Source: Calothrix sp. PCC 7716
GTDB lineage: Bacteria; Cyanobacteriota; Cyanobacteriia; Cyanobacteriales; Nostocaceae
Direction of reading: 5' to 3'
Length of the DNA: 64,000 nt
Assembly: GCF_019977735.1 (NCBI RefSeq)
Contig: NZ_AP025018.1
Coordinates: 9,304,580 to 9,368,579 of the forward strand
Below, in pieces: positions 1 through 64,000 of the stretch. Under the pieces are notes generated by a model. That model was given only the letters and a program-made list of their open reading frames with translations. It had not been told where the DNA came from and did no database searches. The first letter of the stretch is position 1; each line of letters opens with the position of its first letter. The position numbers and the translations under genes are program-made.

Positions 1-2
1 AA

Positions 3-2942
3 ATTGAATCTTTGGTCACCCGACCAATTGAGAGTTCAATAAACGGGACACCAGGACTAGTATCTTTACGGTCGGCTTCAGCGGTAGGTATTGCTTCGAT
101 TAAAGCTGTTTTTGGCTGGGATACAGATATTTACCGTGCGCGCCAACTCGTACAAGAACGTTTGCAACGCGCGCAAAGTTTACTACCACAGGGGGTTGAC
201 CAACCGGAAATTCTTCCCGTTAACTCACCGTTAGGGTGGACGGTAAAATATGCTTTTACTTCAGATACAACCTCAATGATGGAAGTATGGCGTATCGTTA
301 ATTGGGATATCAAAAACCGTCTGCTTGCTGTACCTGGAGTTAGTAACGTATTTATTTATGGTGGCGATGAAATTCAATATCAAGTACTAGTTGACCCAGA
401 TAAACTTAAACAATATAACGTTTCTTTAGTAGATGTAACTCTAGCCGCGCAAGAAGCCAACAAAAACGTTCCTGGAGGATTTTTAATTACTCCTGACCAG
501 GAAATGCTGGTAAGGGGAGTCGGGCGGATTGATTCAATTGATAAGCTTAAGCGTTCGGTTATTAAAGCGACAAAAGGCACACCCGTATTATTAGAACAAG
601 TAGCAGACGTACAAATTGGACCAGCACTACGGCGAGGCGATGGGCTATTTAAAGGTAAGCGCGCGGTAATCTTAACTGTTACTAAGCAACCTGCGGCGGA
701 TACTCCAACGGTTGTAAGAGCCGTGGAAGAAGCAATGGCGGAAATTAAACCAGGATTGCCAAAAGATGTAGTGTTCGCCAAAACCTTTGACCAAAATTTA
801 TTTATTGAAGGTTCGGTGAAAAACGTTGAGGAAGCGCTGCGCGACGGTACGATTATTGTTTCCGTTATCCTGATTCTATTCCTGATGAACTGGCGGACGG
901 TAGTTATTAGCCTTAGTGCTTTACCCGTGTCATTACTTTTAGGAATGATTATTCTTAATTGGACTGGTCTAGGTATCAACACCATGACTTTAGGTGGGCT
1001 GGTGGTAGCAATTGGTTCTGTGGTGGATGACGCAATTGTGGATATGGAGAACGTGTATCGGCGCCTGCGAGAAAACCAAATCTCTCCTCACCCGAAAAGA
1101 CCTTTGCAAGTAGTTTTTGATGGTTCAGTTGAAGTACGTGTCAGCGTGCTATTTTCTACAGTAATTATTGCTATTGTTTTTGCGCCAATTTTTGCACTAA
1201 CAGGGGTAGAAGGTCGCATTTTTACACCAATGGGGATTGCTTATTTGCTGTCAATTTTGGCTTCTACTTTGGTTGCATTAACATTAACTCCGGCATTGTG
1301 CGCTTTGCTACTTGCTAATCGGCGCCTACCGAGCGCAGAAACTTGGGTGGAACGTAAAGCACATCAAGTGTATCGTCCAGCTTTGAAATTCGCAATTCGC
1401 CGTCCTAAAATAGTTTTAGGGGTAGCCGTAGCGGGATTTGTCGCTGCGATGATAATTTTACCCGGTTTAGGAAAAGTATTTTTACCAGAGTTTCAAGATA
1501 GACAGCTAGTAAATGCGATAATTCTTCTACCTGGGGAATCTTTGGATGCGACAAATCAGTCTGCTTTAACGGCGATGGATGCACTAAAAAATAACAAGCT
1601 TTTTGATACTATTCAGTTTCGATCTGGCTTTGCTCAAGGTGATCCCGATGTAGCGGGGGTCAACTTTGGAGAAATGGATGTGCAAATTAGTGAAGAAGGA
1701 GCAAAAAACCGAGAAAAAACAATTGAAGTTTTGCGAAAAGAATATGAAAAGCTTCCAGGTGTAGCAACTAATATCGGTGGTTTTATTTCCCACCGTATGG
1801 ATGAAATTTTATCGGGTGTAAGGAGTGCTATAGCTGTCAAAATATATGGTCCCGAACTAGAACAACTCCGTACTATAGGTAAACAAGTACAAACGGCTAT
1901 GAGTGGTATCTCTGGAATTGTGGATTTACAACTCGAACCGCAAGTCCCTGTAAAGCAAGTGCAAATTCAGTTTGACCGCGATGCAGCCGCACGTTACGGT
2001 TTAAGTATTGGAGAATTGGCAGATACAATTGAGACAGGTTTGAATGGAAAAGTTGTTTCACAAATCTTAGATAAACAACAAACTTTTAATATGGTTGTTT
2101 GGCTACAAGAACGTTATCGTCATAATTTAGATGTACTTGGTAATTTGTTGATCGACACCCCGAATGGGCAAAAAATACCGCTTTCCCAAGTTGCTAAAGT
2201 TGATTATGGTAGTGGTCCTTCGACTATTAACCGTGAAAACGTTTCCCGATTAATTGTAGTTGCTGCAAACGTTTCTGGACGAGATTTAGGTTCTGTAATT
2301 AAAGACGTGCGCGACCGTGTTAAGCAAATCCAACTTCCGGGAGGATACTACGTTCAATTTGGCGGACAGTTTCAGGCACAAGAGCAAGCAACCCAAACCT
2401 TGCTCATTTCAGGGGCTGGCGCTTTTGCGGTGATCGCAGTTTTAATTTACTTCGCCGTCCACTCAATTCCTGCCACACTGATGATTATGATTAACTTACC
2501 ACTAGCGTTAATTGGTGGTGTAATTTCTGTTGCTATTGGTGGTGGTATAATTTCTGTTGCCTCAATGGTTGGTTTTATTACCTTGTTTGGAGTCGCAACC
2601 CGTAATGGATTATTACTGGTAGATAATTACAACAATCGTTTGGCTGAAGGAATACCCCTTAGAGAGGTAATTGTTGAAGGTTCAATGGAACGCTTAGTAG
2701 CAATTTTATTAACAGCACTCGCATCAGCACTAGGTATGGTTCCTCTTGTAATTGGTTCGGGTGCAGGTAAAGAAATTTTGCAACCTTTAGCTGTAGTAGT
2801 GTTAGGGGGATTATTTACTTCTACTGCATTAACACTATTAGTTCTACCAGCTTTATATTCACTATTTGGTAGATTTTTAGCTCCTGAAGAAAAAAAAGAA
2901 AATATTCAAGATATGGATGCAACCCAAGGTTCAGTTATATGA
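3..2942 (+). CDS. Heavy-metal RND efflux pump, inner-membrane subunit (CusA/CzcA family), 5' end outside window
   Basis: The reading frame is open from the first bases (I-E-S-L-V-T-R-P-I-E), which matches the conserved region about 60 residues into HME-type RND pumps, so the true start lies upstream of the window. About 979 residues of a usual 1,040 are present. Transmembrane segments cluster around codons 280-440 and 790-960, with two large periplasmic loops. The helix-4 motif reads AIGSVVDDAIVDMENVYRR: the paired aspartates and the E-N are kept, but the DFG start typical of Zn/Co/Cd pumps is absent. The loop near codon 595 reads HRMDEILSGVR, without the CusA methionine at that position, so copper is not proven as substrate. 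The pump would work with an adaptor and an outer-membrane TolC; tolC lies 4.3 kb downstream. Family is secure, substrate is inferred. Confidence 0.93.
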   Translation: MESLVTRPIESSINGTPGLVSLRSASAVGIASIKAVFGWDTDIYRARQLVQERLQRAQSLLPQGVDQPEILPVNSPLGWTVKYAFTSDTTSMMEVWRIVNWDIKNRLLAVPGVSNVFIYGGDEIQYQVLVDPDKLKQYNVSLVDVTLAAQEANKNVPGGFLITPDQEMLVRGVGRIDSIDKLKRSVIKATKGTPVLLEQVADVQIGPALRRGDGLFKGKRAVILTVTKQPAADTPTVVRAVEEAMAEIKPGLPKDVVFAKTFDQNLFIEGSVKNVEEALRDGTIIVSVILILFLMNWRTVVISLSALPVSLLLGMIILNWTGLGINTMTLGGLVVAIGSVVDDAIVDMENVYRRLRENQISPHPKRPLQVVFDGSVEVRVSVLFSTVIIAIVFAPIFALTGVEGRIFTPMGIAYLLSILASTLVALTLTPALCALLLANRRLPSAETWVERKAHQVYRPALKFAIRRPKIVLGVAVAGFVAAMIILPGLGKVFLPEFQDRQLVNAIILLPGESLDATNQSALTAMDALKNNKLFDTIQFRSGFAQGDPDVAGVNFGEMDVQISEEGAKNREKTIEVLRKEYEKLPGVATNIGGFISHRMDEILSGVRSAIAVKIYGPELEQLRTIGKQVQTAMSGISGIVDLQLEPQVPVKQVQIQFDRDAAARYGLSIGELADTIETGLNGKVVSQILDKQQTFNMVVWLQERYRHNLDVLGNLLIDTPNGQKIPLSQVAKVDYGSGPSTINRENVSRLIVVAANVSGRDLGSVIKDVRDRVKQIQLPGGYYVQFGGQFQAQEQATQTLLISGAGAFAVIAVLIYFAVHSIPATLMIMINLPLALIGGVISVAIGGGIISVASMVGFITLFGVATRNGLLLVDNYNNRLAEGIPLREVIVEGSMERLVAILLTALASALGMVPLVIGSGAGKEILQPLAVVVLGGLFTSTALTLLVLPALYSLFGRFLAPEEKKENIQDMDATQGSVI

Positions 2943-3052
2943 TTTTTAATTTAGCAAGTCTCCCCAGAGGTCAACCTGGGATATATAGATACTCATGCCC
3001 TTTGCATGAAATTACCGTAATTTTATCTAATTAACTAATGAGGAGTAAATTC

Positions 3053-3562
3053 ATGAGATCACTCAAATTAAGCTTTGTAGTTTTGGCTAGTGCAGGATTG
3101 CTGTTATTAGGCGCCTGTAGCAACCAAGCATCAGAGCCTAGCAGCAGCAATACAAATGGTGGTACAACAGAAACCGCAGGCAAAACTGAAACCGCAAGTA
3201 AAACTGAAACTGCTGCAAATAGCGATGGACATACCGACCATTCTCATAGCGGCAAAGGCGGTCAAGTTGTTGAGTCTGGAAAGTATCACTTAGAAATGGT
3301 GCCTGAAAAAGAAGGTAATGCAACACACTTAGATTTTTACTTGCAAACAGGTGATAAACACGAAGCAGTACCAAATGCAAAAGTAACGGCTGATATTCAA
3401 TCACCTGATGGAAAGCAAAAGACAGTTCCCCTTACTTATGATGCTAGCGGCAAGCATTACACGACTAAGTTGGATGCTGGTGCAGCAGGTCAATACCAAG
3501 TAAAAATTACTGCGGCTGTTGGCAGTGAAACAGTAAACGGGCGATTTAACTTTAATCAGTAA
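3053..3562 (+). CDS. Secreted lipoprotein, FixH/YtkA-like domain
   Basis: A 169-residue protein with a lipoprotein signal ending LLLLGAC, a Thr/Glu/Ser-rich linker with the repeated unit KTETA, a His-rich patch (HTDHSHS) and a C-terminal beta-rich domain. The start is placed at the second ATG because AGGAG at 3041-3045 is 7 bases before it; the earlier ATG at 3038 overlaps that ribosome site. It follows the RND pump by 110 bases. Similar lipoproteins sit beside cusA-type genes in other cyanobacteria, as I recall. A periplasmic metal-binding or pump-accessory role is inferred from the His patch and the neighbour. Confidence 0.8.
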   Translation: MRSLKLSFVVLASAGLLLLGACSNQASEPSSSNTNGGTTETAGKTETASKTETAANSDGHTDHSHSGKGGQVVESGKYHLEMVPEKEGNATHLDFYLQTGDKHEAVPNAKVTADIQSPDGKQKTVPLTYDASGKHYTTKLDAGAAGQYQVKITAAVGSETVNGRFNFNQ

Positions 3563-3766
3563 TTCGGTTAGTTAATACTATTTTTAATGTAGTTGGTATA
3601 ATAAAGAAGTATATTACAAAAATTAAATTTTGTATTAAACTTCATTATTTCGCCAACTACCTTATTGCCATAAAAAAATAATTTATAAAAAATAATTAGA
3701 TTCATTTTATATAATATATGTATTAACATGCAAAAACTTTTTTAGATACATTTTCCTTACTGTCAA

Positions 3767-3794
3767 CCCGCCCTTAAAAAGGGTGGGATTTTTT
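3767..3794 (+). terminator. Rho-independent terminator
   Basis: A 9-bp GC-rich stem with one G-U pair (CCCGCCCTT against AAGGGTGGG, AAA loop) is followed by a run of T. It closes the pump-lipoprotein unit. The rest of 3563-4042 shows no other structure that I can support. Confidence 0.8.
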
Positions 3795-4042
3795 GTCAAT
3801 AATATTTATTTTTTTATAAAAAACTAAATTTTTATACCACATAAGATTAAATACTTTTTTAAGTAATAATCCTAATTACGTAAATTTACCGTGGCTGTTT
3901 AAGAGTTGGAAGCAGCAATATAGATATTCAAGGATTTACAAAGATTTTTCTAGTAGCTAATTCATTAGTTAGCCCTTGTATTTACAGGGGTGCTAAAGAC
4001 GCTTTGTCTGAATTTGGTTGATTTGAATATGCAAGGGTAGTT

Positions 4043-5527
4043 ATGCCGATTAATTTATCTGGACAAAATGTAAGTATTGATAAAGACTTAAGTATTAATC
4101 AGAATACACAGCTATTAACAGGTTCAATTCAGTGGGGAAATACAGAAGATTATTACAGTTTTAATTTTAGTAGTCGTAGTAGTTTGAATCTTGCACTCAA
4201 TGACTTGTATGCAAATCTTAATCTACAGGTACTAGACAGTAATGGTCAAGAAGTTGCTGGTTCTTTCAACCGTCGTAACCGAGATGAGTTGATCAGTACA
4301 ACTTTAGAAGCAGGTAATTATTATATAAAGGTTTATCGATTTCGCAATGCGATTAGTGATTACACTTTAAAGTATAGTGTTAACTCGATTTCACAATCAC
4401 CTCAAAGTGTTGGCACCTTTCTTCCAAATGCACAATCGTCACCTCAAAATGCTGGCGCCTGGTTAGACATGGTAATTCAGGATGTACAACTGCGCGAAGT
4501 AGTAAAGTCATCTTTTAGCGACTCAGTTATAGACCGTAACGATGTGATCAAGATATTGCGCGCATCTTCTGATGAAGGTGTGGTAGACGCAACTGAATTT
4601 AAGGACTTGAAAAACTTGGTTAGTAACGCTTCATTGCTGGGAATACCAGAATACGTGCGAGTATTAACTAACAAAGTTGTCAACGGTGATCCAGCAAATC
4701 AAAGATACCAAGGTAATTCATTAGGTAATTTGAGTGCTGGTAGTAGCAGTGCCCAGATAGAAAACCTGGTCAATAAATGGTTTCTAGGACGCGACTACCC
4801 AAACACTTCATATACATATAAAAAAGCAAGCGGTTCTTTATTTCAGAATGGTGTTAGCTACAAAGACATTAAACAAGGTCAGATTAACGACTGTTACTTT
4901 CTTGCTGGACTAGCTGCAACAGCATTTAATTCTCCTACCACAATTGAGAAGATGTTTATCGACAACGGTGATAATACTTACACCGTTCGTTTCTTCCGCA
5001 ATCAGATTGCAGACTACGTTAGCGTAGATAAATATTTACCTACAGATTATGCTGGTAACTTTGTTTACGCGAGTAAAGGTACTAGCTACAATAATTCAGG
5101 TAATGAACTGTGGGTTGCACTAGCTGAAAAAGCATACGCACAACTTAATGAATCTGGGTGGATTTACCAAGATAACACCAATTCTTATTCTGGTATTGGA
5201 AAAGGTGGTTACGTTAGTGACGCATTGTCACAGATCACAGGTAATCAAGTCTCAATGAGTAATGTTTTAAACCTGAATTCAATTATAAAAGCGATAAGCT
5301 CAGGTGAATCGATTAGTTTGGCATCAAAATCAACTGGTGTTGCACCGAATATTATTGCAGCACATGCTTATATTTTAGTCAATTATAATTCTTCTACTCA
5401 GAGATTTACTTTGTTTAGTCCGTGGGGAATAGATGCTTCGTTACCTAAACCAGGTATTTTAGAAATTGGCTGGAGTGAAATTGAATCTAATTTTAGTTAT
5501 TGGGATGCGACACGAAAGTATACTTAA
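4043..5527 (+). CDS. Calpain-like (C2 family) cysteine peptidase with N-terminal PPC domain, catalytic Asn replaced
   Basis: 494 residues. Residues about 10-115 form a bacterial pre-peptidase C-terminal (PPC) beta-sandwich (TGSIQWGNTEDYYSFN ... LEAGNYYIKVYR). A middle helical region (about 145-235) follows, then a calpain catalytic domain. The nucleophile region QGQINDCYFLAGL has Cys284, and AHAYILVNY gives His441. The third triad residue is normally Asn in an N-P-W-G motif; here the motif is FSPWG, with Ser459 in its place. No signal peptide is evident at the N terminus, although PPC proteins are often exported. No metal-response repeat lies directly upstream. The domain call is secure; activity is doubtful because of the Asn to Ser change. 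Confidence 0.88.
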   Translation: MPINLSGQNVSIDKDLSINQNTQLLTGSIQWGNTEDYYSFNFSSRSSLNLALNDLYANLNLQVLDSNGQEVAGSFNRRNRDELISTTLEAGNYYIKVYRFRNAISDYTLKYSVNSISQSPQSVGTFLPNAQSSPQNAGAWLDMVIQDVQLREVVKSSFSDSVIDRNDVIKILRASSDEGVVDATEFKDLKNLVSNASLLGIPEYVRVLTNKVVNGDPANQRYQGNSLGNLSAGSSSAQIENLVNKWFLGRDYPNTSYTYKKASGSLFQNGVSYKDIKQGQINDCYFLAGLAATAFNSPTTIEKMFIDNGDNTYTVRFFRNQIADYVSVDKYLPTDYAGNFVYASKGTSYNNSGNELWVALAEKAYAQLNESGWIYQDNTNSYSGIGKGGYVSDALSQITGNQVSMSNVLNLNSIIKAISSGESISLASKSTGVAPNIIAAHAYILVNYNSSTQRFTLFSPWGIDASLPKPGILEIGWSEIESNFSYWDATRKYT

Positions 5528-5618
5528 GAGCAAACTTTTAACAGAGAGCAGAAAATAGGAAATCACATAAATTATGATAAACAGGTATCAAATTATTTTT
5601 ATCTAAGATTTGCCTAAA

Positions 5619-5635
5619 TTTCATCCTGATTTCAT
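5619..5635 (+). promoter_or_regulatory. CopR/RppA-type direct repeat box 1
   Basis: TTTCAT, five bases, TTTCAT. A TATAAATA-like -10 lies about 18 bases downstream. No intact gene starts close by; the next feature is a second box 101 bases on. Confidence 0.75.
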
Positions 5636-5735
5636 CTTGATATGAAAAACTTATAAATAAGGTATATAAGATACTGACTTAGTGCTGTTCGCTCAAGGAG
5701 GAAGCTAAAAGAATAAAAACCTTCTCATGCCAGGA

Positions 5736-5752
5736 TTTCATCTTGATTTCAT
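5736..5752 (+). promoter_or_regulatory. CopR/RppA-type direct repeat box 2
   Basis: TTTCAT, CTTGA, TTTCAT. It stands in front of gene remnants (5822-6108) and, beyond them, the SanA-like gene. It may be left from a lost gene or may read through to 6126. Confidence 0.75.
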
Positions 5753-5821
5753 TTTGGTGTGAGACATTATGTACAGTGCCCACGGAACAAATATTGCTAT
5801 ATCCCAAGCTACTATCCATCT

Positions 5822-5926
5822 AGAGTAGCTACAAAGTACGGCTTTGACCGTTACTGGCGTGATCTACGTACTTTTACTCTACATGATCCAGTAGACTACA
5901 AAATACGAGATGTGGGCGATTCGTAA
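5822..5926 (+). pseudogene. Remnant of acyl-CoA dehydrogenase-type flavoenzyme (C-terminal segment)
   Basis: One frame encodes GFDRYWRDLRTFTLHDPVDY and continues to a stop at 5924. This matches the C-terminal signature of acyl-CoA dehydrogenase-like monooxygenases (SfnB/DszC group: F/L-D-R-x-W-R-N-x-R-T-x-x-x-H-x-P-V). There is no start and no upstream part of the enzyme. It is flanked by box 2 and by the EgtD remnant, so this is decayed DNA. Confidence 0.6.
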
Positions 5927-5934
5927 AATTAAGT

Positions 5935-6108
5935 GCCCTCACTTTGAGTGTTAATTTTGCTAGAGACGAAACTATTATGACCGAGATTTCACGTAAGTTT
6001 GATCTTGCAACAATCAAACAGCAATTAAGCGCGCGTGGTTTAGTAACACAGAAAGTTTGGACTGATGAAAACAACTGGGTTAGTTTGCTGCTTTGTCAAT
6101 TCGATTAA
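5935..6108 (+). pseudogene. Remnant of EgtD-type histidine methyltransferase (C terminus)
   Basis: The frame reads LTLSVNFARDETIMTEISRK, then FDLATIKQQLSARGL and VWTDENNWVSLLLCQFD before a stop at 6106. It resembles the last 55 or so residues of SAM-dependent L-histidine N-alpha-methyltransferases (E-x-S-x-K-F ... V-W-T-D ... W-F-x-L-L-L). The methyltransferase core is absent. It abuts the acyl-CoA dehydrogenase remnant directly, so two unrelated gene ends are joined here. A 44-codon ORF from ATG 5977 exists but is unlikely to be functional. Confidence 0.55.
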
Positions 6109-6125
6109 CTTAGCCAATATCTACA

Positions 6126-6809
6126 ATGATATTCTTTAAACAAAAAATTGAGAGAAAGTATTTCAGGTTGTTCCGTTGGTTGCGTTTGGTATTGCTAGGT
6201 TTACTAATTAGTTTATTGGTGATACCATTGACGGCAACCGCCTATATTAGTTTGATGACTAATGGCGCCCGCTATATCAAACCAGAAGAAGTTCCACAAG
6301 AACGGTTAGCAATGGTATTCGGTGCAGGAATTTTGGCTAATGGTGAACCGACACGGATGCTTGCAGAGCGTGTAGAAGCTGGAGTTAAACTTTACCAGTT
6401 TGGACGAGTTAAAAAGTTACTGATGACAGGAGATAACAGTAGAGTTTCCTATAATGAGGTTAAGTCGATGCAGCAGTACGCTCATAATTTGGGTGTACCA
6501 ATAACAGATATTGTTTTAGATTACGCTGGTTTTAGCACCTATGAGAGCTGTTATCGCGCTCATCAGATTTTTGGGCTACATAAAGCTGTTGTTGTCACCC
6601 AAAATTATCATTTACCTCGTGCAATCTACACCTGTCGCCAATTTGGTTTAGATACCGTAGGTTTAGGAACTCCAGATATCGAAATTTATGGACTATGGGG
6701 AATGATTCCTTATTTAAGGCGGGAAATTTTAGCAAACGTTAAAGCATTATGGGAGGTTCATATTACCCGTCCTCGACCTACTTTTTTGGGACGTATCGAA
6801 AAAATATAG
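6126..6809 (+). CDS. SanA/YdcF-like DUF218 membrane-anchored protein
   Basis: 227 residues. An N-terminal membrane segment (about 18-42) is followed by a DUF218 domain: MVFGAGILANGEPTRMLAER near 58, then LLMTGDN, Y-N-E, and VVVTQNYHLPRAIYTCRQFG near 160. The order and the C-terminal R-E-I-L-A-N-V-K-A match the SanA (vancomycin high-temperature exclusion) group. Family members act at the cell envelope, and their biochemical role is not settled. The gene may be reached by transcription from the boxes at 5619 or 5736. Confidence 0.85.
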   Translation: MIFFKQKIERKYFRLFRWLRLVLLGLLISLLVIPLTATAYISLMTNGARYIKPEEVPQERLAMVFGAGILANGEPTRMLAERVEAGVKLYQFGRVKKLLMTGDNSRVSYNEVKSMQQYAHNLGVPITDIVLDYAGFSTYESCYRAHQIFGLHKAVVVTQNYHLPRAIYTCRQFGLDTVGLGTPDIEIYGLWGMIPYLRREILANVKALWEVHITRPRPTFLGRIEKI

Positions 6810-6950
6810 CAAACAGTAGTAACTTACCGCAACCTGAATTAATCATTATTGAAAATTGTGCCTTGTAAATAGTACAGGCTTTACACCAAAACATTACACG
6901 TATAGGAATGCGAGTAGTACATATAAAAATAATTCTGTTCTCAATCAAAA

Positions 6951-6967
6951 TTTCATCTTGATTTCAT
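6951..6967 (+). promoter_or_regulatory. CopR/RppA-type direct repeat box 3 (tolC promoter)
   Basis: TTTCAT, CTTGA, TTTCAT, followed by TGTCAAACTAAT. The likely start point is near 6996, giving a leader of about 235 bases before tolC. A 9-bp hairpin at 7107-7134 followed by a T-rich stretch may attenuate this leader. Confidence 0.75.
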
Positions 6968-7231
6968 AGTGGTATGTCAAACTAATTAGTGAAGGTTCGT
7001 TCGCTAAAAATGCATCTTGCGTGCAGTTAACAAAGTTTGTAACCATAAATCCACTATGGAAATGACATTGGTTTATGTGAGTACAATATTTGTTTTTACT
7101 ACCGCAATTTTGACTAGTTTTTACAAGTCAAAATATTAATTTATCTTTTTTATGTTTATCTGCTAGTCTTGCTTTTTCAAGTATAGCAATTTATTCTGTG
7201 TGGTGTTATTTTCTGAAACAAGTATTAGTTT

Positions 7232-8701
7232 ATGTTCAATTACCGTAACTTATTTGTAGTAACTATTATCTCTGTATTTACCTTTGGGCATATTTCTGCT
7301 AGTTTCGCCCAAACAGTATTTTCTTTAACTCAGTCTCAAAAAAATCAAGCACAAAAATCTCCCACTCCTACTTCACTTGACAACCTCAATCCTAACCCAA
7401 ATCTTCTACAGTTTCCTACCAAATCAGAGGAAGTTAAAATTCTCGTAACTCAGCCTATTACCTTAGAACAGGCTTTAGAACTAGCACGCTGTAATAATCG
7501 AGACTTGCAAGTAGGAATATTAACTTTGGAACGTAGTCGCGCGGCATTACGCGAAGCACAAGCAGCTTTATACCCGAACTTTGGTTTAAGCACAGATGTA
7601 TCCCGTGGACAATCTGCAAGCGATCAACTTTCTGCTGAATTACGCTCTCGAGGTGGAATACCGACAAGTCAAGAAGCGGCAAGTACAACTTTTTCTGGTG
7701 CCGCGCAGTTAAGTTACAACATTTATACTTCTGGTTCAAGGTCAGCCCGCATTCGAGCAGCAGAGGAACAATTACGTTTTGATGAATTAGATGTGCAACG
7801 TCTGTCAGCAGAAATTGGCTTACAAGTTGCCACTCAATACTACGATTTACAACAAGCCGATGAACAAGTTAGAATTAACCGTGCTGCCGTTGAAAACGCG
7901 CAACGTAGTTTAAAAGATGCTCAAGCATTAGAAAGTGCGGGAGTTGGTACTAGATTTGATGTTCTGCGTTTTCAGGTAAATTTAGCAAATGCTCAACAAG
8001 ACTTGACTAATAGTGTTAGTCAGCAGCTAGTAGCCGCAAGACTGCTGGCAGTCACGTTGAGTTTACCACAATCTACAAATATCAGTGCCGCAGATTCAGT
8101 GAAAATAGCTGGTTTATGGAATCAGACACTTGAAGATAGTATTGTGCTGGCGTTTCAAAATCGTCCTGAACTACAACAGCAATTGGTACAACGTAACATC
8201 AACGAGCAGCAACGACGCTTGGCACTCGCTGAGGTTCGACCACAAGTTAGTTTGGTTGCTAGTTACAATTTGTTGGACGTATTTAATGATCGCGTAGGCA
8301 TTACCGATGGTTACTCGCTTGGAGTTAGAGCAAACTGGAATTTATTTGATGGAGGCGCCGCTAGAGCAAGATCTGCTCAATCGAAAGCTAATATTAATAT
8401 TGCCGAAACTCGTTTTACTAGCCAACGTAACCAGATTCGTTATCAAGTTGAACAATCTTACAGTAATTTGCAATCGAATTTAAGTAATGTTCAGACCGCT
8501 ACTGTTGCTTTAAATCAAGCTCAAGAAGCTTTAACTTTAGCAAGGTTAAGATTTCAAGCAGGTGTAGGTACTCAGACTGATGTTATCGCTTCTGAAACTG
8601 AGCTTACTCGGGCTGAGGGAAATCGGGTTAGGGCTATATTGGATTACAATCGTGCTTTGGCTGGTTTGCAAAGGGCTGTTAGTAATCTGGGAAATCCTTA
8701 A
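7232..8701 (+). CDS. TolC-family outer-membrane efflux protein
   Basis: 489 residues with a signal peptide (SVFTFGHISASFAQ) and two outer-membrane efflux repeats: LEQALELARCNNRDLQVGIL near 75 and the second half from about 300, including LGVRANWNLFDGGAARARS. Long heptad-rich helices around residues 180-260 and 390-470 fit the TolC tunnel. It ends 14 bases before a merR gene and probably forms an operon with it under box 3. It is the only TolC in the window, so it may serve both RND pumps (0-3 kb and 45.5-50 kb); this is inference. Confidence 0.93.
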   Translation: MFNYRNLFVVTIISVFTFGHISASFAQTVFSLTQSQKNQAQKSPTPTSLDNLNPNPNLLQFPTKSEEVKILVTQPITLEQALELARCNNRDLQVGILTLERSRAALREAQAALYPNFGLSTDVSRGQSASDQLSAELRSRGGIPTSQEAASTTFSGAAQLSYNIYTSGSRSARIRAAEEQLRFDELDVQRLSAEIGLQVATQYYDLQQADEQVRINRAAVENAQRSLKDAQALESAGVGTRFDVLRFQVNLANAQQDLTNSVSQQLVAARLLAVTLSLPQSTNISAADSVKIAGLWNQTLEDSIVLAFQNRPELQQQLVQRNINEQQRRLALAEVRPQVSLVASYNLLDVFNDRVGITDGYSLGVRANWNLFDGGAARARSAQSKANINIAETRFTSQRNQIRYQVEQSYSNLQSNLSNVQTATVALNQAQEALTLARLRFQAGVGTQTDVIASETELTRAEGNRVRAILDYNRALAGLQRAVSNLGNP

Positions 8702-8715
8702 ATGTAGGTGTGTAA

Positions 8716-9132
8716 ATGTTGAATCACGAGAAAAAACATCTGTTAATTGGTCAAGTAACAGCTTTAAGTGGAGTCCCTATCGCGACTATTCGCTATTATG
8801 AGAGTTTAGGTCTCCTCAAATCTTACGGACGCACAGAGGGAGGATATCGACAGTTTTCAGAAGATGTGCTGACCCGTTTAGCTTTTATTAAACGGGCACA
8901 AAATCTAGGTTTGAGTCTGGAAGAAATTGGAGATATTCTTAATGTTTATGACAATGGAAAGCCTCCATGTAGCCAGATTAAAGAGAAACTAGACAATAAG
9001 CTATTAGAAATTGACAATAAAATTGACGAACTGTTAATTTTACGTAATGAGTTGGGAGAATTGCTTTCTGGTTGGAAAAATTTACAAGATAAACCAAAAG
9101 ATAAAATTTGTCCGATTATTCAGAAATATTAA
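8716..9132 (+). CDS. MerR-family metal-responsive regulator (copy 1)
   Basis: 138 residues. The N-terminal winged helix reads LIGQVTALSGVPIATIRYYE, then GLLKSYGRTEGGYRQF; a long dimerisation helix runs over about 85-120. Metal-loop cysteines: one in K-P-P-C-S near residue 83 and one in K-I-C-P-I-I at the C terminus. The middle Cys found in CueR and MerR is replaced by Trp (LLSGWKNL). The gene is nearly identical to the copy at 36460-36852. It follows tolC closely, has no MerR operator of its own, and probably acts on the palindromes listed below. Confidence 0.92.
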   Translation: MLNHEKKHLLIGQVTALSGVPIATIRYYESLGLLKSYGRTEGGYRQFSEDVLTRLAFIKRAQNLGLSLEEIGDILNVYDNGKPPCSQIKEKLDNKLLEIDNKIDELLILRNELGELLSGWKNLQDKPKDKICPIIQKY

Positions 9133-9234
9133 GTATTGGGTTGTTTTCAATTCTCAACTGTTTAAGTTCAAAAGTTTGACCATATTTACTAGCTCTAGTT
9201 GTTTATTCTTTATCTTTTATACATTAATAAATTC

Positions 9235-9275
9235 AAACTCATTATCTCTATAAATGTAAAGATAATGAGTTTTTT
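9235..9275 (+). terminator. Rho-independent terminator of tolC-merR
   Basis: A 13-bp perfect stem (AAACTCATTATCT against its complement) with a 12-base loop, followed by TTTTTT. Confidence 0.8.
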
Positions 9276-9365
9276 ATATTTGAATTGGAGTAAATAGTAA
9301 AGCATTAATAATATCAATTTATTGTAATAAATAAAATGTTTTTAGTTATAGGTTCTGATGGCAAA

Positions 9366-9382
9366 TTTCATCTGCTTTTCAT
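9366..9382 (+). promoter_or_regulatory. CopR/RppA-type direct repeat box 4
   Basis: TTTCAT, CTGCT, TTTCAT, with TATAAATATAGAG about 20 bases on. It gives a short leader to the DUF2808 gene at 9446. Confidence 0.75.
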
Positions 9383-9445
9383 AATTAACATTCATACTTA
9401 TAAATATAGAGACAATTAATCCACTAAATGAAAGAGGACATGACC

Positions 9446-9925
9446 ATGAAAAAGTTGATTTATGCAGTTGCATTTACCTTAGTTATTGCATCTTCAGTTC
9501 CTACAGCTTTGGCAAAAAACCCTAATGATGCTAAGGTCACTCATCTTGGTAATAGTGCTGCATTTCCTAACGATTCTGCTGTTTCAGATGCTACTCATAA
9601 ATTTGAAGTACACGTTCAAGGAAAAGCTGTATCTGAGTTAGCTATTAATTTGCCAGAAGGAGTCAAAGTTAAGAGAGGAATTGAGGTTAAAAACAAATCA
9701 GGTCAAAAAATTCCTGCGACAGTTTCAATTGATGGAAAAATAGCTACAGTAACTTTTTCTGAACCTGTAGCTCCTGGTAACTCGCTATCGGTTTCTATGA
9801 AAGGAGTTAACGCTGCGAGTTACGATTCTAATCAATTTTTGCATTATCAAGTATCTGCTAAAAATGAAGGAATGAAAGAAGCGATTTCACTCGGTTTGGT
9901 TCAGATAACAACTTACCTAAGTTAA
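9446..9925 (+). CDS. DUF2808-family secreted protein (copy 1)
   Basis: 159 residues from the ATG at 9446; ATGs at 9428 and 9440 are in frame upstream and also possible. The signal peptide ends near VPTALA. The mature part holds ATHKFEVHVQGKAVSELAIN, a VTFSEPVAPGNSL strand pair and the final SLGLVQITTY, matching the DUF2808 pattern (F-x-x-x-L-P ... V-x-F-x-x-P-V-x-P-G ... L-G-x-x-R/Q-x-x-x-Y). Pfam describes DUF2808 as cyanobacterial and of unknown function. There is no cysteine and few Met, so it is not an evident copper binder. It is one of five paralogues in the window, each with its own direct-repeat box. Confidence 0.78.
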   Translation: MKKLIYAVAFTLVIASSVPTALAKNPNDAKVTHLGNSAAFPNDSAVSDATHKFEVHVQGKAVSELAINLPEGVKVKRGIEVKNKSGQKIPATVSIDGKIATVTFSEPVAPGNSLSVSMKGVNAASYDSNQFLHYQVSAKNEGMKEAISLGLVQITTYLS

Positions 9926-9994
9926 ACAGCGAAATTAAACAAATTACCTGTCAATAATTAGATAAACTGCTCTCAAAAGAATTAAGCAGTATTT

Positions 9995-10025
9995 ATAGAG
10001 TAGCTTTAAAAATAAGCTACTCTAT
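9995..10025 (+). terminator. Strong hairpin, probable terminator of DUF2808 copy 1
   Basis: A 12-bp perfect inverted repeat (ATAGAGTAGCTT with its complement) and a 7-base loop. The nearest T-run starts about 12 bases downstream (10037), so it is not a textbook terminator. Confidence 0.5.
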
Positions 10026-10134
10026 CTACCTCACTGATTTTTTATAAGAAATTTGATTTTCAACATGAACCAAGTTATTGTCCTAACTATGTTGTTTTAA
10101 TTTATACTATATCGCTTAAGATATTTTACGCAGA

Positions 10135-10230
10135 ATGTATCGCTGGTTTATCCTTTTTATAACGGCTTATTTGATTGCCACTGGAATTATTTCTGCTATG
10201 CGACTCGAATGTGTGGTGAGGCATCTCTGA
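10135..10230 (+). CDS. Possible 31-residue membrane peptide
   Basis: Encodes MYRWFILFITAYLIATGII followed by a short basic tail. It has one hydrophobic helix and no clear ribosome site. It is the only coding signal I can see between 9926 and 10555. It may be chance or a remnant. Confidence 0.2.
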   Translation: MYRWFILFITAYLIATGIISAMRLECVVRHL

Positions 10231-10388
10231 AAGGGTACATCTGGACTATAAAGGCACTTTTCTGTAACCCATGCTACGTAAGTAATATAGGATATATTTG
10301 CTAGGGGATATCACCTTAGTTACGTATAAGATAGCTTCTTTATTAAGCAATAATTAGTTATTTAAAGAAATATTAACAAAAAAATATA

Positions 10389-10405
10389 TTTCATCTTGAT
10401 TTCAT
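10389..10405 (+). promoter_or_regulatory. CopR/RppA-type direct repeat box 5
   Basis: TTTCAT, CTTGA, TTTCAT. It lies 150 bases before the anti-sigma-like gene, with a MerR-type palindrome (10490-10511) between them. Confidence 0.75.
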
Positions 10406-10489
10406 CTCTGAATGAAAAACTCAAGGTAGTAGATTTTTATTTAGGAGACACCTCAAACCCTTAAAGTAAACTTTTGTTGCTACTACTAT

Positions 10490-10511
10490 ACTCTCCATCT
10501 AACTGGAGAGG
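10490..10511 (+). promoter_or_regulatory. MerR-type palindromic operator 1
   Basis: ACTCTCCATC, TA, ACTGGAGAGG: an inverted repeat close to the perfect operator at 40166. The flanking -35 (TATACT) and -10 (TAGCTT) at 20-base spacing are poor, so basal activity should be low. It sits 45 bases before the gene at 10556. Confidence 0.6.
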
Positions 10512-10555
10512 TTAGCTTATTAATAAAGATACGTTGTTAATTCGAGGTAATACAA

Positions 10556-10789
10556 ATGAACATACCTAGCAATGAGCTAACAGAGGAGTTAGAAATACTA
10601 TTAGCAGGCTATGTTTTAGGTGATTTAACTCAAGAGGAAACAACCAAAGTTAACCAAACTTTGAAGTTCAACCCAGAGTTAGTGCTTGAAGTAAACAGGC
10701 TAAAAAAGACATTGGCAATACTGACTCTTTTTCTGACAGAGACTTCACCACCCAAAAGTTTGCGTTCTAAAATTCTCAAACAAATTTAG
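10556..10789 (+). CDS. Short anti-sigma-factor-like protein (N-terminal domain only)
   Basis: 77 residues: ELEILLAGYVLGDLTQEETT, then NPELVLEVNRLKKTLAILTL and PPKSLRSKIL. This matches the cytoplasmic sigma-binding N-terminal region of RskA-type anti-sigma factors. The usual membrane helix and periplasmic domain are missing, because a stop follows. It may be a soluble sigma-binding peptide or a truncated gene. It is first in a likely operon with the DUF305 and LysR genes and carries both regulatory signals upstream. Confidence 0.65.
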   Translation: MNIPSNELTEELEILLAGYVLGDLTQEETTKVNQTLKFNPELVLEVNRLKKTLAILTLFLTETSPPKSLRSKILKQI

Positions 10790-10852
10790 AAATGGTTGAT
10801 TATATAAGCTGCTGCTCTTTTCATAAATAGATGTAAAAGGAGAGGTAAAACA

Positions 10853-11554
10853 ATGAAAAGTAATACTTTGATTTACAGTTTAGTCGGTTTATTAACTAGC
10901 AGTGCTATTGCAGGATTATTAATTACTAGTAGCACTAAAGCTCAGTCTCCAAATACACAACCAAATACACAACATAATAGACATCATCCATCCAACCAAA
11001 CAACGACTCCTCAACAACGAGGAATGATGACCCAAGTTGACCAGCATTTTATCGAAATGATGGTTCCACATCATGAACAAGCAGTGCAGATGGCGGATTT
11101 GGCTTTAGCTCGCTCTAAACGTCCTGAAATTAAAAAATTAGCGGAAACGATTAAAAGAGATCAAAACCGCGAAATTCAACAAATGCGAACTTGGTACAAA
11201 GCATGGTACGGTAAAAATGTGCCTGTTGTTGCGATGAATCAGGGAACAATGATGCAAATGCATCAAGGCATGAAACCAGAAATGATGGATGCATCTATGC
11301 ACCAGAACATGATGAATATGAAGGTGGATTTAGAAGCTTTGAAGAATGCCTCTGATTTTGATAAAGAATTCATTCGTCAAATGATTCCCCATCATCGAAT
11401 GGCTTTGATGATGTCGCAGATGGTAACAAATAAAGGTCAAAAACCCGAACTTCGCAAGTTAGCTCAGTCGATTATTAAAACGCAAACGGATGAAATTAAC
11501 CAGATGCAGCAATTGTATCAAGTTTGGTATAAGTCAACCCCCGAACAAAGTTAA
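10853..11554 (+). CDS. copM: DUF305 (CopM-like) secreted copper-binding protein
   Basis: 233 residues. A signal peptide (to about 30) is followed by two DUF305 repeats. The first is FIEMMVPHHEQAVQMADLAL, the second FIRQMIPHHRMALMMSQMV; each has the H-H-x-x-A/M-x-x-M pattern. The linker is very Met-rich (MNQGTMMQMHQGMKPEMMDA). Synechocystis CopM is a DUF305 protein that binds copper in the periplasm and is needed for resistance, which fits this regulon. A ribosome site GGAGAGG lies 8 bases upstream. It ends 5 bases before lysR. The symbol is by family resemblance. Confidence 0.85.
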   Translation: MKSNTLIYSLVGLLTSSAIAGLLITSSTKAQSPNTQPNTQHNRHHPSNQTTTPQQRGMMTQVDQHFIEMMVPHHEQAVQMADLALARSKRPEIKKLAETIKRDQNREIQQMRTWYKAWYGKNVPVVAMNQGTMMQMHQGMKPEMMDASMHQNMMNMKVDLEALKNASDFDKEFIRQMIPHHRMALMMSQMVTNKGQKPELRKLAQSIIKTQTDEINQMQQLYQVWYKSTPEQS

Positions 11555-11559
11555 CTTAA

Positions 11560-12522
11560 ATGAACATTGAGCTTCGGCACTTGCACTACTTTATAGTTGT
11601 GGCGGAAGAGCTAAACTTTAGACGAGCAGCAGCACGACTCAATATTGCTCAACCGCCATTAACTCGGCAAATTCAGCAGTTGGAAGAAGAGTTGGGTGTA
11701 GAACTCTTTCATAGAACTACGCGCCGAATGAACTTAACACAAGCAGGTCAAGTCTATCTGCTAGAAGCTCGTCGAGTATTAGCTCTTGTTAAAGAAGGTG
11801 TTGCTATGGCTAGGCTTGCTAGTCGAGGTGAAGTCGGTCGCTTGGTTGTGGGATTTGAGGGATCATCAGCTTATGATATTGTGCCTTTGTCTGTAAAAGC
11901 TTTTCGATATAGGTATCCCAAAGTGAATATTACCATACATGAGATGACTACAGGCGAGCAAGTTCAGGCTCTACATCATGCTCACATTGAAATTGGTTTT
12001 GTAGTGCCGCCGCTTTCAAATTCTCGCGGTTTGACGGTTGAAACTATATTGCGCGAGCCATTAATCGTGGCTTTACCCCAGAATCATTGCCTATCTAACC
12101 AGCTTGAGATTGATTTGGCTGACCTCAAAGATGAAACCTTCATTATTTGTCCGAGACATTATAAGTGCGGACTATATGACCGTGTAATTTCGGTTTGTCA
12201 TCAAGCGGGTTTTACTCCAAAGCTGACTCAAGAAACTTCGGAAGTACAAAACATACTAGGTTTTGTTACTGCTGGGCTTGGCATTGCTCTGTTACCTGCT
12301 TCCGTAAGGCACTTGCAGAAGTTGGGATTAGTTTATCGGCGCCTGCGTTCTCCTAGTGCTTCTTTGGAGTTAGCTGTTGCATGGCAACAAAATAACCCAT
12401 CTCCTATGCTCCCAGCCTTTATTCAGATTATTAAGGAATTAGCGAATCATATTTCTAATGCAATACCTTCGCCAGATTTAAGAACTGCTAGAGCTAGCAC
12501 TAGCTGGGTGGATACGCCCTAA
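11560..12522 (+). CDS. LysR-family regulator with C terminus rewritten by an IS insertion
   Basis: 320 residues. The winged helix-turn-helix reads LRHLHYFIVVAEELNFRRAA and continues QPPLTRQIQQLEEELGVELF. A periplasmic-binding-type effector domain covers about 90-295 (BenM/CatM-like group). At codon 300 the frame enters the IS: the last 20 or so residues (from AIPSPDLRTAR) are IS sequence. Removing the IS and one TAATG restores an end N-E-N-N-I-stop at 13938-13940. Only the extreme C terminus is affected, so the regulator may still work. Its effector and targets are not apparent. Confidence 0.9.
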   Translation: MNIELRHLHYFIVVAEELNFRRAAARLNIAQPPLTRQIQQLEEELGVELFHRTTRRMNLTQAGQVYLLEARRVLALVKEGVAMARLASRGEVGRLVVGFEGSSAYDIVPLSVKAFRYRYPKVNITIHEMTTGEQVQALHHAHIEIGFVVPPLSNSRGLTVETILREPLIVALPQNHCLSNQLEIDLADLKDETFIICPRHYKCGLYDRVISVCHQAGFTPKLTQETSEVQNILGFVTAGLGIALLPASVRHLQKLGLVYRRLRSPSASLELAVAWQQNNPSPMLPAFIQIIKELANHISNAIPSPDLRTARASTSWVDTP

Positions 12523-13921
12523 ATTGGTAACTCTGTGGAAAATATTTGCCATTAAAACTGGGTCTGGTTTTTCGGGAAGGAGTTTTATAGTTTCCTCAAC
12601 ATATTTGTAACCTCGGAACAGTGCCTTCAGGTCTGTAACACTAAATTCAGGGTTAAATTTACGAAAATGAACAAGCAAAACCTGTGAAATATTAACCATA
12701 AAAAACGCAAGATTAGCAGCGTTTGTAACTGCTGTTTTCCCAACATTCATAAAATCTTCTAGCCCCCAAAATTGTTTAGCGTCTCGGTAATTGAACTCAA
12801 TTTGAAATCTGAGACTATAATAATCAATTAGCTTTTCATGACTTAATTCTAAGTCCGTTGAAAATAACACTGCATGAGTTCGTGTTAAGGTTTTAATATT
12901 TGTTCGTACTATGATAACGACATTTAATGCCTGACAATACTCCTTGTGTAGAAGTTTTGCTTGGTAAATATCTGTACGAATGTCATCTTCAATGTTAGTT
13001 TCTTTGAGAAAACGCTCTGGTATAAAAGAGTAGTTAATTTTTTCACCATACTTACGACGAGACTTGCGTGTCGGGTCTGGATTTTCATAAGGTATGTATA
13101 AAGCTGAGTCATGACGCATTTTACAAATTAGGTGTAAACCTACCTGCCGAGCCATTACTACAGCTTTATTATTTCCAAAATAACCATCTAGTACTAAGTA
13201 TGTCAATGGTAAAAAGTTACTGATTTTTTTCAGTAAATCCTGAACCATATGACGAATACGTAGAAAGTCTGGTGTTAAATTTACTTCTTTTTTATCCTTT
13301 GTTTTACTACCTTTTGGGCGCCCGCCTTTCTTTTTTACAGTTTCTTTACTTAACTCATTTTTAGATGCTTTAGGCTTTTCTATTATTTTTTTAACTTTAT
13401 CTTCTTTTGGTTTTATGATTTGCTCTACGCTGATAGGAAATGCTTTTCTCTGTTCAATACTTACAAGCGATAATGTAAAAAAAGATAATCCAAGTATGGG
13501 TTTTTCATATAAGGATGAGAAAAATCTATCAATCCCATAGCTTTTTTCCCCAGCTTTGCTAACTACTACTTCATCCCCTGCTAATATATATGTTTCTTTG
13601 CTACGAAATATATGTTCTTTAAAAAATACCCAAAATAGTACTGCCCAAGGTAGTGATGAAGCAAAAAAACGTTGTATTGTTCGATAACTTCCCCCTTTTC
13701 CACACCATCGTGATATCCCCAGCATGGTTATTCTTCCACTCATCGCTAGTATTGCTGGTATAATTCGGCTCCACCGTCTTAAAGTTGTTCTTGTTGTGTG
13801 TCGCTGTAAGGATTCCAATAGTGCTAATATATTTGGCATGGGCTTTCTGGCGTGTTTGAGTTGTAGTCTAGTCAACATAACTCTACTACAGAAGGCCCTC
13901 TTTATTTTGGCGAAGGTATTG
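12461..13921. mobile_element. Complete insertion sequence, IS4-superfamily DDE type, 1,461 bp
   Basis: The ends are a 14-bp perfect inverted repeat, CAATACCTTCGCCA at 12461-12474 and its complement at 13908-13921, extending imperfectly to about 22 bp. The element is flanked by a 5-bp direct duplication TAATG (12456-12460 and 13922-13926). It holds one transposase gene on the minus strand. The intact duplication and ends suggest a recent insertion into the end of lysR. Confidence 0.9.
12478..13878 (-). CDS. DDE transposase (IS4 superfamily, Y-REK motif)
   Basis: 466 residues filling the IS. The N-terminal part has SYRTIQRFFASSLPWAVLF. Acidic candidates are AGDEVVVSKAG and LVLDGYFGNNKAVV, and the C-terminal YSLRFQIEFNYRDAKQFWGL gives the Y-x2-R-x3-E-x6-K signature typical of IS4-like enzymes. 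A Lys-rich insertion (about 165-195) separates the first acidic region from the second. The last residues ASASSSSS run into the terminal repeat region. Subfamily is uncertain; the 5-bp target duplication should help to assign it. Confidence 0.9.
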   Translation of the reverse strand: MLTRLQLKHARKPMPNILALLESLQRHTTRTTLRRWSRIIPAILAMSGRITMLGISRWCGKGGSYRTIQRFFASSLPWAVLFWVFFKEHIFRSKETYILAGDEVVVSKAGEKSYGIDRFFSSLYEKPILGLSFFTLSLVSIEQRKAFPISVEQIIKPKEDKVKKIIEKPKASKNELSKETVKKKGGRPKGSKTKDKKEVNLTPDFLRIRHMVQDLLKKISNFLPLTYLVLDGYFGNNKAVVMARQVGLHLICKMRHDSALYIPYENPDPTRKSRRKYGEKINYSFIPERFLKETNIEDDIRTDIYQAKLLHKEYCQALNVVIIVRTNIKTLTRTHAVLFSTDLELSHEKLIDYYSLRFQIEFNYRDAKQFWGLEDFMNVGKTAVTNAANLAFFMVNISQVLLVHFRKFNPEFSVTDLKALFRGYKYVEETIKLLPEKPDPVLMANIFHRVTNLGRIHPASASSSSS

Positions 13922-14274
13922 TAATGAGAACAATATTTAGATTCAGGGATATCTTTAATTAATAAAATTCCTAAACTGCATAACTTATGACTTAAGTAAA
14001 TAAGATTGATACTTTAAAAGTATCAGCAGTAGTCAATAATAGTATAAATTTGCTGCTGTCTTTGATTAAAACGAAAATTCTAAAACCCTTATTGAATAAA
14101 GAAAATGTGTATTAATTAAATAAATATAATCATTGGAATTTTCAGAAATAAAAAGTTTATAATACGTATTAGTTAGGAAGTTTAAACAATCATATTAAGA
14201 AAAAAATGCTAATTCTAAGTACAAAAATATTGTATTTAGAAAGGAAAGGCACCGACCAAACTTAAAATATTGAG

Positions 14275-16467
14275 ATGGGAGCTAATAGAAATATGGCTAC
14301 AACCCAAGAGCAGCATCATCACAGTCATTCGACAGCACCAAATCCAGGGGAGATAGCAAAAGACCCTATCTGTGGGATGGTAGTGCCAAAAGCAACATCA
14401 CTACATACAGAACGAGGTGGACGAAATTACTACTTTTGCAGTCAAACTTGTCTCAACACTTTTTTAGACCCAGAAAAAGAACTCAAATCAATGCGGAAGC
14501 GTGTGACTCTGGCACTAACAGGGGTGCTGGTTTTAGCAATCATGCGCGCGGCTGCGTTTATCGGTTTAGCAGCAGGTGTAACTCTTGTAACCTGGGTTCC
14601 TATTCCTGCACTTCCCTGGTTTACCTGGGGAGTATGGCTGTTTATCTTGACTACACCAGTACAGTTTATTGGTGGATGGTCATTTTATGTGGGTTCGTGG
14701 AACGCCATCCGCACCCGCAGTATTAACATGGATTTCCTGATTGCTTTGGGAACTACTGTTGCTTATCTTTACAGCGTAGTAGTAGTATTTTTCCCTAGCA
14801 TTTTACCTGTGAAAGTAGAGGAGCGTAGCGTTTACTTTGAAGTTTCTGCCATTATTATTGCCTTTGTTTTGCTAGGCAAATACATGGAAGAAATTATTAA
14901 GAAGAATTCTTCTGCTGCTGTCCGTAAGCTTTTAGACCTTAAACCAGCCACTGCTAAAGTCGTGCGGGATGGAATAGAGGTAGAAATTCCGGCAGATATG
15001 GTGATGGTTAATGAAACTGTGGTAGTACGTCCGGGAGAGAAAATTCCTACAGATGGGGTTGTGTTAGATGGTTCTTCTTCTGTAGATGAGTCAATGTTGA
15101 CTGGTGAATCAATACCTGTGGAAAAAATACCAGGAGCAGAAGTAATTGGCGGTACTTTGAACCGAACAGGACTGTTTCGCTTCCGAGCTACTCGTGTGGG
15201 TTCGGAAACTGCACTAGCACAAATAATTAAGTTTGTTGAAGATGCTCAAGGTAGTAGCGCTCAAGTACAACGACTTGCGGATAAAGTAACTGGTTATTTT
15301 GTCCCTGTAGTAGTTTTAATTGCTGTACTTGCTTTTATTGGTTGGTGGCTAGCAGGTAATTTTCCTCAAGCCCTACTAGCATTTATTGCTGTACTCATTA
15401 TTTCTTGTCCCTGCGCTTTAGGTGTTGCAACTCCAGCAGCTTTGATGGTTGGTGTGGGAAAAGGCGCCGAAAATGGTATTTTGATACGAGGTGGTGAAGT
15501 TTTAGAGCGGGCGCAAAAGCTTTCTACAGTTATTTTTGACAAAACTGGAACTTTAACGCGGGGAGAACCAAGCGTCACGGATGTTATTCCTCTAACTGAG
15601 CGCCCAGAAGATGAAGTCCTTCGCCTAGCAGCTGCTGTAGAAGTAGGTTCAGAACATCCTCTTGGCGAAGCAATTGTACGAGCAGCTAAACACCAGAGAC
15701 TAGAAATTCCCAAAGTTAATAATTTTGAGGCAATTCCCGGACATGGTATTCACGGACAAGTTAATGGCGATCGGATTTGGCTAGGAAATCGGCGTTTGTT
15801 TCAGCAACAAGGCTATAGTATTATTCCAGAATTTGAACGCATACTAACTCAGTTAGAATTAGATGGCAAAACAGCTATGCTGGTTGGTTGTAACGGTATT
15901 TTAGTTGGAATTGTTGCAGTTGCAGATACTTTGAAACCCGAAGCGAAAGAAGCAATTACTTCCCTACGCAAAGAGAAAGTCAAGGTAGTTTTGCTTACAG
16001 GAGATAATCAACGCACCGCCGAAGCAATAGCTCGTCAAGTGGGAATTGATAGAGTAATTGCCGAAGTTTTACCCAGTGATAAAGCCCATGTGGTGCAAGA
16101 AATTCAACAGCGAGGTGAAGCTGTGGCAATGGTAGGTGATGGAGTAAATGATGCTCCAGCACTGGCAATAGCAGATATTGGAATTGCCATTGGTTCCGGC
16201 GCCGATGTTGCCAAAGAGACAGGAGGCATTATTTTGGTGAAAAACGACGTGCGTGATGTTGTGGCAGCAATTCGTCTTTCTCGTGCAACAATGCTCAAAA
16301 TTAAACAAAATCTCTTCTGGGCTTTTATTTACAACACGATAGGACTTCCGATTGCAGCGCTTGGCTACTTGAACCCAATAATTGCCGCAGCTGCAATGGC
16401 ATTGAGTTCTCTGTCAGTAATCGTCAATTCTTCGCTTTTGAAAGGCTTTAAATTATCCAACACTTAA
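14275..16467 (+). CDS. P1B-1 copper-exporting ATPase with N-terminal YHS domain
   Basis: 730 residues. The N terminus has a His patch (QEQHHHSHS) and a YHS domain (DPICGMVV ... [12 protein letters not shown]) instead of a CxxC heavy-metal domain. Eight membrane helices follow. The metal path has C378-P-C380 in [15 protein letters not shown] in helix 7 (AFIYNTIG) and MALSS in helix 8, the Cu+ P1B-1 signature. The phosphorylation site is DKTGT (Asp422). The function is ATP-driven Cu+ export from the cytosol. ATG 14293 is an alternative start with GGGAG 11 bases before it. No direct-repeat box or MerR operator precedes it, unlike the other copper genes. Confidence 0.95.
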
Positions 16468-16500
16468 TTATGGAGTATTAGCAAAAAATAGGAGGTTAAT

Positions 16501-16740
16501 ATGTACACAATAAAATTGAATCAATTATCGAAACAAGTAGTATTTATCATCTTCACTGTCACAGCTTTTTTGCTAGTAGCAGTCTTGAACTCATCTATCT
16601 TTTCTATATTGCTTTACGTCTTACCACTTGCCTTTCTCTTAATTGACCATTCGGTTTTATTAGGATTTATGAAAAAGAAAGCAACACCAAGCATAATACC
16701 GTTGATGTTACCGCCAGCTAATCACCGAATTAATCAATAA
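16501..16740 (+). CDS. Small membrane protein, unknown function
   Basis: 79 residues with two hydrophobic helices (about 12-32 and 34-50) and a basic tail. GGAGG lies 5 bases before the ATG. It sits 33 bases after the Cu+ ATPase and before the DUF2933 gene, so it is probably co-transcribed. I do not recognise the family. Confidence 0.7.
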   Translation: MYTIKLNQLSKQVVFIIFTVTAFLLVAVLNSSIFSILLYVLPLAFLLIDHSVLLGFMKKKATPSIIPLMLPPANHRINQ

Positions 16741-16790
16741 TTATTCGTTTCTAGATTACCAACAAGTAAACAACTGACAAATAATTTATT

Positions 16791-17015
16791 ATGACTCAGC
16801 AACACAATCATCAACCCAGCACAAAAATCTCCGCCGCTAAAATAGCCTTGTTTGTATTTCTAGCTATTATTGCTTTCTTTCTGATTACAGAACACTGGGC
16901 GCATATACTTGGTCTTCCACCTTTGTTTCTAATTTTAGGACTTTGTATAGTAATGCATTTATTTATGCATGGCGCACACGGAGGACATGGAGGAGGCAGT
17001 GGTAATAACCAATAA
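16791..17015 (+). CDS. DUF2933 small membrane protein
   Basis: 74 residues: a membrane helix with FFLITEHWAHILGLPPLFLI, a second hydrophobic stretch, then CIVMHLFMHGAHGGHGGGSG. The T-E-H-x-A-H and M-H-x-F-M-H-G-x-H-G-G-H motifs match DUF2933, a family often seen in metal-resistance clusters. The His- and Met-containing tail could bind metal; that is inference. Confidence 0.8.
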   Translation: MTQQHNHQPSTKISAAKIALFVFLAIIAFFLITEHWAHILGLPPLFLILGLCIVMHLFMHGAHGGHGGGSGNNQ

Positions 17016-17068
17016 AAAGTTGTTTTACACCAAGTTAATCACATGTTTTGAAGAGAGGAAATTCAGTT

Positions 17069-17734
17069 ATGAAAGATATACCAGCTTACGGTTTATGGTC
17101 TTTAGTAATTGTCAATTCACTAATATTCATAATTTTTGCCTTTAGCTTTACTAAGCCAAAAAGTCCCCGTGATTGGCGTTCATTTGGTGCTTTTTCTGCC
17201 TTTATTGTAGCTTTGTTTACAGAGATGTACGGTTTTCCATTAACCCTTTACTTACTCTCTGGTTGGCTGCAAACTCGTTATCCGCAGTTGAATATTTTCT
17301 CCCATGATGCTGGACATCTTTGGTGGACGCTAATAGGTTGGAAAGGAGACCCCCATTTAAACCCAATTCATCTTTTGAGCAATGTATTTATTTTCGGCGG
17401 ACTAATTTACCTTAGTTCTGCTTGGGAGGTGTTGTATAAAGCACAACGAAGTCATACATTAGCCACTTCCGGTCCTTACGCAACAATTAGGCATCCCCAG
17501 TATTTGGCATTTATCATCATTATGTTCGGTTTTTTGCTGCAATGGCCCACAATCCTAACATTGCTAATGTTTCCAGTACTAGTGTTTATGTACACGCGAT
17601 TAGCACGAGGAGAAGAACGCGATGCACTTGCAGAATTTGGTGATGAGTACCGACGCTACGCCGAGAATACACCCGCATTTGTTCCTTGGGGTAAAAAAAA
17701 TAGGAACCACTATCGAGACCACTCTGAAATGTAA
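17069..17734 (+). CDS. Isoprenylcysteine/phospholipid methyltransferase-like membrane protein
   Basis: 221 residues and about five membrane helices. The C-terminal signature SGPYATIRHPQYLAFIIIMF followed by GEERDALAEFGDEYRRYAEN is the SAM-binding ICMT/PEMT pattern. The start is placed at ATG 17069, with GAGAGG 11 bases before it; a TTG at 17048 would include the ribosome site. The substrate is unknown. Such genes are common next to DUF2933 in metal islands, as I recall. Confidence 0.85.
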   Translation: MKDIPAYGLWSLVIVNSLIFIIFAFSFTKPKSPRDWRSFGAFSAFIVALFTEMYGFPLTLYLLSGWLQTRYPQLNIFSHDAGHLWWTLIGWKGDPHLNPIHLLSNVFIFGGLIYLSSAWEVLYKAQRSHTLATSGPYATIRHPQYLAFIIIMFGFLLQWPTILTLLMFPVLVFMYTRLARGEERDALAEFGDEYRRYAENTPAFVPWGKKNRNHYRDHSEM

Positions 17735-17742
17735 GCAAGCAT

Positions 17743-18420
17743 ATGAATCTATCTGAGAAAGAAGACATCGCCAATATTTACCGTTATTGGGCAAATAATT
17801 ATAACTTGGTTGCTAGTTTATACGATATTATATTTGGCTCTGGACAATATCGTAAACAAGCAATAGAAGCACTTGATTTGCAACCAGGAGATACAGTTAT
17901 TGACCTGTGTTGCGGTACAGGTTTAAATTTTTCAATACTGCAACAAGCAGTAGGAGCGCAGGGAAAAATTATTGGAGTTGATTTTACAGATGCAATGCTG
18001 GAGCAGGCTAATAAAAGAGTTAAAGAAGCAGGTTGGTCAAATGTTGAATTAGTACAAAGTGATGTTGCCGAGTATGAATTTCCAACATCTGTAGATGGAG
18101 TAATTTCAACATTTGCTTTAACTTTAGTTCCTGAATTCGACAAAGTAATTTTGAATAGTTGTAAAGCTTTATCTTATGGAAAGCGTCTGGTCTTACTCGA
18201 TTTGAGAATTCCATTCAACTTGCTTGCTCCACTGGCGCCTTTGTTAAATTTTCTGTTTGTTCGACCATTTGGTGGCAGAATAGAAATGGCTAGCCGCCAT
18301 CCTTGGAATTCAATTGTTAATTATCTCAGAAACGTAGATATTACAGAGCTTTACATGGGTTTTGTTTATATTGCTGTTGGGAAAAAATACTTGCTGCCTA
18401 ATTTTACTAAAAACAGTTAA
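17743..18420 (+). CDS. Class I SAM-dependent methyltransferase (UbiE/Coq5-like)
   Basis: 225 residues. Motif I is VIDLCCGTGLNFSILQQAVG, motif post-I GVDFTDAMLEQANKR, and motif II FALTLVPEFDKVI. It starts 8 bases after the membrane methyltransferase, so the two are probably translated together. The LCCGTG motif resembles arsenite or quinone methyltransferases, but no thiol set typical of ArsM is seen. The substrate is unknown. Confidence 0.88.
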   Translation: MNLSEKEDIANIYRYWANNYNLVASLYDIIFGSGQYRKQAIEALDLQPGDTVIDLCCGTGLNFSILQQAVGAQGKIIGVDFTDAMLEQANKRVKEAGWSNVELVQSDVAEYEFPTSVDGVISTFALTLVPEFDKVILNSCKALSYGKRLVLLDLRIPFNLLAPLAPLLNFLFVRPFGGRIEMASRHPWNSIVNYLRNVDITELYMGFVYIAVGKKYLLPNFTKNS

Positions 18421-18481
18421 ATCCGAGGCACAAGGCGGTTGATTTAAAGATTTTAATCATTGAACTCATTGGAGGGTTATC

Positions 18482-18796
18482 ATGGAATCACATATACGGA
18501 ATAGAGAAAACAATCATTCATACAGAAATTCATTTGCCAAGTTAAAAACGAACTCACTTGCTATTGCAACAGGTTTAATTAGTGGTTTAGTTTACACTAT
18601 TTGTGTAATATTTATTGCTTTAGCACCCAAAATTACAATGGACTTCTTCAGTTATATACTTCATGCTGATATAACTAATCTAGTCCGAGTAGTTAGTTGG
18701 GGAAGCTTCATTGTCGGTCTTTTATTTTGGTCTGTAGGAACTGGTTTATATGTTGGTTTAATCGCCAGATTTTACAATAGTATGATACCAAAATAA
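18482..18796 (+). CDS. DUF5676-like membrane protein (copy 1)
   Basis: 104 residues with two membrane helices: ATGLISGLVYTICVIFIALA and the C-terminal SWGSFIVGLLFWSVGTGLYV, ending ARFYN. The layout (helix, ILHADIT segment, helix, YN) matches DUF5676. GGAGGG lies 7 bases upstream. A second copy sits at 22664, after the CopB-type ATPase. Confidence 0.7.
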   Translation: MESHIRNRENNHSYRNSFAKLKTNSLAIATGLISGLVYTICVIFIALAPKITMDFFSYILHADITNLVRVVSWGSFIVGLLFWSVGTGLYVGLIARFYNSMIPK

Positions 18797-18915
18797 AAAG
18801 TTAATACACAAAAAACACCTTGTTATTTTAAGGGGTTTGTGTATACAAGCTTTGTCTAGCACATTTCAAAACTAATAGCTCAATTCTGTTAAAGTATTTT
18901 ACGTAGGAGTCAAAT

Positions 18916-19428
18916 ATGAGTGACTTGATTGCTATCGGCTTCAAAGATGAGTTTAAAGCAGATGAGGTTTTAATTGAACTTAGAAAAATGGAACGAGAGC
19001 ATCTTATTGACTTAGAAGATGCTGCAATAGTTGTCAGAAAAAGAGAAGGCAAAGTCAAAATTAAACAAACCCAAGAACTTGTGACATCTGGTGCATTAAC
19101 TGGGGGTTTTTGGGGGCTTCTTCTTGGTATGTTATTTTTACATCCTTTCCTTGCAATTTTTGGCGCCGCTGCTGGTGCAATTTCGGGAGCGTTTACAGAT
19201 ATTGGTATTGATGATAACTTTATTAGAGAACTCGGCAATACTATTGAACCAGGAACATCTGCTTTATTTATCCTGGTGAAAAAATCAACTCCTGATAAGG
19301 TTTTGGATGAATTAAGCCAATTTGAGGGTAAAGTTTTGCGAACTTCGTTATCGAAAGAAGATGAAGCAAAATTACAGGCAGCTTTAACAAAATTTAAAGC
19401 TCAGGAAGAGGTTACTAGCGCAATTTAA
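18916..19428 (+). CDS. DUF1269-family membrane stress protein
   Basis: 170 residues. An N-terminal ferredoxin-like half (FKDEFKADEVLIELRKM ... EDAAIVVRK) is followed by a glycine-rich membrane hairpin (LTGGFWGLLLGMLF ... GAAAGAISGAFTDIGI) and a C-terminal TSALFILVKK segment. This is the DUF1269 layout. AGGAG lies 7 bases upstream. The role is not established. Confidence 0.85.
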   Translation: MSDLIAIGFKDEFKADEVLIELRKMEREHLIDLEDAAIVVRKREGKVKIKQTQELVTSGALTGGFWGLLLGMLFLHPFLAIFGAAAGAISGAFTDIGIDDNFIRELGNTIEPGTSALFILVKKSTPDKVLDELSQFEGKVLRTSLSKEDEAKLQAALTKFKAQEEVTSAI

Positions 19429-19451
19429 TTTCCATCAATTACCGCAAATCT

Positions 19452-19486
19452 TTCCTCTCTTCTTATACTCTTAGGGAAGAGAGGAA
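19452..19486 (+). terminator. Hairpin after DUF1269 gene
   Basis: An 11-bp perfect stem (TTCCTCTCTTC with its complement). It is not followed by a T-run, so termination is only likely. Confidence 0.4.
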
Positions 19487-19528
19487 GGAGAAATTTAAGT
19501 AAAATTTATATTGGGAGGAAAACTCTGC

Positions 19529-19825
19529 ATGGCAAATTTTAAATTTTCTCTTCGTCAACTCCATCGTATTCTCGCTCCTTTAATGGCTTTACCTTTGTTG
19601 TTAAGTTTGACTACGGGGACAGCTTATGCAGTTTCAGAGATTGTATTCAAAGATGAGCGTTTTCGGTGGTTGATTAAAATTCATGAAGGGAATTTTGGGT
19701 GGATTAATTTGGAGGATATCTATCCGTTTATAAATGCAGCAGGTTTATTAACTTTAATTATTACTGGTGCTTGGATGTGGTTTCAAACACAAAAAAAATC
19801 GAAAGTTAGACATTACAAGAATTAA
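19529..19825 (+). CDS. PepSY-associated transmembrane-helix protein
   Basis: 98 residues from ATG 19529, with GGGAGGA 9 bases upstream. The sequence FSLRQLHRILAPLMALPLLL, then W-L-I-K-I-H-E-G-N-F-G and YPFINAAGLLTLIITGAWMW matches short proteins with PepSY-type transmembrane helices. Two membrane segments are seen. The conserved His residues could contact haem or metal; that is speculation. Confidence 0.7.
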   Translation: MANFKFSLRQLHRILAPLMALPLLLSLTTGTAYAVSEIVFKDERFRWLIKIHEGNFGWINLEDIYPFINAAGLLTLIITGAWMWFQTQKKSKVRHYKN

Positions 19826-19907
19826 AATAATTTATTTTAGTAATTAAATGTGCAAATGTTAATAATTAGGTCAGTTTTAACATTTTAAAGAAACTCAGGT
19901 GTTTAAT

Positions 19908-20420
19908 ATGTTCAAAAAGATTTTAGTTGCAATAGATTGTTCCAAATTTAGTAAACGAGTTTTTGAAGAAGCACTTCTCCAAGCAAAATCTAACGCTGCT
20001 AGCCTTATGATTTTACATGTTCTGTCTCCAGATGAGTCGGGTTGCCCGGATACCTCTGGTCTTTTAAACACTTACTACTATTCAGAGACAGATACCACGG
20101 CAACAGAACACTGCCAGCAAATGTGGGATAGATTTTCTAAAAAAGCTTTAGAAATGCTAAAAGCGAAGGCTGCTGAAGCAAAAGTTGCTGGAATAAACGT
20201 AGAATTTACTCAAAAAATCGGTAGTCCTGGTCAAACTATTTGTGAAGTCGCCCTTGATTGGGAAGCTGACTTAATTGTAATTGGGCGCCGGGGTCATTCA
20301 AGCTTAGATGAACTATTTCTCGGCAGTGTCAGTAATTACGTACTTCATAATGCTCCTTGTTCGGTACTAACTGTGCAATTAGCTTTAAAAAAAGTAACTT
20401 TTCAAACTAGTCAAACATAA
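19908..20420 (+). CDS. Universal stress protein (UspA family)
   Basis: 170 residues from ATG 19908; a GTG at 19899 is in frame. It starts FKKILVAIDCSKFSKRVFEE and has the ATP-binding G-x2-G-x9-G(S) motif as GRRGHSSLDELFLGS near residue 130. It is a single-domain cytosolic stress protein, set among metal and stress genes. Confidence 0.93.
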   Translation: MFKKILVAIDCSKFSKRVFEEALLQAKSNAASLMILHVLSPDESGCPDTSGLLNTYYYSETDTTATEHCQQMWDRFSKKALEMLKAKAAEAKVAGINVEFTQKIGSPGQTICEVALDWEADLIVIGRRGHSSLDELFLGSVSNYVLHNAPCSVLTVQLALKKVTFQTSQT

Positions 20421-20430
20421 GGGTTTAATT

Positions 20431-20514
20431 ATGATTTATTTTATATTCTTTTTAGCAGTGGCTGTATGCCTCCTGATGCTAATTTTTGTGTTTAAAATTT
20501 TGGCATCTAGGTAA
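20431..20514 (+). CDS. Possible 27-residue single-helix membrane peptide
   Basis: Encodes MIYFIFFLAVAVCLLMLIFV plus a short basic end, a single membrane helix with positive C terminus. AAGGG lies 9 bases before the ATG. It lies between the stress protein and the CopB-type ATPase. It resembles KdpF-size ATPase-associated peptides in form only. Confidence 0.45.
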   Translation: MIYFIFFLAVAVCLLMLIFVFKILASR

Positions 20515-20577
20515 AGGGATAAACTAAAAGCTAAGTTCAAACGGGGTTCAAACTTAACAATCAGGGAATTTTTAGCT

Positions 20578-22629
20578 ATGCAGCATCAACATTCCCACCA
20601 GGGAAATCATCAAAACCATTCACAAAATTTACAAACTAATTCCCAATCTCATCGCGAACATGGGAAACATGATAAACACGCAGGACATAATCCAGAGATA
20701 TTTAAGCGCCGCTTTTTTATCTGTTTGATATTGACAATACCTGTTCTTTACTTTGCTCCTTCTTTTCAAAACTGGTTTAACTATGAGGCTATACAATTTT
20801 TAGGCGCTGGGTGGGTGAGTCCAATCCTAGGCATAATTATTTATTTTTATGGTGGTTGGGTGTTCCTTAAAGGAGCTTGGTACGAACTTCAAAATAAGAT
20901 TGGGATGATGACACTGATTGCTTTGGCAATCACTGTAGCTTTTGTTTACAGTTTGGCAGTTTCTTTAGGGTTAAAAGGTGAGCCTTTTTACTGGGAGCTA
21001 GTGACTCTGGTAGATGTGATGCTGCTAGGCCATTGGATTGAGATGGCATCTGTACAGGGAGCTAGTCGTGCTTTAGAACACCTGGCAAATTTAGTACCCG
21101 ACGTTGCTCATCGCTTTGTACGGGAACGTATAGAAGATGTAGCTGTTGCTGATTTACAGGAAAATGACTTGATTCTTATCCGTCCAGGAGAGCAGGTTCC
21201 CATAGATGGGGAGGTGGAAGAAGGAATTTCTAGCGTTAACGAAGCGTTTCTGACGGGGGAATCTCGTCCAGTAACAAAGCAAGTTGGAGATGAGGTGGTA
21301 GCAGGGGCTGTTAATGCTGAAGGTGCTTTAACTGTAAAAGTAACCCGCACAGGTGAGCAAACGACACTTAGCCAGATTATGCGCTTAGTGGAAGAAGCCC
21401 AATCTTCTCGCAGCCGTTTTCAAGCGCTAGCTGACCAAATTGCTTATTGGCTGACTTTAGTTGCTATTGGTGTAGGAACACTAACATTTGCCATCTGGTT
21501 AGGAGTAGGCAAAGGGCTAGTATTTGCACTCGAACGAGCTGTAACAGTTTTGGTAATAGCTTGTCCCCACGCTCTGGGTTTAGCTATACCTCTGGTAATA
21601 GTCAATGCTACTGCATTGTCTGCAAAGCACGGCATTTTAGTGCGACGACGAGAAGCCTTTGAACGCGCGCGGAAAATCAAAGCTATTGCCTTTGACAAAA
21701 CCGGAACTTTGACCGAAGGTCAATTTGGCGTACAGCGAATTTATACTGAAGGTATAGATGAGTTAGAAGCGCTCTCTATTGCTGCGGCTCTAGAATCTTT
21801 GTCAGAACATCCTTTGGCTCAAGCAGTGGTGCGAGAAGCGGATAACCGTCTGGTGTCTATACCAAAAGCAAGAGATTTCCAGGCAGTAGCAGGTAAGGGA
21901 GTTGAAGGAGTTGTTAACGGTAAACCGTATCGCGTTGGGCGACCGGAATGGGTGCAAGAGTTGAATTTGTTATTTCCCAACAGACTGCAAGCTGATTTAG
22001 AAAAAATAGAGTCTCGTGGTGAAAGTGCGATCGCTCTTTTAAATAGTGAACAACTAGTTGCTTTGTTTGGGTTGGCAGACCAAGTACGAGAACAGGCACA
22101 TGCTACAGTACAGCGGTTTCAGGAAATGCAGGTTGAAGTAATTATGATTACTGGAGACGCTGAAGCAGTTGCAAAAACTGTTGCTGATGATTTGGGTATT
22201 AACCGCTACTACGCGCGCGTTTTACCCCAAGATAAAGCTGCCATCATCCGTAAATTAAAAACTTTGCAGCCCACAGCGTTTGTTGGTGACGGTGTAAACG
22301 ATGCACCCGCATTATTTGAGTCAGATTTGGGACTTGCGATTGGCGCCGGCACTAATGTAGCAATTGAGTCTGCTGATTTAGTGCTAATTAAGAGCAATCC
22401 TTTAGATGCTGCCTACGCTCTAAAACTATCAAAAGCCACCTACGGCAAAATGCTCCAAAACCTTTTCTGGGCTACTGGCTATAACGTTATTGGTATTCCT
22501 TTAGCGGCAGGCGTTGCTTATCCTTTAGGCATCTTGCTCCCTCCAGCTTTAGCAGCAGTGTTTATGAGTGTTTCGACGGTGGTTGTATCCATTAATGCGA
22601 TGCTGCTGCGACGAGTACGGTTAAGTTAA
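20578..22629 (+). CDS. copB: CopB-type (P1B-3) copper-exporting ATPase
   Basis: 683 residues with a very His-rich N terminus (MQHQHSHQGNHQNHSQ and more, to about residue 40). The metal site is C329-P-H331 in CPHALGLAIPLVI, with YN in helix 7 and MSVST ... N-A in helix 8, the P1B-3 signature. The phosphorylation site is DKTGT (Asp373), and the hinge is [11 protein letters not shown]1B-3 pumps export copper or silver from the cytosol. No metal operator of the two types seen elsewhere precedes it. Confidence 0.94.
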   Translation: MQHQHSHQGNHQNHSQNLQTNSQSHREHGKHDKHAGHNPEIFKRRFFICLILTIPVLYFAPSFQNWFNYEAIQFLGAGWVSPILGIIIYFYGGWVFLKGAWYELQNKIGMMTLIALAITVAFVYSLAVSLGLKGEPFYWELVTLVDVMLLGHWIEMASVQGASRALEHLANLVPDVAHRFVRERIEDVAVADLQENDLILIRPGEQVPIDGEVEEGISSVNEAFLTGESRPVTKQVGDEVVAGAVNAEGALTVKVTRTGEQTTLSQIMRLVEEAQSSRSRFQALADQIAYWLTLVAIGVGTLTFAIWLGVGKGLVFALERAVTVLVIACPHALGLAIPLVIVNATALSAKHGILVRRREAFERARKIKAIAFDKTGTLTEGQFGVQRIYTEGIDELEALSIAAALESLSEHPLAQAVVREADNRLVSIPKARDFQAVAGKGVEGVVNGKPYRVGRPEWVQELNLLFPNRLQADLEKIESRGESAIALLNSEQLVALFGLADQVREQAHATVQRFQEMQVEVIMITGDAEAVAKTVADDLGINRYYARVLPQDKAAIIRKLKTLQPTAFVGDGVNDAPALFESDLGLAIGAGTNVAIESADLVLIKSNPLDAAYALKLSKATYGKMLQNLFWATGYNVIGIPLAAGVAYPLGILLPPALAAVFMSVSTVVVSINAMLLRRVRLS

Positions 22630-22663
22630 GTTTAATGGTTGAAAAATTAGCATAATTACAAGC

Positions 22664-22987
22664 ATGAATTTATATCCAAAACTACAACAGAACCCTCAAT
22701 CTTACAGACAGCTTGCAATTAATTTGAAGACTTTATTATTGGTAATTGCATCACCAATGATAATTGGAGTAATTTTTACTGTTCATATTTTGTTTATCAT
22801 TCTGATATCCCAAAATATTATGGCATTAGTCAGCTATATGTTCCAGATTGACATAACTACAAAGTCTCAAACCTTTCACATAATGAACTTTTTGTTAACT
22901 TTGATGTCTTTCTTTTTAGGAACGGCTGTATTTTTCACACTATTAATTACAGTTTACAACCTATTTATAGCAAAGCAAAAATCGTAG
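22664..22987 (+). CDS. DUF5676-like membrane protein (copy 2)
   Basis: 107 residues, same layout as the protein at 18482: polar N terminus, membrane helix (about 28-50), an IDITT segment, second helix and a final VYNLF. It follows the CopB-type ATPase by 34 bases. The two copies are clearly diverged. Confidence 0.6.
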   Translation: MNLYPKLQQNPQSYRQLAINLKTLLLVIASPMIIGVIFTVHILFIILISQNIMALVSYMFQIDITTKSQTFHIMNFLLTLMSFFLGTAVFFTLLITVYNLFIAKQKS

Positions 22988-23044
22988 TAAACACCACTGA
23001 TACAGTACAAAGCTTTTTATCCAAAAATCAAATAGGAGTTTGAT

Positions 23045-25426
23045 ATGACAACAACCATTTTGACTAAATCCAAGCCTCTTACCGCAGACGAACTACATAA
23101 AATAAACGCTTACTGGCGTGCAGCTAATTATCTTTCGGTTGGACAAATCTATTTACTTAGTAATCCCCTGCTTCGTGAACCTCTGAAACTTGAGCATATC
23201 AAGCCCAGGTTGCTTGGGCATTGGGGTACTACTCCAGGTCTTAACTTTATCTATGTTCATTTCAACCGCTTGATAAAATTACATGACCTTAACGTTATAT
23301 ATGTTGCAGGTCCTGGTCATGGTGGTCCAGGTTTAGTTGCCAATAACTACCTAGAGGGAACTTACAGTGAATATTACCCAAATATCTCTCAGGATGAAGA
23401 AGGAATGAAGCAGCTATTCAAACAATTCTCTTTTCCTGGTGGTATTCCCAGCCATGTCGCCCCAGAAACTCCTGGCTCAATCCACGAGGGAGGCGAACTT
23501 GGTTACTCACTTCTTCACGCCTATGGTGCTGCTTTCGACAACCCCGATTTGCTGGTTTGCTGTGTGGTTGGTGATGGTGAAGCAGAAACTGCTTCCCTCG
23601 CTACCAGTTGGCACTCCAACAAGTTTCTTAACCCAGTACATGACGGTGCTGTTCTCCCAATTTTACATTTAAATGGTTACAAAATTGCCGGACCAACGAT
23701 ACTGGCACGGTTGAGTAAAGAGGAACTGGAGTATTTATTTCTTGGCTACGGCTATAAACCTTATTTTGTCGAGGGTTCTGACCCCGAAATCATGCATCAG
23801 CTAATGGCAGGCGCCCTCGACACTATTATTGCCGAAATTAAAGCTATTCAGAAAGATGCCCGCACTAATGGTTTTTCTCAGCGTCCGCAGTGGCCTATGC
23901 TAATTCTGCAAACACCCAAGGGCTGGACGGGACCAAAAATTGTAGATAATGTGCAGGTTGAGGATACTTTTCGTTCTCATCAGGTTCCTTTATCAGAGAT
24001 GGCAAGCAACCCTGAACATTTAAAATTGCTAGAAGAGTGGATGAAGAGCTACAAGCCCGAAGAACTCTTCGATGAAAATGGAACACTAATTACGGAACTT
24101 CAAGAACTTGCGCCTAATGGCGATTTACGTATTGGTGCAAACCCCCACACCAATGGCGGCTTGTTACTTAAAGAGCTAAAAATGCCTGATTTTAGAAATT
24201 ACGCCGTTGAAGTGGTTAAACCCGGCACCGTTTACGCAGAATCAACCCGTGTAATGGGATACTTCTTGCGCGATGTTGTCAAGCTTAATAAAAAGAGTAG
24301 AAATTTTCGAGTAATGGGTCCAGACGAAACCAACTCCAATCGCCTCAATGCTTTGTTTGAGGTAACAAATCGGGTTTCCACTGCCGAAATTCTCCCAATA
24401 GACGACCATATTTCTCCGGATGGCCGGGTGATGGAGGTTCTTAGCGAAAATATGTGCCAAGGCTGGCTAGAAGGATATCTTTTGACAGGCCGCCACGGTT
24501 TATTCTCTTGCTACGAGGCATTTATACATATTATCGACTCAATGTTTAACCAGCACGCCAAGTGGTTGAAAACTACTCGTCACATTGCTTGGCGCCGACC
24601 AATAGCTTCCCTCAACTACCTGCTAACTTCCCACGTTTGGCGACAAGACCACAATGGCTTTTCCCACCAAGACCCAGGCTTTATCGACCATGTAGTCAAC
24701 AAAAAGGCTGATATCATCCGGGTGTACTTGCCTCCAGACGCTAACACATTGCTCTCAGTAACCAATCACTGTCTGCACAGTCGCCACTATATCAACCTCA
24801 TTATTGCTGGGAAACAACCCGAATTGCAGTGGCTGGACATAGACAGTGCTATCAAGCATTGTACTGCTGGACTTGGTATTTGGAATTGGGCAAGTAACGA
24901 TCACGCAACTGAACCCGATGTTGTAATGGCTTGTGCTGGTGATGTACCAACTCTAGAAACCCTCGCTGCTGTTGATTTTTTGCGACAACATTTTCCCGAT
25001 TTGAAAATTCGTGTGGTCAACGTAGTGGATTTGATGACGTTACAACCCAAGAGCGAACATCCTCATGGCTTGTCTGATAAAGACTTTGACTCAATTTTCA
25101 CGCCTGACAAGCCAATTGTTTTTGCCTATCATGGCTACCCTTGGTTAATTCATCGTTTGACCTATCATCGTACTAACCACCATAACCTTCATGTTCGAGG
25201 ATATAAGGAAGAAGGAACTACTACCACACCTTTTGATATGGTCGTGCTTAACGACCTCGACCGCTTCCATTTGGCACAGGATGTAATTGATCGGGTTTCA
25301 CGACTTAAGTATATCGGCGCCCATGTGAAAGAAATTATTCGTAATAAACTCATTGATCACAAGCACTATATCACTAAGCATGGAGAAGATATGCCAGAGA
25401 TTAGTAATTGGAAGTGGCCATACTAG
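23045..25426 (+). CDS. xfp: Phosphoketolase (xylulose-5-phosphate/fructose-6-phosphate)
   Basis: 793 residues, full length. Thiamine-diphosphate site residues are visible: [15 protein letters not shown] near 60, AGPGHGGPG near 90, PGGIPSHV with [12 protein letters not shown] near 140, and GDGEAET near 178. It cleaves xylulose 5-phosphate to acetyl phosphate and glyceraldehyde 3-phosphate in the cytosol. AGGAG lies 8 bases upstream. It is a carbon-metabolism gene placed between metal and Mg-type ATPases, so its job here may be stress-related. Confidence 0.97.
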
Positions 25427-25510
25427 AACATGTTTCGACTAAACGTGAGTGTATTTATACATATTAAAATTTGTAATTTTTCCCTCTTTCGTCTCTCACA
25501 ACCAAGTCCT

Positions 25511-28033
25511 ATGAACCAGCCCTCAATTCCATTTTGGAGTATCCCTACTAGCCAACTGCTTCAGGAACTGCAAACTAGAGCGCAAGGATTAACTGATGAA
25601 GAAGCAAAGCAACAACTAGCTCATTATGGTTTTAATCTCCTCAAACCCAAGCAAAAGTTAAATATTTTGACGCTTCTATTAGCTCAATTCCGGAGTCCGG
25701 TTATTCTAATATTGATATTTGCTGCTGGGTTATCTTTTTTCGTTCACGATCATACGGATGGTTTGATTATCCTGGTCATTGTCTTTGTTAGCGGACTACT
25801 GGGGTTTTGGCAAGAACGGGGAGCTGTTGATGCGGTAGCAAAGTTGCTAGCTATTGTCCAAGCAAAAGTAATGGTGCTGCGAAATAACAATACCCTAACT
25901 GTTTCAACAGAAGAAATTGTTCCTGGAGATGTCATTGTCCTTACCGCAGGAGGAACCATTCCGGGTGACTGTATAGTTTTAAAATCTAAAGACCTGTTTA
26001 TTGATGAAGCAGCCTTAACAGGGGAGACTTACCCAGTTGTAAAAATGGCTGGCGTTTTGCCACCCGAAACACCTCTAAGCAGGCGAACTAATGTTCTGTT
26101 TATGGGTACTCATGTAGTTAGCGGTACAGGTGAAGCTGTAGTAATATGCACGGGTAAGCATACGGAATTTGGTAAAGTCTCTGAGCGATTGCAACTCAGA
26201 CAGCCAGAGACCGACTTTGAACGCGGCATTAAGCTATTTGGCTATTTCCTTTTGGAAGTCACATTGATACTGGTAATTGCTATTTTTGCCATCAATGTAT
26301 ACTTAGCACGCCCAGTTTTAGATGCTTTTCTCTTTGCCTTGGCTTTAGCAGTTGGGCTAACGCCGCAATTGCTGCCAGCAATTATAAGTGTTAACTTGGC
26401 TCACGGTGCTAAACGTATGGCTGGGCACAAGGTAATTGTCAAACGCCTTGCCTCAATTGAAAACTTTGGCAGCATGAATGTGCTGTGTTCTGATAAAACT
26501 GGTACTTTAACTGAAGGTGTTGTTCGCATTCACACTGCACTCGATATTGACGGCAATAAAAATGAAGCTGTACTTTTCTATGCTTACCTCAATGCATTTT
26601 ACGAAACTGGCTATGTAAATCCAATCGATGAAGCTATCCGTAACCACCAGCAGTTTGAATTGTCAGGTTATCAAAAATTAGATGAAAGTCCCTATGACTT
26701 TATTCGCAAGCGATTGAGTATCTTGGTTGTCAAAGATAAGGAGCATCTGCTGGTTACTAAAGGCGCGCTAAAAAATGTATTAGATGTATGTTCAGTAGCA
26801 AAAATGGCAGATGGAGCGATTGCTGATATAAATACAGTGCAAGAATCAATTCAGCAACGCTATGAGGATTTTGGTAAACAAGGTTTTCGTACTTTGGGAA
26901 TTGCTATCCGGGATATTGGTTCTATTTCCCGCATCAGCAAAGACCAAGAAACTGAAATGACTTTTTTAGGCTTTCTGCTTCTTACTGATCCCCCTAAAGC
27001 TGGCATTATTAACACCATTAGCAATCTTGATTATTTGGGCGTTTCCCTAAAGATGATTACAGGTGACAACCAGCGAGTTGCTGCTAGCATTGGTCAACAA
27101 ATGGGATTTGTCAATCTTAAAATACTCACTGGCTCAGACCTACATCAAGTTAGTGATGAAGCACTTATAAAACAGGTCAACGATGTTAATGTTTTTGCTG
27201 AAGTTGAGCCAAACCAGAAAGAACGCATCATTTTGGCACTTAAAAAAGCTGGTAATGTGGTTGGCTACTTGGGGGATGGAATCAACGATGCTTCAGCCCT
27301 GCATGTAGCTGATGTTGGAATTTCGGTAAATAGTGCGGTGGATGTGGCTAAAGAGACGGCTGATATTGTACTGCTAGAAAAAAACTTGGATGTATTGGTG
27401 CAAGGAGTACAAGAAGGGCGCCTAACCTTTGCTAACACGCTCAAGTACGTCTTTATGGCAACCAGCGCTAATTTTGGTAATATGTTTAGCATGGCAGGCG
27501 CCTCTCTATTTCTACCATTCCTGCCACTGTTACCAAAGCAAATTTTGCTCACCAATTTACTAACAGATTTTCCAGAAATGACAATTGCTACTGATAGCGT
27601 AGACCCGGATATGATTAGCAAACCTCGCCGTTGGGACATTAAGTTTATTCGTAATTTCATGCTCGTCTTTGGCTTAATTAGTTCAGCTTTTGACTATCTT
27701 ACCTTTGGTACATTACTATTCACTCTGCACGCTACACCCAATCAATTTAGAACGGGTTGGTTTATGGAATCTGTAATTTCTGCTTCTCTGATTGTGTTAG
27801 TAATTCGCACTCGTAAGCCTTTTTTCAAAAGTCAACCAGGTAAGTATTTATTAATTGCAACATTACTAATTATAGGCATCACTATAATTCTGCCTTTTAC
27901 ATCTTTGGCTAAACCCTTTGATTTCCAAGCATTAAAATCAAATTTTTTATTATTATTAGGAATTATTGTGATCATCTATATTATAGTAGCGGATAAAGCT
28001 AAACAAATATTTTACCAAAAAGTTAAATATTAA
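25511..28033 (+). CDS. MgtA-like P3B-type cation ATPase
   Basis: 840 residues from ATG 25511 (MNQPSIPFW). An ATG at 25430, four bases after the phosphoketolase stop, adds 27 residues that look non-coding. The N-terminal cation ATPase domain has AQGLTDEEAKQQLAHYGFN. The helix-4 motif is VGLTPQLLPAIISVNLAHGA and the phosphorylation site [11 protein letters not shown], as in MgtA/MgtB. The Q-L-L-P replaces the usual E-M-L-P of MgtA. There are about ten membrane helices. Mg2+ uptake is the family role; it is not proven here. Confidence 0.9.
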   Translation: MNQPSIPFWSIPTSQLLQELQTRAQGLTDEEAKQQLAHYGFNLLKPKQKLNILTLLLAQFRSPVILILIFAAGLSFFVHDHTDGLIILVIVFVSGLLGFWQERGAVDAVAKLLAIVQAKVMVLRNNNTLTVSTEEIVPGDVIVLTAGGTIPGDCIVLKSKDLFIDEAALTGETYPVVKMAGVLPPETPLSRRTNVLFMGTHVVSGTGEAVVICTGKHTEFGKVSERLQLRQPETDFERGIKLFGYFLLEVTLILVIAIFAINVYLARPVLDAFLFALALAVGLTPQLLPAIISVNLAHGAKRMAGHKVIVKRLASIENFGSMNVLCSDKTGTLTEGVVRIHTALDIDGNKNEAVLFYAYLNAFYETGYVNPIDEAIRNHQQFELSGYQKLDESPYDFIRKRLSILVVKDKEHLLVTKGALKNVLDVCSVAKMADGAIADINTVQESIQQRYEDFGKQGFRTLGIAIRDIGSISRISKDQETEMTFLGFLLLTDPPKAGIINTISNLDYLGVSLKMITGDNQRVAASIGQQMGFVNLKILTGSDLHQVSDEALIKQVNDVNVFAEVEPNQKERIILALKKAGNVVGYLGDGINDASALHVADVGISVNSAVDVAKETADIVLLEKNLDVLVQGVQEGRLTFANTLKYVFMATSANFGNMFSMAGASLFLPFLPLLPKQILLTNLLTDFPEMTIATDSVDPDMISKPRRWDIKFIRNFMLVFGLISSAFDYLTFGTLLFTLHATPNQFRTGWFMESVISASLIVLVIRTRKPFFKSQPGKYLLIATLLIIGITIILPFTSLAKPFDFQALKSNFLLLLGIIVIIYIIVADKAKQIFYQKVKY

Positions 28034-28062
28034 GCTGATTTTACCTACATTATATTATTTCC

Positions 28063-28275
28063 ATGCTTAATCAATTTTTAAAATTATCAAAAATTCAAAG
28101 CATCTGTACAAAAATGGCACAAATCCAAGTAAATTCTGAAATTAAAGGAGAAGGTATAAACATTTACAAGTTGTTTAAAAGCACAATTAACATTGTATTG
28201 ATGTTTACAGCTTGTTTACTATTCTGCCATTCACCTGCCTTAATTAATATGGTTTTAGGACATTTATCCCACTAA
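28063..28275 (+). CDS. Small protein of unknown function, one C-terminal helix
   Basis: 70 residues, or 53 if started at the Met at 28114. It has a polar N-terminal half, then NIVLMFTACLLFCHSPALIN as a membrane helix. No clear ribosome site. It lies between the MgtA-like ATPase and htpX. Not recognised. Confidence 0.4.
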   Translation: MLNQFLKLSKIQSICTKMAQIQVNSEIKGEGINIYKLFKSTINIVLMFTACLLFCHSPALINMVLGHLSH

Positions 28276-28355
28276 AATTGTAGAAAAATATGAACCATCA
28301 TACTCTTTTCAGTTTAAACATAACTATTTACTAGTAAAAATTTGTAAAGCATATT

Positions 28356-29195
28356 ATGAATATTCTACGTACAACTTTTTTAATGGCGCTGCTGATTGTT
28401 TTATTTGTACTGGCTGGACAGTTAATTGGCGGACAATCGGGAATGACAATTGCTTTCATTCTGGCACTAGGAATGAACTTTTTTAGCTACTGGTTTTCTG
28501 ACAAAATGGTTCTCAAACTTTACAATGCCCAGGAAATTAAACAAGACGATGCACCCCAGTTGTGGGAAGTTGTTGCCCAACTAACTCAACGTGCGAAACT
28601 TCCAATGCCACGAGTTTATGTGATTCCCTCAGACCAGCCTAATGCATTTGCAACAGGGCGTAATCCCAAACACGCGGCAGTTGCCATCACAACAGGCATT
28701 TTAGAGATACTCGATTGGGAGGAAATTGCAGGTGTTCTTGGCCACGAATTAGCACACGTAAAGCATTACGATATCCTCACAAGTACTATCGCCGCCACTA
28801 TTGCTGGGGCAATTACTTATTTGGCTCAGTTTGCTTACTGGCTCCCTCTGGGACGCAGTGATAGTCGCAATGGCAATCCTTTTGTAGCACTTCTATTATT
28901 AATTACTGCTCCATTTGCAGCCATGCTAATCCAGATGGCAATTTCGCGCTCACGTGAATTTGAAGCTGATGCTGGTGGAGCTAAAGTTTCCGGTAATCCT
29001 CTGGCACTAGCTAATGCTCTACGTAAACTTGAAGCAGGCGCACGCAAAATTCCAATGGATAATGCCACTCCTGCCACTGCACACCTATTTCAAGTTAGTC
29101 CCTTTAGCGGCGCCAGAAATGGTATAAACAATCTTTTTTCTACTCATCCTTCAACTGAGGAACGCATCCGCCGACTAGAGGCAATGGCTAGGTAA
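28356..29195 (+). CDS. htpX: HtpX-like membrane zinc metalloprotease (M48B)
   Basis: 279 residues. Two N-terminal membrane helices (about 5-45), the zinc motif HELAHVKHYDIL near residue 130, two further hydrophobic segments (about 145-200), then SREFEADAGGAKVSG with the third zinc-ligand Glu. The C terminus has THPSTEERIRRLE. HtpX degrades misfolded membrane proteins, which fits envelope damage under metal stress. Confidence 0.95.
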   Translation: MNILRTTFLMALLIVLFVLAGQLIGGQSGMTIAFILALGMNFFSYWFSDKMVLKLYNAQEIKQDDAPQLWEVVAQLTQRAKLPMPRVYVIPSDQPNAFATGRNPKHAAVAITTGILEILDWEEIAGVLGHELAHVKHYDILTSTIAATIAGAITYLAQFAYWLPLGRSDSRNGNPFVALLLLITAPFAAMLIQMAISRSREFEADAGGAKVSGNPLALANALRKLEAGARKIPMDNATPATAHLFQVSPFSGARNGINNLFSTHPSTEERIRRLEAMAR

Positions 29196-29350
29196 AAAAC
29201 TGAGAAAATCAGATTTTTATAAACAAATGAAAAACAAGGCAATCAATTGTTGGATTGATTTTCAACAGTACAATCCTTCAAAGCATTAAAATCAACAATA
29301 AAAACGCTCGAACGGATTTATCAAAACCATCTATATAGGACATTGTAGTC

Positions 29351-30655
29351 ATGGATATACCTTCAAAAACAAAGCAACTTAAACAGACAAAACGATGGAT
29401 AACAGTATTAGTTATTTCTGCTGGAATTACCACTATTATTGGATCAATCTATATCATTTCAAGGTATCGCTTTCTACCTTTAACTTCTACTCCTACACCT
29501 TCACCAACTGTTTCCATCGCTAGGACTGTAACAGCTATAGGACGTTTAGAACCTAAAGGAGAAGCCGTTCATGCAGCAACAACCAGTTCTTTGGAAGGGA
29601 CGCGAATTTTACAAATACTAGTAAAGCAGGGAGATAAAGTCAAGACAGGTCAAGTATTGGCAGTTCTTGATATTCGAGACCGACGTTTAGCTGCTTTGAA
29701 AGAGGCATCTGAACAAGTTAAAGTAGCTCAAGCGCGCTTGGCGCAGGTAAAAGCTGGAGCCAAAGCAGGGGAAATTAACGCACAAGAAGCAACAGTATCT
29801 CGTTTAGAAGCTCAACTGCGCGGAGAAGTCGCTACTCAACAAGCAACGGTAGATCGTTTAAAAGCTCAATTACGTGGAGATATTGCTACTCAACAAGAAA
29901 CAATATCTCGCTTAGAATCTCAATTAAGTAATGCTCAAACTGAGTATCAACGCTACGAACAACTATACAGAAGCGGTGCAATTTCAGCATCTAACTTAGA
30001 TAGTAAACGTTTAGCTGTCGATACAGTTCGCGACCAGGTAAATGAAGCAAAAGCTGCTCTCAATAAAATCAGAGAAACTCTTGAACAACAAATAAAAGAG
30101 GCTCAAGAAACTCTAAATAAAACTAAAGCAACTCTTCCCCAACAAATAAATGAAGCCAAGGCTAACCTTAACAGTATTGCTGAAGTCCGCCCCACAGATG
30201 TGCAAGCGGCACAAGCAGAGGTAGATAAGGCGACTGCTGCTGTAGTCAAAGCAAAAGCTGATTTAGAAGTTGCTTATGTAAAAGCACCAAAAGATGGCCG
30301 AATTTTAAAAATCCATACTCGCTCAGGTGAAGCGGTGAGTAATCAGGGAGATGGCATTTTAAAACTTGGTCAAACTGACCAAATGTATGCTGTGGCAGAG
30401 GTTTATGAAACTGATATAAGTAAAGTACGTCTGGGACAAACTGCCACAATTACTAGTGATGCATTTCCAGAAAAATTACAGGGTAAAGTAGACCAGATTG
30501 GTTGGGAAGTAGCTAAAAAAGATGTTCTGAGTACTGACCCCGCCGCTGCGACAGATGTTAGGGTTGTAGAAGTAAAAATTGCGCTTGACCAAGTATCTAG
30601 TCAACAAGTTGCAGCCTTAACAAATATGCAAGTTACTGTGGAGATTCAGCCATGA
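29351..30655 (+). CDS. DevB-like HlyD-family membrane fusion subunit of ABC exporter
   Basis: 434 residues: one N-terminal membrane helix (about 18-38), a split biotinyl-lipoyl domain (AVHAATTSSLEGTRI ... VKQGDKVKTGQVLAVLD and later VKAPKDGRILKIHTRSG), and a long coiled coil (about 110-290) with repeated LxAQLRG units. The stop overlaps the start of the permease gene (ATGA). It forms a three-gene exporter with the next two genes. In Anabaena, DevBCA exports heterocyst glycolipids; the substrate here is unknown. Confidence 0.92.
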   Translation: MDIPSKTKQLKQTKRWITVLVISAGITTIIGSIYIISRYRFLPLTSTPTPSPTVSIARTVTAIGRLEPKGEAVHAATTSSLEGTRILQILVKQGDKVKTGQVLAVLDIRDRRLAALKEASEQVKVAQARLAQVKAGAKAGEINAQEATVSRLEAQLRGEVATQQATVDRLKAQLRGDIATQQETISRLESQLSNAQTEYQRYEQLYRSGAISASNLDSKRLAVDTVRDQVNEAKAALNKIRETLEQQIKEAQETLNKTKATLPQQINEAKANLNSIAEVRPTDVQAAQAEVDKATAAVVKAKADLEVAYVKAPKDGRILKIHTRSGEAVSNQGDGILKLGQTDQMYAVAEVYETDISKVRLGQTATITSDAFPEKLQGKVDQIGWEVAKKDVLSTDPAAATDVRVVEVKIALDQVSSQQVAALTNMQVTVEIQP

Positions 30656-31806
30656 ACCGCAAACTCTTTCTAGCTTGGTTACAACTTAGCAGAGAAAAGA
30701 CCAGACTTTTTGTTGCTCTTGCAGGAATTGCTTTTGCAGTTATTCTTATGTTTATGCAGATGGGATTTCAATCGGCACTATTTGAAAGCGCAACTCCCAT
30801 ACATCGAAGTTTAAATGCGGACATAGTGCTGATTAATCCTCGCTCTCTTTCGTTAAATAATATCAATACATTTTCTAGGCGACGTTTGTACCAAGCTTTG
30901 AGTTTCAATGGTGTAGAATCTGTAAGTTCGGTATATGTTGGTCGGGGAATTTGGAAAGATTCTGCAAGCAAACGTGACCGAGCAATTTTAGTATTAGGGA
31001 TTGACCCAGCTAAAATAACTTTGCATATCCCAGAGGTTAATCAATATTTAAATCAGCTAAAACTTGATGATGTTGGTATTCTTGACAGAGTTTCTCGACC
31101 GGAATTTAAAACATTTATAACTGCCGTTTCTCAAGGTAAAGTAATTACCCCCGAAATTAATGGTCGCAAAATTAAAGTAATTGGTTTATTTACGATTGGT
31201 TCATCTTTTGGTGCCGATGCGCTGCTAATCACAAGTGAAGTAAACTTTTTACGTGTTTTCAAAAACCGTGAGGCAGGAGAAATTAATATTGGCTTAGTCA
31301 AACTTAAGCCGAATACAAATATAAAAAAAATTACTCAAGCGCTAGAAGTTAGCTTATTAAAAGATGTGCAGGTACTAACTCATGACGAATTTGTAGAATT
31401 TGAGAGAAACTACTGGCAGAAAAATACAGCTATAGGCTTTGTTTTTACACTAGGAACTATCATGGGATTTATTGTAGGAAGTGTAATTGTGTATCAAGTT
31501 CTTTATACAAATGTTTCTGATCATTTAGCTGAATATGCTACTTTAAAAGCAATGGGCTACAAAGATATATATTTATTAAGAATGGTATTTCAAGAAGCTT
31601 TGATTTTGGGATTTTTAGGTTACATTCCTGGATTCGCAATTACACTTGGACTATATGACTTAACAAGGAAAGCTACCAGCTTACCGATGGGCATGAATAT
31701 TTCAAGAAGTTTAATAGTATTAATTTTGACAATTTTAATGTGCTTTATCTCTGGTATAATTGCTGTTCGTAAATTACAAGCTGCTGACCCAGCAGACATT
31801 TTTTAA
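30652..31806 (+). CDS. DevC-like FtsX-family ABC permease
   Basis: 384 residues with an N-terminal helix (about 20-42), a large periplasmic MacB-type domain and three C-terminal helices (from about 265). The segment EYATLKAMGYKDIYLLRMVF is typical of FtsX/DevC permeases. It overlaps the upstream gene by four bases and precedes the ATPase gene by 54 bases. Confidence 0.92.
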   Translation: MNRKLFLAWLQLSREKTRLFVALAGIAFAVILMFMQMGFQSALFESATPIHRSLNADIVLINPRSLSLNNINTFSRRRLYQALSFNGVESVSSVYVGRGIWKDSASKRDRAILVLGIDPAKITLHIPEVNQYLNQLKLDDVGILDRVSRPEFKTFITAVSQGKVITPEINGRKIKVIGLFTIGSSFGADALLITSEVNFLRVFKNREAGEINIGLVKLKPNTNIKKITQALEVSLLKDVQVLTHDEFVEFERNYWQKNTAIGFVFTLGTIMGFIVGSVIVYQVLYTNVSDHLAEYATLKAMGYKDIYLLRMVFQEALILGFLGYIPGFAITLGLYDLTRKATSLPMGMNISRSLIVLILTILMCFISGIIAVRKLQAADPADIF

Positions 31807-31860
31807 TTAATATTGATAAAATTTTCAAGAGAACCTTTTGTTTAGAAACACATTTTTATT

Positions 31861-32595
31861 ATGAGCAAAACAGCTATTGTTACAGTCAGCCATCTAAATC
31901 ATTACTTTGGTCAAGGTGAATTAAAAAAACAAGTTTTATCTGATATTAATTTAGAAATTTATGCTGGAGAGATTGTCATTATGATGGGTCCTTCAGGCTC
32001 AGGTAAAACAACCTTACTAACCTTAATTGGTGCTTTACGCTCTATCCAAGAGGGTAGTCTCAAAGTATTTGGTCATGAATTACATGAAGCTAGCAAAAAT
32101 AAGCTTGTTGAGATTAGACGTGATATTGGCTATATTTTTCAAGCACATAATTTACTAAAGTTCTTGACAGCTTCGCAAAACATACAAACATCTCTTGAAC
32201 TGCATTCAGATGTTCCAGTTGATGAATACCGTGTTAAAGCAGAAGCCATGCTCAAAGCTGTAGGATTGGAACATCGGGTTAATTACTATCCAGAGAATTT
32301 ATCTGGAGGACAAAAACAAAAAGTAGCTATTGCGCGCGCTTTAGTGAGTCATCCTAAATTAGTTTTAGCTGATGAACCGACCGCAGCTTTAGACAGTAAA
32401 TCAGGGCGAGATGTAGTTGATTTGATGCAGCAACTAGCACGAGAACAAAAATGTCCTATTTTAGTTGTGACTCATGATAATCGCATTTTGGATATAGCTG
32501 ATCGCATTGTCAATATGGAAGATGGTCGGTTAACTTCAAATCCAAGTACTTTTTCTGGTATGACTTCTAGCGAGAGTAATAAACGGGATGGTTAA
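31861..32595 (+). CDS. DevA-like ABC exporter ATPase
   Basis: 244 residues. Walker A is GPSGSGKTTL, the Q-loop is in IFQAHNL, the signature LSGGQKQKVAIARAL, and Walker B VLADEPTAALDSKSG with the switch His in THDNR. It belongs to the MacB/DevA group and completes the exporter. Its end overlaps the next gene by 8 bases. Confidence 0.95.
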   Translation: MSKTAIVTVSHLNHYFGQGELKKQVLSDINLEIYAGEIVIMMGPSGSGKTTLLTLIGALRSIQEGSLKVFGHELHEASKNKLVEIRRDIGYIFQAHNLLKFLTASQNIQTSLELHSDVPVDEYRVKAEAMLKAVGLEHRVNYYPENLSGGQKQKVAIARALVSHPKLVLADEPTAALDSKSGRDVVDLMQQLAREQKCPILVVTHDNRILDIADRIVNMEDGRLTSNPSTFSGMTSSESNKRDG

Positions 32596-33127
32596 AATTA
32601 TGTTTTCAAACAATGCGATAGCTGTTTATGAAGATATTTTAAAAGCAGAGAAAGCGATGTCCAAATTACAAGAAAGTGGTTTTGCAACCAATCAGGTTTC
32701 TCTAATTACACAAAACCAAGAGATTGAAAAGGAAATTCATCGTCACAAAGATGCTGTTAATGATACAACATTGCTCGGCGCCACTGCTGGGGTTTGGTTT
32801 GGTTGGCTATTTGGATTTTTTGCTGGTGCAGCTTTTATTTGGATGCCTGGTATGGGACCAATGTTGATTATCGGACAGTTGGCCAGCACTGCCTTACTTG
32901 GTGGAGTAGAAGGAGTTGTTGCTGGCACAACAGTCGGAAGTTTACTAGGTACTTTGGTAGGTTGGGGAATTTCTGAGCAGCAAATTCTAAAGTACGAACA
33001 AAAACTCAATAATGGTAAATACTTACTAGTGATTCATGGCAGTCCTGAAGAAATAACTCGTGCAGAAGATATCCTAAGACACACGCCTGCTGAAGAAGTT
33101 AATATCCATGCAGAAACATCTGCGTAG
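32588..33127 (+). CDS. General stress protein 17M-like membrane protein
   Basis: 179 residues; ATG 32600 is an alternative start. The N-terminal half NAIAVYEDILKAEKAMSKLQ matches general stress protein 17M-like domains. Then a Gly-rich membrane hairpin (LLGATAGVWFGWLFGFFAG ... GTTVGSLLGTLVGWGI) and a C-terminal YLLVIHGSPEEITRAEDIL follow. It overlaps the ATPase gene by 8 bases, so it may be a module partner. Confidence 0.8.
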   Translation: MVKIMFSNNAIAVYEDILKAEKAMSKLQESGFATNQVSLITQNQEIEKEIHRHKDAVNDTTLLGATAGVWFGWLFGFFAGAAFIWMPGMGPMLIIGQLASTALLGGVEGVVAGTTVGSLLGTLVGWGISEQQILKYEQKLNNGKYLLVIHGSPEEITRAEDILRHTPAEEVNIHAETSA

Positions 33128-33234
33128 CTTTTGCCACAAGTAATCTGGGTTTGTAACTGCTCTCAGAGTGCGGTGCAGGCGCCGAGCAGGTGCTTGTTTG
33201 AGTAGTTGCCCCTATTTAAAAAAATTGAGTTAAA

Positions 33235-33251
33235 TTTCATCTTGATTTCAT
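33235..33251 (+). promoter_or_regulatory. CopR/RppA-type direct repeat box 6 (porin promoter)
   Basis: TTTCAT, CTTGA, TTTCAT, followed by TTATTTATAGGGG as -10 region. The leader to the porin gene is short (about 45 bases). Confidence 0.8.
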
Positions 33252-33323
33252 CCGACTATGAGAATCTTATTTATAGGGGAAACCCGCTGTAACAAATATT
33301 ACTTTGTGTGAGGAATAAAAATC

Positions 33324-35036
33324 ATGTCCCAAGCTAAGTTATTGTGGAAATGTCTACTGTTTGGTCCTGTTGTTCTAGTAGGTAGCCTTGCTTTTTCAGT
33401 ATCAACCATAGCTGCTGAGAATCCAGTAAAGTCTGAAGCAAATCAAATTGATGCCCTAGCTCAAGTAGACTCGACTTCCGGTAGCTCTTCTTTAAACCAA
33501 ATCCAACAATACAGTGGTGACACTGCCCAAGTCACATCTGTTTCCCAGTTTTCTGACGTGCAACCTACAGACTGGGCTTTTCAGTCCTTGCAGTCGCTTG
33601 TTGAGCGTTATGGTTGTATTGCTGGTTATCCGAATGGAACTTTTCGGGGAAACCGTGCTATGACCCGTTATGAATTTGCCGCTGGTTTAAATGCTTGCTT
33701 AGAGCGAGTCAACGAACTGATTGCCACAGCTACTGGTAATTTGCTTACTAAGGAAGACTTAGCAATCATGCGACGGTTGCAAGAAGAATTCTCTAATGAA
33801 CTAGCAACTGTACGGGGTCGCGTAGATGTTCTTGAAGCTCGTACTGCTGAACTAGAAGCCAATCAATTTTCCACTACAACAAAGCTGAATGGAGAAATCA
33901 TCTTTAACATATCTAATGTTTTTGGTGGTGATAAAAGGGCGGTGCCTTCTGGCGCCAACCCAAATACCGCTAGAGAATTAGATTCCAACACTATTTTCAC
34001 TGACAGAGTTCGTTTAATCTTGAATACGAGCTTTGATGCTAAAGACTTGTTGCAAATACGTTTGCAAGCCCGAAATGTAACTCCCTATGACACAAATGTA
34101 ACAGGTACTAACATGACCCGCTTTGGTTTCGATGGGAATCAAGATAATAACATGGGTGTTGATAAAGTCAACTACTCTTTTGACCTCAGTGATTCAATAC
34201 GAGTCAAAGTAGATGCAGCAGGTGGTAATATATACGACAATATCAACAACTTCAACCCAGACTTAGCTAGTGATAATAAGGGCGCTTTATCTCGTTATGG
34301 TCGTTTTAGCCCGATTTACCGCACAGGCTTTGGTGGTGCAGGCGCAACTATAAATATAAATCCGAAAGGTTCTCCTTTCTCTGCATCAGCATCTTATGTA
34401 GCTCGTACAGCAAATAATCCTGGTTTAGGTGCAGGTCTGACAAATGGTGCCTACACTGCTCTTGGTCAACTAGTTTTCCAACCTAGTAAAGCATTAAATG
34501 TTGGTTTGACTTATGCTCGTAACTATCAAAATAGTTTGTCTGGTATCAACATGTTTGAAGGTACTGGGAGTATCTACGCGGGTAATCCTTTTAATGGTGT
34601 TGCCACTACTGCCAACCACTATGGCATACAAGCAAATTTTATACCTAGCTCAAGCTTGACCATTGGTGGCTGGTACGGTTATGCCGATGCTGAAGCATTG
34701 GTAAATGGTGCAGGAGTAAATAAAGGAGATAATGCATCAATCAATTATTGGGCTGCAACCCTTAGCATCAAAGACTTTGTGAAAGAAGGTAACTTGCTTG
34801 GCTTTATCTTTGGTCAACCACCTAAAGTCAGCAGTAACGATGCTTTCACTTCTGCCACAAGAACTATTAGACGCGAAGATAACGACACTTCTTACCACCT
34901 GGAAGCTTTGTACCGTATGCAAGTAAATAAGAATATTTCTGTTACTCCAGGTTTATTAGTAATCTTCAATCCCGAACATAACAACAACAATGACACTATA
35001 TATGTAGGTACACTCCGTACTAACTTTTCGTTTTAG
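33324..35036 (+). CDS. SLH-domain outer-membrane porin (cyanobacterial iron-uptake porin type)
   Basis: 570 residues with a signal peptide (to about 31). An SLH domain reads SQFSDVQPTDWAFQSLQSL, then ERYGCIAGYPNGTFRGNRAM near 75-115, for peptidoglycan binding. A coiled coil (about 135-178) and a C-terminal OprB-like beta-barrel ending TNFSF follow. Cyanobacterial porins of this class carry small solutes and inorganic ions. The upstream box suggests that the outer membrane is remodelled under metal stress. Confidence 0.92.
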   Translation: MSQAKLLWKCLLFGPVVLVGSLAFSVSTIAAENPVKSEANQIDALAQVDSTSGSSSLNQIQQYSGDTAQVTSVSQFSDVQPTDWAFQSLQSLVERYGCIAGYPNGTFRGNRAMTRYEFAAGLNACLERVNELIATATGNLLTKEDLAIMRRLQEEFSNELATVRGRVDVLEARTAELEANQFSTTTKLNGEIIFNISNVFGGDKRAVPSGANPNTARELDSNTIFTDRVRLILNTSFDAKDLLQIRLQARNVTPYDTNVTGTNMTRFGFDGNQDNNMGVDKVNYSFDLSDSIRVKVDAAGGNIYDNINNFNPDLASDNKGALSRYGRFSPIYRTGFGGAGATININPKGSPFSASASYVARTANNPGLGAGLTNGAYTALGQLVFQPSKALNVGLTYARNYQNSLSGINMFEGTGSIYAGNPFNGVATTANHYGIQANFIPSSSLTIGGWYGYADAEALVNGAGVNKGDNASINYWAATLSIKDFVKEGNLLGFIFGQPPKVSSNDAFTSATRTIRREDNDTSYHLEALYRMQVNKNISVTPGLLVIFNPEHNNNNDTIYVGTLRTNFSF

Positions 35037-35083
35037 AGTGCAATTAGCTGTTGTTTAGGGAGCATCTCACTCAGGTGCAAATC

Positions 35084-35109
35084 TAGAGACGCGATATGTC
35101 GCGTCTCTA
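35084..35109. repeat. Palindromic TAGAGACGC repeat (copy 1)
   Basis: A perfect 11-bp inverted repeat (TAGAGACGCGA with its complement) around a 4-base loop. A related palindrome is at 36254-36291. This looks like a dispersed cyanobacterial hairpin repeat; it may also terminate the porin transcript. Confidence 0.6.
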
Positions 35110-35293
35110 TAATCTTGATTTGAGTGGCGCGCAGTTCGTGAACACAAATAAATTAGAAATGCTACATAGTTTGCATGTGTAAACATAAATAACAGTAGTT
35201 TTTCAATAGTACTTGAGTCGTTTTAGGTGCATAACATTTAATTAAGTTTTTGTAGTTCTAAGCGCAAGCATAAATTTCTTATACTGCTTCATA

Positions 35294-35310
35294 TTTCATA
35301 TTGATTTCAT
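35294..35310 (+). promoter_or_regulatory. CopR/RppA-type direct repeat box 7 (no gene follows)
   Basis: TTTCAT, ATTGA, TTTCAT, then 16 bases to TAAAAT at 35327-35332. No coding region follows on this strand for 600 bases; a folded RNA starts at the predicted start point. Confidence 0.75.
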
Positions 35311-35338
35311 CTTGACCTGTCAGAATTAAAATAGCTCA

Positions 35339-35430
35339 ATCAGGTTCATTGCACTTAGTTAAATTTTATTACTACTTTAACTAAGTCTCACTTACACCTA
35401 CTTGGCAATTGAACCTGCTGAGTGTTTCTT
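35339..35430 (+). ncRNA. Candidate metal-responsive small RNA A
   Basis: The predicted transcript from box 7 begins within two bases of a closed fold. Bases 35341-35352 pair with 35405-35417 (12 bp, one bulge). Stacked directly inside is an 11-bp perfect hairpin, ACTTAGTTAAA at 35353-35363 with its complement at 35376-35386. A U-rich stretch follows. No protein is encoded. Transcription is inferred. Confidence 0.5.
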
Positions 35431-35745
35431 AATTTGTTTACAGTAATATTGCTATTTTTTTAATAACCAATTATACATTATAGCTACAAAAATCTTTTAA
35501 GTCGTCTCTTGACGCTAGCTTTCTTGAAGTCTATTTTCAAAGTTTTGTTGACTGTTCATAATTTGATGAATTTTATTGTCCACCTATTGCATTTTATCCA
35601 GAATATCAAATTCGCTTGATTTAACACAGTTCCGGCATAACTCAATCCTTACAAGACAAAGATTTTGGCTTATTTTAACTACGTGCATTTACTCATGTTT
35701 GATGTCATTTTTAACAACAAGCATATCCTTTTATAGTTCACTGTA
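35426..35745 (-). pseudogene. Decayed duplicate of the Cys/Met-rich protein gene and its 3' flank
   Basis: This stretch aligns with 39133-39330 at roughly three quarters identity by eye. On the minus strand the coding part would read DKMQ, stop, VDNKIHQIMNSQQN, against MDNKMHQMMNNQQ in the intact gene. The frame has a stop, the C-terminal stop is lost and about 110 unrelated bases are inserted near 35600-35710. It is not functional. Confidence 0.65.
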
Positions 35746-35871
35746 TAGTTAAGTAAATATGTATAAAGATTTATTTCCAGATTTGATTGCAATACCTACA
35801 AACTGAGCTGTCATCTTAATTACAATTAGGCGCCAGTCCAAGAAAAAAATTTAGAAACTAGAAAGGGGTTG

Positions 35872-35893
35872 ACTCTATAGCCCACTAGAGGGT
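35872..35893 (+). promoter_or_regulatory. MerR-type operator 2 (thioredoxin-like gene)
   Basis: An imperfect inverted repeat ACTCTATAGC, CC, ACTAGAGGGT between TTGACT (35869-35874) and a TAAAAAT -10, with a 20-base spacer typical of MerR promoters. Confidence 0.7.
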
Positions 35894-35931
35894 TAAAAAT
35901 AAATGAGTAAGAAAAATTTTAGGTGGACATT

Positions 35932-36180
35932 ATGACAAAACGTCAAATAGAAATTTTTACGGCTGACTGCCCTCTCTGTGATGAAACAGTGCAAATGGTG
36001 CAAGAATTGGCTTGCTCTCATTGTGAAGTATCGATTTATAAGCTGCGGCAAGAACAGGAAAAAGCCAAACAGTATGGAGTAAATGCAGTTCCAGCGATCA
36101 TCGTTAATGGAAAACTAGTTCTGACTGGCAAACCTAATCGAGAGCAACTTATAGCTGCTGGGGTGGGTCAAAGTATCTGA
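35932..36180 (+). CDS. Thioredoxin-like small redox protein, CPLC motif
   Basis: 82 residues from ATG 35932, with AGGTGG 7 bases upstream. It begins KRQIEIFTADCPLCDETVQM, with the CxxC as CPLC, then ACSHCE, and ends with the cis-Pro loop NAVPAIIVNGKLVLTG. It is a glutaredoxin/thioredoxin fold of minimal size. A MerR-type promoter precedes it, so metal-induced thiol handling or metal transfer is likely. Confidence 0.85.
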   Translation: MTKRQIEIFTADCPLCDETVQMVQELACSHCEVSIYKLRQEQEKAKQYGVNAVPAIIVNGKLVLTGKPNREQLIAAGVGQSI

Positions 36181-36253
36181 CGTTTACACATATCGTGAAA
36201 AGTTAGAGGTATGGAGTCCAGGGTGTGATAGCCTAAGTGAAAATCGTGCATTC

Positions 36254-36291
36254 GTAGAGACGCTTTCACGTAAACGTAAGCGCGTCTCTAC
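36254..36291. repeat. Palindromic TAGAGACGC repeat (copy 2)
   Basis: GTAGAGACGC at 36254-36263 and its complement at 36282-36291. It shares the arm sequence of the repeat at 35084. Confidence 0.55.
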
Positions 36292-36459
36292 CTGCTTGCA
36301 ATTTTTTACAATTCCTGAACGAACTGCTACACAGCATTAAGCTTTGTATACTTTGCTCTTATCAAAATTATAAATATCTGCGACAATAGTATACAGAAAA
36401 TTTTGGTATTAATTATAATATATAGATGTGTAAATGTTGAGTCACAATCAAAAAAATGT

Positions 36460-36852
36460 ATGTTAATTGGTCAAGTCACAGTTTTAAGCGGAGTTCCGAT
36501 TGGAACTATTCGCTATTATGAGAGTTTAGGTCTCCTCAAATCTTATGGACGTACAGAGGGAGGATATCGGCAGTTTTCAGAAGATGTTCTTACCCGTTTA
36601 GCTTTTATTAAACGGGCACAAAATCTTGGTCTTAGTTTAGAGGAAATTAGAGATATTCTTAATGTTTATGACAACGGAAAGCCTCCATGTAGTGATATTA
36701 AAGAAAAGTTAGAAAACAAGCTGTTAGAAATTGATAATAAAATTGACGAACTGTTAACTCTACGCAATGAGTTAGGAGAATTACTTTCTGGTTGGAAAAA
36801 TTTACCAGACAAGCCAGAGGACAAAATTTGCCCAATCATTCAGAAAAATTAA
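36460..36852 (+). CDS. MerR-family metal-responsive regulator (copy 2), start altered
   Basis: 130 residues from ATG 36460. It is nearly identical to copy 1 at 8716-9132 (LIGQVTVLSGVPIGTIRYYE, PPCSDIKEKLENK, KICPIIQKN). The ATG equivalent to the copy 1 start (36434) is out of frame because of two extra bases in the A-rich stretch after it. Translation must start at 36460 or at a weak upstream codon such as TTG 36403. The middle metal-site Cys is Trp here too. Confidence 0.85.
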   Translation: MLIGQVTVLSGVPIGTIRYYESLGLLKSYGRTEGGYRQFSEDVLTRLAFIKRAQNLGLSLEEIRDILNVYDNGKPPCSDIKEKLENKLLEIDNKIDELLTLRNELGELLSGWKNLPDKPEDKICPIIQKN

Positions 36853-36927
36853 CCTACTGGTCGATAGTTCTACTTTCCAATTTTGAACTACTTTTTTAAT
36901 AAAACGTTGTAATTGGAAAAAATAATA

Positions 36928-37404
36928 ATGAAAAACAAGCCAATCAAGTCTTGGATAATTTGGGTTTTAGCTACACCGGAAGTGAACTTATTCCTTTTTG
37001 CTTTTCTCATAAATTTTGTTTATGAAGTTTGGCAGGCGCCTTATTACGAATTCTATGGTAAGCCAACTTTATTAGACAAAATTAAAGACTTAACTCACTG
37101 TTCATTCGGTGATGGCGTTATTACTCTTATTAGTGCTTGGATTGTAAGTATGCTAGCTCGTTCTCGTCGTTGGATGATTAATCCAACCTTGAAATTTACT
37201 TTACTTTTTACTAGTGTAGGTTTAATCATCACCTTAGTAATTGAAACATACCGAGTAAATGTCACTAAAACCTATGGAGTTCCGGTATTAGCTGTACCTG
37301 TTCTTGGTATGAGTTGGCTAGCTGTATTTCAGTGGATTATTTTGCCACCGTTGGTACTTTATTTAAGTCACCGCCAGATGTTGGGCTATCGAAAGGAAGG
37401 ATGA
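36928..37404 (+). CDS. Polytopic membrane protein, unknown function
   Basis: 158 residues from ATG 36928. Four hydrophobic helices; FAFLINFVYEVWQAPYYEFY near 20-40 and HCSFGDGVITLISAW near 62 are the most distinctive parts. It follows merR copy 2 by 75 bases. I know similar unnamed membrane proteins but no function. Confidence 0.75.
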   Translation: MKNKPIKSWIIWVLATPEVNLFLFAFLINFVYEVWQAPYYEFYGKPTLLDKIKDLTHCSFGDGVITLISAWIVSMLARSRRWMINPTLKFTLLFTSVGLIITLVIETYRVNVTKTYGVPVLAVPVLGMSWLAVFQWIILPPLVLYLSHRQMLGYRKEG

Positions 37405-37447
37405 AAAATTTTGGTACTAAATTACTAAAACTAACATGTAGAAATAT

Positions 37448-38485
37448 TTAGCTTATTTGTTTCCAGTTTTGACCCCTATCCAGCGATTGAAATACAGCAT
37501 TCTTGTCATTAACTGCATAAAGTATCTGTGGACTATTAGGAGAAGAAGCTAGTTTCACAATCACTCCACTAGTTTCAGTCCAAAGCTTATTCCAAGTTTT
37601 TCCACCATCATTACTGCGATAAAGACCAGGCGCCGACTTGAGAAAACGGTATCCATACATAACAGTAGTATCACCGTCTTTAAGCAAAGCTAAACTAACT
37701 ATGGGGGCTTCTTGAGTGTTTGGTATTAACGTCCAATCATTACCTCCATTACTACTTTCATACATACCCGCGCGAGTAGTAGCAAAAACATGGTCAGGGT
37801 TCCGTGGGTCTACTGCAAGCTCAAAAGGAGTACCACCTAACCCCTGACTGCCAAGTTGATTCCAAGTTTTGCCACCATCTTTAGAAATGTGCAGTAGTGC
37901 TTGGGTTCCAGAAACAGGAAATCCATAAAAAACTTGCGGGTTACTAGGAGATATCGCTAAAGCATGAAAATCTACCCCTGGCATCGAAATTTGTTGCCAA
38001 TCCTGCCCTTGATTCTCACTTTTGATAAATCCTAAATTACCTCCAGTATGAGGGTGTCCGCTAGCATAAAAGCGATTGCTGTTTGTAGGGTCGGCAGTGA
38101 AACCCATGTAGTCGGCTCGTTCTTTCCCCATCCAATACCAATCACCAATTTCGGAACGTTGCAACAGTCCATTGTGAGTAGCAATATAAATTACTTTAGG
38201 ATTATCTCGATTTACTGCCAAACCATGAACGTGGTTGTTTGTTTGCCAATTAACAGCAGGCTCCAAAGATACTTTTGTAACTGTGGGCTGAGACTGGGAT
38301 TGTGGTGCTTTTTGATTTGTTGAAGCGCTTAACCTATCGCTAGAAGGTTTCTGGTTAGAACGACTTAACAAAAAACCAAAACCTCCACCAATAGAAAGAG
38401 ATACAATAATAGGGATGGCACAACAAGCTACCATTGCGATTCCCATCCACTTCATAGTGTGGTCTTTAGAGTTAGGATTATTCAT
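37448..38485 (-). CDS. Membrane-anchored beta-propeller protein (F510_1955/BNR-like glycosylhydrolase fold)
   Basis: 345 residues: an N-terminal membrane anchor (about 12-40), a Ser/Gln linker, then propeller blades with Asp-box repeats (SKDGGKTWNQLG, SNGGNDWTLIP, SNDGGKTWNKLW, LDRGQNWKQIS). NNHVHGLAVNRDNP, THNGLLQRS, DYMGFTADP, ASGHPHTGGNLGF and DFHALAIS match proteins annotated as F510_1955 family. Enzyme activity is doubtful; the conserved His residues on the propeller might bind metal. It faces the IscB element. Confidence 0.8.
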   Translation of the reverse strand: MNNPNSKDHTMKWMGIAMVACCAIPIIVSLSIGGGFGFLLSRSNQKPSSDRLSASTNQKAPQSQSQPTVTKVSLEPAVNWQTNNHVHGLAVNRDNPKVIYIATHNGLLQRSEIGDWYWMGKERADYMGFTADPTNSNRFYASGHPHTGGNLGFIKSENQGQDWQQISMPGVDFHALAISPSNPQVFYGFPVSGTQALLHISKDGGKTWNQLGSQGLGGTPFELAVDPRNPDHVFATTRAGMYESSNGGNDWTLIPNTQEAPIVSLALLKDGDTTVMYGYRFLKSAPGLYRSNDGGKTWNKLWTETSGVIVKLASSPNSPQILYAVNDKNAVFQSLDRGQNWKQIS

Positions 38486-38626
38486 CAGATACCTCCCTGA
38501 AGACCCCGACTATACCCCGAAGGGGTTAGTGGGGGAGGAAAGGGAGGAAAATTACAAGACGCCCATTGAATGAATTTTCCCTAACGGGAAAACAATGAAA
38601 GGGGCAGTTGAGTAATTTTCAATCTC

Positions 38627-38838
38627 TTAAAATGCATACGAGTAACCGTCCTTTTTGTAAATGTGTATGCAATAACTGTGTTTGATTCCTTGAACTAAAC
38701 CATCTTTTGTTGAGATATTAAAACTACCAAACGTCTAAAAATTGCTGCTTTTTTGTTTCGTAATAGTTGTCTTGCTTGGGCTGGGTGTATTGGGTTTAAC
38801 GGTTTAAAGTTTGTGTCAATTAAGAAAACTTTGGACAT
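38627..38838 (-). pseudogene. iscB: IscB (RRXRR/PLMP-domain) gene with RuvC and HNH core deleted
   Basis: The start at 38838 has GAGAGGG 5 bases before it. The N terminus reads MSKVFLIDTNFKPLNP, then IHPAQARQLLRNKKAAIFRR, the PLMP domain of IscB. In another frame the sequence then continues GSFNISTKDGLVQGI and YKKDGYSYAF to a stop at 38627, like the C-terminal end of IscB proteins. About 330 or more central residues with RuvC and HNH domains are missing, and the two parts are out of frame. The literal ORF is only 47 residues (38695-38838). Confidence 0.7.
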
Positions 38839-38839
38839 A

Positions 38840-39115
38840 AGTCCCTCTCATGAATGAGGTAATGTTTGCTTCGTTAATGTTCTAAACGCTTGTTAGGCTA
38901 GCCACACTTCCTTAACCCTTGTACGGATTTTTAATGACTAACGACATTGCCGGATGGATACCCAGATATACTGGACGGTCTAGCACGCAACCGTGGGTGT
39001 CTTGACGTTAAGAACGTAGCCACTTAAGGCTTAAACTGGTCAACTAGACTTGCAAAAACTTCCGTAAAAGCTCTTTATAAGCCCCCACTATACCCCTACG
39101 GGGTATAGTGGCGGG
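38840..39115 (-). ncRNA. HEARO/omega-RNA-like RNA upstream of iscB remnant
   Basis: IscB guide scaffolds (HEARO) are encoded directly upstream of the gene on the same strand, as here. The minus strand shows local hairpins AGCC-GGCT and ACGT-ACGT, a conserved-looking GACACCCACGGTTGCGTG block and a paired GGCTAGCC. The terminal 12-bp hairpin would lie at the 5' end, next to any guide. Confidence 0.55.
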
Positions 39116-39232
39116 TTGTTGACGATAGGTAATTCTTAATTTAATTACAGCAATATTGCGGTTTTGTTACCAATTATACATTATAGCGACAAGGATATTT
39201 TAAGTCATCCTTGCCGCTAGTCTTCTAGAAAT

Positions 39233-39514
39233 CTATCTGGAAGGGCTTTGTTGATTGTTCATCATTTGATGCATTTTGTTGTCCATCTGCTGCGTATTAC
39301 CCATCATTTTTTTACAACAAGGGCATCCTTTGTCTTCTGATTGTTGTTTATTTGGGGAAGGTGGTGTTTGGCTAATCTGCTGTTCAGTTTTAGAGCTTGT
39401 AGTTGTATTCGCATTGGTAGCACGACTCTCTGCTCGACTGGGACTAGCAACTAATGTCAGAAGCGCAAAACTTGCTAAGGTGCCAACAAATAAACTTTTC
39501 ATGTGTGTAGTCAT
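39233..39514 (-). CDS. Small secreted Cys/Met-rich putative metal-binding protein
   Basis: 93 residues, or 89 from the Met at 39502. The signal peptide ends near SPSRAES, followed by a Thr/Ser/Gln linker, then EDKGCPCCKKMMGNTQQMDN and KMHQMMNNQQ. Three cysteines in CPCC, seven Met and one His in the last 30 residues suggest a Cu(I)-binding tail. A MerR-type operator lies directly upstream. A decayed duplicate is at 35426-35745. Not a family I can name. Confidence 0.75.
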   Translation of the reverse strand: MTTHMKSLFVGTLASFALLTLVASPSRAESRATNANTTTSSKTEQQISQTPPSPNKQQSEDKGCPCCKKMMGNTQQMDNKMHQMMNNQQSPSR

Positions 39515-39577
39515 ATGTTTTTTACTCTCTACCTTGTTTTCTGTCAGCTATTTTTGGCTGACTGATGTCCATACTAA

Positions 39578-39599
39578 ACTCTCAAGTCAGCTAGAGAGT
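39578..39599 (-). promoter_or_regulatory. MerR-type operator 3 (Cys/Met-rich protein)
   Basis: Inverted repeat ACTCTCAAGT, CA, GCTAGAGAGT; on the minus strand TTGACT (39597-39602) and TAGTAT (39571-39576) flank it with a 20-base spacer. Confidence 0.75.
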
Positions 39600-39711
39600 C
39601 AAGAGATAAATTGATAAATTTTGCTTATCACAAGAAACGCATTGTATAAACTATATACGGTAAAAAATAGCGAAGACGGCTTAGTACACATATTGGTCTT
39701 ACTACGTTGAA

Positions 39712-40125
39712 TTAATGCTTTTGAATAATCGGGCATATTGTTGTTTCAATATTATTAGTCACCATTTCCCATCCTGAAAGAAGACCTTGTAACTCCTGCT
39801 TAAAAATCAGGAGTTCTTGAATTTGCTTCTCAATTACTGCTACTTTATCTTGCAATTTTTCTTTTATATGGTTGCAAGGCAAATCACCTTGGTCATAAAC
39901 TTCTAAAAGCTCTTTAATTTCTAACAAACTTAATCCAAGACTTTGCGCGCGCTTAATAAAGTGTAAGCGTTCATAAACATCAGAGTCGAACAATCTAAAC
40001 CCACCCTCAGTTCTACCCGACGCTTTGAGTAACCCTAGCTCTTCGTAATAACGGATAGTTTTAATTGGTACATTCGTTTCCTTAGCAACGGCGCCTATTT
40101 GTTTTGTTTTTTCTTGGAGTAACAT
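39712..40125 (-). CDS. MerR-family metal-responsive regulator (copy 3, diverged)
   Basis: 137 residues from ATG 40125 (MLLQEKTKQIGAVAKE); an ATG at 40146 would add seven. The winged helix reads TNVPIKTIRYYEELGLLKAS, then GRTEGGFRLF. The metal-site pattern equals the other two copies: Cys in DLPCNHIKEK and ICPII, and Trp in LLSGWEMV where CueR and MerR have Cys. Its promoter carries the most perfect operator of the window, so it is probably self-regulated. Confidence 0.93.
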   Translation of the reverse strand: MLLQEKTKQIGAVAKETNVPIKTIRYYEELGLLKASGRTEGGFRLFDSDVYERLHFIKRAQSLGLSLLEIKELLEVYDQGDLPCNHIKEKLQDKVAVIEKQIQELLIFKQELQGLLSGWEMVTNNIETTICPIIQKH

Positions 40126-40165
40126 AAAACATACCTCTGGAATCATTACCTAATCTTTATTTTAA

Positions 40166-40187
40166 ACTCTCCAGTCAACTGGAGAGT
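40166..40187 (-). promoter_or_regulatory. MerR-type operator 4 (merR copy 3), perfect palindrome
   Basis: ACTCTCCAGT, two bases, then its exact inverted copy. Minus-strand TTGACT (40185-40190) and TAAAAT (40159-40164) are 20 bases apart. This is the reference site of the set. Confidence 0.85.
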
Positions 40188-40222
40188 CAAGAGAGCGAGT
40201 AGGGGAAACCCCTATCATCGCA

Positions 40223-40801
40223 CTACCTAACTTCCACGACACCGCGAAACATATTCATGCCGCAAGCAAAAGTGTATTGGCCTGGTTTTTGAGGTGTAAA
40301 CTCAATTGGGGTGACTTGATTCAAATCTAAATCTTGAGCAATGTGAAAATCGGGAAATACAACTTGTTCCAAGCAGCTACTTTTGTCACGACGTAGGAAG
40401 TTTAAGCGTACTGGTTTACCTGCATCAACTACCACTCGACTTGGCTCGTAACCTCCATCTACGGTAATTGTAACTTCTTGAATGCCATCATGAGCTTCTG
40501 CATTCCGTGACTTTGGCTTACTCAACAAAAACCACCATATTTCTAAACCAATTAACCCTAAACCAGAAGCTGTAACTGCTGCTTTCACCCATAGTGGTTG
40601 TTCAATACGTTGAAATTCACCCTTCGGGTTCGCCAGTCCACTCGGCGGCAAAGCCGCACGTGTGGCTGGCTCACTCGTCTGTGATGTCGCAGAATTATGG
40701 GTTTCGTGAGGCATTTGTTGTGCTACCGCTCTTTGGGTAACAACACCAAACAATAATCCAAAAGTTGCTATACTGCCAATAATTGTCTTTCTATCTAACA
40801 T
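40223..40801 (-). CDS. Membrane-anchored cupredoxin-like protein
   Basis: 192 residues from ATG 40801; AAGGGGG lies 5 bases before it. The signal peptide (to about 28) ends AVAQQ. A Met/His/Thr linker, a membrane helix (about 68-88) and a C-terminal cupredoxin domain with EVTITVDGGYEPSRVVVDAG, SSCLEQVVFPDFHI and YTFACGMNMFRGVVEV follow. The two Cys with FHI and C-G-M-N-M are candidate copper ligands. It lies 14 bases after copA and is probably co-transcribed with copZ-copA. Confidence 0.85.
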   Translation of the reverse strand: MLDRKTIIGSIATFGLLFGVVTQRAVAQQMPHETHNSATSQTSEPATRAALPPSGLANPKGEFQRIEQPLWVKAAVTASGLGLIGLEIWWFLLSKPKSRNAEAHDGIQEVTITVDGGYEPSRVVVDAGKPVRLNFLRRDKSSCLEQVVFPDFHIAQDLDLNQVTPIEFTPQKPGQYTFACGMNMFRGVVEVR

Positions 40802-40814
40802 ATTTGCCCCCTTT

Positions 40815-43076
40815 TTATGCAATTACTTTGGGTCGAAAGTTACGTAGACGCAATGCATTTGTTAATACTGATACTGAACTGAACGCCATTGCGGCGCCTG
40901 CAATAATTGGATTGAGCAACCAGCCAAAAATAGGGAAGAGAATACCAGCAGCAATCGGAATTCCTGCTACGTTGTAAATGAAGGCAAAGAATAAATTCTG
41001 GCGAATGTTGCGAATTGTTGCATTGCTAAGTTGAATTGCTGTTACTACACCTTGTAAATCACCAGAGATAAGCGTAATGTCACTAGCTGCAATTGCGACA
41101 TCTGTTCCGGTTCCAATAGCTATACCCACATCAGCTTGAGCTAGTGCTGGTGCATCATTGATACCATCACCCACCATTGCCACAATTTTTCCTTCACGTT
41201 GTAATTTTTTTACAGTGTCAGCTTTTTGGTCGGGTCGAACTTCTGCCAAAACACGCTTTATACCTACTTCACGGGCAATAGTTTCTGCGGTACGGCGATT
41301 GTCTCCTGTAAGCATTACTACTTCCAAACCCAATTTTTGCAATGCTTTTACAGCTTGGGTAGATGTAGGTTTAACTGCATCAGAAATACCCATTAGTCCT
41401 TGAAGTTTACCATCTATCGCGATATAAATAGCGGTTTTACCGAGATACTCTAAGCGTTCTTTTTCATTTTCTAAAGCTTGAGTTTTCACATTTAACTCAG
41501 ACATCCAGCGTTGCGTACCAATCTGTATTAGGTGGTTATCAACTACACCTTGTACACCACTACCTGCAATTGCTTCAAAATTTTCCACCGAAACCAACCC
41601 TACTTCTTGAGTTTGAGCATATCTTACAACTGCTTCTGCAAGTGGGTGTTCTGAGTTGCGTTCTAATGATGCTGCTAATTGTAATAATTTAATTTCATTA
41701 CCGTTTGCGGTTCCATCAGTGGTGACAAAATCTGTAACTGTGGGTCTACCTTGGGTAATAGTTCCTGTTTTATCTAGAACTATTGTTTTAATTTTGTGTG
41801 CTAGCTCTAAACTTTCGGCGCCTTTAATCAAAATACCATTTTCTGCGCCTTTACCCGTTCCTACCATTACTGATGTTGGAGTCGCTAAACCCAATGCACA
41901 AGGACAAGCGATAATTAGAACTCCGACTGTGGTAATCAAAGCTAAAGTCAGATTACCCATGATATTAAACCAAATCATGAAAGTAAGCAGTGCAATTGCA
42001 ATTACCGCAGGTACAAACCATCCTGTTACAGAGTCTGCTAATCTTTGTATGGGCGCCCTACTACCTTGAGCTTGCTGCACAAGCTGGACAATTTGTGCCA
42101 ACACGGTATCTTTTCCTACTCGTGTTGCTTTAAACTTAAAGCTACCAGTTTTGTTAATAGTGGCGCCAATCACCTCATCACCAGGCTGTTTCTTAATAGG
42201 TACACTTTCCCCTGTCACCATAGATTCGTCAATTGTCGATGTGCCATCAATAACTTCACCATCAACAGGAATTTTCTCACCAGGACGAACCAAGATGACA
42301 TCTCCAATTTGCACCTCTTCAATTGGAATATCTATTTCTTGACCGTTACGAATTAAACGTGCGGTTTTGGCTTGTAAACCAATGAGTTTACGAATCGCTT
42401 CTCCAGTTTGTTTTTTCGCGCGACTTTCTAGAAGCTTTCCAACTAAAATCAAAGCAATAATAACTGCCGCTGCTTCATAATATACATCAGGTCGTAAACC
42501 TTGAGAGATAAAAAAGTTAGGGAAAAAGGTAGGAAATAGCGAATAAATAAATGCCGTACTTGTGCCTAATGCAACAAGAGTATCCATAGTCGCTGCATGG
42601 CGTTTAAAAGCTTTCCACGCATTACTATAGAAAGATAAGCCGCACCAAAATTGAATGGGAATTGTTAGCACTAGTTGTAGCCAAGGGTCATGTAACCACA
42701 TAGGAATGAAAGGTACATGTAATCCCGTCATCATTGGAATAGAACCAATAACAATTATCCCACTCAGGATACTTGCAACAACTACTTTGCGAGTTAGTTC
42801 ATTAGTTTCTCTTGATTGTCTACGTTTTTCGGCTTCGTCCTGTTGTGCAGCTGAATTTTGTTCTTGCAATGGGTATGCAGAATAACCAGCTTCATCCACA
42901 GCTTGTTGGATAGCTGTGACATCAGTTTTTCTTGGGTCATATTCTACAGTTGCCAGTTCGGCGCCAAAATTAACAATACACTCGTTGACACCGTTTACTT
43001 CCCTAATTGCTTCTTCTATGCTTCGCGCGCAAGAAGCACAACTCATACCGCGTAGCTTTAAAGTCGTGTTCTCCAT
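40815..43076 (-). CDS. copA: CopA-type P1B-1 copper-exporting ATPase
   Basis: 753 residues from ATG 43076, with GGAGG 5 bases upstream; a GTG at 43088 is in frame. One N-terminal metal-binding domain ([17 protein letters not shown]) is followed by eight membrane helices. Metal site CPC in [13 protein letters not shown] near 391, YN in FAFIYNVAG and MAFSS in helix 8 define P1B-1 (Cu+). The phosphorylation site is DKTGTITQG and the hinge [10 protein letters not shown]. It exports Cu+ from the cytosol and is preceded by copZ and MerR operator 5. Confidence 0.96.
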
Positions 43077-43141
43077 ATTTTCCTCCACTCAAAATATTGT
43101 GGGGTGGGCTTTAGATCGCCCGCCCTCATATAGCACAGCTA

Positions 43142-43336
43142 TCACGCAACCGAGTAACCAGCAGTTGTAATCGCTTGTTTAATTGCCACTTCGGATGCTT
43201 GAGTTTCAACATTAACTAACTTTGTTTTTGGGTCAGTTTGAACTGCCGCAGTTGGGTCAATAGCTTTTATTGCCTCTGTAATAGTGGCGCCGCAAGCAGA
43301 ACAAGCCATATTTGGAACTTTGAGTTCAAGTGTCAT
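43142..43336 (-). CDS. copZ: CopZ-like copper chaperone (HMA domain)
   Basis: 64 residues, a single heavy-metal-associated domain: VPNMACSACGATITEAIKAI with the CxxC pair, and a final TTAGYSVA. It should carry Cu+ to CopA, 66 bases downstream. The promoter at 43365-43396 has a MerR-type operator. Confidence 0.92.
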   Translation of the reverse strand: MTLELKVPNMACSACGATITEAIKAIDPTAAVQTDPKTKLVNVETQASEVAIKQAITTAGYSVA

Positions 43337-43371
43337 GTCGATTACCCTCTCAATAACTAATCTTATTTTGA

Positions 43372-43393
43372 ATTCTCCTGTCTACTGGAGAGT
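43372..43393 (-). promoter_or_regulatory. MerR-type operator 5 (copZ-copA)
   Basis: ATTCTCCTGT, CT, ACTGGAGAGT; minus-strand TTGACT (43391-43396) and CAAAAT (43365-43370) with a 20-base spacer. Confidence 0.8.
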
Positions 43394-43518
43394 CAAGGGG
43401 TTTGAGAAAATTTTTTGCCGAAATTTTCTAAAAACTTACGTAAAGTAAGCCAGCTAATGATTTCAGCTTCAAGAACAGATTGCCGTAATTTGTGTCAAAA
43501 GCCAAAACAAACTAGAAA

Positions 43519-43535
43519 TTTCATCCTGATTTCAT
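43519..43535 (+). promoter_or_regulatory. CopR/RppA-type direct repeat box 8
   Basis: TTTCAT, CCTGA, TTTCAT, then GAGTATAGCC as -10 region. Drives the lipoprotein at 43745 with a leader of about 180 bases. Confidence 0.8.
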
Positions 43536-43744
43536 TTTTGCCTGAGAAACTGAGTATAGCCTTCCCTGTTTAAAGCCCAAAGTTCAACTTATTTTTGCCA
43601 TCATGACTTACCAGTACATAACCACTAATATAATTATTTGCTGCTTGCGTGCTATTTGGTTGTCATGGAGGGCACCTTTCTAACTTTTGGAATATGCTTG
43701 TTGTGGTTTGTTTTTGAGAATCTAATTTGCTAACTGGAGAAAAA

Positions 43745-44665
43745 ATGAAGCGTATTTTGACTGCACTTGCTATCACTTCAACTCTTGTTGTTACTGCTGG
43801 TTGTGCAAGCGAAGTAAACAGTAGCCAGACACCAAGTAGTAGTGCTACGACTGTTGCGGATGCTAATCCTCATTCTGGTTACAACATGGGTGATTCCAAA
43901 ACTCCTGGGGCAGAGGAAAATCCTCATGGTGGTCATGGTGGTCATTCAGAGAATTCTAAATTAGAGCCTGCAAATGCTGTAGCTACATTGACTGTCCCGG
44001 CTAAAGTCACTAATAAGGCGCCTATCGCTCTAGCGATTGATGTAAAAGACAAAGAAGGTAAACCAATTGCCAATTTCGATAAATTCCAAGAAAAATTAAT
44101 GCATTTGATAGTCGTTAGTGACGACCTTCAATCTTTTAATCATATCCATCCTACATATAAAGGAAACGGACGCTTTGAAGTTCAAGCCGATTTTCCACAG
44201 CCTGGAGATTATACACTATTCAGTGATTACAAAGTAGCTGGTAAAGCCGAACAAGTGTCAACTTTAAAAGTTCAAGTTCCGGGTACAAATTCTAATACAC
44301 CAAAAATTGATTTAGCAACTACTAAAACTTTCGGTAATACAAAAGCTAATCTAAAATTATCTCAACCAACAATAAAAGCTGGACAAGAAGTACATTTGAT
44401 TTTTAACTTATCAGATGCAGCTAGCAACCAACCACCAAAAGATTTACAAAATTACTTAGGTGAAAGAGGACACTTAGTCATCCTCAAACAATCATCACCG
44501 CTAACCGAAGCAGACTATATCCATGCTCATGCGATGAAAGATACTCCCCCAGGTGAGATTCATTTTATTACTAGTTTTCCGCAACCAGGTAAATATAAGA
44601 TGTGGGGACAGTTTAATCGTAATGGCAAGATTATTACTGCTGACTTCTGGGTTGATGTGCAATAG
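43745..44665 (+). CDS. Secreted His-rich lipoprotein, putative metal binding
   Basis: 306 residues from ATG 43745, with TGGAG upstream. The lipobox is VVTAGC; a His/Met patch follows (NPHSGYNMGD, ENPHGGHGGHSEN). The folded part has two similar halves, each with an H-x-H pair and an F-P-Q-P-G motif: NHIHPTYKGN with ADFPQPGDYTLF, and YIHAHAMKD with TSFPQPGKYKMW. The duplicated H-x-H suggests two metal sites. A copy of its 3' end is fused to the flavodoxin remnant 0.8 kb on. I know related proteins only as uncharacterised. Confidence 0.82.
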   Translation: MKRILTALAITSTLVVTAGCASEVNSSQTPSSSATTVADANPHSGYNMGDSKTPGAEENPHGGHGGHSENSKLEPANAVATLTVPAKVTNKAPIALAIDVKDKEGKPIANFDKFQEKLMHLIVVSDDLQSFNHIHPTYKGNGRFEVQADFPQPGDYTLFSDYKVAGKAEQVSTLKVQVPGTNSNTPKIDLATTKTFGNTKANLKLSQPTIKAGQEVHLIFNLSDAASNQPPKDLQNYLGERGHLVILKQSSPLTEADYIHAHAMKDTPPGEIHFITSFPQPGKYKMWGQFNRNGKIITADFWVDVQ

Positions 44666-44676
44666 TTGTGCTAGCA

Positions 44677-44693
44677 TTTCATCTTAATTTCAT
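44677..44693 (+). promoter_or_regulatory. CopR/RppA-type direct repeat box 9 (no gene follows)
   Basis: TTTCAT, CTTAA, TTTCAT, 11 bases after the lipoprotein stop. A folded RNA with a terminator-like end follows at 44748-44806. Confidence 0.7.
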
Positions 44694-44714
44694 TTTGATT
44701 TACTAAAATAAATT

Positions 44715-44806
44715 ATAGAAACGAATTCCTCATGTTTCGCCAAAACCACAGCTTTATAGGTGTAAACATATCTTTTATATGTTTATTACTATCAAGCTGT
44801 TTTTAT
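44715..44806 (+). ncRNA. Candidate metal-responsive small RNA B
   Basis: An outer 7-bp helix (ACAGCTT 44748-44754 with its complement 44794-44800) encloses an 8-bp hairpin (AAACATAT 44764-44771 with 44777-44784). TTTTATT follows at once, as in a terminator. The 5' end is placed from box 9. No gene is encoded. Confidence 0.45.
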
Positions 44807-44830
44807 TAAAAACAAAATGAACTATAAAAA

Positions 44831-44847
44831 TTTCATCATGATTTCAT
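44831..44847 (+). promoter_or_regulatory. CopR/RppA-type direct repeat box 10
   Basis: TTTCAT, CATGA, TTTCAT. It lies 330 bases before the flavodoxin remnant, but a 15-bp hairpin with a T-rich tail (44908-44955) stands in between. Confidence 0.7.
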
Positions 44848-44874
44848 TTTGATATAATAAACTCAAAGTTGAAA

Positions 44875-44955
44875 ACATCTGACTAGATTCTCAGAGATAC
44901 TGTTTTTAGGCTTTTAGCTCTACTAATATGTTAGGGCTAGAAGCCTTTATTTATA
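44875..44955 (+). ncRNA. Candidate metal-responsive small RNA C
   Basis: The predicted transcript from box 10 ends in a 15-bp stem (44908-44922 with 44932-44946, two G-U pairs) followed by TTATTTATATT. It may be a small RNA or an attenuator of the downstream unit. Confidence 0.45.
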
Positions 44956-45055
44956 TTGATTTATCTGCCTGAAATTAAATGATAACTTTCAACACAGCCT
45001 GCAAGAGGTAAGACTGGCATCCTTAGCCTTTTAAAAAAATTTTGTGTCCCTCTTG

Positions 45056-45077
45056 ACTCTCCAGTTAGGTGGAGCAT
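45056..45077 (+). promoter_or_regulatory. MerR-type operator 6 (flavodoxin remnant and RND operon)
   Basis: ACTCTCCAGT, TA, GGTGGAGCAT: left arm perfect, right arm decayed. TTGACT (45053-45058) and TAAGGT (45079-45084) are 20 bases apart. Confidence 0.7.
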
Positions 45078-45159
45078 TTAAGGTAGTTTGAAACGAGGTT
45101 AAGTTATTAAATCATACACCTAACTCTCCCTTTATCACGCTACTCAGCAAGGAGGAAAG

Positions 45160-45520
45160 ATGGCTAAGATTGGCTTGTTTTACGGAACTCAAACAGGGAA
45201 TACTCAAACAGGAGCCGAACTTATTCAGAAAGAGTTTGGTGGCGACAGTGTTGTTGATATCTACGATATTTCTAAAGTAGAATCAAGCGATTTTTACGAC
45301 TACAACTATATTATTATAGGTTGTCCTACCACCGAATGTGGGTGAATTGCAAGACGACTGGGATAATTTCTTTGACGAGCTAGACAATATAGACTTTAGC
45401 GGCAAGAAAGTTGCTTACTTTGGGGTTGGCGATCAAAATGACTACCCATACAAGCTTTGGGGACAGTTTAATCGCAATGGCGAAATTATCACGGCTGATT
45501 TTTGGGTAAAGGCAACTTAA
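45160..45520 (+). pseudogene. Frameshifted flavodoxin fused to the 3' end of a lipoprotein gene
   Basis: It starts MAKIGLFYGTQTGNTQTGAE, a clear flavodoxin FMN-phosphate loop, with AAGGAGG 9 bases upstream. At about 45333 one extra base shifts the frame ([12 protein letters not shown] in place of GCPT-W-N-V-G-E-L); the next frame continues [20 protein letters not shown] and [11 protein letters not shown]. From about 45446 the flavodoxin sequence stops and [17 protein letters not shown] follows, a near copy of the lipoprotein end at 44604-44662. The FMN isoalloxazine site and the rest of flavodoxin are missing. Confidence 0.8.
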
Positions 45521-45576
45521 TAAAAAGTCTTGACTTCAAATTTGTGTAAATTTTACATCGCTCTAAATGTTTAGTT

Positions 45577-46965
45577 ATGGAATCTTTTGAATCTCAACGT
45601 TCACATGGTAAACGTTTGTTGGCGCCATTAACACTAGGTTTCTGGGCAATGTTAGCATTGCTTCTGCTTGGTGGGGGTGTTGGGTTTTGGTGGTTTATGG
45701 CTCCGGGCAAAGAATCACCCCCAACAGTACCTGGGCAACCCTCGGCAACAAAAGTGCAAGTTACAACATTGCAATCTAGCACTATAGAGGAAAGTGCAGA
45801 ATTTGTTGCAAATCTGGAGTCTCGTCGCTCTGTAACTTTGCGGCCAAGAATTCAGGGTCAGGTTTCTCAAATATTTGTTCGGGCAGGAGAGAGAGTTAAA
45901 AAGGATACTCCTATTCTGAAAGTTGATGCCAAGCAGCAACAAGCTTCTGTTGACAGTCGAATTGCAGCTTATCAATCAAGTCAAGCTGATTTAGAAACTG
46001 CTCAAGCAGAACTAAAAAGCGCCCAAGCAGATGCAAAAAATGCAACAGCGGCACTTGGAGCCTTAAAAGCTCGTCGAGCTTCTGAACAGTCTGATTTAAG
46101 ACTTAATCAAAGCGAGTACGAGCGGTTCAACCAACTGTATAAAGAAGGCGCCAGCAGTTTACAAATTTTAGAACAAAGACGAAACAGCTTAGAGACGGCA
46201 AAAGCCAAGCTTGCTCAAACGGATGCTGATATCGCAGCCCAAGAAGCAATGATTACTAGGGCACAGGCAGTAGTTTCTAGGGCAAAGGCTACAATTGTTA
46301 AGAACCAAAAGTTAGTTAATCAAGCTAGGGCAAATATTAAGGAGCAAGCAGCGGAACTTCAGTTTTATACAATTACCGCACCGTTTGCAGGAATCGTAGG
46401 TGATATTCCTGTTAAGGTAGGTGATTTTGTTGATACGTCTACTCAGTTAATAAGCGTTTCTGAAAACGGTTTATTGGAGGTTAATATTTCGGTTCCAGTG
46501 GAACAGGTGGCTCAGTTGCGGTTAGGAAGCGATATTGAGCTAGTAGATGGTCAAAAGCGTAATATTGGCACTAGTCGTGTATTTTTCATTGCACCTAATA
46601 CAGCAAATCAAACGCAATCTGTACTTGTTAAAGCTCTGTTGGATAATTCTCAACAAAAAGTGCGAACCGACCAGTTTGTTCGAGCGCGGATAATTTTGGC
46701 TCGGCGCCCTGGAGTTCTCATTCCCACAACTGCTGTAACCCGTTTAGCTAGAGAGGCGTTTGTGTTTGTAGTTGAGGAACGCTCATCGCAGTCTGCCCAA
46801 CTTCTGTTTGTAGCTCGGCAAAAACCTGTTGAATTAGGCGGTATTGAAAATAACCAATACCAAGTAATTAAAGGATTGCGACCTGGAGAACGAATTATTA
46901 CCTCTGGTTTGCTCGGTTTAAGGGATGGCGCGTCAATTATTCCTGAACCAGAAAAAAGTAATTAA
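45577..46965 (+). CDS. RND efflux periplasmic adaptor (AcrA/MFP family)
   Basis: 462 residues: an N-terminal membrane helix (about 15-38), a lipoyl half-motif FVANLESRRSVTLRPRIQGQ with VRAGERVKKDTPILKVD, a coiled coil (about 125-250), and FYTITAPFAGIVGDIPVKVG for the second half. It is 29 bases upstream of the RND gene start, so the two form an operon. No direct-repeat box lies immediately upstream; expression may come from operator 6 or box 10 through the flavodoxin remnant. Confidence 0.93.
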   Translation: MESFESQRSHGKRLLAPLTLGFWAMLALLLLGGGVGFWWFMAPGKESPPTVPGQPSATKVQVTTLQSSTIEESAEFVANLESRRSVTLRPRIQGQVSQIFVRAGERVKKDTPILKVDAKQQQASVDSRIAAYQSSQADLETAQAELKSAQADAKNATAALGALKARRASEQSDLRLNQSEYERFNQLYKEGASSLQILEQRRNSLETAKAKLAQTDADIAAQEAMITRAQAVVSRAKATIVKNQKLVNQARANIKEQAAELQFYTITAPFAGIVGDIPVKVGDFVDTSTQLISVSENGLLEVNISVPVEQVAQLRLGSDIELVDGQKRNIGTSRVFFIAPNTANQTQSVLVKALLDNSQQKVRTDQFVRARIILARRPGVLIPTTAVTRLAREAFVFVVEERSSQSAQLLFVARQKPVELGGIENNQYQVIKGLRPGERIITSGLLGLRDGASIIPEPEKSN

Positions 46966-46994
46966 TTATTGATGTTTCTTTGTGCTGTTTAACT

Positions 46995-49900
46995 ATGTTC
47001 GCAGATTTTTTTATTAAGCGACCCGTTTTTGCAATCGTCTGCTCCTTAATAGTTTTGGTGTCAGGACTAATTAGTATACCAATGTTACCTATAGAGCAGT
47101 ATCCAGACATTAGCCCAGTTCAAATTAGCGTCACTGCTAACTATGTCGGCGCCAGTGCCCAAATTGTTGAGGAAACCGTGACATCGGTTTTAGAGCGACA
47201 AATTAATGGGGTCGAAGGTATGAGATACATGAGTTCGACCAGCAGCAATGATGGTACTAGCACAATTACTGTTACTTTTGAGCAGGGTTATGATATTAAT
47301 GTTGCAGCTTCTGATGTACAGAATCGTGTTTTGTTGGCACAACCTAAACTGCCAGAAGTGGTACAACAAACAGGAGTTGCGGTTACAAAACAATCAAGCG
47401 GAATTGTTTTAGCGATGGCGTTATACAGTTCTGACGACCGCTACGATGATACTTTTATTAGTAACTATGCTGATTTATATGTGTTAGACTCCCTCAGACG
47501 TATAAATGGTGTAGGGAATGTTCTATCCTTTGGAGAACGTCGTTATGCTATGCGAATTTGGCTTGACCCAAATCGTCTTGCTAGTCGTAATTTAACGGCT
47601 CAAGATGTAGTGAATGCGCTTAATCAACAAAACTTACAATTAGGCATTGGTGCAATTGGACAACCACCCGCTCCCGAAGGGCAAAAGTTTCAGATCGATT
47701 TGCAAGCTATTGGAAGGTTACGAGAACCCAAGGAATTCGAGAATATTATTCTTAAAGCTGGAAATGACGGGACGCTGATTAAACTTAAAGATGTAGGGCG
47801 GGCAGAACTAGGTGCGGAAAATTACAGTACATTTGCTAGATATAATGGTCACATCTCTGTAGGCTATCAAATTATTCAAATTCCTGGTAGTAACGCCCTA
47901 GAAATTGCTAAAGCCGTCAAGGCAGAAATGGTAAAACTAGCAAAGAATTTTCCTCCAGGATTAACATACGAAATTCCTTATGATTCTTCGTTATTTGTTG
48001 AAGCATCTTTCTGGGAAGTTGTCAAAACGTTAATTGAGTCTATTGTACTAGTTGTGGGAATCATTTTCCTTTTCTTACAAGATTGGCGCACTACTATTGT
48101 TCCTGCAATTGTAATTCCAGTTTCATTAATTGGTACTTTTGTATTTGTCAAAGTATTTGATTTTTCGCTTAATAGTTTGACTTTATTTGGTTTAACCTTG
48201 GCAACTGGGATGGTTGTCGATGATGCGATTATTATTGTTGAAGACGTAGTTCGTTTGCTTGAGGAAAAAAATATCACTCCACGTCAAGCGGCTTCTGAAG
48301 CAATGCACGAACTGTTTGGAGCAGTAATTGCAACCTCACTAGTTCTCATGGCTGTTTTTGTTCCAGTTGCTTTTTTTCCAGGAACAACAGGACAGCTATA
48401 TAAGCAATTTGCATTAACAATTGCATTTTCTACTACGATTTCCACATTTAACGCCATTACATTTACTCCTGCGGTATCCGCGATGTTGCTACGTCGGGGA
48501 CAACAACCGCGCGGTTTGCTTGGCTGGTTTTTTGCAAGGGTAAATGACCTTTTAGACTGGATGCGCCGAGGCTATCAAAGTATTCTCGGCGCCGTCACCC
48601 GCTTTAAAATGGTTGTGTTATTGTTATTTACTGTGTTGTTGGTATTGACTGGCTGGTTGTATATGCGCGTCCCTCAAGCATTTTTACCAGAGGAAGACCA
48701 AGGCTATTTTGTTAACCTGATTCAGGGGCCTGATGGCGTTTCGTTAGACTACACTCGCTCGGTCGTGATGAAAGCCGAAAAGGAATTGCTCAATGTTCCT
48801 GAAATTGAGGGGGTGTTTGCAATGGGTGGCGTTAGTTTTAGCGGAAACACTCCTAATCGTGGACTAATTATGACTCCTCTCAAATCTTGGTCAGAACGAC
48901 AAAAACCTGAGCAATCTGTATCAGCAATTCTCAACCGGGTACGGGCGCCGTTAATGGGAATTCCGGAAGCGCCTGTTCTAGCTGTAAATCCTCCAACTAT
49001 TCAGAGTCTCGGCAGTGTAGGCGGCTTTGTATTTCAATTACAAGATCGAGGAGATCAAAGTAATCGAGATATTAATGCATTAGATAAAGCCAAAAACGAC
49101 CTAATTAGCCGCGCGAATCAGACCCCAGGATTGCAAGGAGTCTTTAGTACCTATACTGCTAATGCACCCCAGTTAATGGTTGAAGTACAGAGAAGTAAAG
49201 CAGAAGCTCTACAAGTTCCGATTAATGAAATTTTCAGCACGCTACAAACATTCATTGGTTCGCGCTATGTAAATGACTTCAACGAATTTGGGCGTACTTA
49301 CCGTGTTTACGTTCAAGCAGACTCACAATTTCGCTCGAATCCAGAAGATGTTGGTCGCTTGTATGTGCGCTCAAGGCAAGGAAACATGATACCCCTCAGT
49401 AACGTTGTAACAATAAAATCAACAACTGGGGCACAAACAATTAACCATTACAACCTTTATCGCTCGATTGAAATTAACGGAGCAGCAGCTCCTGGTTTTA
49501 GTTCTGGGCAAGCAATACAGAAAATGGAAAAATTAGCGGCTGAGGTTTTACCCGCGAATTTTGGTTTTGAATGGTCGGGTATCTCCTTAGAAGAAGTGGA
49601 ATCTGGCGGTATTGCTCCAATTATTTTCGGTTTAGGAGTATTTTTTGTTTTTCTGGTGTTAGCAGCGCAATATAATAATTTTGTCGATCCTTTAATCATT
49701 ATGCTTGCGGTTCCCTTAGCAGTCTTGGGAGCTTTGTCTGCTCAATCTCTACGAGGTTTGTACAATGATGTTTACTGTCAAGTTGGTTTAGTGATGCTGA
49801 TTGGATTAGCAAGTAAGAATTCGATTTTGATTGTAGAATTTGCCAACCAGCTAAGAGAACAGGGACTTTCAATTACGGCAGCAGTGGTACAAGCTGCACA

Positions 49901-50135
49901 AGCACGATTACGTCCTATTCTCATGACAACGGTTTCAACTTTAATCGGTAGCTATCCACTGCTTGTTGCAACAGGAGCGGGGTCTACTAGCCGACTGTCA
50001 TTAGGTACAGCGGTTTTTGGTGGGATGTTTGTTTCTACATTCTTGAGCTTGTTTGTAGTGCCAGTACTTTACATCGTTATTATCAACATTCGCCAACAGT
50101 TTATCAAATCGCGCGATTTGCTTAAACATCAGTAA
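46995..50135 (+). CDS. AcrB-type (HAE-1) RND efflux pump
   Basis: 1,046 residues from ATG 46995 (MFADFFIKRPVFAIVCSLIV), typical of HAE-1 pumps; an ATG 15 bases upstream is less likely. Helix 4 has GLTLATGMVVDDAIIIVEDV with the two proton-relay aspartates, and FAMGGVSFSGNTPNRGLIMT belongs to the porter domain. HAE-1 pumps export drugs or hydrophobic compounds rather than metals. Its outer-membrane partner may be the TolC at 7232; none is encoded here. Confidence 0.95.
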   Translation: MFADFFIKRPVFAIVCSLIVLVSGLISIPMLPIEQYPDISPVQISVTANYVGASAQIVEETVTSVLERQINGVEGMRYMSSTSSNDGTSTITVTFEQGYDINVAASDVQNRVLLAQPKLPEVVQQTGVAVTKQSSGIVLAMALYSSDDRYDDTFISNYADLYVLDSLRRINGVGNVLSFGERRYAMRIWLDPNRLASRNLTAQDVVNALNQQNLQLGIGAIGQPPAPEGQKFQIDLQAIGRLREPKEFENIILKAGNDGTLIKLKDVGRAELGAENYSTFARYNGHISVGYQIIQIPGSNALEIAKAVKAEMVKLAKNFPPGLTYEIPYDSSLFVEASFWEVVKTLIESIVLVVGIIFLFLQDWRTTIVPAIVIPVSLIGTFVFVKVFDFSLNSLTLFGLTLATGMVVDDAIIIVEDVVRLLEEKNITPRQAASEAMHELFGAVIATSLVLMAVFVPVAFFPGTTGQLYKQFALTIAFSTTISTFNAITFTPAVSAMLLRRGQQPRGLLGWFFARVNDLLDWMRRGYQSILGAVTRFKMVVLLLFTVLLVLTGWLYMRVPQAFLPEEDQGYFVNLIQGPDGVSLDYTRSVVMKAEKELLNVPEIEGVFAMGGVSFSGNTPNRGLIMTPLKSWSERQKPEQSVSAILNRVRAPLMGIPEAPVLAVNPPTIQSLGSVGGFVFQLQDRGDQSNRDINALDKAKNDLISRANQTPGLQGVFSTYTANAPQLMVEVQRSKAEALQVPINEIFSTLQTFIGSRYVNDFNEFGRTYRVYVQADSQFRSNPEDVGRLYVRSRQGNMIPLSNVVTIKSTTGAQTINHYNLYRSIEINGAAAPGFSSGQAIQKMEKLAAEVLPANFGFEWSGISLEEVESGGIAPIIFGLGVFFVFLVLAAQYNNFVDPLIIMLAVPLAVLGALSAQSLRGLYNDVYCQVGLVMLIGLASKNSILIVEFANQLREQGLSITAAVVQAAQARLRPILMTTVSTLIGSYPLLVATGAGSTSRLSLGTAVFGGMFVSTFLSLFVVPVLYIVIINIRQQFIKSRDLLKHQ

Positions 50136-50285
50136 GTGTAAAATATATTATATACAAAACTCATGTATTGTATTACTGAGTACAAAAATACTGAAATTGG
50201 AGTTTTCATAGGGCAAGTGCGTTATAGCATCAGCCCTTGTTCTGTTGGAACTTGAATAAAAAAATTTTCGTGCGGAGTGCAGAAA

Positions 50286-50302
50286 TTTCATCTTGATTTC
50301 AT
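50286..50302 (+). promoter_or_regulatory. CopR/RppA-type direct repeat box 11
   Basis: TTTCAT, CTTGA, TTTCAT, about 90 bases before the DUF2808 gene at 50392. Confidence 0.8.
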
Positions 50303-50391
50303 CGTGAGATGCCAAGCTAGTTAGAGGAAGCTTCATTCATCGTTGATGAATTGCTGATCTAATAAGAGTTCTTTTGATTATAGCAGTCAAG

Positions 50392-50871
50392 ATGATGCGA
50401 AAGTTAATTAATGTTAGTGTATTGGCTATAAGTACTATAACCATTATCTATACTGGTTATGCCAGCGCTAAAGTAAATGATACTAAACCCACTAATACTG
50501 AGAATGACACGCAGTTATTCCCAGCTCAATGGCAGCTTGTCAAACAAACTTTTCAAATACGTGTTCCTAAACGTGGTAAACCTCTGAAGCAGCTAATAAT
50601 TGAAACTCCCCCTACTGTAGCTGTAAGTAATGATATTAATGTTTTTGATGATAAAGGTCAAAAAGTTAACATCGATATTTCTGTTGATAATAGAAAAATC
50701 ATTATAACTTTTCCAGAGACTGTTACTTCTAGCACTAGTAAGCTTTTAGTCTCACTTAACAGAGTGCAACAGCAAATTAATGAATCAGGCACTGTCTACA
50801 GTTTATCAGCAAAAGTTATTGGAAGCGATGTAGAGGTTCCTATAGGTCAAGCTCAGTTTCGTAATTTCTAG
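50392..50871 (+). CDS. DUF2808-family secreted protein (copy 2)
   Basis: 159 residues from ATG 50392. The signal peptide ends near TGYASA. The mature part has QWQLVKQTFQIRVPKRGKPL, an ITFPETVTSSTSKLLVSLNR segment and the final VPIGQAQFRNF, which fit the DUF2808 outline but differ from copies 1, 4 and 5. No cysteine. It has its own box upstream. Confidence 0.7.
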   Translation: MMRKLINVSVLAISTITIIYTGYASAKVNDTKPTNTENDTQLFPAQWQLVKQTFQIRVPKRGKPLKQLIIETPPTVAVSNDINVFDDKGQKVNIDISVDNRKIIITFPETVTSSTSKLLVSLNRVQQQINESGTVYSLSAKVIGSDVEVPIGQAQFRNF

Positions 50872-50885
50872 AAAAGTAGGACAAA

Positions 50886-50902
50886 TTTCACCTTGATTTC
50901 AT
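50886..50902 (+). promoter_or_regulatory. CopR/RppA-type direct repeat box 12
   Basis: TTTCAC, CTTGA, TTTCAT (one mismatch), then TGTCAAACTAATAAATAGAG. It starts a leader of about 200 bases before the gene at 51138; a TAGAGG/CCTCTA helix is at its 5' end. Confidence 0.7.
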
Positions 50903-51137
50903 ACTGGTCTGTCAAACTAATAAATAGAGGTAGAATACCTTTTGGAACAACGCCTCTACAAAAGAAAATAAGTTAACGGTAAGTCAGTGGTAAACTTTAC
51001 CTGCTTCTATGTAAGTTCTATTGTAGGGGTGATGAATTCTGACTTCACCAAATTTTGATGTATTGATTGATAACAGGTTCATTCTTAAAAAGGAATCTGA
51101 TACTTTGCTATATTTGTTGATTAAATAAGGAGCTAAT

Positions 51138-51623
51138 ATGAAAAAAGCATTAATTTATACTGCTGTCGGCGCCATTGCTGCTACGCTTTTTATTCCTGTA
51201 AGTTACGCAAGTGCGAAAGATAACAATGGAACACTTCCTCATATTGATGGTAATTCACAGTTCCCTCAAACTCGCTGGTCAAATGTTAGACATACTTTTC
51301 GCATACATATTCCTAAAAATAGTCCAAGTGTTTCTCAATTAAATATTGAAGTTCCAAATACTTTAACCTGGAGTAATAATACTAATGACGTTATTGTAGC
51401 GAATGAAAATGGCAAAAAAATTAACGCCAATATTACTACTAATGGAAAGAGTATACTAATTGCATTTGCCAAACCAGTAGCTTCTAACACTAAGCTAGAA
51501 ATTGATATTAAGAATGTAAAGCAACTATTTCGTGGTAACGGACCTGTTTACAATATTAAAGCAACAATTGCTGGAAGTACAACAGATATACCTATAGGAA
51601 CAGCAAGATTTCGTGTAAATTAA
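51138..51623 (+). CDS. DUF2808-family secreted protein (copy 3)
   Basis: 161 residues. The signal peptide ends SYASA; the mature part has RWSNVRHTFRIHIPKNSPSV, an IAFAKPVASNTKLEIDIKNV segment and IPIGTARFRVN at the end. It is closest to copy 2 and shares its N-terminal Q-F-P-x-x-x-W pattern. No cysteine. AAGGAG lies 7 bases upstream. Confidence 0.72.
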   Translation: MKKALIYTAVGAIAATLFIPVSYASAKDNNGTLPHIDGNSQFPQTRWSNVRHTFRIHIPKNSPSVSQLNIEVPNTLTWSNNTNDVIVANENGKKINANITTNGKSILIAFAKPVASNTKLEIDIKNVKQLFRGNGPVYNIKATIAGSTTDIPIGTARFRVN

Positions 51624-51651
51624 TTTTTCCAAATTATTAAATAGTAATTAA

Positions 51652-51696
51652 TCATCTAATTTTTCTTGCCCTAAATAAGAAAAGTTAGATGATTTT
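51652..51696 (+). terminator. Rho-independent terminator after DUF2808 copy 3
   Basis: A 16-bp stem (one G-U pair) with a 9-base loop, followed by TTTT. Confidence 0.75.
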
Positions 51697-51772
51697 GCAG
51701 TAATTATACCATAGATGATTACAAGCAAATTTCAAAAATTATGCTTGAAATAATGAACTTTAAAACCTAAAA

Positions 51773-51789
51773 TTTCATTTTCATTTCAT
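51773..51789 (+). promoter_or_regulatory. CopR/RppA-type direct repeat box 13
   Basis: TTTCAT, TTTCA, TTTCAT, then AATAAATATAGAGG as -10 region and a leader of about 40 bases to the gene at 51855. Confidence 0.8.
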
Positions 51790-51854
51790 AAACAGCTATC
51801 ACAATAATAAATATAGAGGCTATCGATTAACTAAATTAAACAAGGAGAATAGAG

Positions 51855-52325
51855 ATGAAGAAATTGATTTATGCCACAGCTTTTACCTTAGTTCTTGCAT
51901 CTACAGTTCCTTCAGCTTGGGCAAGCAATCCAAATGATGCGAACATCACCCATCTAGGAAAAAGTGCTGCTATTCCTATAGATTCCTTAGTGCCAGATGC
52001 TACTCATAAGTTTGATGTTCATGTTCAAGGCAAAGCTGTTTCAGAATTGGCAATTGATATACCCGAAGAAGTAAGTGTTAAAGGAATTGTAGTCAAAAAT
52101 AAATCAGGGCAAAAAATTCCTGCGACAGTTTCAATAAATGGTCGAAAAGCAACAGTAGCATTTTCAGAACCTGTAGCTTCTGGAAACTCACTGACAGTCT
52201 TTATGAATGGAGTTGACGGTCCTGATTATGGACAAACTTTGCATTATCGAGTATCTGCAAAGTTTGTCGGAATGAATGGAGATATTTCTCTAGGTTTAGC
52301 TAGAGTTCAAACTTCCCGTGACTAG
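51855..52325 (+). CDS. DUF2808-family secreted protein (copy 4)
   Basis: 156 residues, very close to copies 1 and 5 (KKLIYATAFTLVLASTVPSA, NPNDANITHLGKSAA, VAFSEPVASGNSLTVFMNGV, SLGLARVQTS). The signal peptide ends SAWA. No cysteine. AAGGAG lies 9 bases upstream. Short leader from its own box. Confidence 0.78.
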   Translation: MKKLIYATAFTLVLASTVPSAWASNPNDANITHLGKSAAIPIDSLVPDATHKFDVHVQGKAVSELAIDIPEEVSVKGIVVKNKSGQKIPATVSINGRKATVAFSEPVASGNSLTVFMNGVDGPDYGQTLHYRVSAKFVGMNGDISLGLARVQTSRD

Positions 52326-52365
52326 ATTGCAAAATAAGTTAGTAATCTGAGGGTGGGTAGCTGAC

Positions 52366-52476
52366 ATCTTGCACCTGGTCTAGAAACCGGGTTTCTTGCG
52401 ACAAACTGCACTAAAAAAGCTTAATCTTTCGTACAGAAACCCGGTTTCTTTTGCCTTATTGTGAATGGTGCAAGAT
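52366..52476. repeat. MITE-like repeat with AGAAACCCGGTTTCTT palindromes
   Basis: A 10-bp terminal inverted repeat (ATCTTGCACC and its complement) encloses two copies of a 16-base palindrome-like unit (52382-52397 and 52435-52450). No gene is inside and no target duplication was found. The unit resembles dispersed repeats common in cyanobacteria. Confidence 0.55.
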
Positions 52477-52568
52477 ATAAGGTAGTGAATTTAACCTACC
52501 CTAGCTAACTTTTCGGTTTCGTCTCAAGCAAATAATTTTTCATTTCATTAGGTTTTGTAATTTTAATT

Positions 52569-52937
52569 ATGAAGACAATTATCATCCGAAGTGTATCAAT
52601 TTTTGCAATTCCTTTCGGACTAGCTGTGCTAAGTAATGCTTTTAGTAGCAGTGTTTACGCGCAGTCACAAGAATTTCCCAACACTAACACACAACAGCAA
52701 AATAGTTTCAGCAACAGTGCATGTAACTCTGTTCCTCCAGCAAGACCGACTGGTGGAGCAACTTCAACAAGGCTTCAAGTTTTACAACAATGTTACAAAA
52801 ATACTCCGAGAGGCACTATACAATCAACCGCAGGTGTTTGTGACCTACCTCCCGCAAGACCAACTGGCGGAGCAACTTTAAGAAGACTTGAAGCCCTTCA
52901 GGAATGTTATAGAAAAATGTCGCAAGGGAGTAAATAA
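52569..52937 (+). CDS. Small secreted protein with a duplicated Cys motif
   Basis: 122 residues. The signal peptide ends near SSVYA. The mature part has two near-identical repeats of about 30 residues: C-x3-PPARPTGGAT-x2-RLQVLQQCY (72% or so identical by eye to C-x-LPPARPTGGATLRRLEALQECY). Each unit has two cysteines. I do not recognise the family. Upstream is only a compressed TTTCATTTCAT at 52538-52548, not a full box. It lies among DUF2808 genes. Confidence 0.75.
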   Translation: MKTIIIRSVSIFAIPFGLAVLSNAFSSSVYAQSQEFPNTNTQQQNSFSNSACNSVPPARPTGGATSTRLQVLQQCYKNTPRGTIQSTAGVCDLPPARPTGGATLRRLEALQECYRKMSQGSK

Positions 52938-52972
52938 TTACTGATGTATCAATTTTTTCAAAATCACTGATA

Positions 52973-52989
52973 TTTCATCTTGATTTCAT
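52973..52989 (+). promoter_or_regulatory. CopR/RppA-type direct repeat box 14
   Basis: TTTCAT, CTTGA, TTTCAT, 150 bases before the DUF2808 gene at 53139. A folded RNA with a seven-T end (53019-53117) stands between them. Confidence 0.75.
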
Positions 52990-53017
52990 AATTACCTGTC
53001 ATTATGTAACATTAGTC

Positions 53018-53117
53018 ACTCAATATACTTCCTGCAAGCCTTTTTCATGAATTGGCTTTTCTAGACTACACCACACTTACTTAAGTTGAGTTATGCAGGA
53101 GTATATTGAGTTTTTTT
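53018..53117 (+). ncRNA. Candidate metal-responsive small RNA E or attenuated leader
   Basis: Bases 53019-53036 pair with 53094-53110 (17 bp with one bulge), and TTTTTTT follows at 53111. The helix starts at the expected +1. A small hairpin (53036-53040 with 53054-53058) lies inside. It should end transcription 20 bases before the DUF2808 gene unless read through. Confidence 0.55.
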
Positions 53118-53138
53118 ATTAAAACGAGGAATATATAG

Positions 53139-53609
53139 ATGAAGACATTAATTTATGCTACTGCTGTTACCCTATTTGTTGCATTTACAGTTCCTGCTTT
53201 TGCAAAAAGCCCAAATGATGCAAAAGTTACGCATTTAGGGAACAGTGCAGCTATTCCTAACTATGCTCAGTTTCCTGGTGCTACTCATAAATTTAATGTT
53301 TATGTCCAGGGTGAGGCTATTTCAGAATTAAGAATTGATTTGCCAGAGGATATAAAAATTAAACAAGGAATTGAAGTTCAAAATCAATCAGGTAAACGAA
53401 TTCCAGCAATGGTTGACATTAATACGAGAGAAGCAACGCTTACTTTTTCAGAACCAATAGCTGCTGGTAATTCTATTTTAGTCATGATGAACGGAATTAA
53501 AACTCCAGGTTATCAAAGAACTTGGCATTATCCGGTATATATCAAAAAAGTAGGAATGACGGAAGAAATTCCACTTGGTTTAGCGCGAATTCAAACTTAT
53601 GGTAGCTAA
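53139..53609 (+). CDS. DUF2808-family secreted protein (copy 5)
   Basis: 156 residues, close to copies 1 and 4: signal peptide to VPAFA, then KSPNDAKVTHLGNSAAIPN, ATHKFNVYVQGEAISELRID and LTFSEPIAAGNSILVMMNGI; it ends PLGLARIQTYGS. No cysteine. Its box is 150 bases upstream, behind the terminator-like fold at 53019-53117. Confidence 0.78.
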   Translation: MKTLIYATAVTLFVAFTVPAFAKSPNDAKVTHLGNSAAIPNYAQFPGATHKFNVYVQGEAISELRIDLPEDIKIKQGIEVQNQSGKRIPAMVDINTREATLTFSEPIAAGNSILVMMNGIKTPGYQRTWHYPVYIKKVGMTEEIPLGLARIQTYGS

Positions 53610-53651
53610 ATATTAAATATACAGTCAAAACTTAATGCAATATGTTTTACG

Positions 53652-53680
53652 AGCCTATAAACAGTAATAGGCTTTTTTTT
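53652..53680 (+). terminator. Rho-independent terminator after DUF2808 copy 5
   Basis: AGCCTAT and its complement (7 bp, 8-base loop) followed by a run of eight T. Confidence 0.85.
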
Positions 53681-53840
53681 GTTACCTAGTATTGCTAAAT
53701 TTTTGCAGTAATTGTACTGACTAATTTTGGTAATTATAATCTATATGAAGTAATTATAACCAAGGTAATTACTTAAGTAAAATTTATTTAATCTTTGCTG
53801 TCTTATTATGAAAACTAATTAATTAAGATAAAGCAAGAAA

Positions 53841-53857
53841 TTTCATCCTAATTTCAT
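53841..53857 (+). promoter_or_regulatory. CopR/RppA-type direct repeat box 15 (sbnA-like promoter)
   Basis: TTTCAT, CCTAA, TTTCAT. The leader to the gene at 53993 is about 107 bases and holds a 9-bp helix ATTTGGTTA/TAACCAAAT. Confidence 0.75.
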
Positions 53858-53992
53858 ATTTAGTTGTAAAGATAATAAATGGGTGTACAGATAATCGTTC
53901 AAGATTATTCACAAACATAAATTTGGTTATGCTGCTACATTTTAACCAAATAACAATTAAGCTATTTTAATTTTGAGTAAGAGAGTAATAAA

Positions 53993-54982
53993 ATGATTCA
54001 TGATTCGATAGTAAGTTGTGTTGGAACAACACCGCTAGTTCGTTTGCGTCGGCTATTTCCTCAAGATGGTGTTGATGTAATTGCTAAATTAGAGTTTTTG
54101 AATCCTGGTGGTAGTGTAAAAGACCGTCCCGCTAAATTTATTGTGGAAAAGGGATTGCAAGACGGTACAATTACCAGCGAAACTCATTTGATTGAAAGCA
54201 CATCTGGTAATTTGGGTATCGCATTAGCTATGATGGCACGAATTTATAAGCTTTCCTTCACCTGCGTAGTAGACCCAAAAATATCACCCACCAATTTACA
54301 AATACTGAGACAATTAGGCGCCAATATTGATATGGTGCAAGAACCAGATGACCAAGGAGGATATCTGAAAACGCGGATACAGAGAGTGCATCAATTACGT
54401 AAAGTGATTCCTCACTGTTTATGGATTAATCAGTATGCGAACCAACTGAATTGGCAAGCACATTACAATGGGATTGGCGGTGAAATAATTGAGAACTTGG
54501 ATGGTAATATTGATTGTCTTGTAATTGCTGTTAGTACTACAGGAACAATTTTAGGAGTAGCTCGTCGTTTACGTGAGAAGTTTCCCAAATTACGAGTTAT
54601 TGCTGTTGATGCTGCCGGTTCAGTAATTTTTGGTGCTAATCCTGGAGTTCGTGATTTACCTGGTATTGGTTCGAGTCGCGTTCCGGAACTATTGAGCAGG
54701 GCTGAAATTGATGAAGTTGTTTATGTCAATGATTTAGAATCGATGCAAGGGTGCCGTGAATTAGTCGCAAAAGAAGGTATTTTTGCTGGTGGTTCATCTG
54801 GTTCTGTAGTTGCCGCTATCCAAAAGCTTCTTCCTACTTTCCCACAATCCTACCGCGTCTTGACACTGTTCCCAGACCGAGGAGAACGCTATCTTGATTT
54901 AGTTTATGATGACGCTTGGGTTGCAAAAATTCAACGTCGTACAATGGAAGCCCAAATTCAAATACCACCAGTGCTTGCTTAA
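53993..54982 (+). CDS. SbnA-like PLP enzyme (O-phosphoserine/glutamate aminocarboxyethyl transferase family)
   Basis: 329 residues of the cysteine-synthase fold. It starts SIVSCVGTTPLVRLRRL; the PLP lysine is in NPGGSVKDRPAKFI (near 44), the substrate loop is ESTSGNLGIALAM, the phosphate loop STTGTILGVARR, and GIFAGGSSGSVVAAI lies at the cofactor Ser. It matches SbnA (which makes N-(1-amino-1-carboxy-2-ethyl)-glutamate, a diaminopropionate precursor) better than plain CysK, in my judgement. No sbnB partner is seen. The metal-response box and the following exporter suggest a secreted metal ligand. Confidence 0.8.
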   Translation: MIHDSIVSCVGTTPLVRLRRLFPQDGVDVIAKLEFLNPGGSVKDRPAKFIVEKGLQDGTITSETHLIESTSGNLGIALAMMARIYKLSFTCVVDPKISPTNLQILRQLGANIDMVQEPDDQGGYLKTRIQRVHQLRKVIPHCLWINQYANQLNWQAHYNGIGGEIIENLDGNIDCLVIAVSTTGTILGVARRLREKFPKLRVIAVDAAGSVIFGANPGVRDLPGIGSSRVPELLSRAEIDEVVYVNDLESMQGCRELVAKEGIFAGGSSGSVVAAIQKLLPTFPQSYRVLTLFPDRGERYLDLVYDDAWVAKIQRRTMEAQIQIPPVLA

Positions 54983-55016
54983 ATAAGTATTTTCGTTAGT
55001 TAAGTAGTTGGTATTT

Positions 55017-55070
55017 AAAGTTATGAGTTATTAGCATTACCTTCAATCTTTTAACCCATAACTTTTATTT
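55017..55070 (+). terminator. Terminator-like hairpin after sbnA-like gene
   Basis: AAAGTTATGAGTTA pairs with its near-complement at 55052-55065 (13 of 14), followed by TATTT. The loop is 21 bases. Confidence 0.5.
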
Positions 55071-55105
55071 GGAATATTTATACAAACAAATCTTAAGGAT
55101 TTTGA

Positions 55106-56014
55106 ATGGTTTTTTTAGCAAATTTTCAAGGAGAATTAGCAGCGTTAGGAGTAGCATTTTTATGGGCGCTGACTTCAATAGTTTACAGTAAACTGGGTAA
55201 GAAAATTCCTCCACTATTGATGAATTTAAGTAAAGGAGGAATTGCTATTGCTTTAATTATCTTCACAATTCTACTAAGTGGTCAGCAACTACTACCAAGC
55301 ATAAACCTAATTCCTTTTATGCTCTTAGTTCTGAGCGGTGCAGTGGGAATTGGTATTGGTGATACTGCTTATTTCTCAGCCTTAAATCGTTTAGGGGCAC
55401 GTCGAACGCTGCTGCTGAAAACATTAGGACCACCTTTGGCTGCTATTACGTCTACTATATTTTTAAAAGAACAGTTGTCCTATACAGCCTGGGTAGGTAT
55501 ATTGTTAACTGTCTTAGGTGTGGCTTGGGTAATTAGTGAACGAGCTACAAATGTGACGGGTACAAATAAGCAACTCATTCCAGGTGTCGGTTTTGCCCTT
55601 CTTTCCGCCTTCACGGATGCACTAGGCGCCGTTTTTTCTCGTGCTGCGCTCACAGATACAAGTGTTACTCCCTTATGGAGCGCGATGGTGCGACTTATAG
55701 GAGGAGCGTTAATACTCTTACTTTGGCTGGTGCTGGAACGAAAACCAGTTGGTGTACCAGTAAAAGAACTACGTTCTGGTAAATTATTGGGCATAATTAC
55801 TTTGTGTGCATTTCTCAGCACTTATCTAGGCTTTTGGCTGCAACAGATTTCTCTCAAATTTACTACTGCTGGTGTTGCTAAATCTTTAGGCGCCACAAGT
55901 CCAATATTTGTGATACCAATCACTTTCTTTTTAGGTGATGTTGTTACGATACGGGCAATACTTGGCGTATTTGTTGCTGTTGCAGGGGTTGGGTTACTAT
56001 TTATCTACCGTTAG
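55106..56014 (+). CDS. EamA/DMT-family exporter
   Basis: 302 residues, ten membrane helices and two EamA repeats (about 10-145 and 160-300). The first repeat ends in the typical KEQLSYTAWVGILLTVLGVA; the second has AKSLGATSPIFVIPITFFLG. AAGGA lies 9 bases upstream. DMT proteins export small metabolites; in Pseudomonas a DMT protein (CntI) exports the metallophore pseudopaline. The partner role with the SbnA-like enzyme is inferred from adjacency. Confidence 0.9.
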   Translation: MVFLANFQGELAALGVAFLWALTSIVYSKLGKKIPPLLMNLSKGGIAIALIIFTILLSGQQLLPSINLIPFMLLVLSGAVGIGIGDTAYFSALNRLGARRTLLLKTLGPPLAAITSTIFLKEQLSYTAWVGILLTVLGVAWVISERATNVTGTNKQLIPGVGFALLSAFTDALGAVFSRAALTDTSVTPLWSAMVRLIGGALILLLWLVLERKPVGVPVKELRSGKLLGIITLCAFLSTYLGFWLQQISLKFTTAGVAKSLGATSPIFVIPITFFLGDVVTIRAILGVFVAVAGVGLLFIYR

Positions 56015-56208
56015 TTTAAAATTTATTTATGTAAATAAAACCAGGGTTGCAACTCCATTTTTTCATAACTGTCAGGGGAAAAAGAAGTTTTTTCTTAGCA
56101 GAGAAATAAAAATATAACCTGATAATTCTTTTTTTACAAATATATTTATATCATTAAATTTAAGATCATAAGCATTTTATAGTGTAAAAATTTTTTTAAG
56201 GGCTAATA

Positions 56209-56225
56209 TTTCATCCTGATTTCAT
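56209..56225 (+). promoter_or_regulatory. CopR/RppA-type direct repeat box 16 (P2 ATPase promoter)
   Basis: TTTCAT, CCTGA, TTTCAT, then CTGTCAATCTGAGTATAG; leader about 30 bases. Confidence 0.8.
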
Positions 56226-56281
56226 CAAACTCTGTCAATCTGAGTATAGAAGTAAATCTTTATGATAGTTAGCCACCCATT

Positions 56282-59209
56282 ATGAAATCTAAATTATCTG
56301 ACTCTGTATCGAATACAGTTATTCCTTGGCACACCCTAGAAATCGAAGAAGCTTTGAAAATGCAGGAAAGCAACTTTGATACTGGGTTGACTTTTGAGCA
56401 AGCGTCGGAACGATTACAGCAATATGGAACTAACGAACTACAAGAGTTTGGCAGTCGTAAACCTTTATCTATCTTAATAGAACAGTTTACGAACATCATG
56501 CTAGTGATGCTCATAGCAGTAGCAGTAGTTTCAGCAGTTTTAGATTTACGCTCTGGCGATTTTCCTAAAGATGCAATCGCGATATCCTTTATTGTAATTC
56601 TCAATGGTTTACTTGGCTTTTTACAAGAAAGCCGCGCGGAAAAAGCCCTTGCAGCTCTTAAACGTCTTAGTTCTCCTAAAGTTCGAGTTGTGCGCGACAA
56701 TAGAATATTTGAGGTGCCAGCAAAGGAACTGGCGCCTGGTGATATTATCTTTCTGGAAGCTGGAATGCAAGTAGCCGCAGATGGTCGTTTGCTGTCAGCC
56801 CAAAATTTGCAACTGATGGAGTCTGCTTTAACAGGGGAAGCACAGGCAGTTCATAAAGACTCTACTCTTCATTTACCTGAGAATGCTTCCTTGGGAGACC
56901 GTATAAATATGGTGTATCAAGGCACTGAAGTTGTCCAAGGTCGAGCAAAAGTGCTTGTTACAGCTACGGGAATGCAAACTGAACTGGGTAAAATTGCTAC
57001 TTTACTCCAGTCTGTTGAAGCGGAACCAACCCCTTTACAACAACGAATGGCACAGCTAGCAAATGTTTTGGTTGCAGGTTCGCTTGGGTTGGTGGCTGTT
57101 GTAATTATCGCTGGTATTTTACAGACAGGTAGCTTTAAATACTTTGAACAATTGTTAGAAGTTTCTTTGAGTATGGCTGTAGCGGTTGTACCGGAAGGTT
57201 TACCTGCTGTAATCACGGTGACTTTAGCAATTGGTACTCAACGAATGGTACGTCACCAAGCATTAATTCGCAAACTACCAGCAGTTGAGACATTAGGCTC
57301 AGTTACTACCATTTGCTCAGATAAAACAGGCACGCTTACTCAAAACAAGATGGTTGTACAGTGGATTAACGTACCTGGTTATATTGTTAGGGTAACTGGA
57401 GAAGGTTATTCTCCTACTGGAACATTTGAATTACATACTAGTTATGCTGTAGAACACAATCCAGAATCCAATATTAACCAAACCGTTACACCGATAAAAC
57501 CACAAAATTATCCAGAACTTGAACTACTGTTACTTGCCTGTGTACTTTGCAATGATGCTGTATTACAGAAAAAGCATTCAGAATGGGAAATTTTGGGAGA
57601 CCCAACTGAGGGAGCATTATTATCTGTTGCTGGTAAAGCTGGTATACAACAAACAAATTTACTTTTGCAGTTTAACCGTATAGCCGAGTTTCCTTTTTCT
57701 TCTGAGCGCAAACGGATGAGTGTTATTTGCCAGAGGCGCCTGAAAGAGGAGTTAACACAAATATTCTCGCTTGATTCTTCACACCTGGCGCCTGACTCTC
57801 AAATACTGATGTTTACAAAAGGTTCGCCAGAGTTAGTTTTAGAACTTTGCACTTATTATATTGATGCTTCTGATACTTTTACATCTCAAATACTAGATGA
57901 CGGGACAAGTGATAACTTCCCAACCGCACCCCACACAAAACGCTCTTTTGCTCTGAATCCAGAAAAACACGCTTATATTCTTGAACAAAATAACCAAATG
58001 GCACGTCAAGGACTGCGAGTGCTAGGATTTGCCTATAAACTTTTAGATGTTGTACCGAAAGACGACGGAACAACAACCGAACGAGAATTAGTCTGGTTAG
58101 GATTAGTTGGAATGCTGGACGCACCACGACCAGAAGCAAAAGAAGCTGTTGCTCAGTGTCAACAAGCAGGCATTCGCCCAATTATGATTACTGGAGACCA
58201 CCAATTAACAGCACAAGCTGTTGCTTACGATTTAGGTATTGCAAAAGCAGGTGACTTAGTTCTTAGCGGTCAGGACTTGGAAACACTTTCTACAGATGAA
58301 CTAGAGCAACAAGTTAACCAAGTTAGTGTTTACGCGCGCGTCTCTCCCGAACACAAACTACGAATTGTCCAAGCATTAAAAAATCAAGGCAAATTGGTAG
58401 CGATGACTGGAGATGGTGTAAATGATGCCCCTGCTTTACGCTGTGCAAATATTGGCATTGCAATGGGTGTTACTGGTACTGATGTCAGCAAGGAAGCTAG
58501 TGATATGATACTGCTGGATGACAATTTTGCTACGATTGTTCGCGCAGTTAAAGAAGGACGGGTTGTTTACGATAATATCCGCCGCTTTATTAAATATATT
58601 TTAGGTAGCAACATCGGTGAAGTTTTGACAGTAGCAGCAGCTCCCCTCATTGGTTTAGGTGGTGTTCCCCTCTCACCGCTGCAAATACTTTGGATGAATC
58701 TTGTTACCGATGGGCTACCAGCTTTAGCTTTGGCAATGGAACCTCCTGAACCTAATGTGATGCGTCGTCCTCCCTACAACTCCCATGAAAGTATATTCGC
58801 ACGTGGGCTAGGGTTTTATATTATCCGCATTGGTATTATTTTTGCAATTATCACTATTGCTCTGATGGTGTGGGCTTATAACTATACTCAACAGTCAGGC
58901 GACCCCGAAAGATGGAAAACAATGGTGTTTACAACTTTGTGCCTAGCACAGATGGGTCATGCGCTGGCAATTCGTTCTAACACGCAATTAACTTTACAGT
59001 TGAATCCGTTCTCAAATCCTTACATACTTGCCGCAGTTTCATTGACAACTATTTTACAACTAATGTTAATCTACGTTGCCCCCTTACGTAGCTTCTTTAA
59101 CACTCACTTGTTAAGTATGCCAGAACTAGCCATATCTGTAGGATTTAGCGCTTTGGTATTTGTCTGGATTGAACTAGAAAAGTTATTTATCAAGTATTTT
59201 CTACGTTAG
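56282..59209 (+). CDS. P2-type cation ATPase (Ca2+-transporting, PacL-like)
   Basis: 975 residues. N-terminal cation ATPase domain ([20 protein letters not shown]), helix-4 motif [20 protein letters not shown] (PEGLP as in SERCA/PacL), phosphorylation site [13 protein letters not shown], hinge [12 protein letters not shown]. Helix 6 reads [12 protein letters not shown], consistent with P2A ion ligands N and D. About ten membrane helices. A calcium pump under a copper-type box is unexpected; substrate could differ. Confidence 0.92.
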
Positions 59210-59228
59210 CAAAAATAATCAACAACAT

Positions 59229-59245
59229 TTCATCCTGATTTCATA
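59229..59245 (+). promoter_or_regulatory. CopR/RppA-type direct repeat box 17
   Basis: TTTCAT, CCTGA, TTTCAT, then TAATTAATAG about 16 bases on. It lies 257 bases before rppA, behind a terminator-like hairpin (59345-59385), so it probably drives the short RNA at 59273. Confidence 0.75.
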
Positions 59246-59272
59246 TCTACCTGCCATGATAATTAATAGCTC

Positions 59273-59385
59273 TGTAGACTCTTTGTTAAAAAATTGGCTT
59301 TGATAACTCCTCTAGCACCAATGGGGCAAAAGAGTCTAATGAGTTTTCCTTAAACATTATTTTTTAAGGAAAATTTAACTTTTTC
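59273..59385 (+). ncRNA. Candidate metal-responsive small RNA D
   Basis: Predicted +1 near 59274. TAGACTCTTTG (59276-59286) pairs with 59328-59339 (one bulge). Then an 11-bp perfect hairpin (TTTTCCTTAAA 59345-59355 with 59364-59374) and a T-rich tail form a terminator. No gene is encoded. It stops before the second box at 59423. Confidence 0.5.
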
Positions 59386-59422
59386 GTAGTTCATTATACA
59401 ATTTTTCTTTAAAACCTGAAAA

Positions 59423-59439
59423 TTTCATCCTGATTTCAT
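59423..59439 (+). promoter_or_regulatory. CopR/RppA-type direct repeat box 18 (rppA promoter)
   Basis: TTTCAT, CCTGA, TTTCAT, then CTGTCAAGCTAATCTTTAGG. It is 46 bases before the rppA start, so the regulator very likely controls itself. Confidence 0.85.
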
Positions 59440-59485
59440 CAAACCCTGTCAAGCTAATCTTTAGGGGATAACCCAGTTACTAACT

Positions 59486-60238
59486 ATGCTTATTTTACAA
59501 ACCGAAAACGAAACTTTAACTACTCAATTTGATATGCGGGTATTGCTAGTCGAAGATGAGCCGGATTTAGGAGCAGCTATCAAGCGTACTCTTAATCAGC
59601 ATATGTATTTGGTTGATTGGGTAATGGACGGTACAGAAGCGTGGGCATATCTAGAAAATAGCTCGGCGCAATATACTGTAGCTATTCTCGATTGGATGGT
59701 TCCAGGCTTTACTGGTTTAGAATTGTGTAAAAAAATACGTTTGAAAGGAAATTCTCTACCTGTTTTAATGCTTACTGCTAGAGATAGGATGGAAGATAAG
59801 ATTGCTGGTTTAGATGCAGGCGCCGATGATTACCTAGTAAAACCGTTTGGAATGGGAGAACTATTGGCAAGGTTACGAGCTTTGCAGCGTCGTTCGCCGC
59901 AGTTCCAACCTCGACAACTTGCTGTTGGTAATCTTAGTCTAGATTATAGTCGCAGCGCAGTTGTTAATCAAAATGCATCAGGAGAAAAACAAGTAATTTC
60001 TTTAACTAATAAAGAATTCCAACTTCTGGAATATTTTATGAAGCATCCCAACCAAATTGTTACTACTGAACAAATTCGCAATCAACTATGGGAAGTGAAT
60101 GCAGAAACAGGTAGTAATGTGGTGGCAGCACAAATACGTTTGTTGCGTCGCAAGCTAACTAACAGTGGTTGCACTAACCCAATTGAAACTTTGCACGGTC
60201 TGGGATATCGACTTAATTCGACTGATGAATCAAAATAA
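59486..60238 (+). CDS. rppA: OmpR/PhoB-family response regulator, RppA type
   Basis: 250 residues; ATG 59534 (MRVLLVEDEPDLGAAIKRTL) is the usual family start and is also possible. Receiver domain: acidic pair E-D-E, phospho-Asp in AILDWMVPG (Asp69 from the first ATG), Thr in MLTARD and Lys in YLVKPFG. The C-terminal winged helix has VISLTNKEFQLLEYFMKHPN and VVAAQIRLLRRKL. The sequence is close to RppA/NrsR as I recall it. Its DNA site is expected to be an 11-bp-period direct repeat, as found 18 times here. Confidence 0.92.
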   Translation: MLILQTENETLTTQFDMRVLLVEDEPDLGAAIKRTLNQHMYLVDWVMDGTEAWAYLENSSAQYTVAILDWMVPGFTGLELCKKIRLKGNSLPVLMLTARDRMEDKIAGLDAGADDYLVKPFGMGELLARLRALQRRSPQFQPRQLAVGNLSLDYSRSAVVNQNASGEKQVISLTNKEFQLLEYFMKHPNQIVTTEQIRNQLWEVNAETGSNVVAAQIRLLRRKLTNSGCTNPIETLHGLGYRLNSTDESK

Positions 60239-61637
60239 ACTTTTTCGGCTTACTCGCGTTCGTTTAGCTCTGTACTATGCGCTTGTCATGGGTTTAATTT
60301 TAAGCCTATCCGCCTTCGGTTTTTACAGAGCAGTGTTTCATGCTCATGTAGTAGCTTTAGATAGTGAAATTGAGTCGGTAGCAGGAACACTCCACGATAG
60401 TCTCGAATTAAAACTACAGCAGCCTGGACGTTTGGAACCAATTGCACATCAACTATTTCCAAACATAGATAATTGTACCATTGGAGCTAGTTGTATTCAA
60501 CAACCACTCGATTCTAAACGTCATTTCTTAGGTATTGTTACCAAAAGTAGCTACTACGTGCGGTTTTTTGATACTTCCGGAAAATTGATTGCTACAGCTG
60601 GTTCTTATCCACAGGGTTTACCCACTGTTTTTAATCAAAAAACTTGGCAGTTTATTAAAGATAGCAAGGGCAAAGAGTACCATCAAATTACTGTAAATTT
60701 GCATACTCAAAGTCATCAAGATTGGGGCTATATGCAAGTTGGGCGAAGTTTGGAAGAGTTTAATGGTTATCTTGATAGTGTAAAATTAACTTTAGTATTA
60801 GGGTTGCCAATTGCAATGGCGATGATTGCTGTTGCGTCTTGGTGGTTAGCAGGATTAGCAATGCAGCCAATATATCAATCCTATCGGCAAATTCAACAGT
60901 TTACAGCTGATGCTGCACACGAATTACGAACACCTTTAGCTGCTACAGGCGCCACTGTAGAGTCAGCATTGCTATCGCCACAATTAGCTCCAGAAGAAAC
61001 GCGCGATATTTTACAAACTATACACCGTCAAAATCAGCGACTTACAACTTTAGTTGCTGATTTACTAATGTTAGTACGTTTAGATAAACAACCTATTAAA
61101 CAACGAGATATTTGTTGTATAAATGATATTGTCTGCGACTTAATAGAGGAATTTGAAGCAATGGCATCTGCCGCAGAAATAACGCTGACATCGGTAATTA
61201 CAGTACATCAACCATTAAATATTATTGGTAACACCGACCAGCTTTATCGTTTAATTTCTAATTTAATTGTTAATGCTATTCAATACACACCTAGAGGGGG
61301 AGAGGTAACAGTATTTTTAAATAAAAGCGATAATTATGCTGTAATTAAAGTCCAAGATACAGGTATTGGTATTCCCCAACATGAACTTTCTCACATTTTT
61401 GACCGTTTTTACCGTGTTGCGAGTGACCGTTCTCGCACCACTGGTGGTTCGGGCTTAGGTTTAGCTATTGTAAACGCTATAGTTACTGCACATAGAGGTA
61501 AGTTAAATGTCGAAAGTCAATTAGGCAAAGGTAGCACCTTTACAGTTCAATTACCTTTAGATATCACTGCTTTCAAAAATAAAAGTTCTATTTCTTTATT
61601 TAAAAGACTGTATTACAGCTTACGTAAGCCTAAGTAA
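60225..61637 (+). CDS. rppB: Sensor histidine kinase, RppB type
   Basis: 470 residues from ATG 60225, which overlaps the rppA end by 14 bases. Two membrane helices (about 18-38 and 190-212) enclose a periplasmic sensor of about 150 residues with two Cys (DNCTIGASC). HisKA has H232 in FTADAAHELRTPLAAT; the ATPase boxes are N in LISNLIVNAIQYTP, DTGIGIP and GGSGLGLAIVNAI. RppB/NrsS-type kinases sense redox or nickel and CopS senses copper; the true signal here is not evident. Confidence 0.93.
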   Translation: MNQNKLFRLTRVRLALYYALVMGLILSLSAFGFYRAVFHAHVVALDSEIESVAGTLHDSLELKLQQPGRLEPIAHQLFPNIDNCTIGASCIQQPLDSKRHFLGIVTKSSYYVRFFDTSGKLIATAGSYPQGLPTVFNQKTWQFIKDSKGKEYHQITVNLHTQSHQDWGYMQVGRSLEEFNGYLDSVKLTLVLGLPIAMAMIAVASWWLAGLAMQPIYQSYRQIQQFTADAAHELRTPLAATGATVESALLSPQLAPEETRDILQTIHRQNQRLTTLVADLLMLVRLDKQPIKQRDICCINDIVCDLIEEFEAMASAAEITLTSVITVHQPLNIIGNTDQLYRLISNLIVNAIQYTPRGGEVTVFLNKSDNYAVIKVQDTGIGIPQHELSHIFDRFYRVASDRSRTTGGSGLGLAIVNAIVTAHRGKLNVESQLGKGSTFTVQLPLDITAFKNKSSISLFKRLYYSLRKPK

Positions 61638-61654
61638 AATATTTTATAAATTAC

Positions 61655-62806
61655 CTATAGTAGTGTTTCAAACTTAGAAACAATTATTAACTGTTTAAGC
61701 AGCATCTCCACCGGAGTCCAAGCATAAACAACATTACGCAAACTGTATAATAGCGGATTTTTAATATGTTCCATTTGCCCAGACTGACGCGATTGCTTGA
61801 CTATATGGGAATTTCGCTTAATTCGGTAAGACTCGTAAAGCTTTAATCCCTCCTGCAAGGTAGAACTTAATTGAAGAGAGTCAGCCAAAATTATTGCATC
61901 CTCAATTGTAGAAGCGGCGCCTTGATTCATATCAGGTGTCATCGGGTGAGCAGCATCTCCAAGCAGAGTTACATGCTGATCACTCCACGTTACCAAAGGG
62001 TCTGCATCATACACATCGGTTTGTATAATTGATGAATCTGGTGTACTAGCAATAATTTCGCAAACAGGAAAACACCAATTTTGATAGCGCTTTAAAAGTA
62101 ATGCTGATCGGTGATCAACAATAGCTTTTCCTGGTGGAGTTAGATACGTAGCGTACCAACATAAAGTTCCATCTCCCAAGGGTGTGCAGCCAAAACGCAT
62201 ACCGTGACCTAAAATTGAAAGATAAGTACCATCTTTTAGTAAATTACTGCTGTTACAAAGACCACGCCAAGCAGTGTAACCAGAGTAATGTAACTGTGTA
62301 TAAGGAAATAACTGGCGCCGCACTATAGAATGAATACCATCGGCGCCGATAAGTAAATCTCCCTCAACTTCTTGACCATTTTCTAAAGTCAACACAACTT
62401 GTTTATCATATTGTTTGTAACTGGTCACTCTGTTTCCAATATGTAATCTAGATTCACTAAATACTGCAAGTAAAATTTGATGCAAGCAACCTCGGTTGAT
62501 TGTGATAATGGAGTTACCTAGCCTTTCCTCTAAAGCACCCAAAGCAACTTCCTTTAAAATCTTTCCTTGCCAAGTTTTCATTTGCACCCAACAAACTTTA
62601 TGTCCTGCTTCAAGTACAGATTTATCTAAATTGATTTGGCGAAGGGCAAGCAGAGCATTAGGTGCAAGTGCAAGTCCCCAACCAACAGGTAGTAGCTTAG
62701 ATGCTTTTTCGTAAATTTCAACTTCAAATCCAAGTCTTTGCAGGGCAATACCCAGAGTCAATCCTCCAATTCCGGCGCCTGCAATTAGAACTTTTCTAAG
62801 TTTCAT
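61655..62806 (-). CDS. FAD-dependent monooxygenase (PHBH/salicylate hydroxylase-like)
   Basis: 383 residues. FAD motif GAGIGGLTLGIALQRLGFEV at the N terminus, the NAD(P)H/FAD DG motif in LLIGADGIHSIVRRQ near 160, and GDAAHPMTPDMNQGAASTIE near 280. It is 6 bases downstream of the SMI1-like gene on the same strand. Substrate unknown. Divergent from the TetR gene, a common layout for regulator and target. Confidence 0.9.
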   Translation of the reverse strand: MKLRKVLIAGAGIGGLTLGIALQRLGFEVEIYEKASKLLPVGWGLALAPNALLALRQINLDKSVLEAGHKVCWVQMKTWQGKILKEVALGALEERLGNSIITINRGCLHQILLAVFSESRLHIGNRVTSYKQYDKQVVLTLENGQEVEGDLLIGADGIHSIVRRQLFPYTQLHYSGYTAWRGLCNSSNLLKDGTYLSILGHGMRFGCTPLGDGTLCWYATYLTPPGKAIVDHRSALLLKRYQNWCFPVCEIIASTPDSSIIQTDVYDADPLVTWSDQHVTLLGDAAHPMTPDMNQGAASTIEDAIILADSLQLSSTLQEGLKLYESYRIKRNSHIVKQSRQSGQMEHIKNPLLYSLRNVVYAWTPVEMLLKQLIIVSKFETLL

Positions 62807-62812
62807 GTAAAC

Positions 62813-63457
62813 CTACGCGCGCTCAAATATGTTTTTATCAAGCTCAAAAACTGTACTATCCACTTCTTGACTAGACTCCACAGCATGTTCACAGCAAGAT
62901 GTGATAAATAGAATTAAATCGGTAAGGCTATTAAATTTAATTTGCGTTGACAAAAATTGCTCATTGATTTTAGTTGGATGTAGTTTTGTTCCATTCAAAA
63001 AATATGTAGCAAATTTTTCTCTTTCTAAATTAACAATGCAATAACTTTGATTTTTCCCATTACTACAAGTAAAAATAGGTAGCAAATCGAGAGGACATTG
63101 ACCTAATTTTAAATGATGATGTCCAGCTAGAGCATATTCTAGAGAAGGAAATTTAATTGCAATTAGGTTATTATCATATTTCACGTTAATCTGATTAGGC
63201 TGTGATAAATCACTTTGCCATTTATCCTTAATTTTTAGTGATTCGATTGAATGTCCTGTTGCATTGACTTGACTACAGAGTCCGTTATGCCATTGATAAA
63301 ATTCATAAAGTTCTTCTGGTAATGTCCAAGAAAAATCTTTAATCTGTTCGTCAATTTTTGTACGAGTTAAACCAGCTTGTAGGCGCCTTGCCAGTTCTGG
63401 TGATTTTTTATGGATTAACTCGTCAAGTATATACAGAGCTTCCATTAAAGTTGACAT
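62813..63457 (-). CDS. SMI1/KNR4 (SUKH) family protein
   Basis: 214 residues. It has FSWTLPEELYEFYQWHNGLC near 45, IKFPSLEYALAGHHHL and LLPIFTCSNGKNQSYCIVNL, the SMI1/KNR4 outline (L-P-x-x-L-x-x-F-Y-x-x-x-N-G). Some family members are toxin immunity proteins, but no toxin gene is seen here. It is probably co-transcribed with the monooxygenase. Confidence 0.75.
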   Translation of the reverse strand: MSTLMEALYILDELIHKKSPELARRLQAGLTRTKIDEQIKDFSWTLPEELYEFYQWHNGLCSQVNATGHSIESLKIKDKWQSDLSQPNQINVKYDNNLIAIKFPSLEYALAGHHHLKLGQCPLDLLPIFTCSNGKNQSYCIVNLEREKFATYFLNGTKLHPTKINEQFLSTQIKFNSLTDLILFITSCCEHAVESSQEVDSTVFELDKNIFERA

Positions 63458-63505
63458 AGTATTTCACCTCCTGTTTTTAAGTTTTAAACCTTGTCTATTA
63501 TTATG

Positions 63506-63519
63506 TGAGTGATAACTCA
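63506..63519. promoter_or_regulatory. Candidate TetR operator
   Basis: TGAGT-GATA-ACTCA palindrome in the divergent gap between the SMI1-like and tetR genes; a further ACTCAC at 63541 forms an outer arm with GTGAGT at 63505. Confidence 0.45.
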
Positions 63520-63551
63520 TATTTGCAACTCGCATTAATAACTCACCAAAA

Positions 63552-64000
63552 ATGCCGCATCGTATCCGCACAAAAGCCCGAAAAATACCGCAGCAAGAGC
63601 GTTCACGTATAACTGTTGAAGCTATCTTGACGGCAACTACTCACATTCTCATCAAAGAGGGATACGATACTGCTAGTACAAATAAAATTGCTGAACGTGC
63701 GGGTGTAAGTATTGGTTCGCTGTACCAGTATTTTCCAAGCAAAGAAGCAATAGTGGCTGCACTAATAGAAAACCACGCGCAATCAATGATTTGTATAATT
63801 GAAGCAAAGTTGAAGCTTGTGTCAGATGCACCAGTTGAAATTGCTTTACGCGAATTGGTTAAAGCGTGTATTCAAGCTAATGCAATCAATCCAAAGCTTC
63901 ACAAAGTCTTACTTGAGCAAGTACCACGCATTGGTCAACTTGAAAAAGTTACCGAAGTCGAGAAGTCCCTTAGAGCAATAATTCGCAATTACCTTGAGGA
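63552..64000 (+). CDS. TetR-family regulator, 3' end outside window
   Basis: 149 codons are visible without a stop. It starts MPHRIRTKARKIPQQERSRI; the helix-turn-helix reads ASTNKIAERAGVSIGSLYQY followed by FPSKEAIVAAL, typical of TetR. The ligand domain begins after residue 75 and is cut by the window edge. It is divergent from the monooxygenase operon, which is its likely target. Confidence 0.88.
   Translation, partial: MPHRIRTKARKIPQQERSRITVEAILTATTHILIKEGYDTASTNKIAERAGVSIGSLYQYFPSKEAIVAALIENHAQSMICIIEAKLKLVSDAPVEIALRELVKACIQANAINPKLHKVLLEQVPRIGQLEKVTEVEKSLRAIIRNYLE

Follow-up and report, generated by a model that had tools for sequence, protein, structure and literature searches.

Boxes and genes in the window

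The window, i.e., the whole stretch of 64,000 nucleotides of Calothrix sp. PCC 7716 analysed here, carries genes for efflux, a porin, a lipoprotein, DUF2808 proteins and a P-type ATPase, as well as a two-component system (Table 1). It also contains a transposase gene. The same direct repeat, TTTCAT-N5-TTTCAT (hereafter the box), precedes many of these genes. Rescanning gave the count of the first-pass annotation, 17 exact sites and one with a single mismatch, none of which overlaps an ORF of at least 80 aa in the window's ORF list. The exact matches lie between 5619 and 59439, all on the + strand, whereas only 0.02 are expected (100 dinucleotide shuffles). The remaining box has TTTCAC as its first hexamer. 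The sole other one-mismatch match of the window (42706-42722, - strand) falls within the ATPase ORF 40815-43088 and is taken as a chance occurrence. The spacer is strict: 17 pairs of hexamers were found at N5, none at N4 or N6, and at most one at each other spacing from 0 to 24.

Table 1. Boxes, their downstream genes and the linked two-component system in the window
Feature	Coordinates	Strand	Remarks
Box 1, exact	5619..5635	+	before DUF218 gene 6126-6809
Box 2, exact	5736..5752	+	before DUF218 gene 6126-6809; not recovered in 4 aligned orthologues
Box 3, exact	6951..6967	+	before tolC; hexamers kept at the tolC orthologue in 2/3 relatives compared
TolC-type outer membrane efflux protein	7232..8701	+	followed by MerR-family gene 8716-9132
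Box 4, exact	9366..9382	+	DUF2808 gene 9428-9925 lies 62 bp downstream; kept in 3/3 relatives compared
Box 5, exact	10389..10405	+	before a small ORF, then DUF305 (CopM-like) gene 10853-11554 (45.5% identity to Synechocystis CopM)
Box 6, exact	33235..33251	+	before OprB/SLH porin 33324-35036; kept in 3/3 relatives compared
Box 7, exact	35294..35310	+	next Pfam-matched gene: thioredoxin-like 35923-36180, 629 bp downstream; equivalent box 629-642 bp upstream of its orthologue in three relatives
Box 8, exact	43519..43535	+	before His-rich, YtkA-like lipoprotein 43727-44665 (score below Pfam cut-off); kept in 4/4 relatives compared
Box 9, exact	44677..44693	+	downstream targets: a split flavodoxin-like gene, an AcrA/AcrB pair
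Box 10, exact	44831..44847	+	same target as box 9
Box 11, exact	50286..50302	+	before diverged DUF2808 relative 50374-50871; kept in 3/3 relatives compared
Box 12, one mismatch (TTTCAC)	50886..50902	+	DUF2808 gene 51138-51623 lies 252 bp downstream; same variant precedes the orthologue in relatives G003, G004 and G006
Box 13, exact	51773..51789	+	before DUF2808 gene 51855-52325; kept in 3/4 relatives compared
Box 14, exact	52973..52989	+	before DUF2808 gene 53139-53609; not recovered in 4 aligned orthologues; a separate scan places a box 280 bp upstream of the G006 orthologue
Box 15, exact	53841..53857	+	before sbnA-like gene 53993-54982 and EamA transporter 55106-56014; kept in 3/3 relatives compared
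Box 16, exact	56209..56225	+	before P-type IIA ATPase 56282-59209; kept in 3/4 relatives compared
Box 17, exact	59228..59244	+	distal box of rppA; kept in 4/4 relatives compared
Box 18, exact	59423..59439	+	proximal box of rppA; kept in 4/4 relatives compared
CopR/RppA-family response regulator	59486..60238	+	NF041734, 400 bits (cut-off 250); 62.7% identical to Synechocystis CopR
CopS/RppB-family sensor kinase	60165..61637	+	NF041735, 715 bits (cut-off 400); 51% identical to CopS

Pfam and NCBIfam bear out the names initially given to the downstream genes (TolC, OprB porin, His-rich lipoprotein, SbnA, P-type IIA ATPase and RppA-RppB). Five DUF2808 genes had been announced: Pfam recognizes four of them, and the fifth (50374-50871), which Pfam does not match, shares 36% identity with one of these four. 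The predicted fold of DUF2808 lies near that of the copper protein YcnI, a likeness that serves as a lead only: Foldseek alone ranked pilin domains first, and a PDB search with the DUF2808 sequence gave no meaningful match. YcnI copper-binding proteins belong to DUF1775. The boxed SbnA and DUF218 genes, as well as the boxed CemA and SulP genes, have no clear metal role.

Distribution and conservation of the box

The box is not limited to the window. The whole genome holds 79 exact sites (6 for the reversed-pattern control), 65 of them grouped in two clusters, one spanning 91 kb of the chromosome and lying partly inside the window, the other occupying about 57 kb on a plasmid-sized contig of 385 kb. 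This genome-wide scan, which the first-pass annotation had proposed, thus shows that the repeat is not equally frequent in unrelated regions but concentrates in two metal clusters. It also alters the initial idea of one metal regulon defined by the window: the shared putative operator stands, while the regulon extends further. In the same way, the + orientation reported for all boxes holds for the window, and elsewhere the boxes follow the orientation of the genes, with most sites of the second contig on the - strand and one one-mismatch site on that strand in the chromosome island. In a 125-kb chromosome stretch around the island, none of the 35 sites (A required at -1, TTTCAC accepted as first hexamer) overlaps an ORF of at least 100 aa although 80% of the stretch is coding; on the second contig, 2 of 32 sites do.

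In this genome, the box is carried by four loci of RppAB type and by two orphan regulators, as well as by genes for a CopM-like DUF305 protein, CusB, CusA/CzcA-type efflux and a multicopper oxidase-like protein. The gene c1_23 resembled MerA at first sight; with the NCBIfam glutathione reductase models, it exceeds the cut-off of one and stays below those of others. A group 2 sigma factor gene (L032:18628-19602) is boxed in both copies and in the homologues of four relatives. This genome also has 14 loose-pattern sites outside the clusters, and at 3 of them a 3-kb locus encodes DUF305, CusB/CzcB or RppA.

Among 290 genomes of the class, 50 have one to four matches each to the tight pattern, which occurs 31 times in this genome; the reversed control gives none in any genome. 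Loci of 3 kb were fetched from 29 of these 50 genomes, and DUF305, CusB/CzcB or RppA is encoded in 22 of the 29, leaving uncounted four weak labels (RppA at 30% in L009, HlyD at 24% in L002, RppB at 42% in L120 and SbnA at 32% in L132). For 26 genes (ORFs of at least 100 aa with a chromosome-island box no farther than 450 bp upstream), both hexamers are intact in 62 of 87 orthologue comparisons, and hexamer identity reaches 91% compared with 73% in the flanks; the other 25 comparisons show some changed hexamer base, partly owing to alignment or start errors.

Plasmids of PLSDB display the same association. RppA is also found on 29 of 31 plasmids with DUF305 and on 24 of 25 with DUF2808, while 14 of the 38 RppA plasmids have no DUF2808 match. 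A tight box lies within about 300 bp upstream of DUF305 on 7 of 8 plasmids (including NC_019699, whose DUF305 start is estimated), the exception being AP018182. Furthermore, 17 of the 38 regulator-carrying plasmids are typed as conjugative, which means that such regulons may be transferable.

Conservation also extends downstream of the box. Strongly conserved bases run from about 3 bases before the box to about 40 bases past its start, and paralogous promoters are shared by both clusters. Over 65 sites, T24, A28 and T32 are each present 60 times and G25 51 times. The -10 element supposed to lie 16-18 bases from the second hexamer was not confirmed: TAnnnT occurs in the expected zone at 27 of 60 sites of the two clusters vs 30.8 in shuffles, and the best match has a 16-18 spacer in 7 of the 60, yet T24, G25, A28 and T32 are strongly conserved. 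No further TTTCAT unit was found one 11-bp step on. Instead, 13 bp after the second hexamer begins, 60 sites show a TGTCAA-like element (on average, 4.2 of its 6 bases match at offset 24), which is possibly a third contact or a promoter part.

Regulators, kinases and known copper systems

The resemblance to the TTTCAT direct repeat of Synechocystis CopR, pointed out in the first-pass annotation, proved accurate: the copM promoter of plasmid pSYSX holds the 17-mer TTTCATCCTGATTTCAT, identical to the box, and the copB promoter holds a close copy, TTTCATCTTGGTTTCAT. The published consensus TTCATN4-5TTCAT, as written in the available text of PMC4182526, has no match in the pSYSX stretch examined; the cop promoters read TTCAT-N6-TTCAT, i.e., TTTCAT-N5-TTTCAT. 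According to the same text, copMRS and copBAC are the only operons found responsive to CopR in Synechocystis PCC 6803, and CopR-type sites before mntC and at nrsRS/nrsBACD are accompanied by no such response, so that a box alone need not mean control. The portion of PMC4335983 available describes copM-like genes of Anabaena PCC 7120 as copper-induced.

The linked rppA-rppB pair, first put forward as the regulator, is a likely one, since it belongs to the CopR/RppA family and its regulator is 63% identical to CopR, but it is one candidate among several boxed regulators. Two other island regulators score 390 and 310 bits with NF041734. Nine loci of the genome exceed the cut-off of this model, and the three weakest (253-258 bits) have no box. 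Among the best 12 loci, an exact box is found at the six strongest RppA-type regulators and at none of the next six. The presumed recognition helix, whose position we take by analogy with PhoB, is identical at 14 of 15 residues between the window regulator and CopR (SNVVAAQIRLLRRKL vs SNVVAAQVRLLRRKL). The two orphan regulators deviate in this helix, SCVVATQVR(A/T)LRQKL, and one of them also has an altered acidic pocket.

The association holds when loci are picked by protein rather than by box. Among the best 60 matches examined (two overlapping ORFs of L041 being counted as one), 14 of 25 RppA-type loci have an exact box at most 450 bp upstream, i.e., 6 of 6 in this genome and 8 of 19 elsewhere, and 11 of 25 have none; less similar regulators, among the matches listed, have an exact box in 0 of 24 cases. 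This count leaves out ten RppA-type genes, nine of which have an exact box, because they come from stretches of relatives that had been selected by box. The pSYSX CopR gene lacks an upstream box of its own because it is the second gene of its operon.

In the kinase alignment, Cys82 and Cys88 are present in 10 of 11 members and Arg95-His96 in all 11. The window kinase keeps the periplasmic Cys pair and Arg-His of CopS, residues that may bind copper.

The closest known system is CopRS of Synechocystis PCC 6803, which shares with Calothrix the box, the regulator family (63%), the kinase family (51%) and the core genes DUF305/CopM, CusB and CusA. However, two operons were found to respond there, whereas the putative regulon of Calothrix has about 65 sites on two contigs. 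It also includes RppAB in several copies, the two orphans, a sigma factor and numerous DUF2808 genes. In Cupriavidus metallidurans, acquired metal determinants are mostly controlled by interacting two-component systems, as stated in the available part of PMC10127602; in Calothrix, by comparison, one operator sequence is common to all boxed RppA-type loci.

Probable signal and size of the proposed regulon

Taken from sequence comparison, the best explanation, which we consider very probable, is that response regulators of the CopR/RppA family use the boxes as their operators. The two TTTCAT half-sites, 11 bp apart, would bind an OmpR/PhoB-type dimer head to tail, and the position of this dimer just upstream of the core promoter would allow recruitment of RNA polymerase. 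The trigger would be the sensing of excess periplasmic metal, most likely copper, by the partner RppB/CopS-type kinase; copper appears as the best-supported signal, ahead of the Ni and Ag considered in the first-pass annotation. Since the rppA operons are boxed too, the response would be self-amplifying. From two kinds of cop operons in Synechocystis, the regulon would have spread to about 65 sites on the chromosomal island and a second contig. As the same operator also lies before three more loci of RppAB type, the two orphans and the group 2 sigma factor, several inputs probably converge on it.

It is rather unlikely that an NrsR-like system (the true Synechocystis RppA, sll0797), responding to nickel, light or redox, is the main reader of the operator, with copper being secondary. 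NCBI does call the regulators RppA/RppB, a family name shared with the NrsRS nickel system by model label, but this label spans a family that includes CopR (the pSYSX regulator is itself named rppA in RefSeq) and thus says nothing for nickel. A CopR-type pattern is also reported in the NrsRS promoter region, between nrsRS and nrsBACD, in the available text of PMC4182526, and the sensors differ among loci, with 51% identity between the two RppB proteins encoded in the chromosome island. Nevertheless, the window regulator and kinase resemble CopR and CopS at 63% and 51%, a one-sided comparison that covers CopR and CopS, and CopM-like DUF305, CusB, CusA/CzcA-type efflux and multicopper oxidase-like genes are boxed. 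Furthermore, the distinct RppA motif AAMAWCTCYYWCCCC, cited in the accessible part of PMC13421787, is absent from the boxes: the window holds no exact match and a single one-mismatch match, inside tolC. With up to two mismatches, it occurs 8 times in the window (2.5 expected), never overlapping a box. The HLR1 site of RpaB is a GTTACA-type direct repeat.

There is little chance that the boxes are no operator and that TTTCAT acts as the -35 of promoters recognized by the group 2 sigma factor which the island itself encodes. The boxing of this gene and the conservation of bases past the box would fit, but equal hexamers at a strict 11-bp spacing are typical of a response regulator site, and homologous sigma genes on the plasmids NC_020157, NZ_CP063786 and NC_019699 have no tight box just upstream. 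The box also occurs at Synechocystis copM and copB, where CopR is required according to the available text of PMC4182526. Least plausible of all, a mobile promoter cassette or small repeat marking insertions rather than regulation could account for the many close copies, the paralogous promoters common to both clusters and the transposase gene, but strong conservation is confined to the box and the bases next to it, up to some 40 bases past its start, the same genes keep their sites in relatives while flanks drift, and no chromosome-island site lies in an ORF of at least 100 aa.

Beyond the reading of the boxes as CopR/RppA-family operators, a larger picture is conceivable, on which we would not insist. 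In a Calothrix/Dulcicalothrix-type super-regulon, grown out of the copper switch of the Synechocystis cop operons, about 65 operators of one sequence on two contigs might serve in common four RppAB-type systems whose sensors differ. The two orphans, with their deviating recognition helices and, in one of them, a modified acidic pocket, would tune the response, the boxed group 2 sigma factor would relay it, and DUF2808 would represent a new family of secreted copper-handling proteins with a YcnI-like fold.

The size and layout of the regulon, the sharing of one operator by four RppAB-type loci and two orphans, the boxed group 2 sigma factor and the many DUF2808 genes are new; among the matches listed in a literature search that covered papers other than subscription ones, no description of such an expanded regulon was found. 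A published and little-used operator is hereby tied to a defined regulator family across cyanobacteria. Its simple pattern, without any reversed-control match in 290 genomes of the class, can be used to predict genes of the metal response in genomes and plasmids of cyanobacteria, and it designates candidates of no known function, such as DUF2808 proteins, small Cys-rich proteins and the boxed sigma factor. Several paralogous two-component systems on one operator also offer a natural case for insulation or cross-talk. Altogether, what began as a small switch for copper seems to have expanded into a large regulon for metal stress.

A direct repeat in two gene clusters

The first-pass annotation had described 18 copies of the direct repeat TTTCAT-N5-TTTCAT (hereafter the box; 11-bp period), all on the + strand, 17 of them exact and one with a single mismatch. 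This count is confirmed, as the window holds 17 exact boxes, all on the + strand, where dinucleotide shuffles lead to an expectation of 0.02, and one further copy whose first hexamer is TTTCAC. The N5 spacer is strict, hexamer pairs at N4 and N6 being both absent from the window. In 125 kb of chromosome around the island, 80% of which is coding, no site out of 35 overlaps an ORF of at least 100 aa; the second cluster has 2 such overlaps among 32 sites.

The window occupies positions 9,304,580-9,368,579 of the chromosome contig, C1 (11.4 Mb). The whole genome (12.4 Mb) carries 79 exact sites, and the reversed-pattern control 6. A 91-kb part of C1 accounts for 33 of the exact sites, and the second contig, C2 (384,612 bases), for another 32, which span about 57 kb on the assumption that C2 is a circle. 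Of the remaining 14, three adjoin genes for DUF305, CusB or RppA-RppB and the other 11 have no such neighbour. The 34 chromosomal sites on the + strand are assigned to 26 ORFs (at least 100 aa, within 450 bp), so that some genes are doubly boxed and some sites lack a close gene. The two clusters have many paralogues in common, with roughly 40-97% identity. Furthermore, eight neighbouring genes (c1_1 to c1_10, two of them excepted), beside the island (G000:C1:9263294-9272675 and fetched locus L038), are 82-99% identical between C1 and C2, seven of them 95-99%, pointing to a recent exchange between the chromosome and C2.

Alignment of 65 sites gives the consensus aaA-TTTCAT-CYTRA-TTTCAT-n7-TG-n2-A-n3-T, the positions 3' of the second hexamer being conserved in 60 (T24), 51 (G25), 60 (A28) and 60 (T32) sites. 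The proposal that the second hexamer precedes a -10 element by 16-18 bases is unconfirmed, because standard -10 hexamers are no more frequent at the sites (27 of 60) than in shuffles (30.8).

Stretches from four relatives, selected for boxes, contain 130 sites, counting exact copies and those with one mismatch that match at least five of six extra bases; 114 of the 130 lie at most 700 bp from a same-strand homologue of an island protein. In 87 orthologue upstream comparisons, started from chromosome-island genes and aligned without requiring a box, both hexamers are fully retained in 62, and identity reaches 91% in the hexamers versus 73% in the flanks. The TTTCAC variant, ahead of one DUF2808 gene, is retained in three relatives.

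Association of the box with RppA-type regulators

Each of the six strongest RppA-type regulators of the genome (291-400 bits) is preceded by an exact box. None of the six that follow in score (228-258 bits) is, including three just above the family cut-off of 250 bits. Among 25 RppA-type loci fetched by protein, 14 carry an exact box within 450 bp: 6/6 in this genome, 2/9 on genome contigs and 6/10 on plasmids. The link between box and regulator is therefore strong in this clade and among Nostocales plasmids, and less so outside them. The 24 less similar regulators among the matches listed all lack an exact box within 450 bp. A stricter (tight) pattern searched in 290 genomes of the class gave 1-4 matches in 50 of them and 31 in this genome (reversed control 0), and a slightly looser one gave 29-33 matches in each of five large related genomes (control 0). 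Twenty-nine tight-pattern loci were fetched from other genomes; in 22, a gene for DUF305, CusB/CzcB or RppA is present in the 3-kb stretch, and a single locus is devoid of any homologue of the island.

Of four RppAB pairs, three belong to the two clusters and one is located at C1:4.80 Mb. There are also two boxed orphan regulators, c1_16 and c2_61, with homologues in relatives. Their presumed recognition helix, SCVVATQVR(A/T)LRQKL, is altered compared with the main regulators, and serine replaces proline after the conserved lysine; c2_61 also has Gly at one acidic residue of the receiver phosphorylation pocket. These orphans may act as competitors or modulators of the main regulators. The group 2 sigma factor gene, SigB-like judging from the names of plasmid homologues, is boxed, as are its second copy on C2 and homologues in four relatives; the homologues on the three named plasmids checked have no tight box just upstream.

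Genes located behind the boxes

The genes listed downstream by the first-pass annotation (tolC, porin, lipoprotein, five DUF2808 genes, sbnA-like, P2 ATPase and rppA) were recovered by family searches of the window ORFs and sequence comparison. In the two clusters, the products of boxed genes include RppA/RppB, CusB- and CzcA-type efflux proteins, CopM-like DUF305, a multicopper oxidase-like protein, TolC, OprB porin, His-rich lipoproteins, glutathione reductase, the sigma factor, P-type IIA ATPase, SbnA, SulP, CemA and DUF2808 proteins.

RppA also occurs on 29 of 31 named plasmids with DUF305 and on 24 of 25 with DUF2808; the reverse is looser, a DUF2808 match being found on 24 of 38 RppA plasmids (records matched by accession, with E-value limits differing between searches). 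In six of seven box-bearing plasmids, a tight box stands 217-253 bp ahead of the best DUF2808 gene, the exception being NC_019699. DUF2808 proteins are predicted to form a beta sandwich, with the copper protein YcnI as top second-look match.

Box 7 has no near gene, yet three relatives retain both the box and the gap of 629-642 bp to a thioredoxin-like gene, an interval that could harbour a small RNA or a short peptide. A pair of short ORFs, with 75% and 73% identity to the longer island gene c1_25 (flavodoxin-like by reading of its sequence), look like one broken gene behind a double box. Each cluster also encodes a DUF326 protein, of the copper-storage Csp type; the two genes run opposite to the majority of boxed genes, and no box was found upstream of either. 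The array is broken by 20 kb devoid of boxes, starting with a transposase gene and containing a copper-type P1B ATPase, a phosphoketolase and a Mg-type P-type ATPase, and which may thus be a separate insertion.

Features of the box clusters (window positions unless a fetched locus is given: L031 and L032, chromosome island; L037, C2)
Feature	Location	Strand	Remark
Orphan regulator c1_16	L031:15751-16503		RppA-type, boxed, no adjacent kinase
Orphan regulator c2_61	L037:8065-8823		RppA-type, boxed, no adjacent kinase
Group 2 sigma factor	L032:18628-19602		boxed
DDE transposase	12478-13878	-	first gene of the stretch without box
Stretch without box	12478-33127
Box 7	35294
Thioredoxin-like gene	from 35923
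Double box	44677/44831
Two short ORFs	45160-45520
DUF2808 gene	51138-51623		has paralogues
DUF326 gene, chromosome	L032:1061-1417
DUF326 gene, C2	L037:6753-7109

Relation to CopRS and proposed mechanism

This type of operator is already known from CopRS of Synechocystis, and the same box is accompanied here by a related regulator and kinase. On plasmid pSYSX of Synechocystis PCC 6803, TTTCATCCTGATTTCAT lies 67 bp ahead of the first gene of the DUF305-rppA-rppB operon and TTTCATCTTGGTTTCAT precedes the CusB-CusA pair; these operons are taken, by position and content, as copMRS and copBAC. According to the published reports, their expression requires CopR (PMC4182526) and CopR binds both promoters (PMC4284471). 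The pattern TTCATN4-5TTCAT, as printed in PMC4182526, disagrees with the cop promoters of pSYSX (L149:6337 and 9044), which actually read TTTCAT-N5-TTTCAT and also share the TG, A and T that follow the hexamers in the extended motif. RefSeq names the pSYSX CopR 'rppA', and the NCBI RppA model therefore covers CopR. The window regulator is 62.7% identical to CopR, with 1 of 15 residues different in the presumed recognition helix, and its kinase is 51% identical to CopS. The regulator family and the identity of the operator are well supported. PMC4182526 indicates that mntC and nrs of Synechocystis carry the pattern yet do not respond to CopR; the box alone therefore need not suffice.

The size of the regulon, its clustering on two contigs, the number of paralogous systems on one operator and the target set are undescribed in the titles and abstract openings that searches of an open-access library listed. 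In Anabaena PCC 7120, three DUF305 genes are copper-induced, as stated in PMC4335983. Among 11 aligned kinases, a Cys pair is found in 10 and Arg-His in all 11. By analogy with Synechocystis, from which binding, activation and the metal are inferred, periplasmic copper would most likely be sensed by the RppB/CopS-type kinases, leading to phosphorylation of the regulator, which as a tandem dimer would occupy both half-sites and activate transcription, including that of its own gene.
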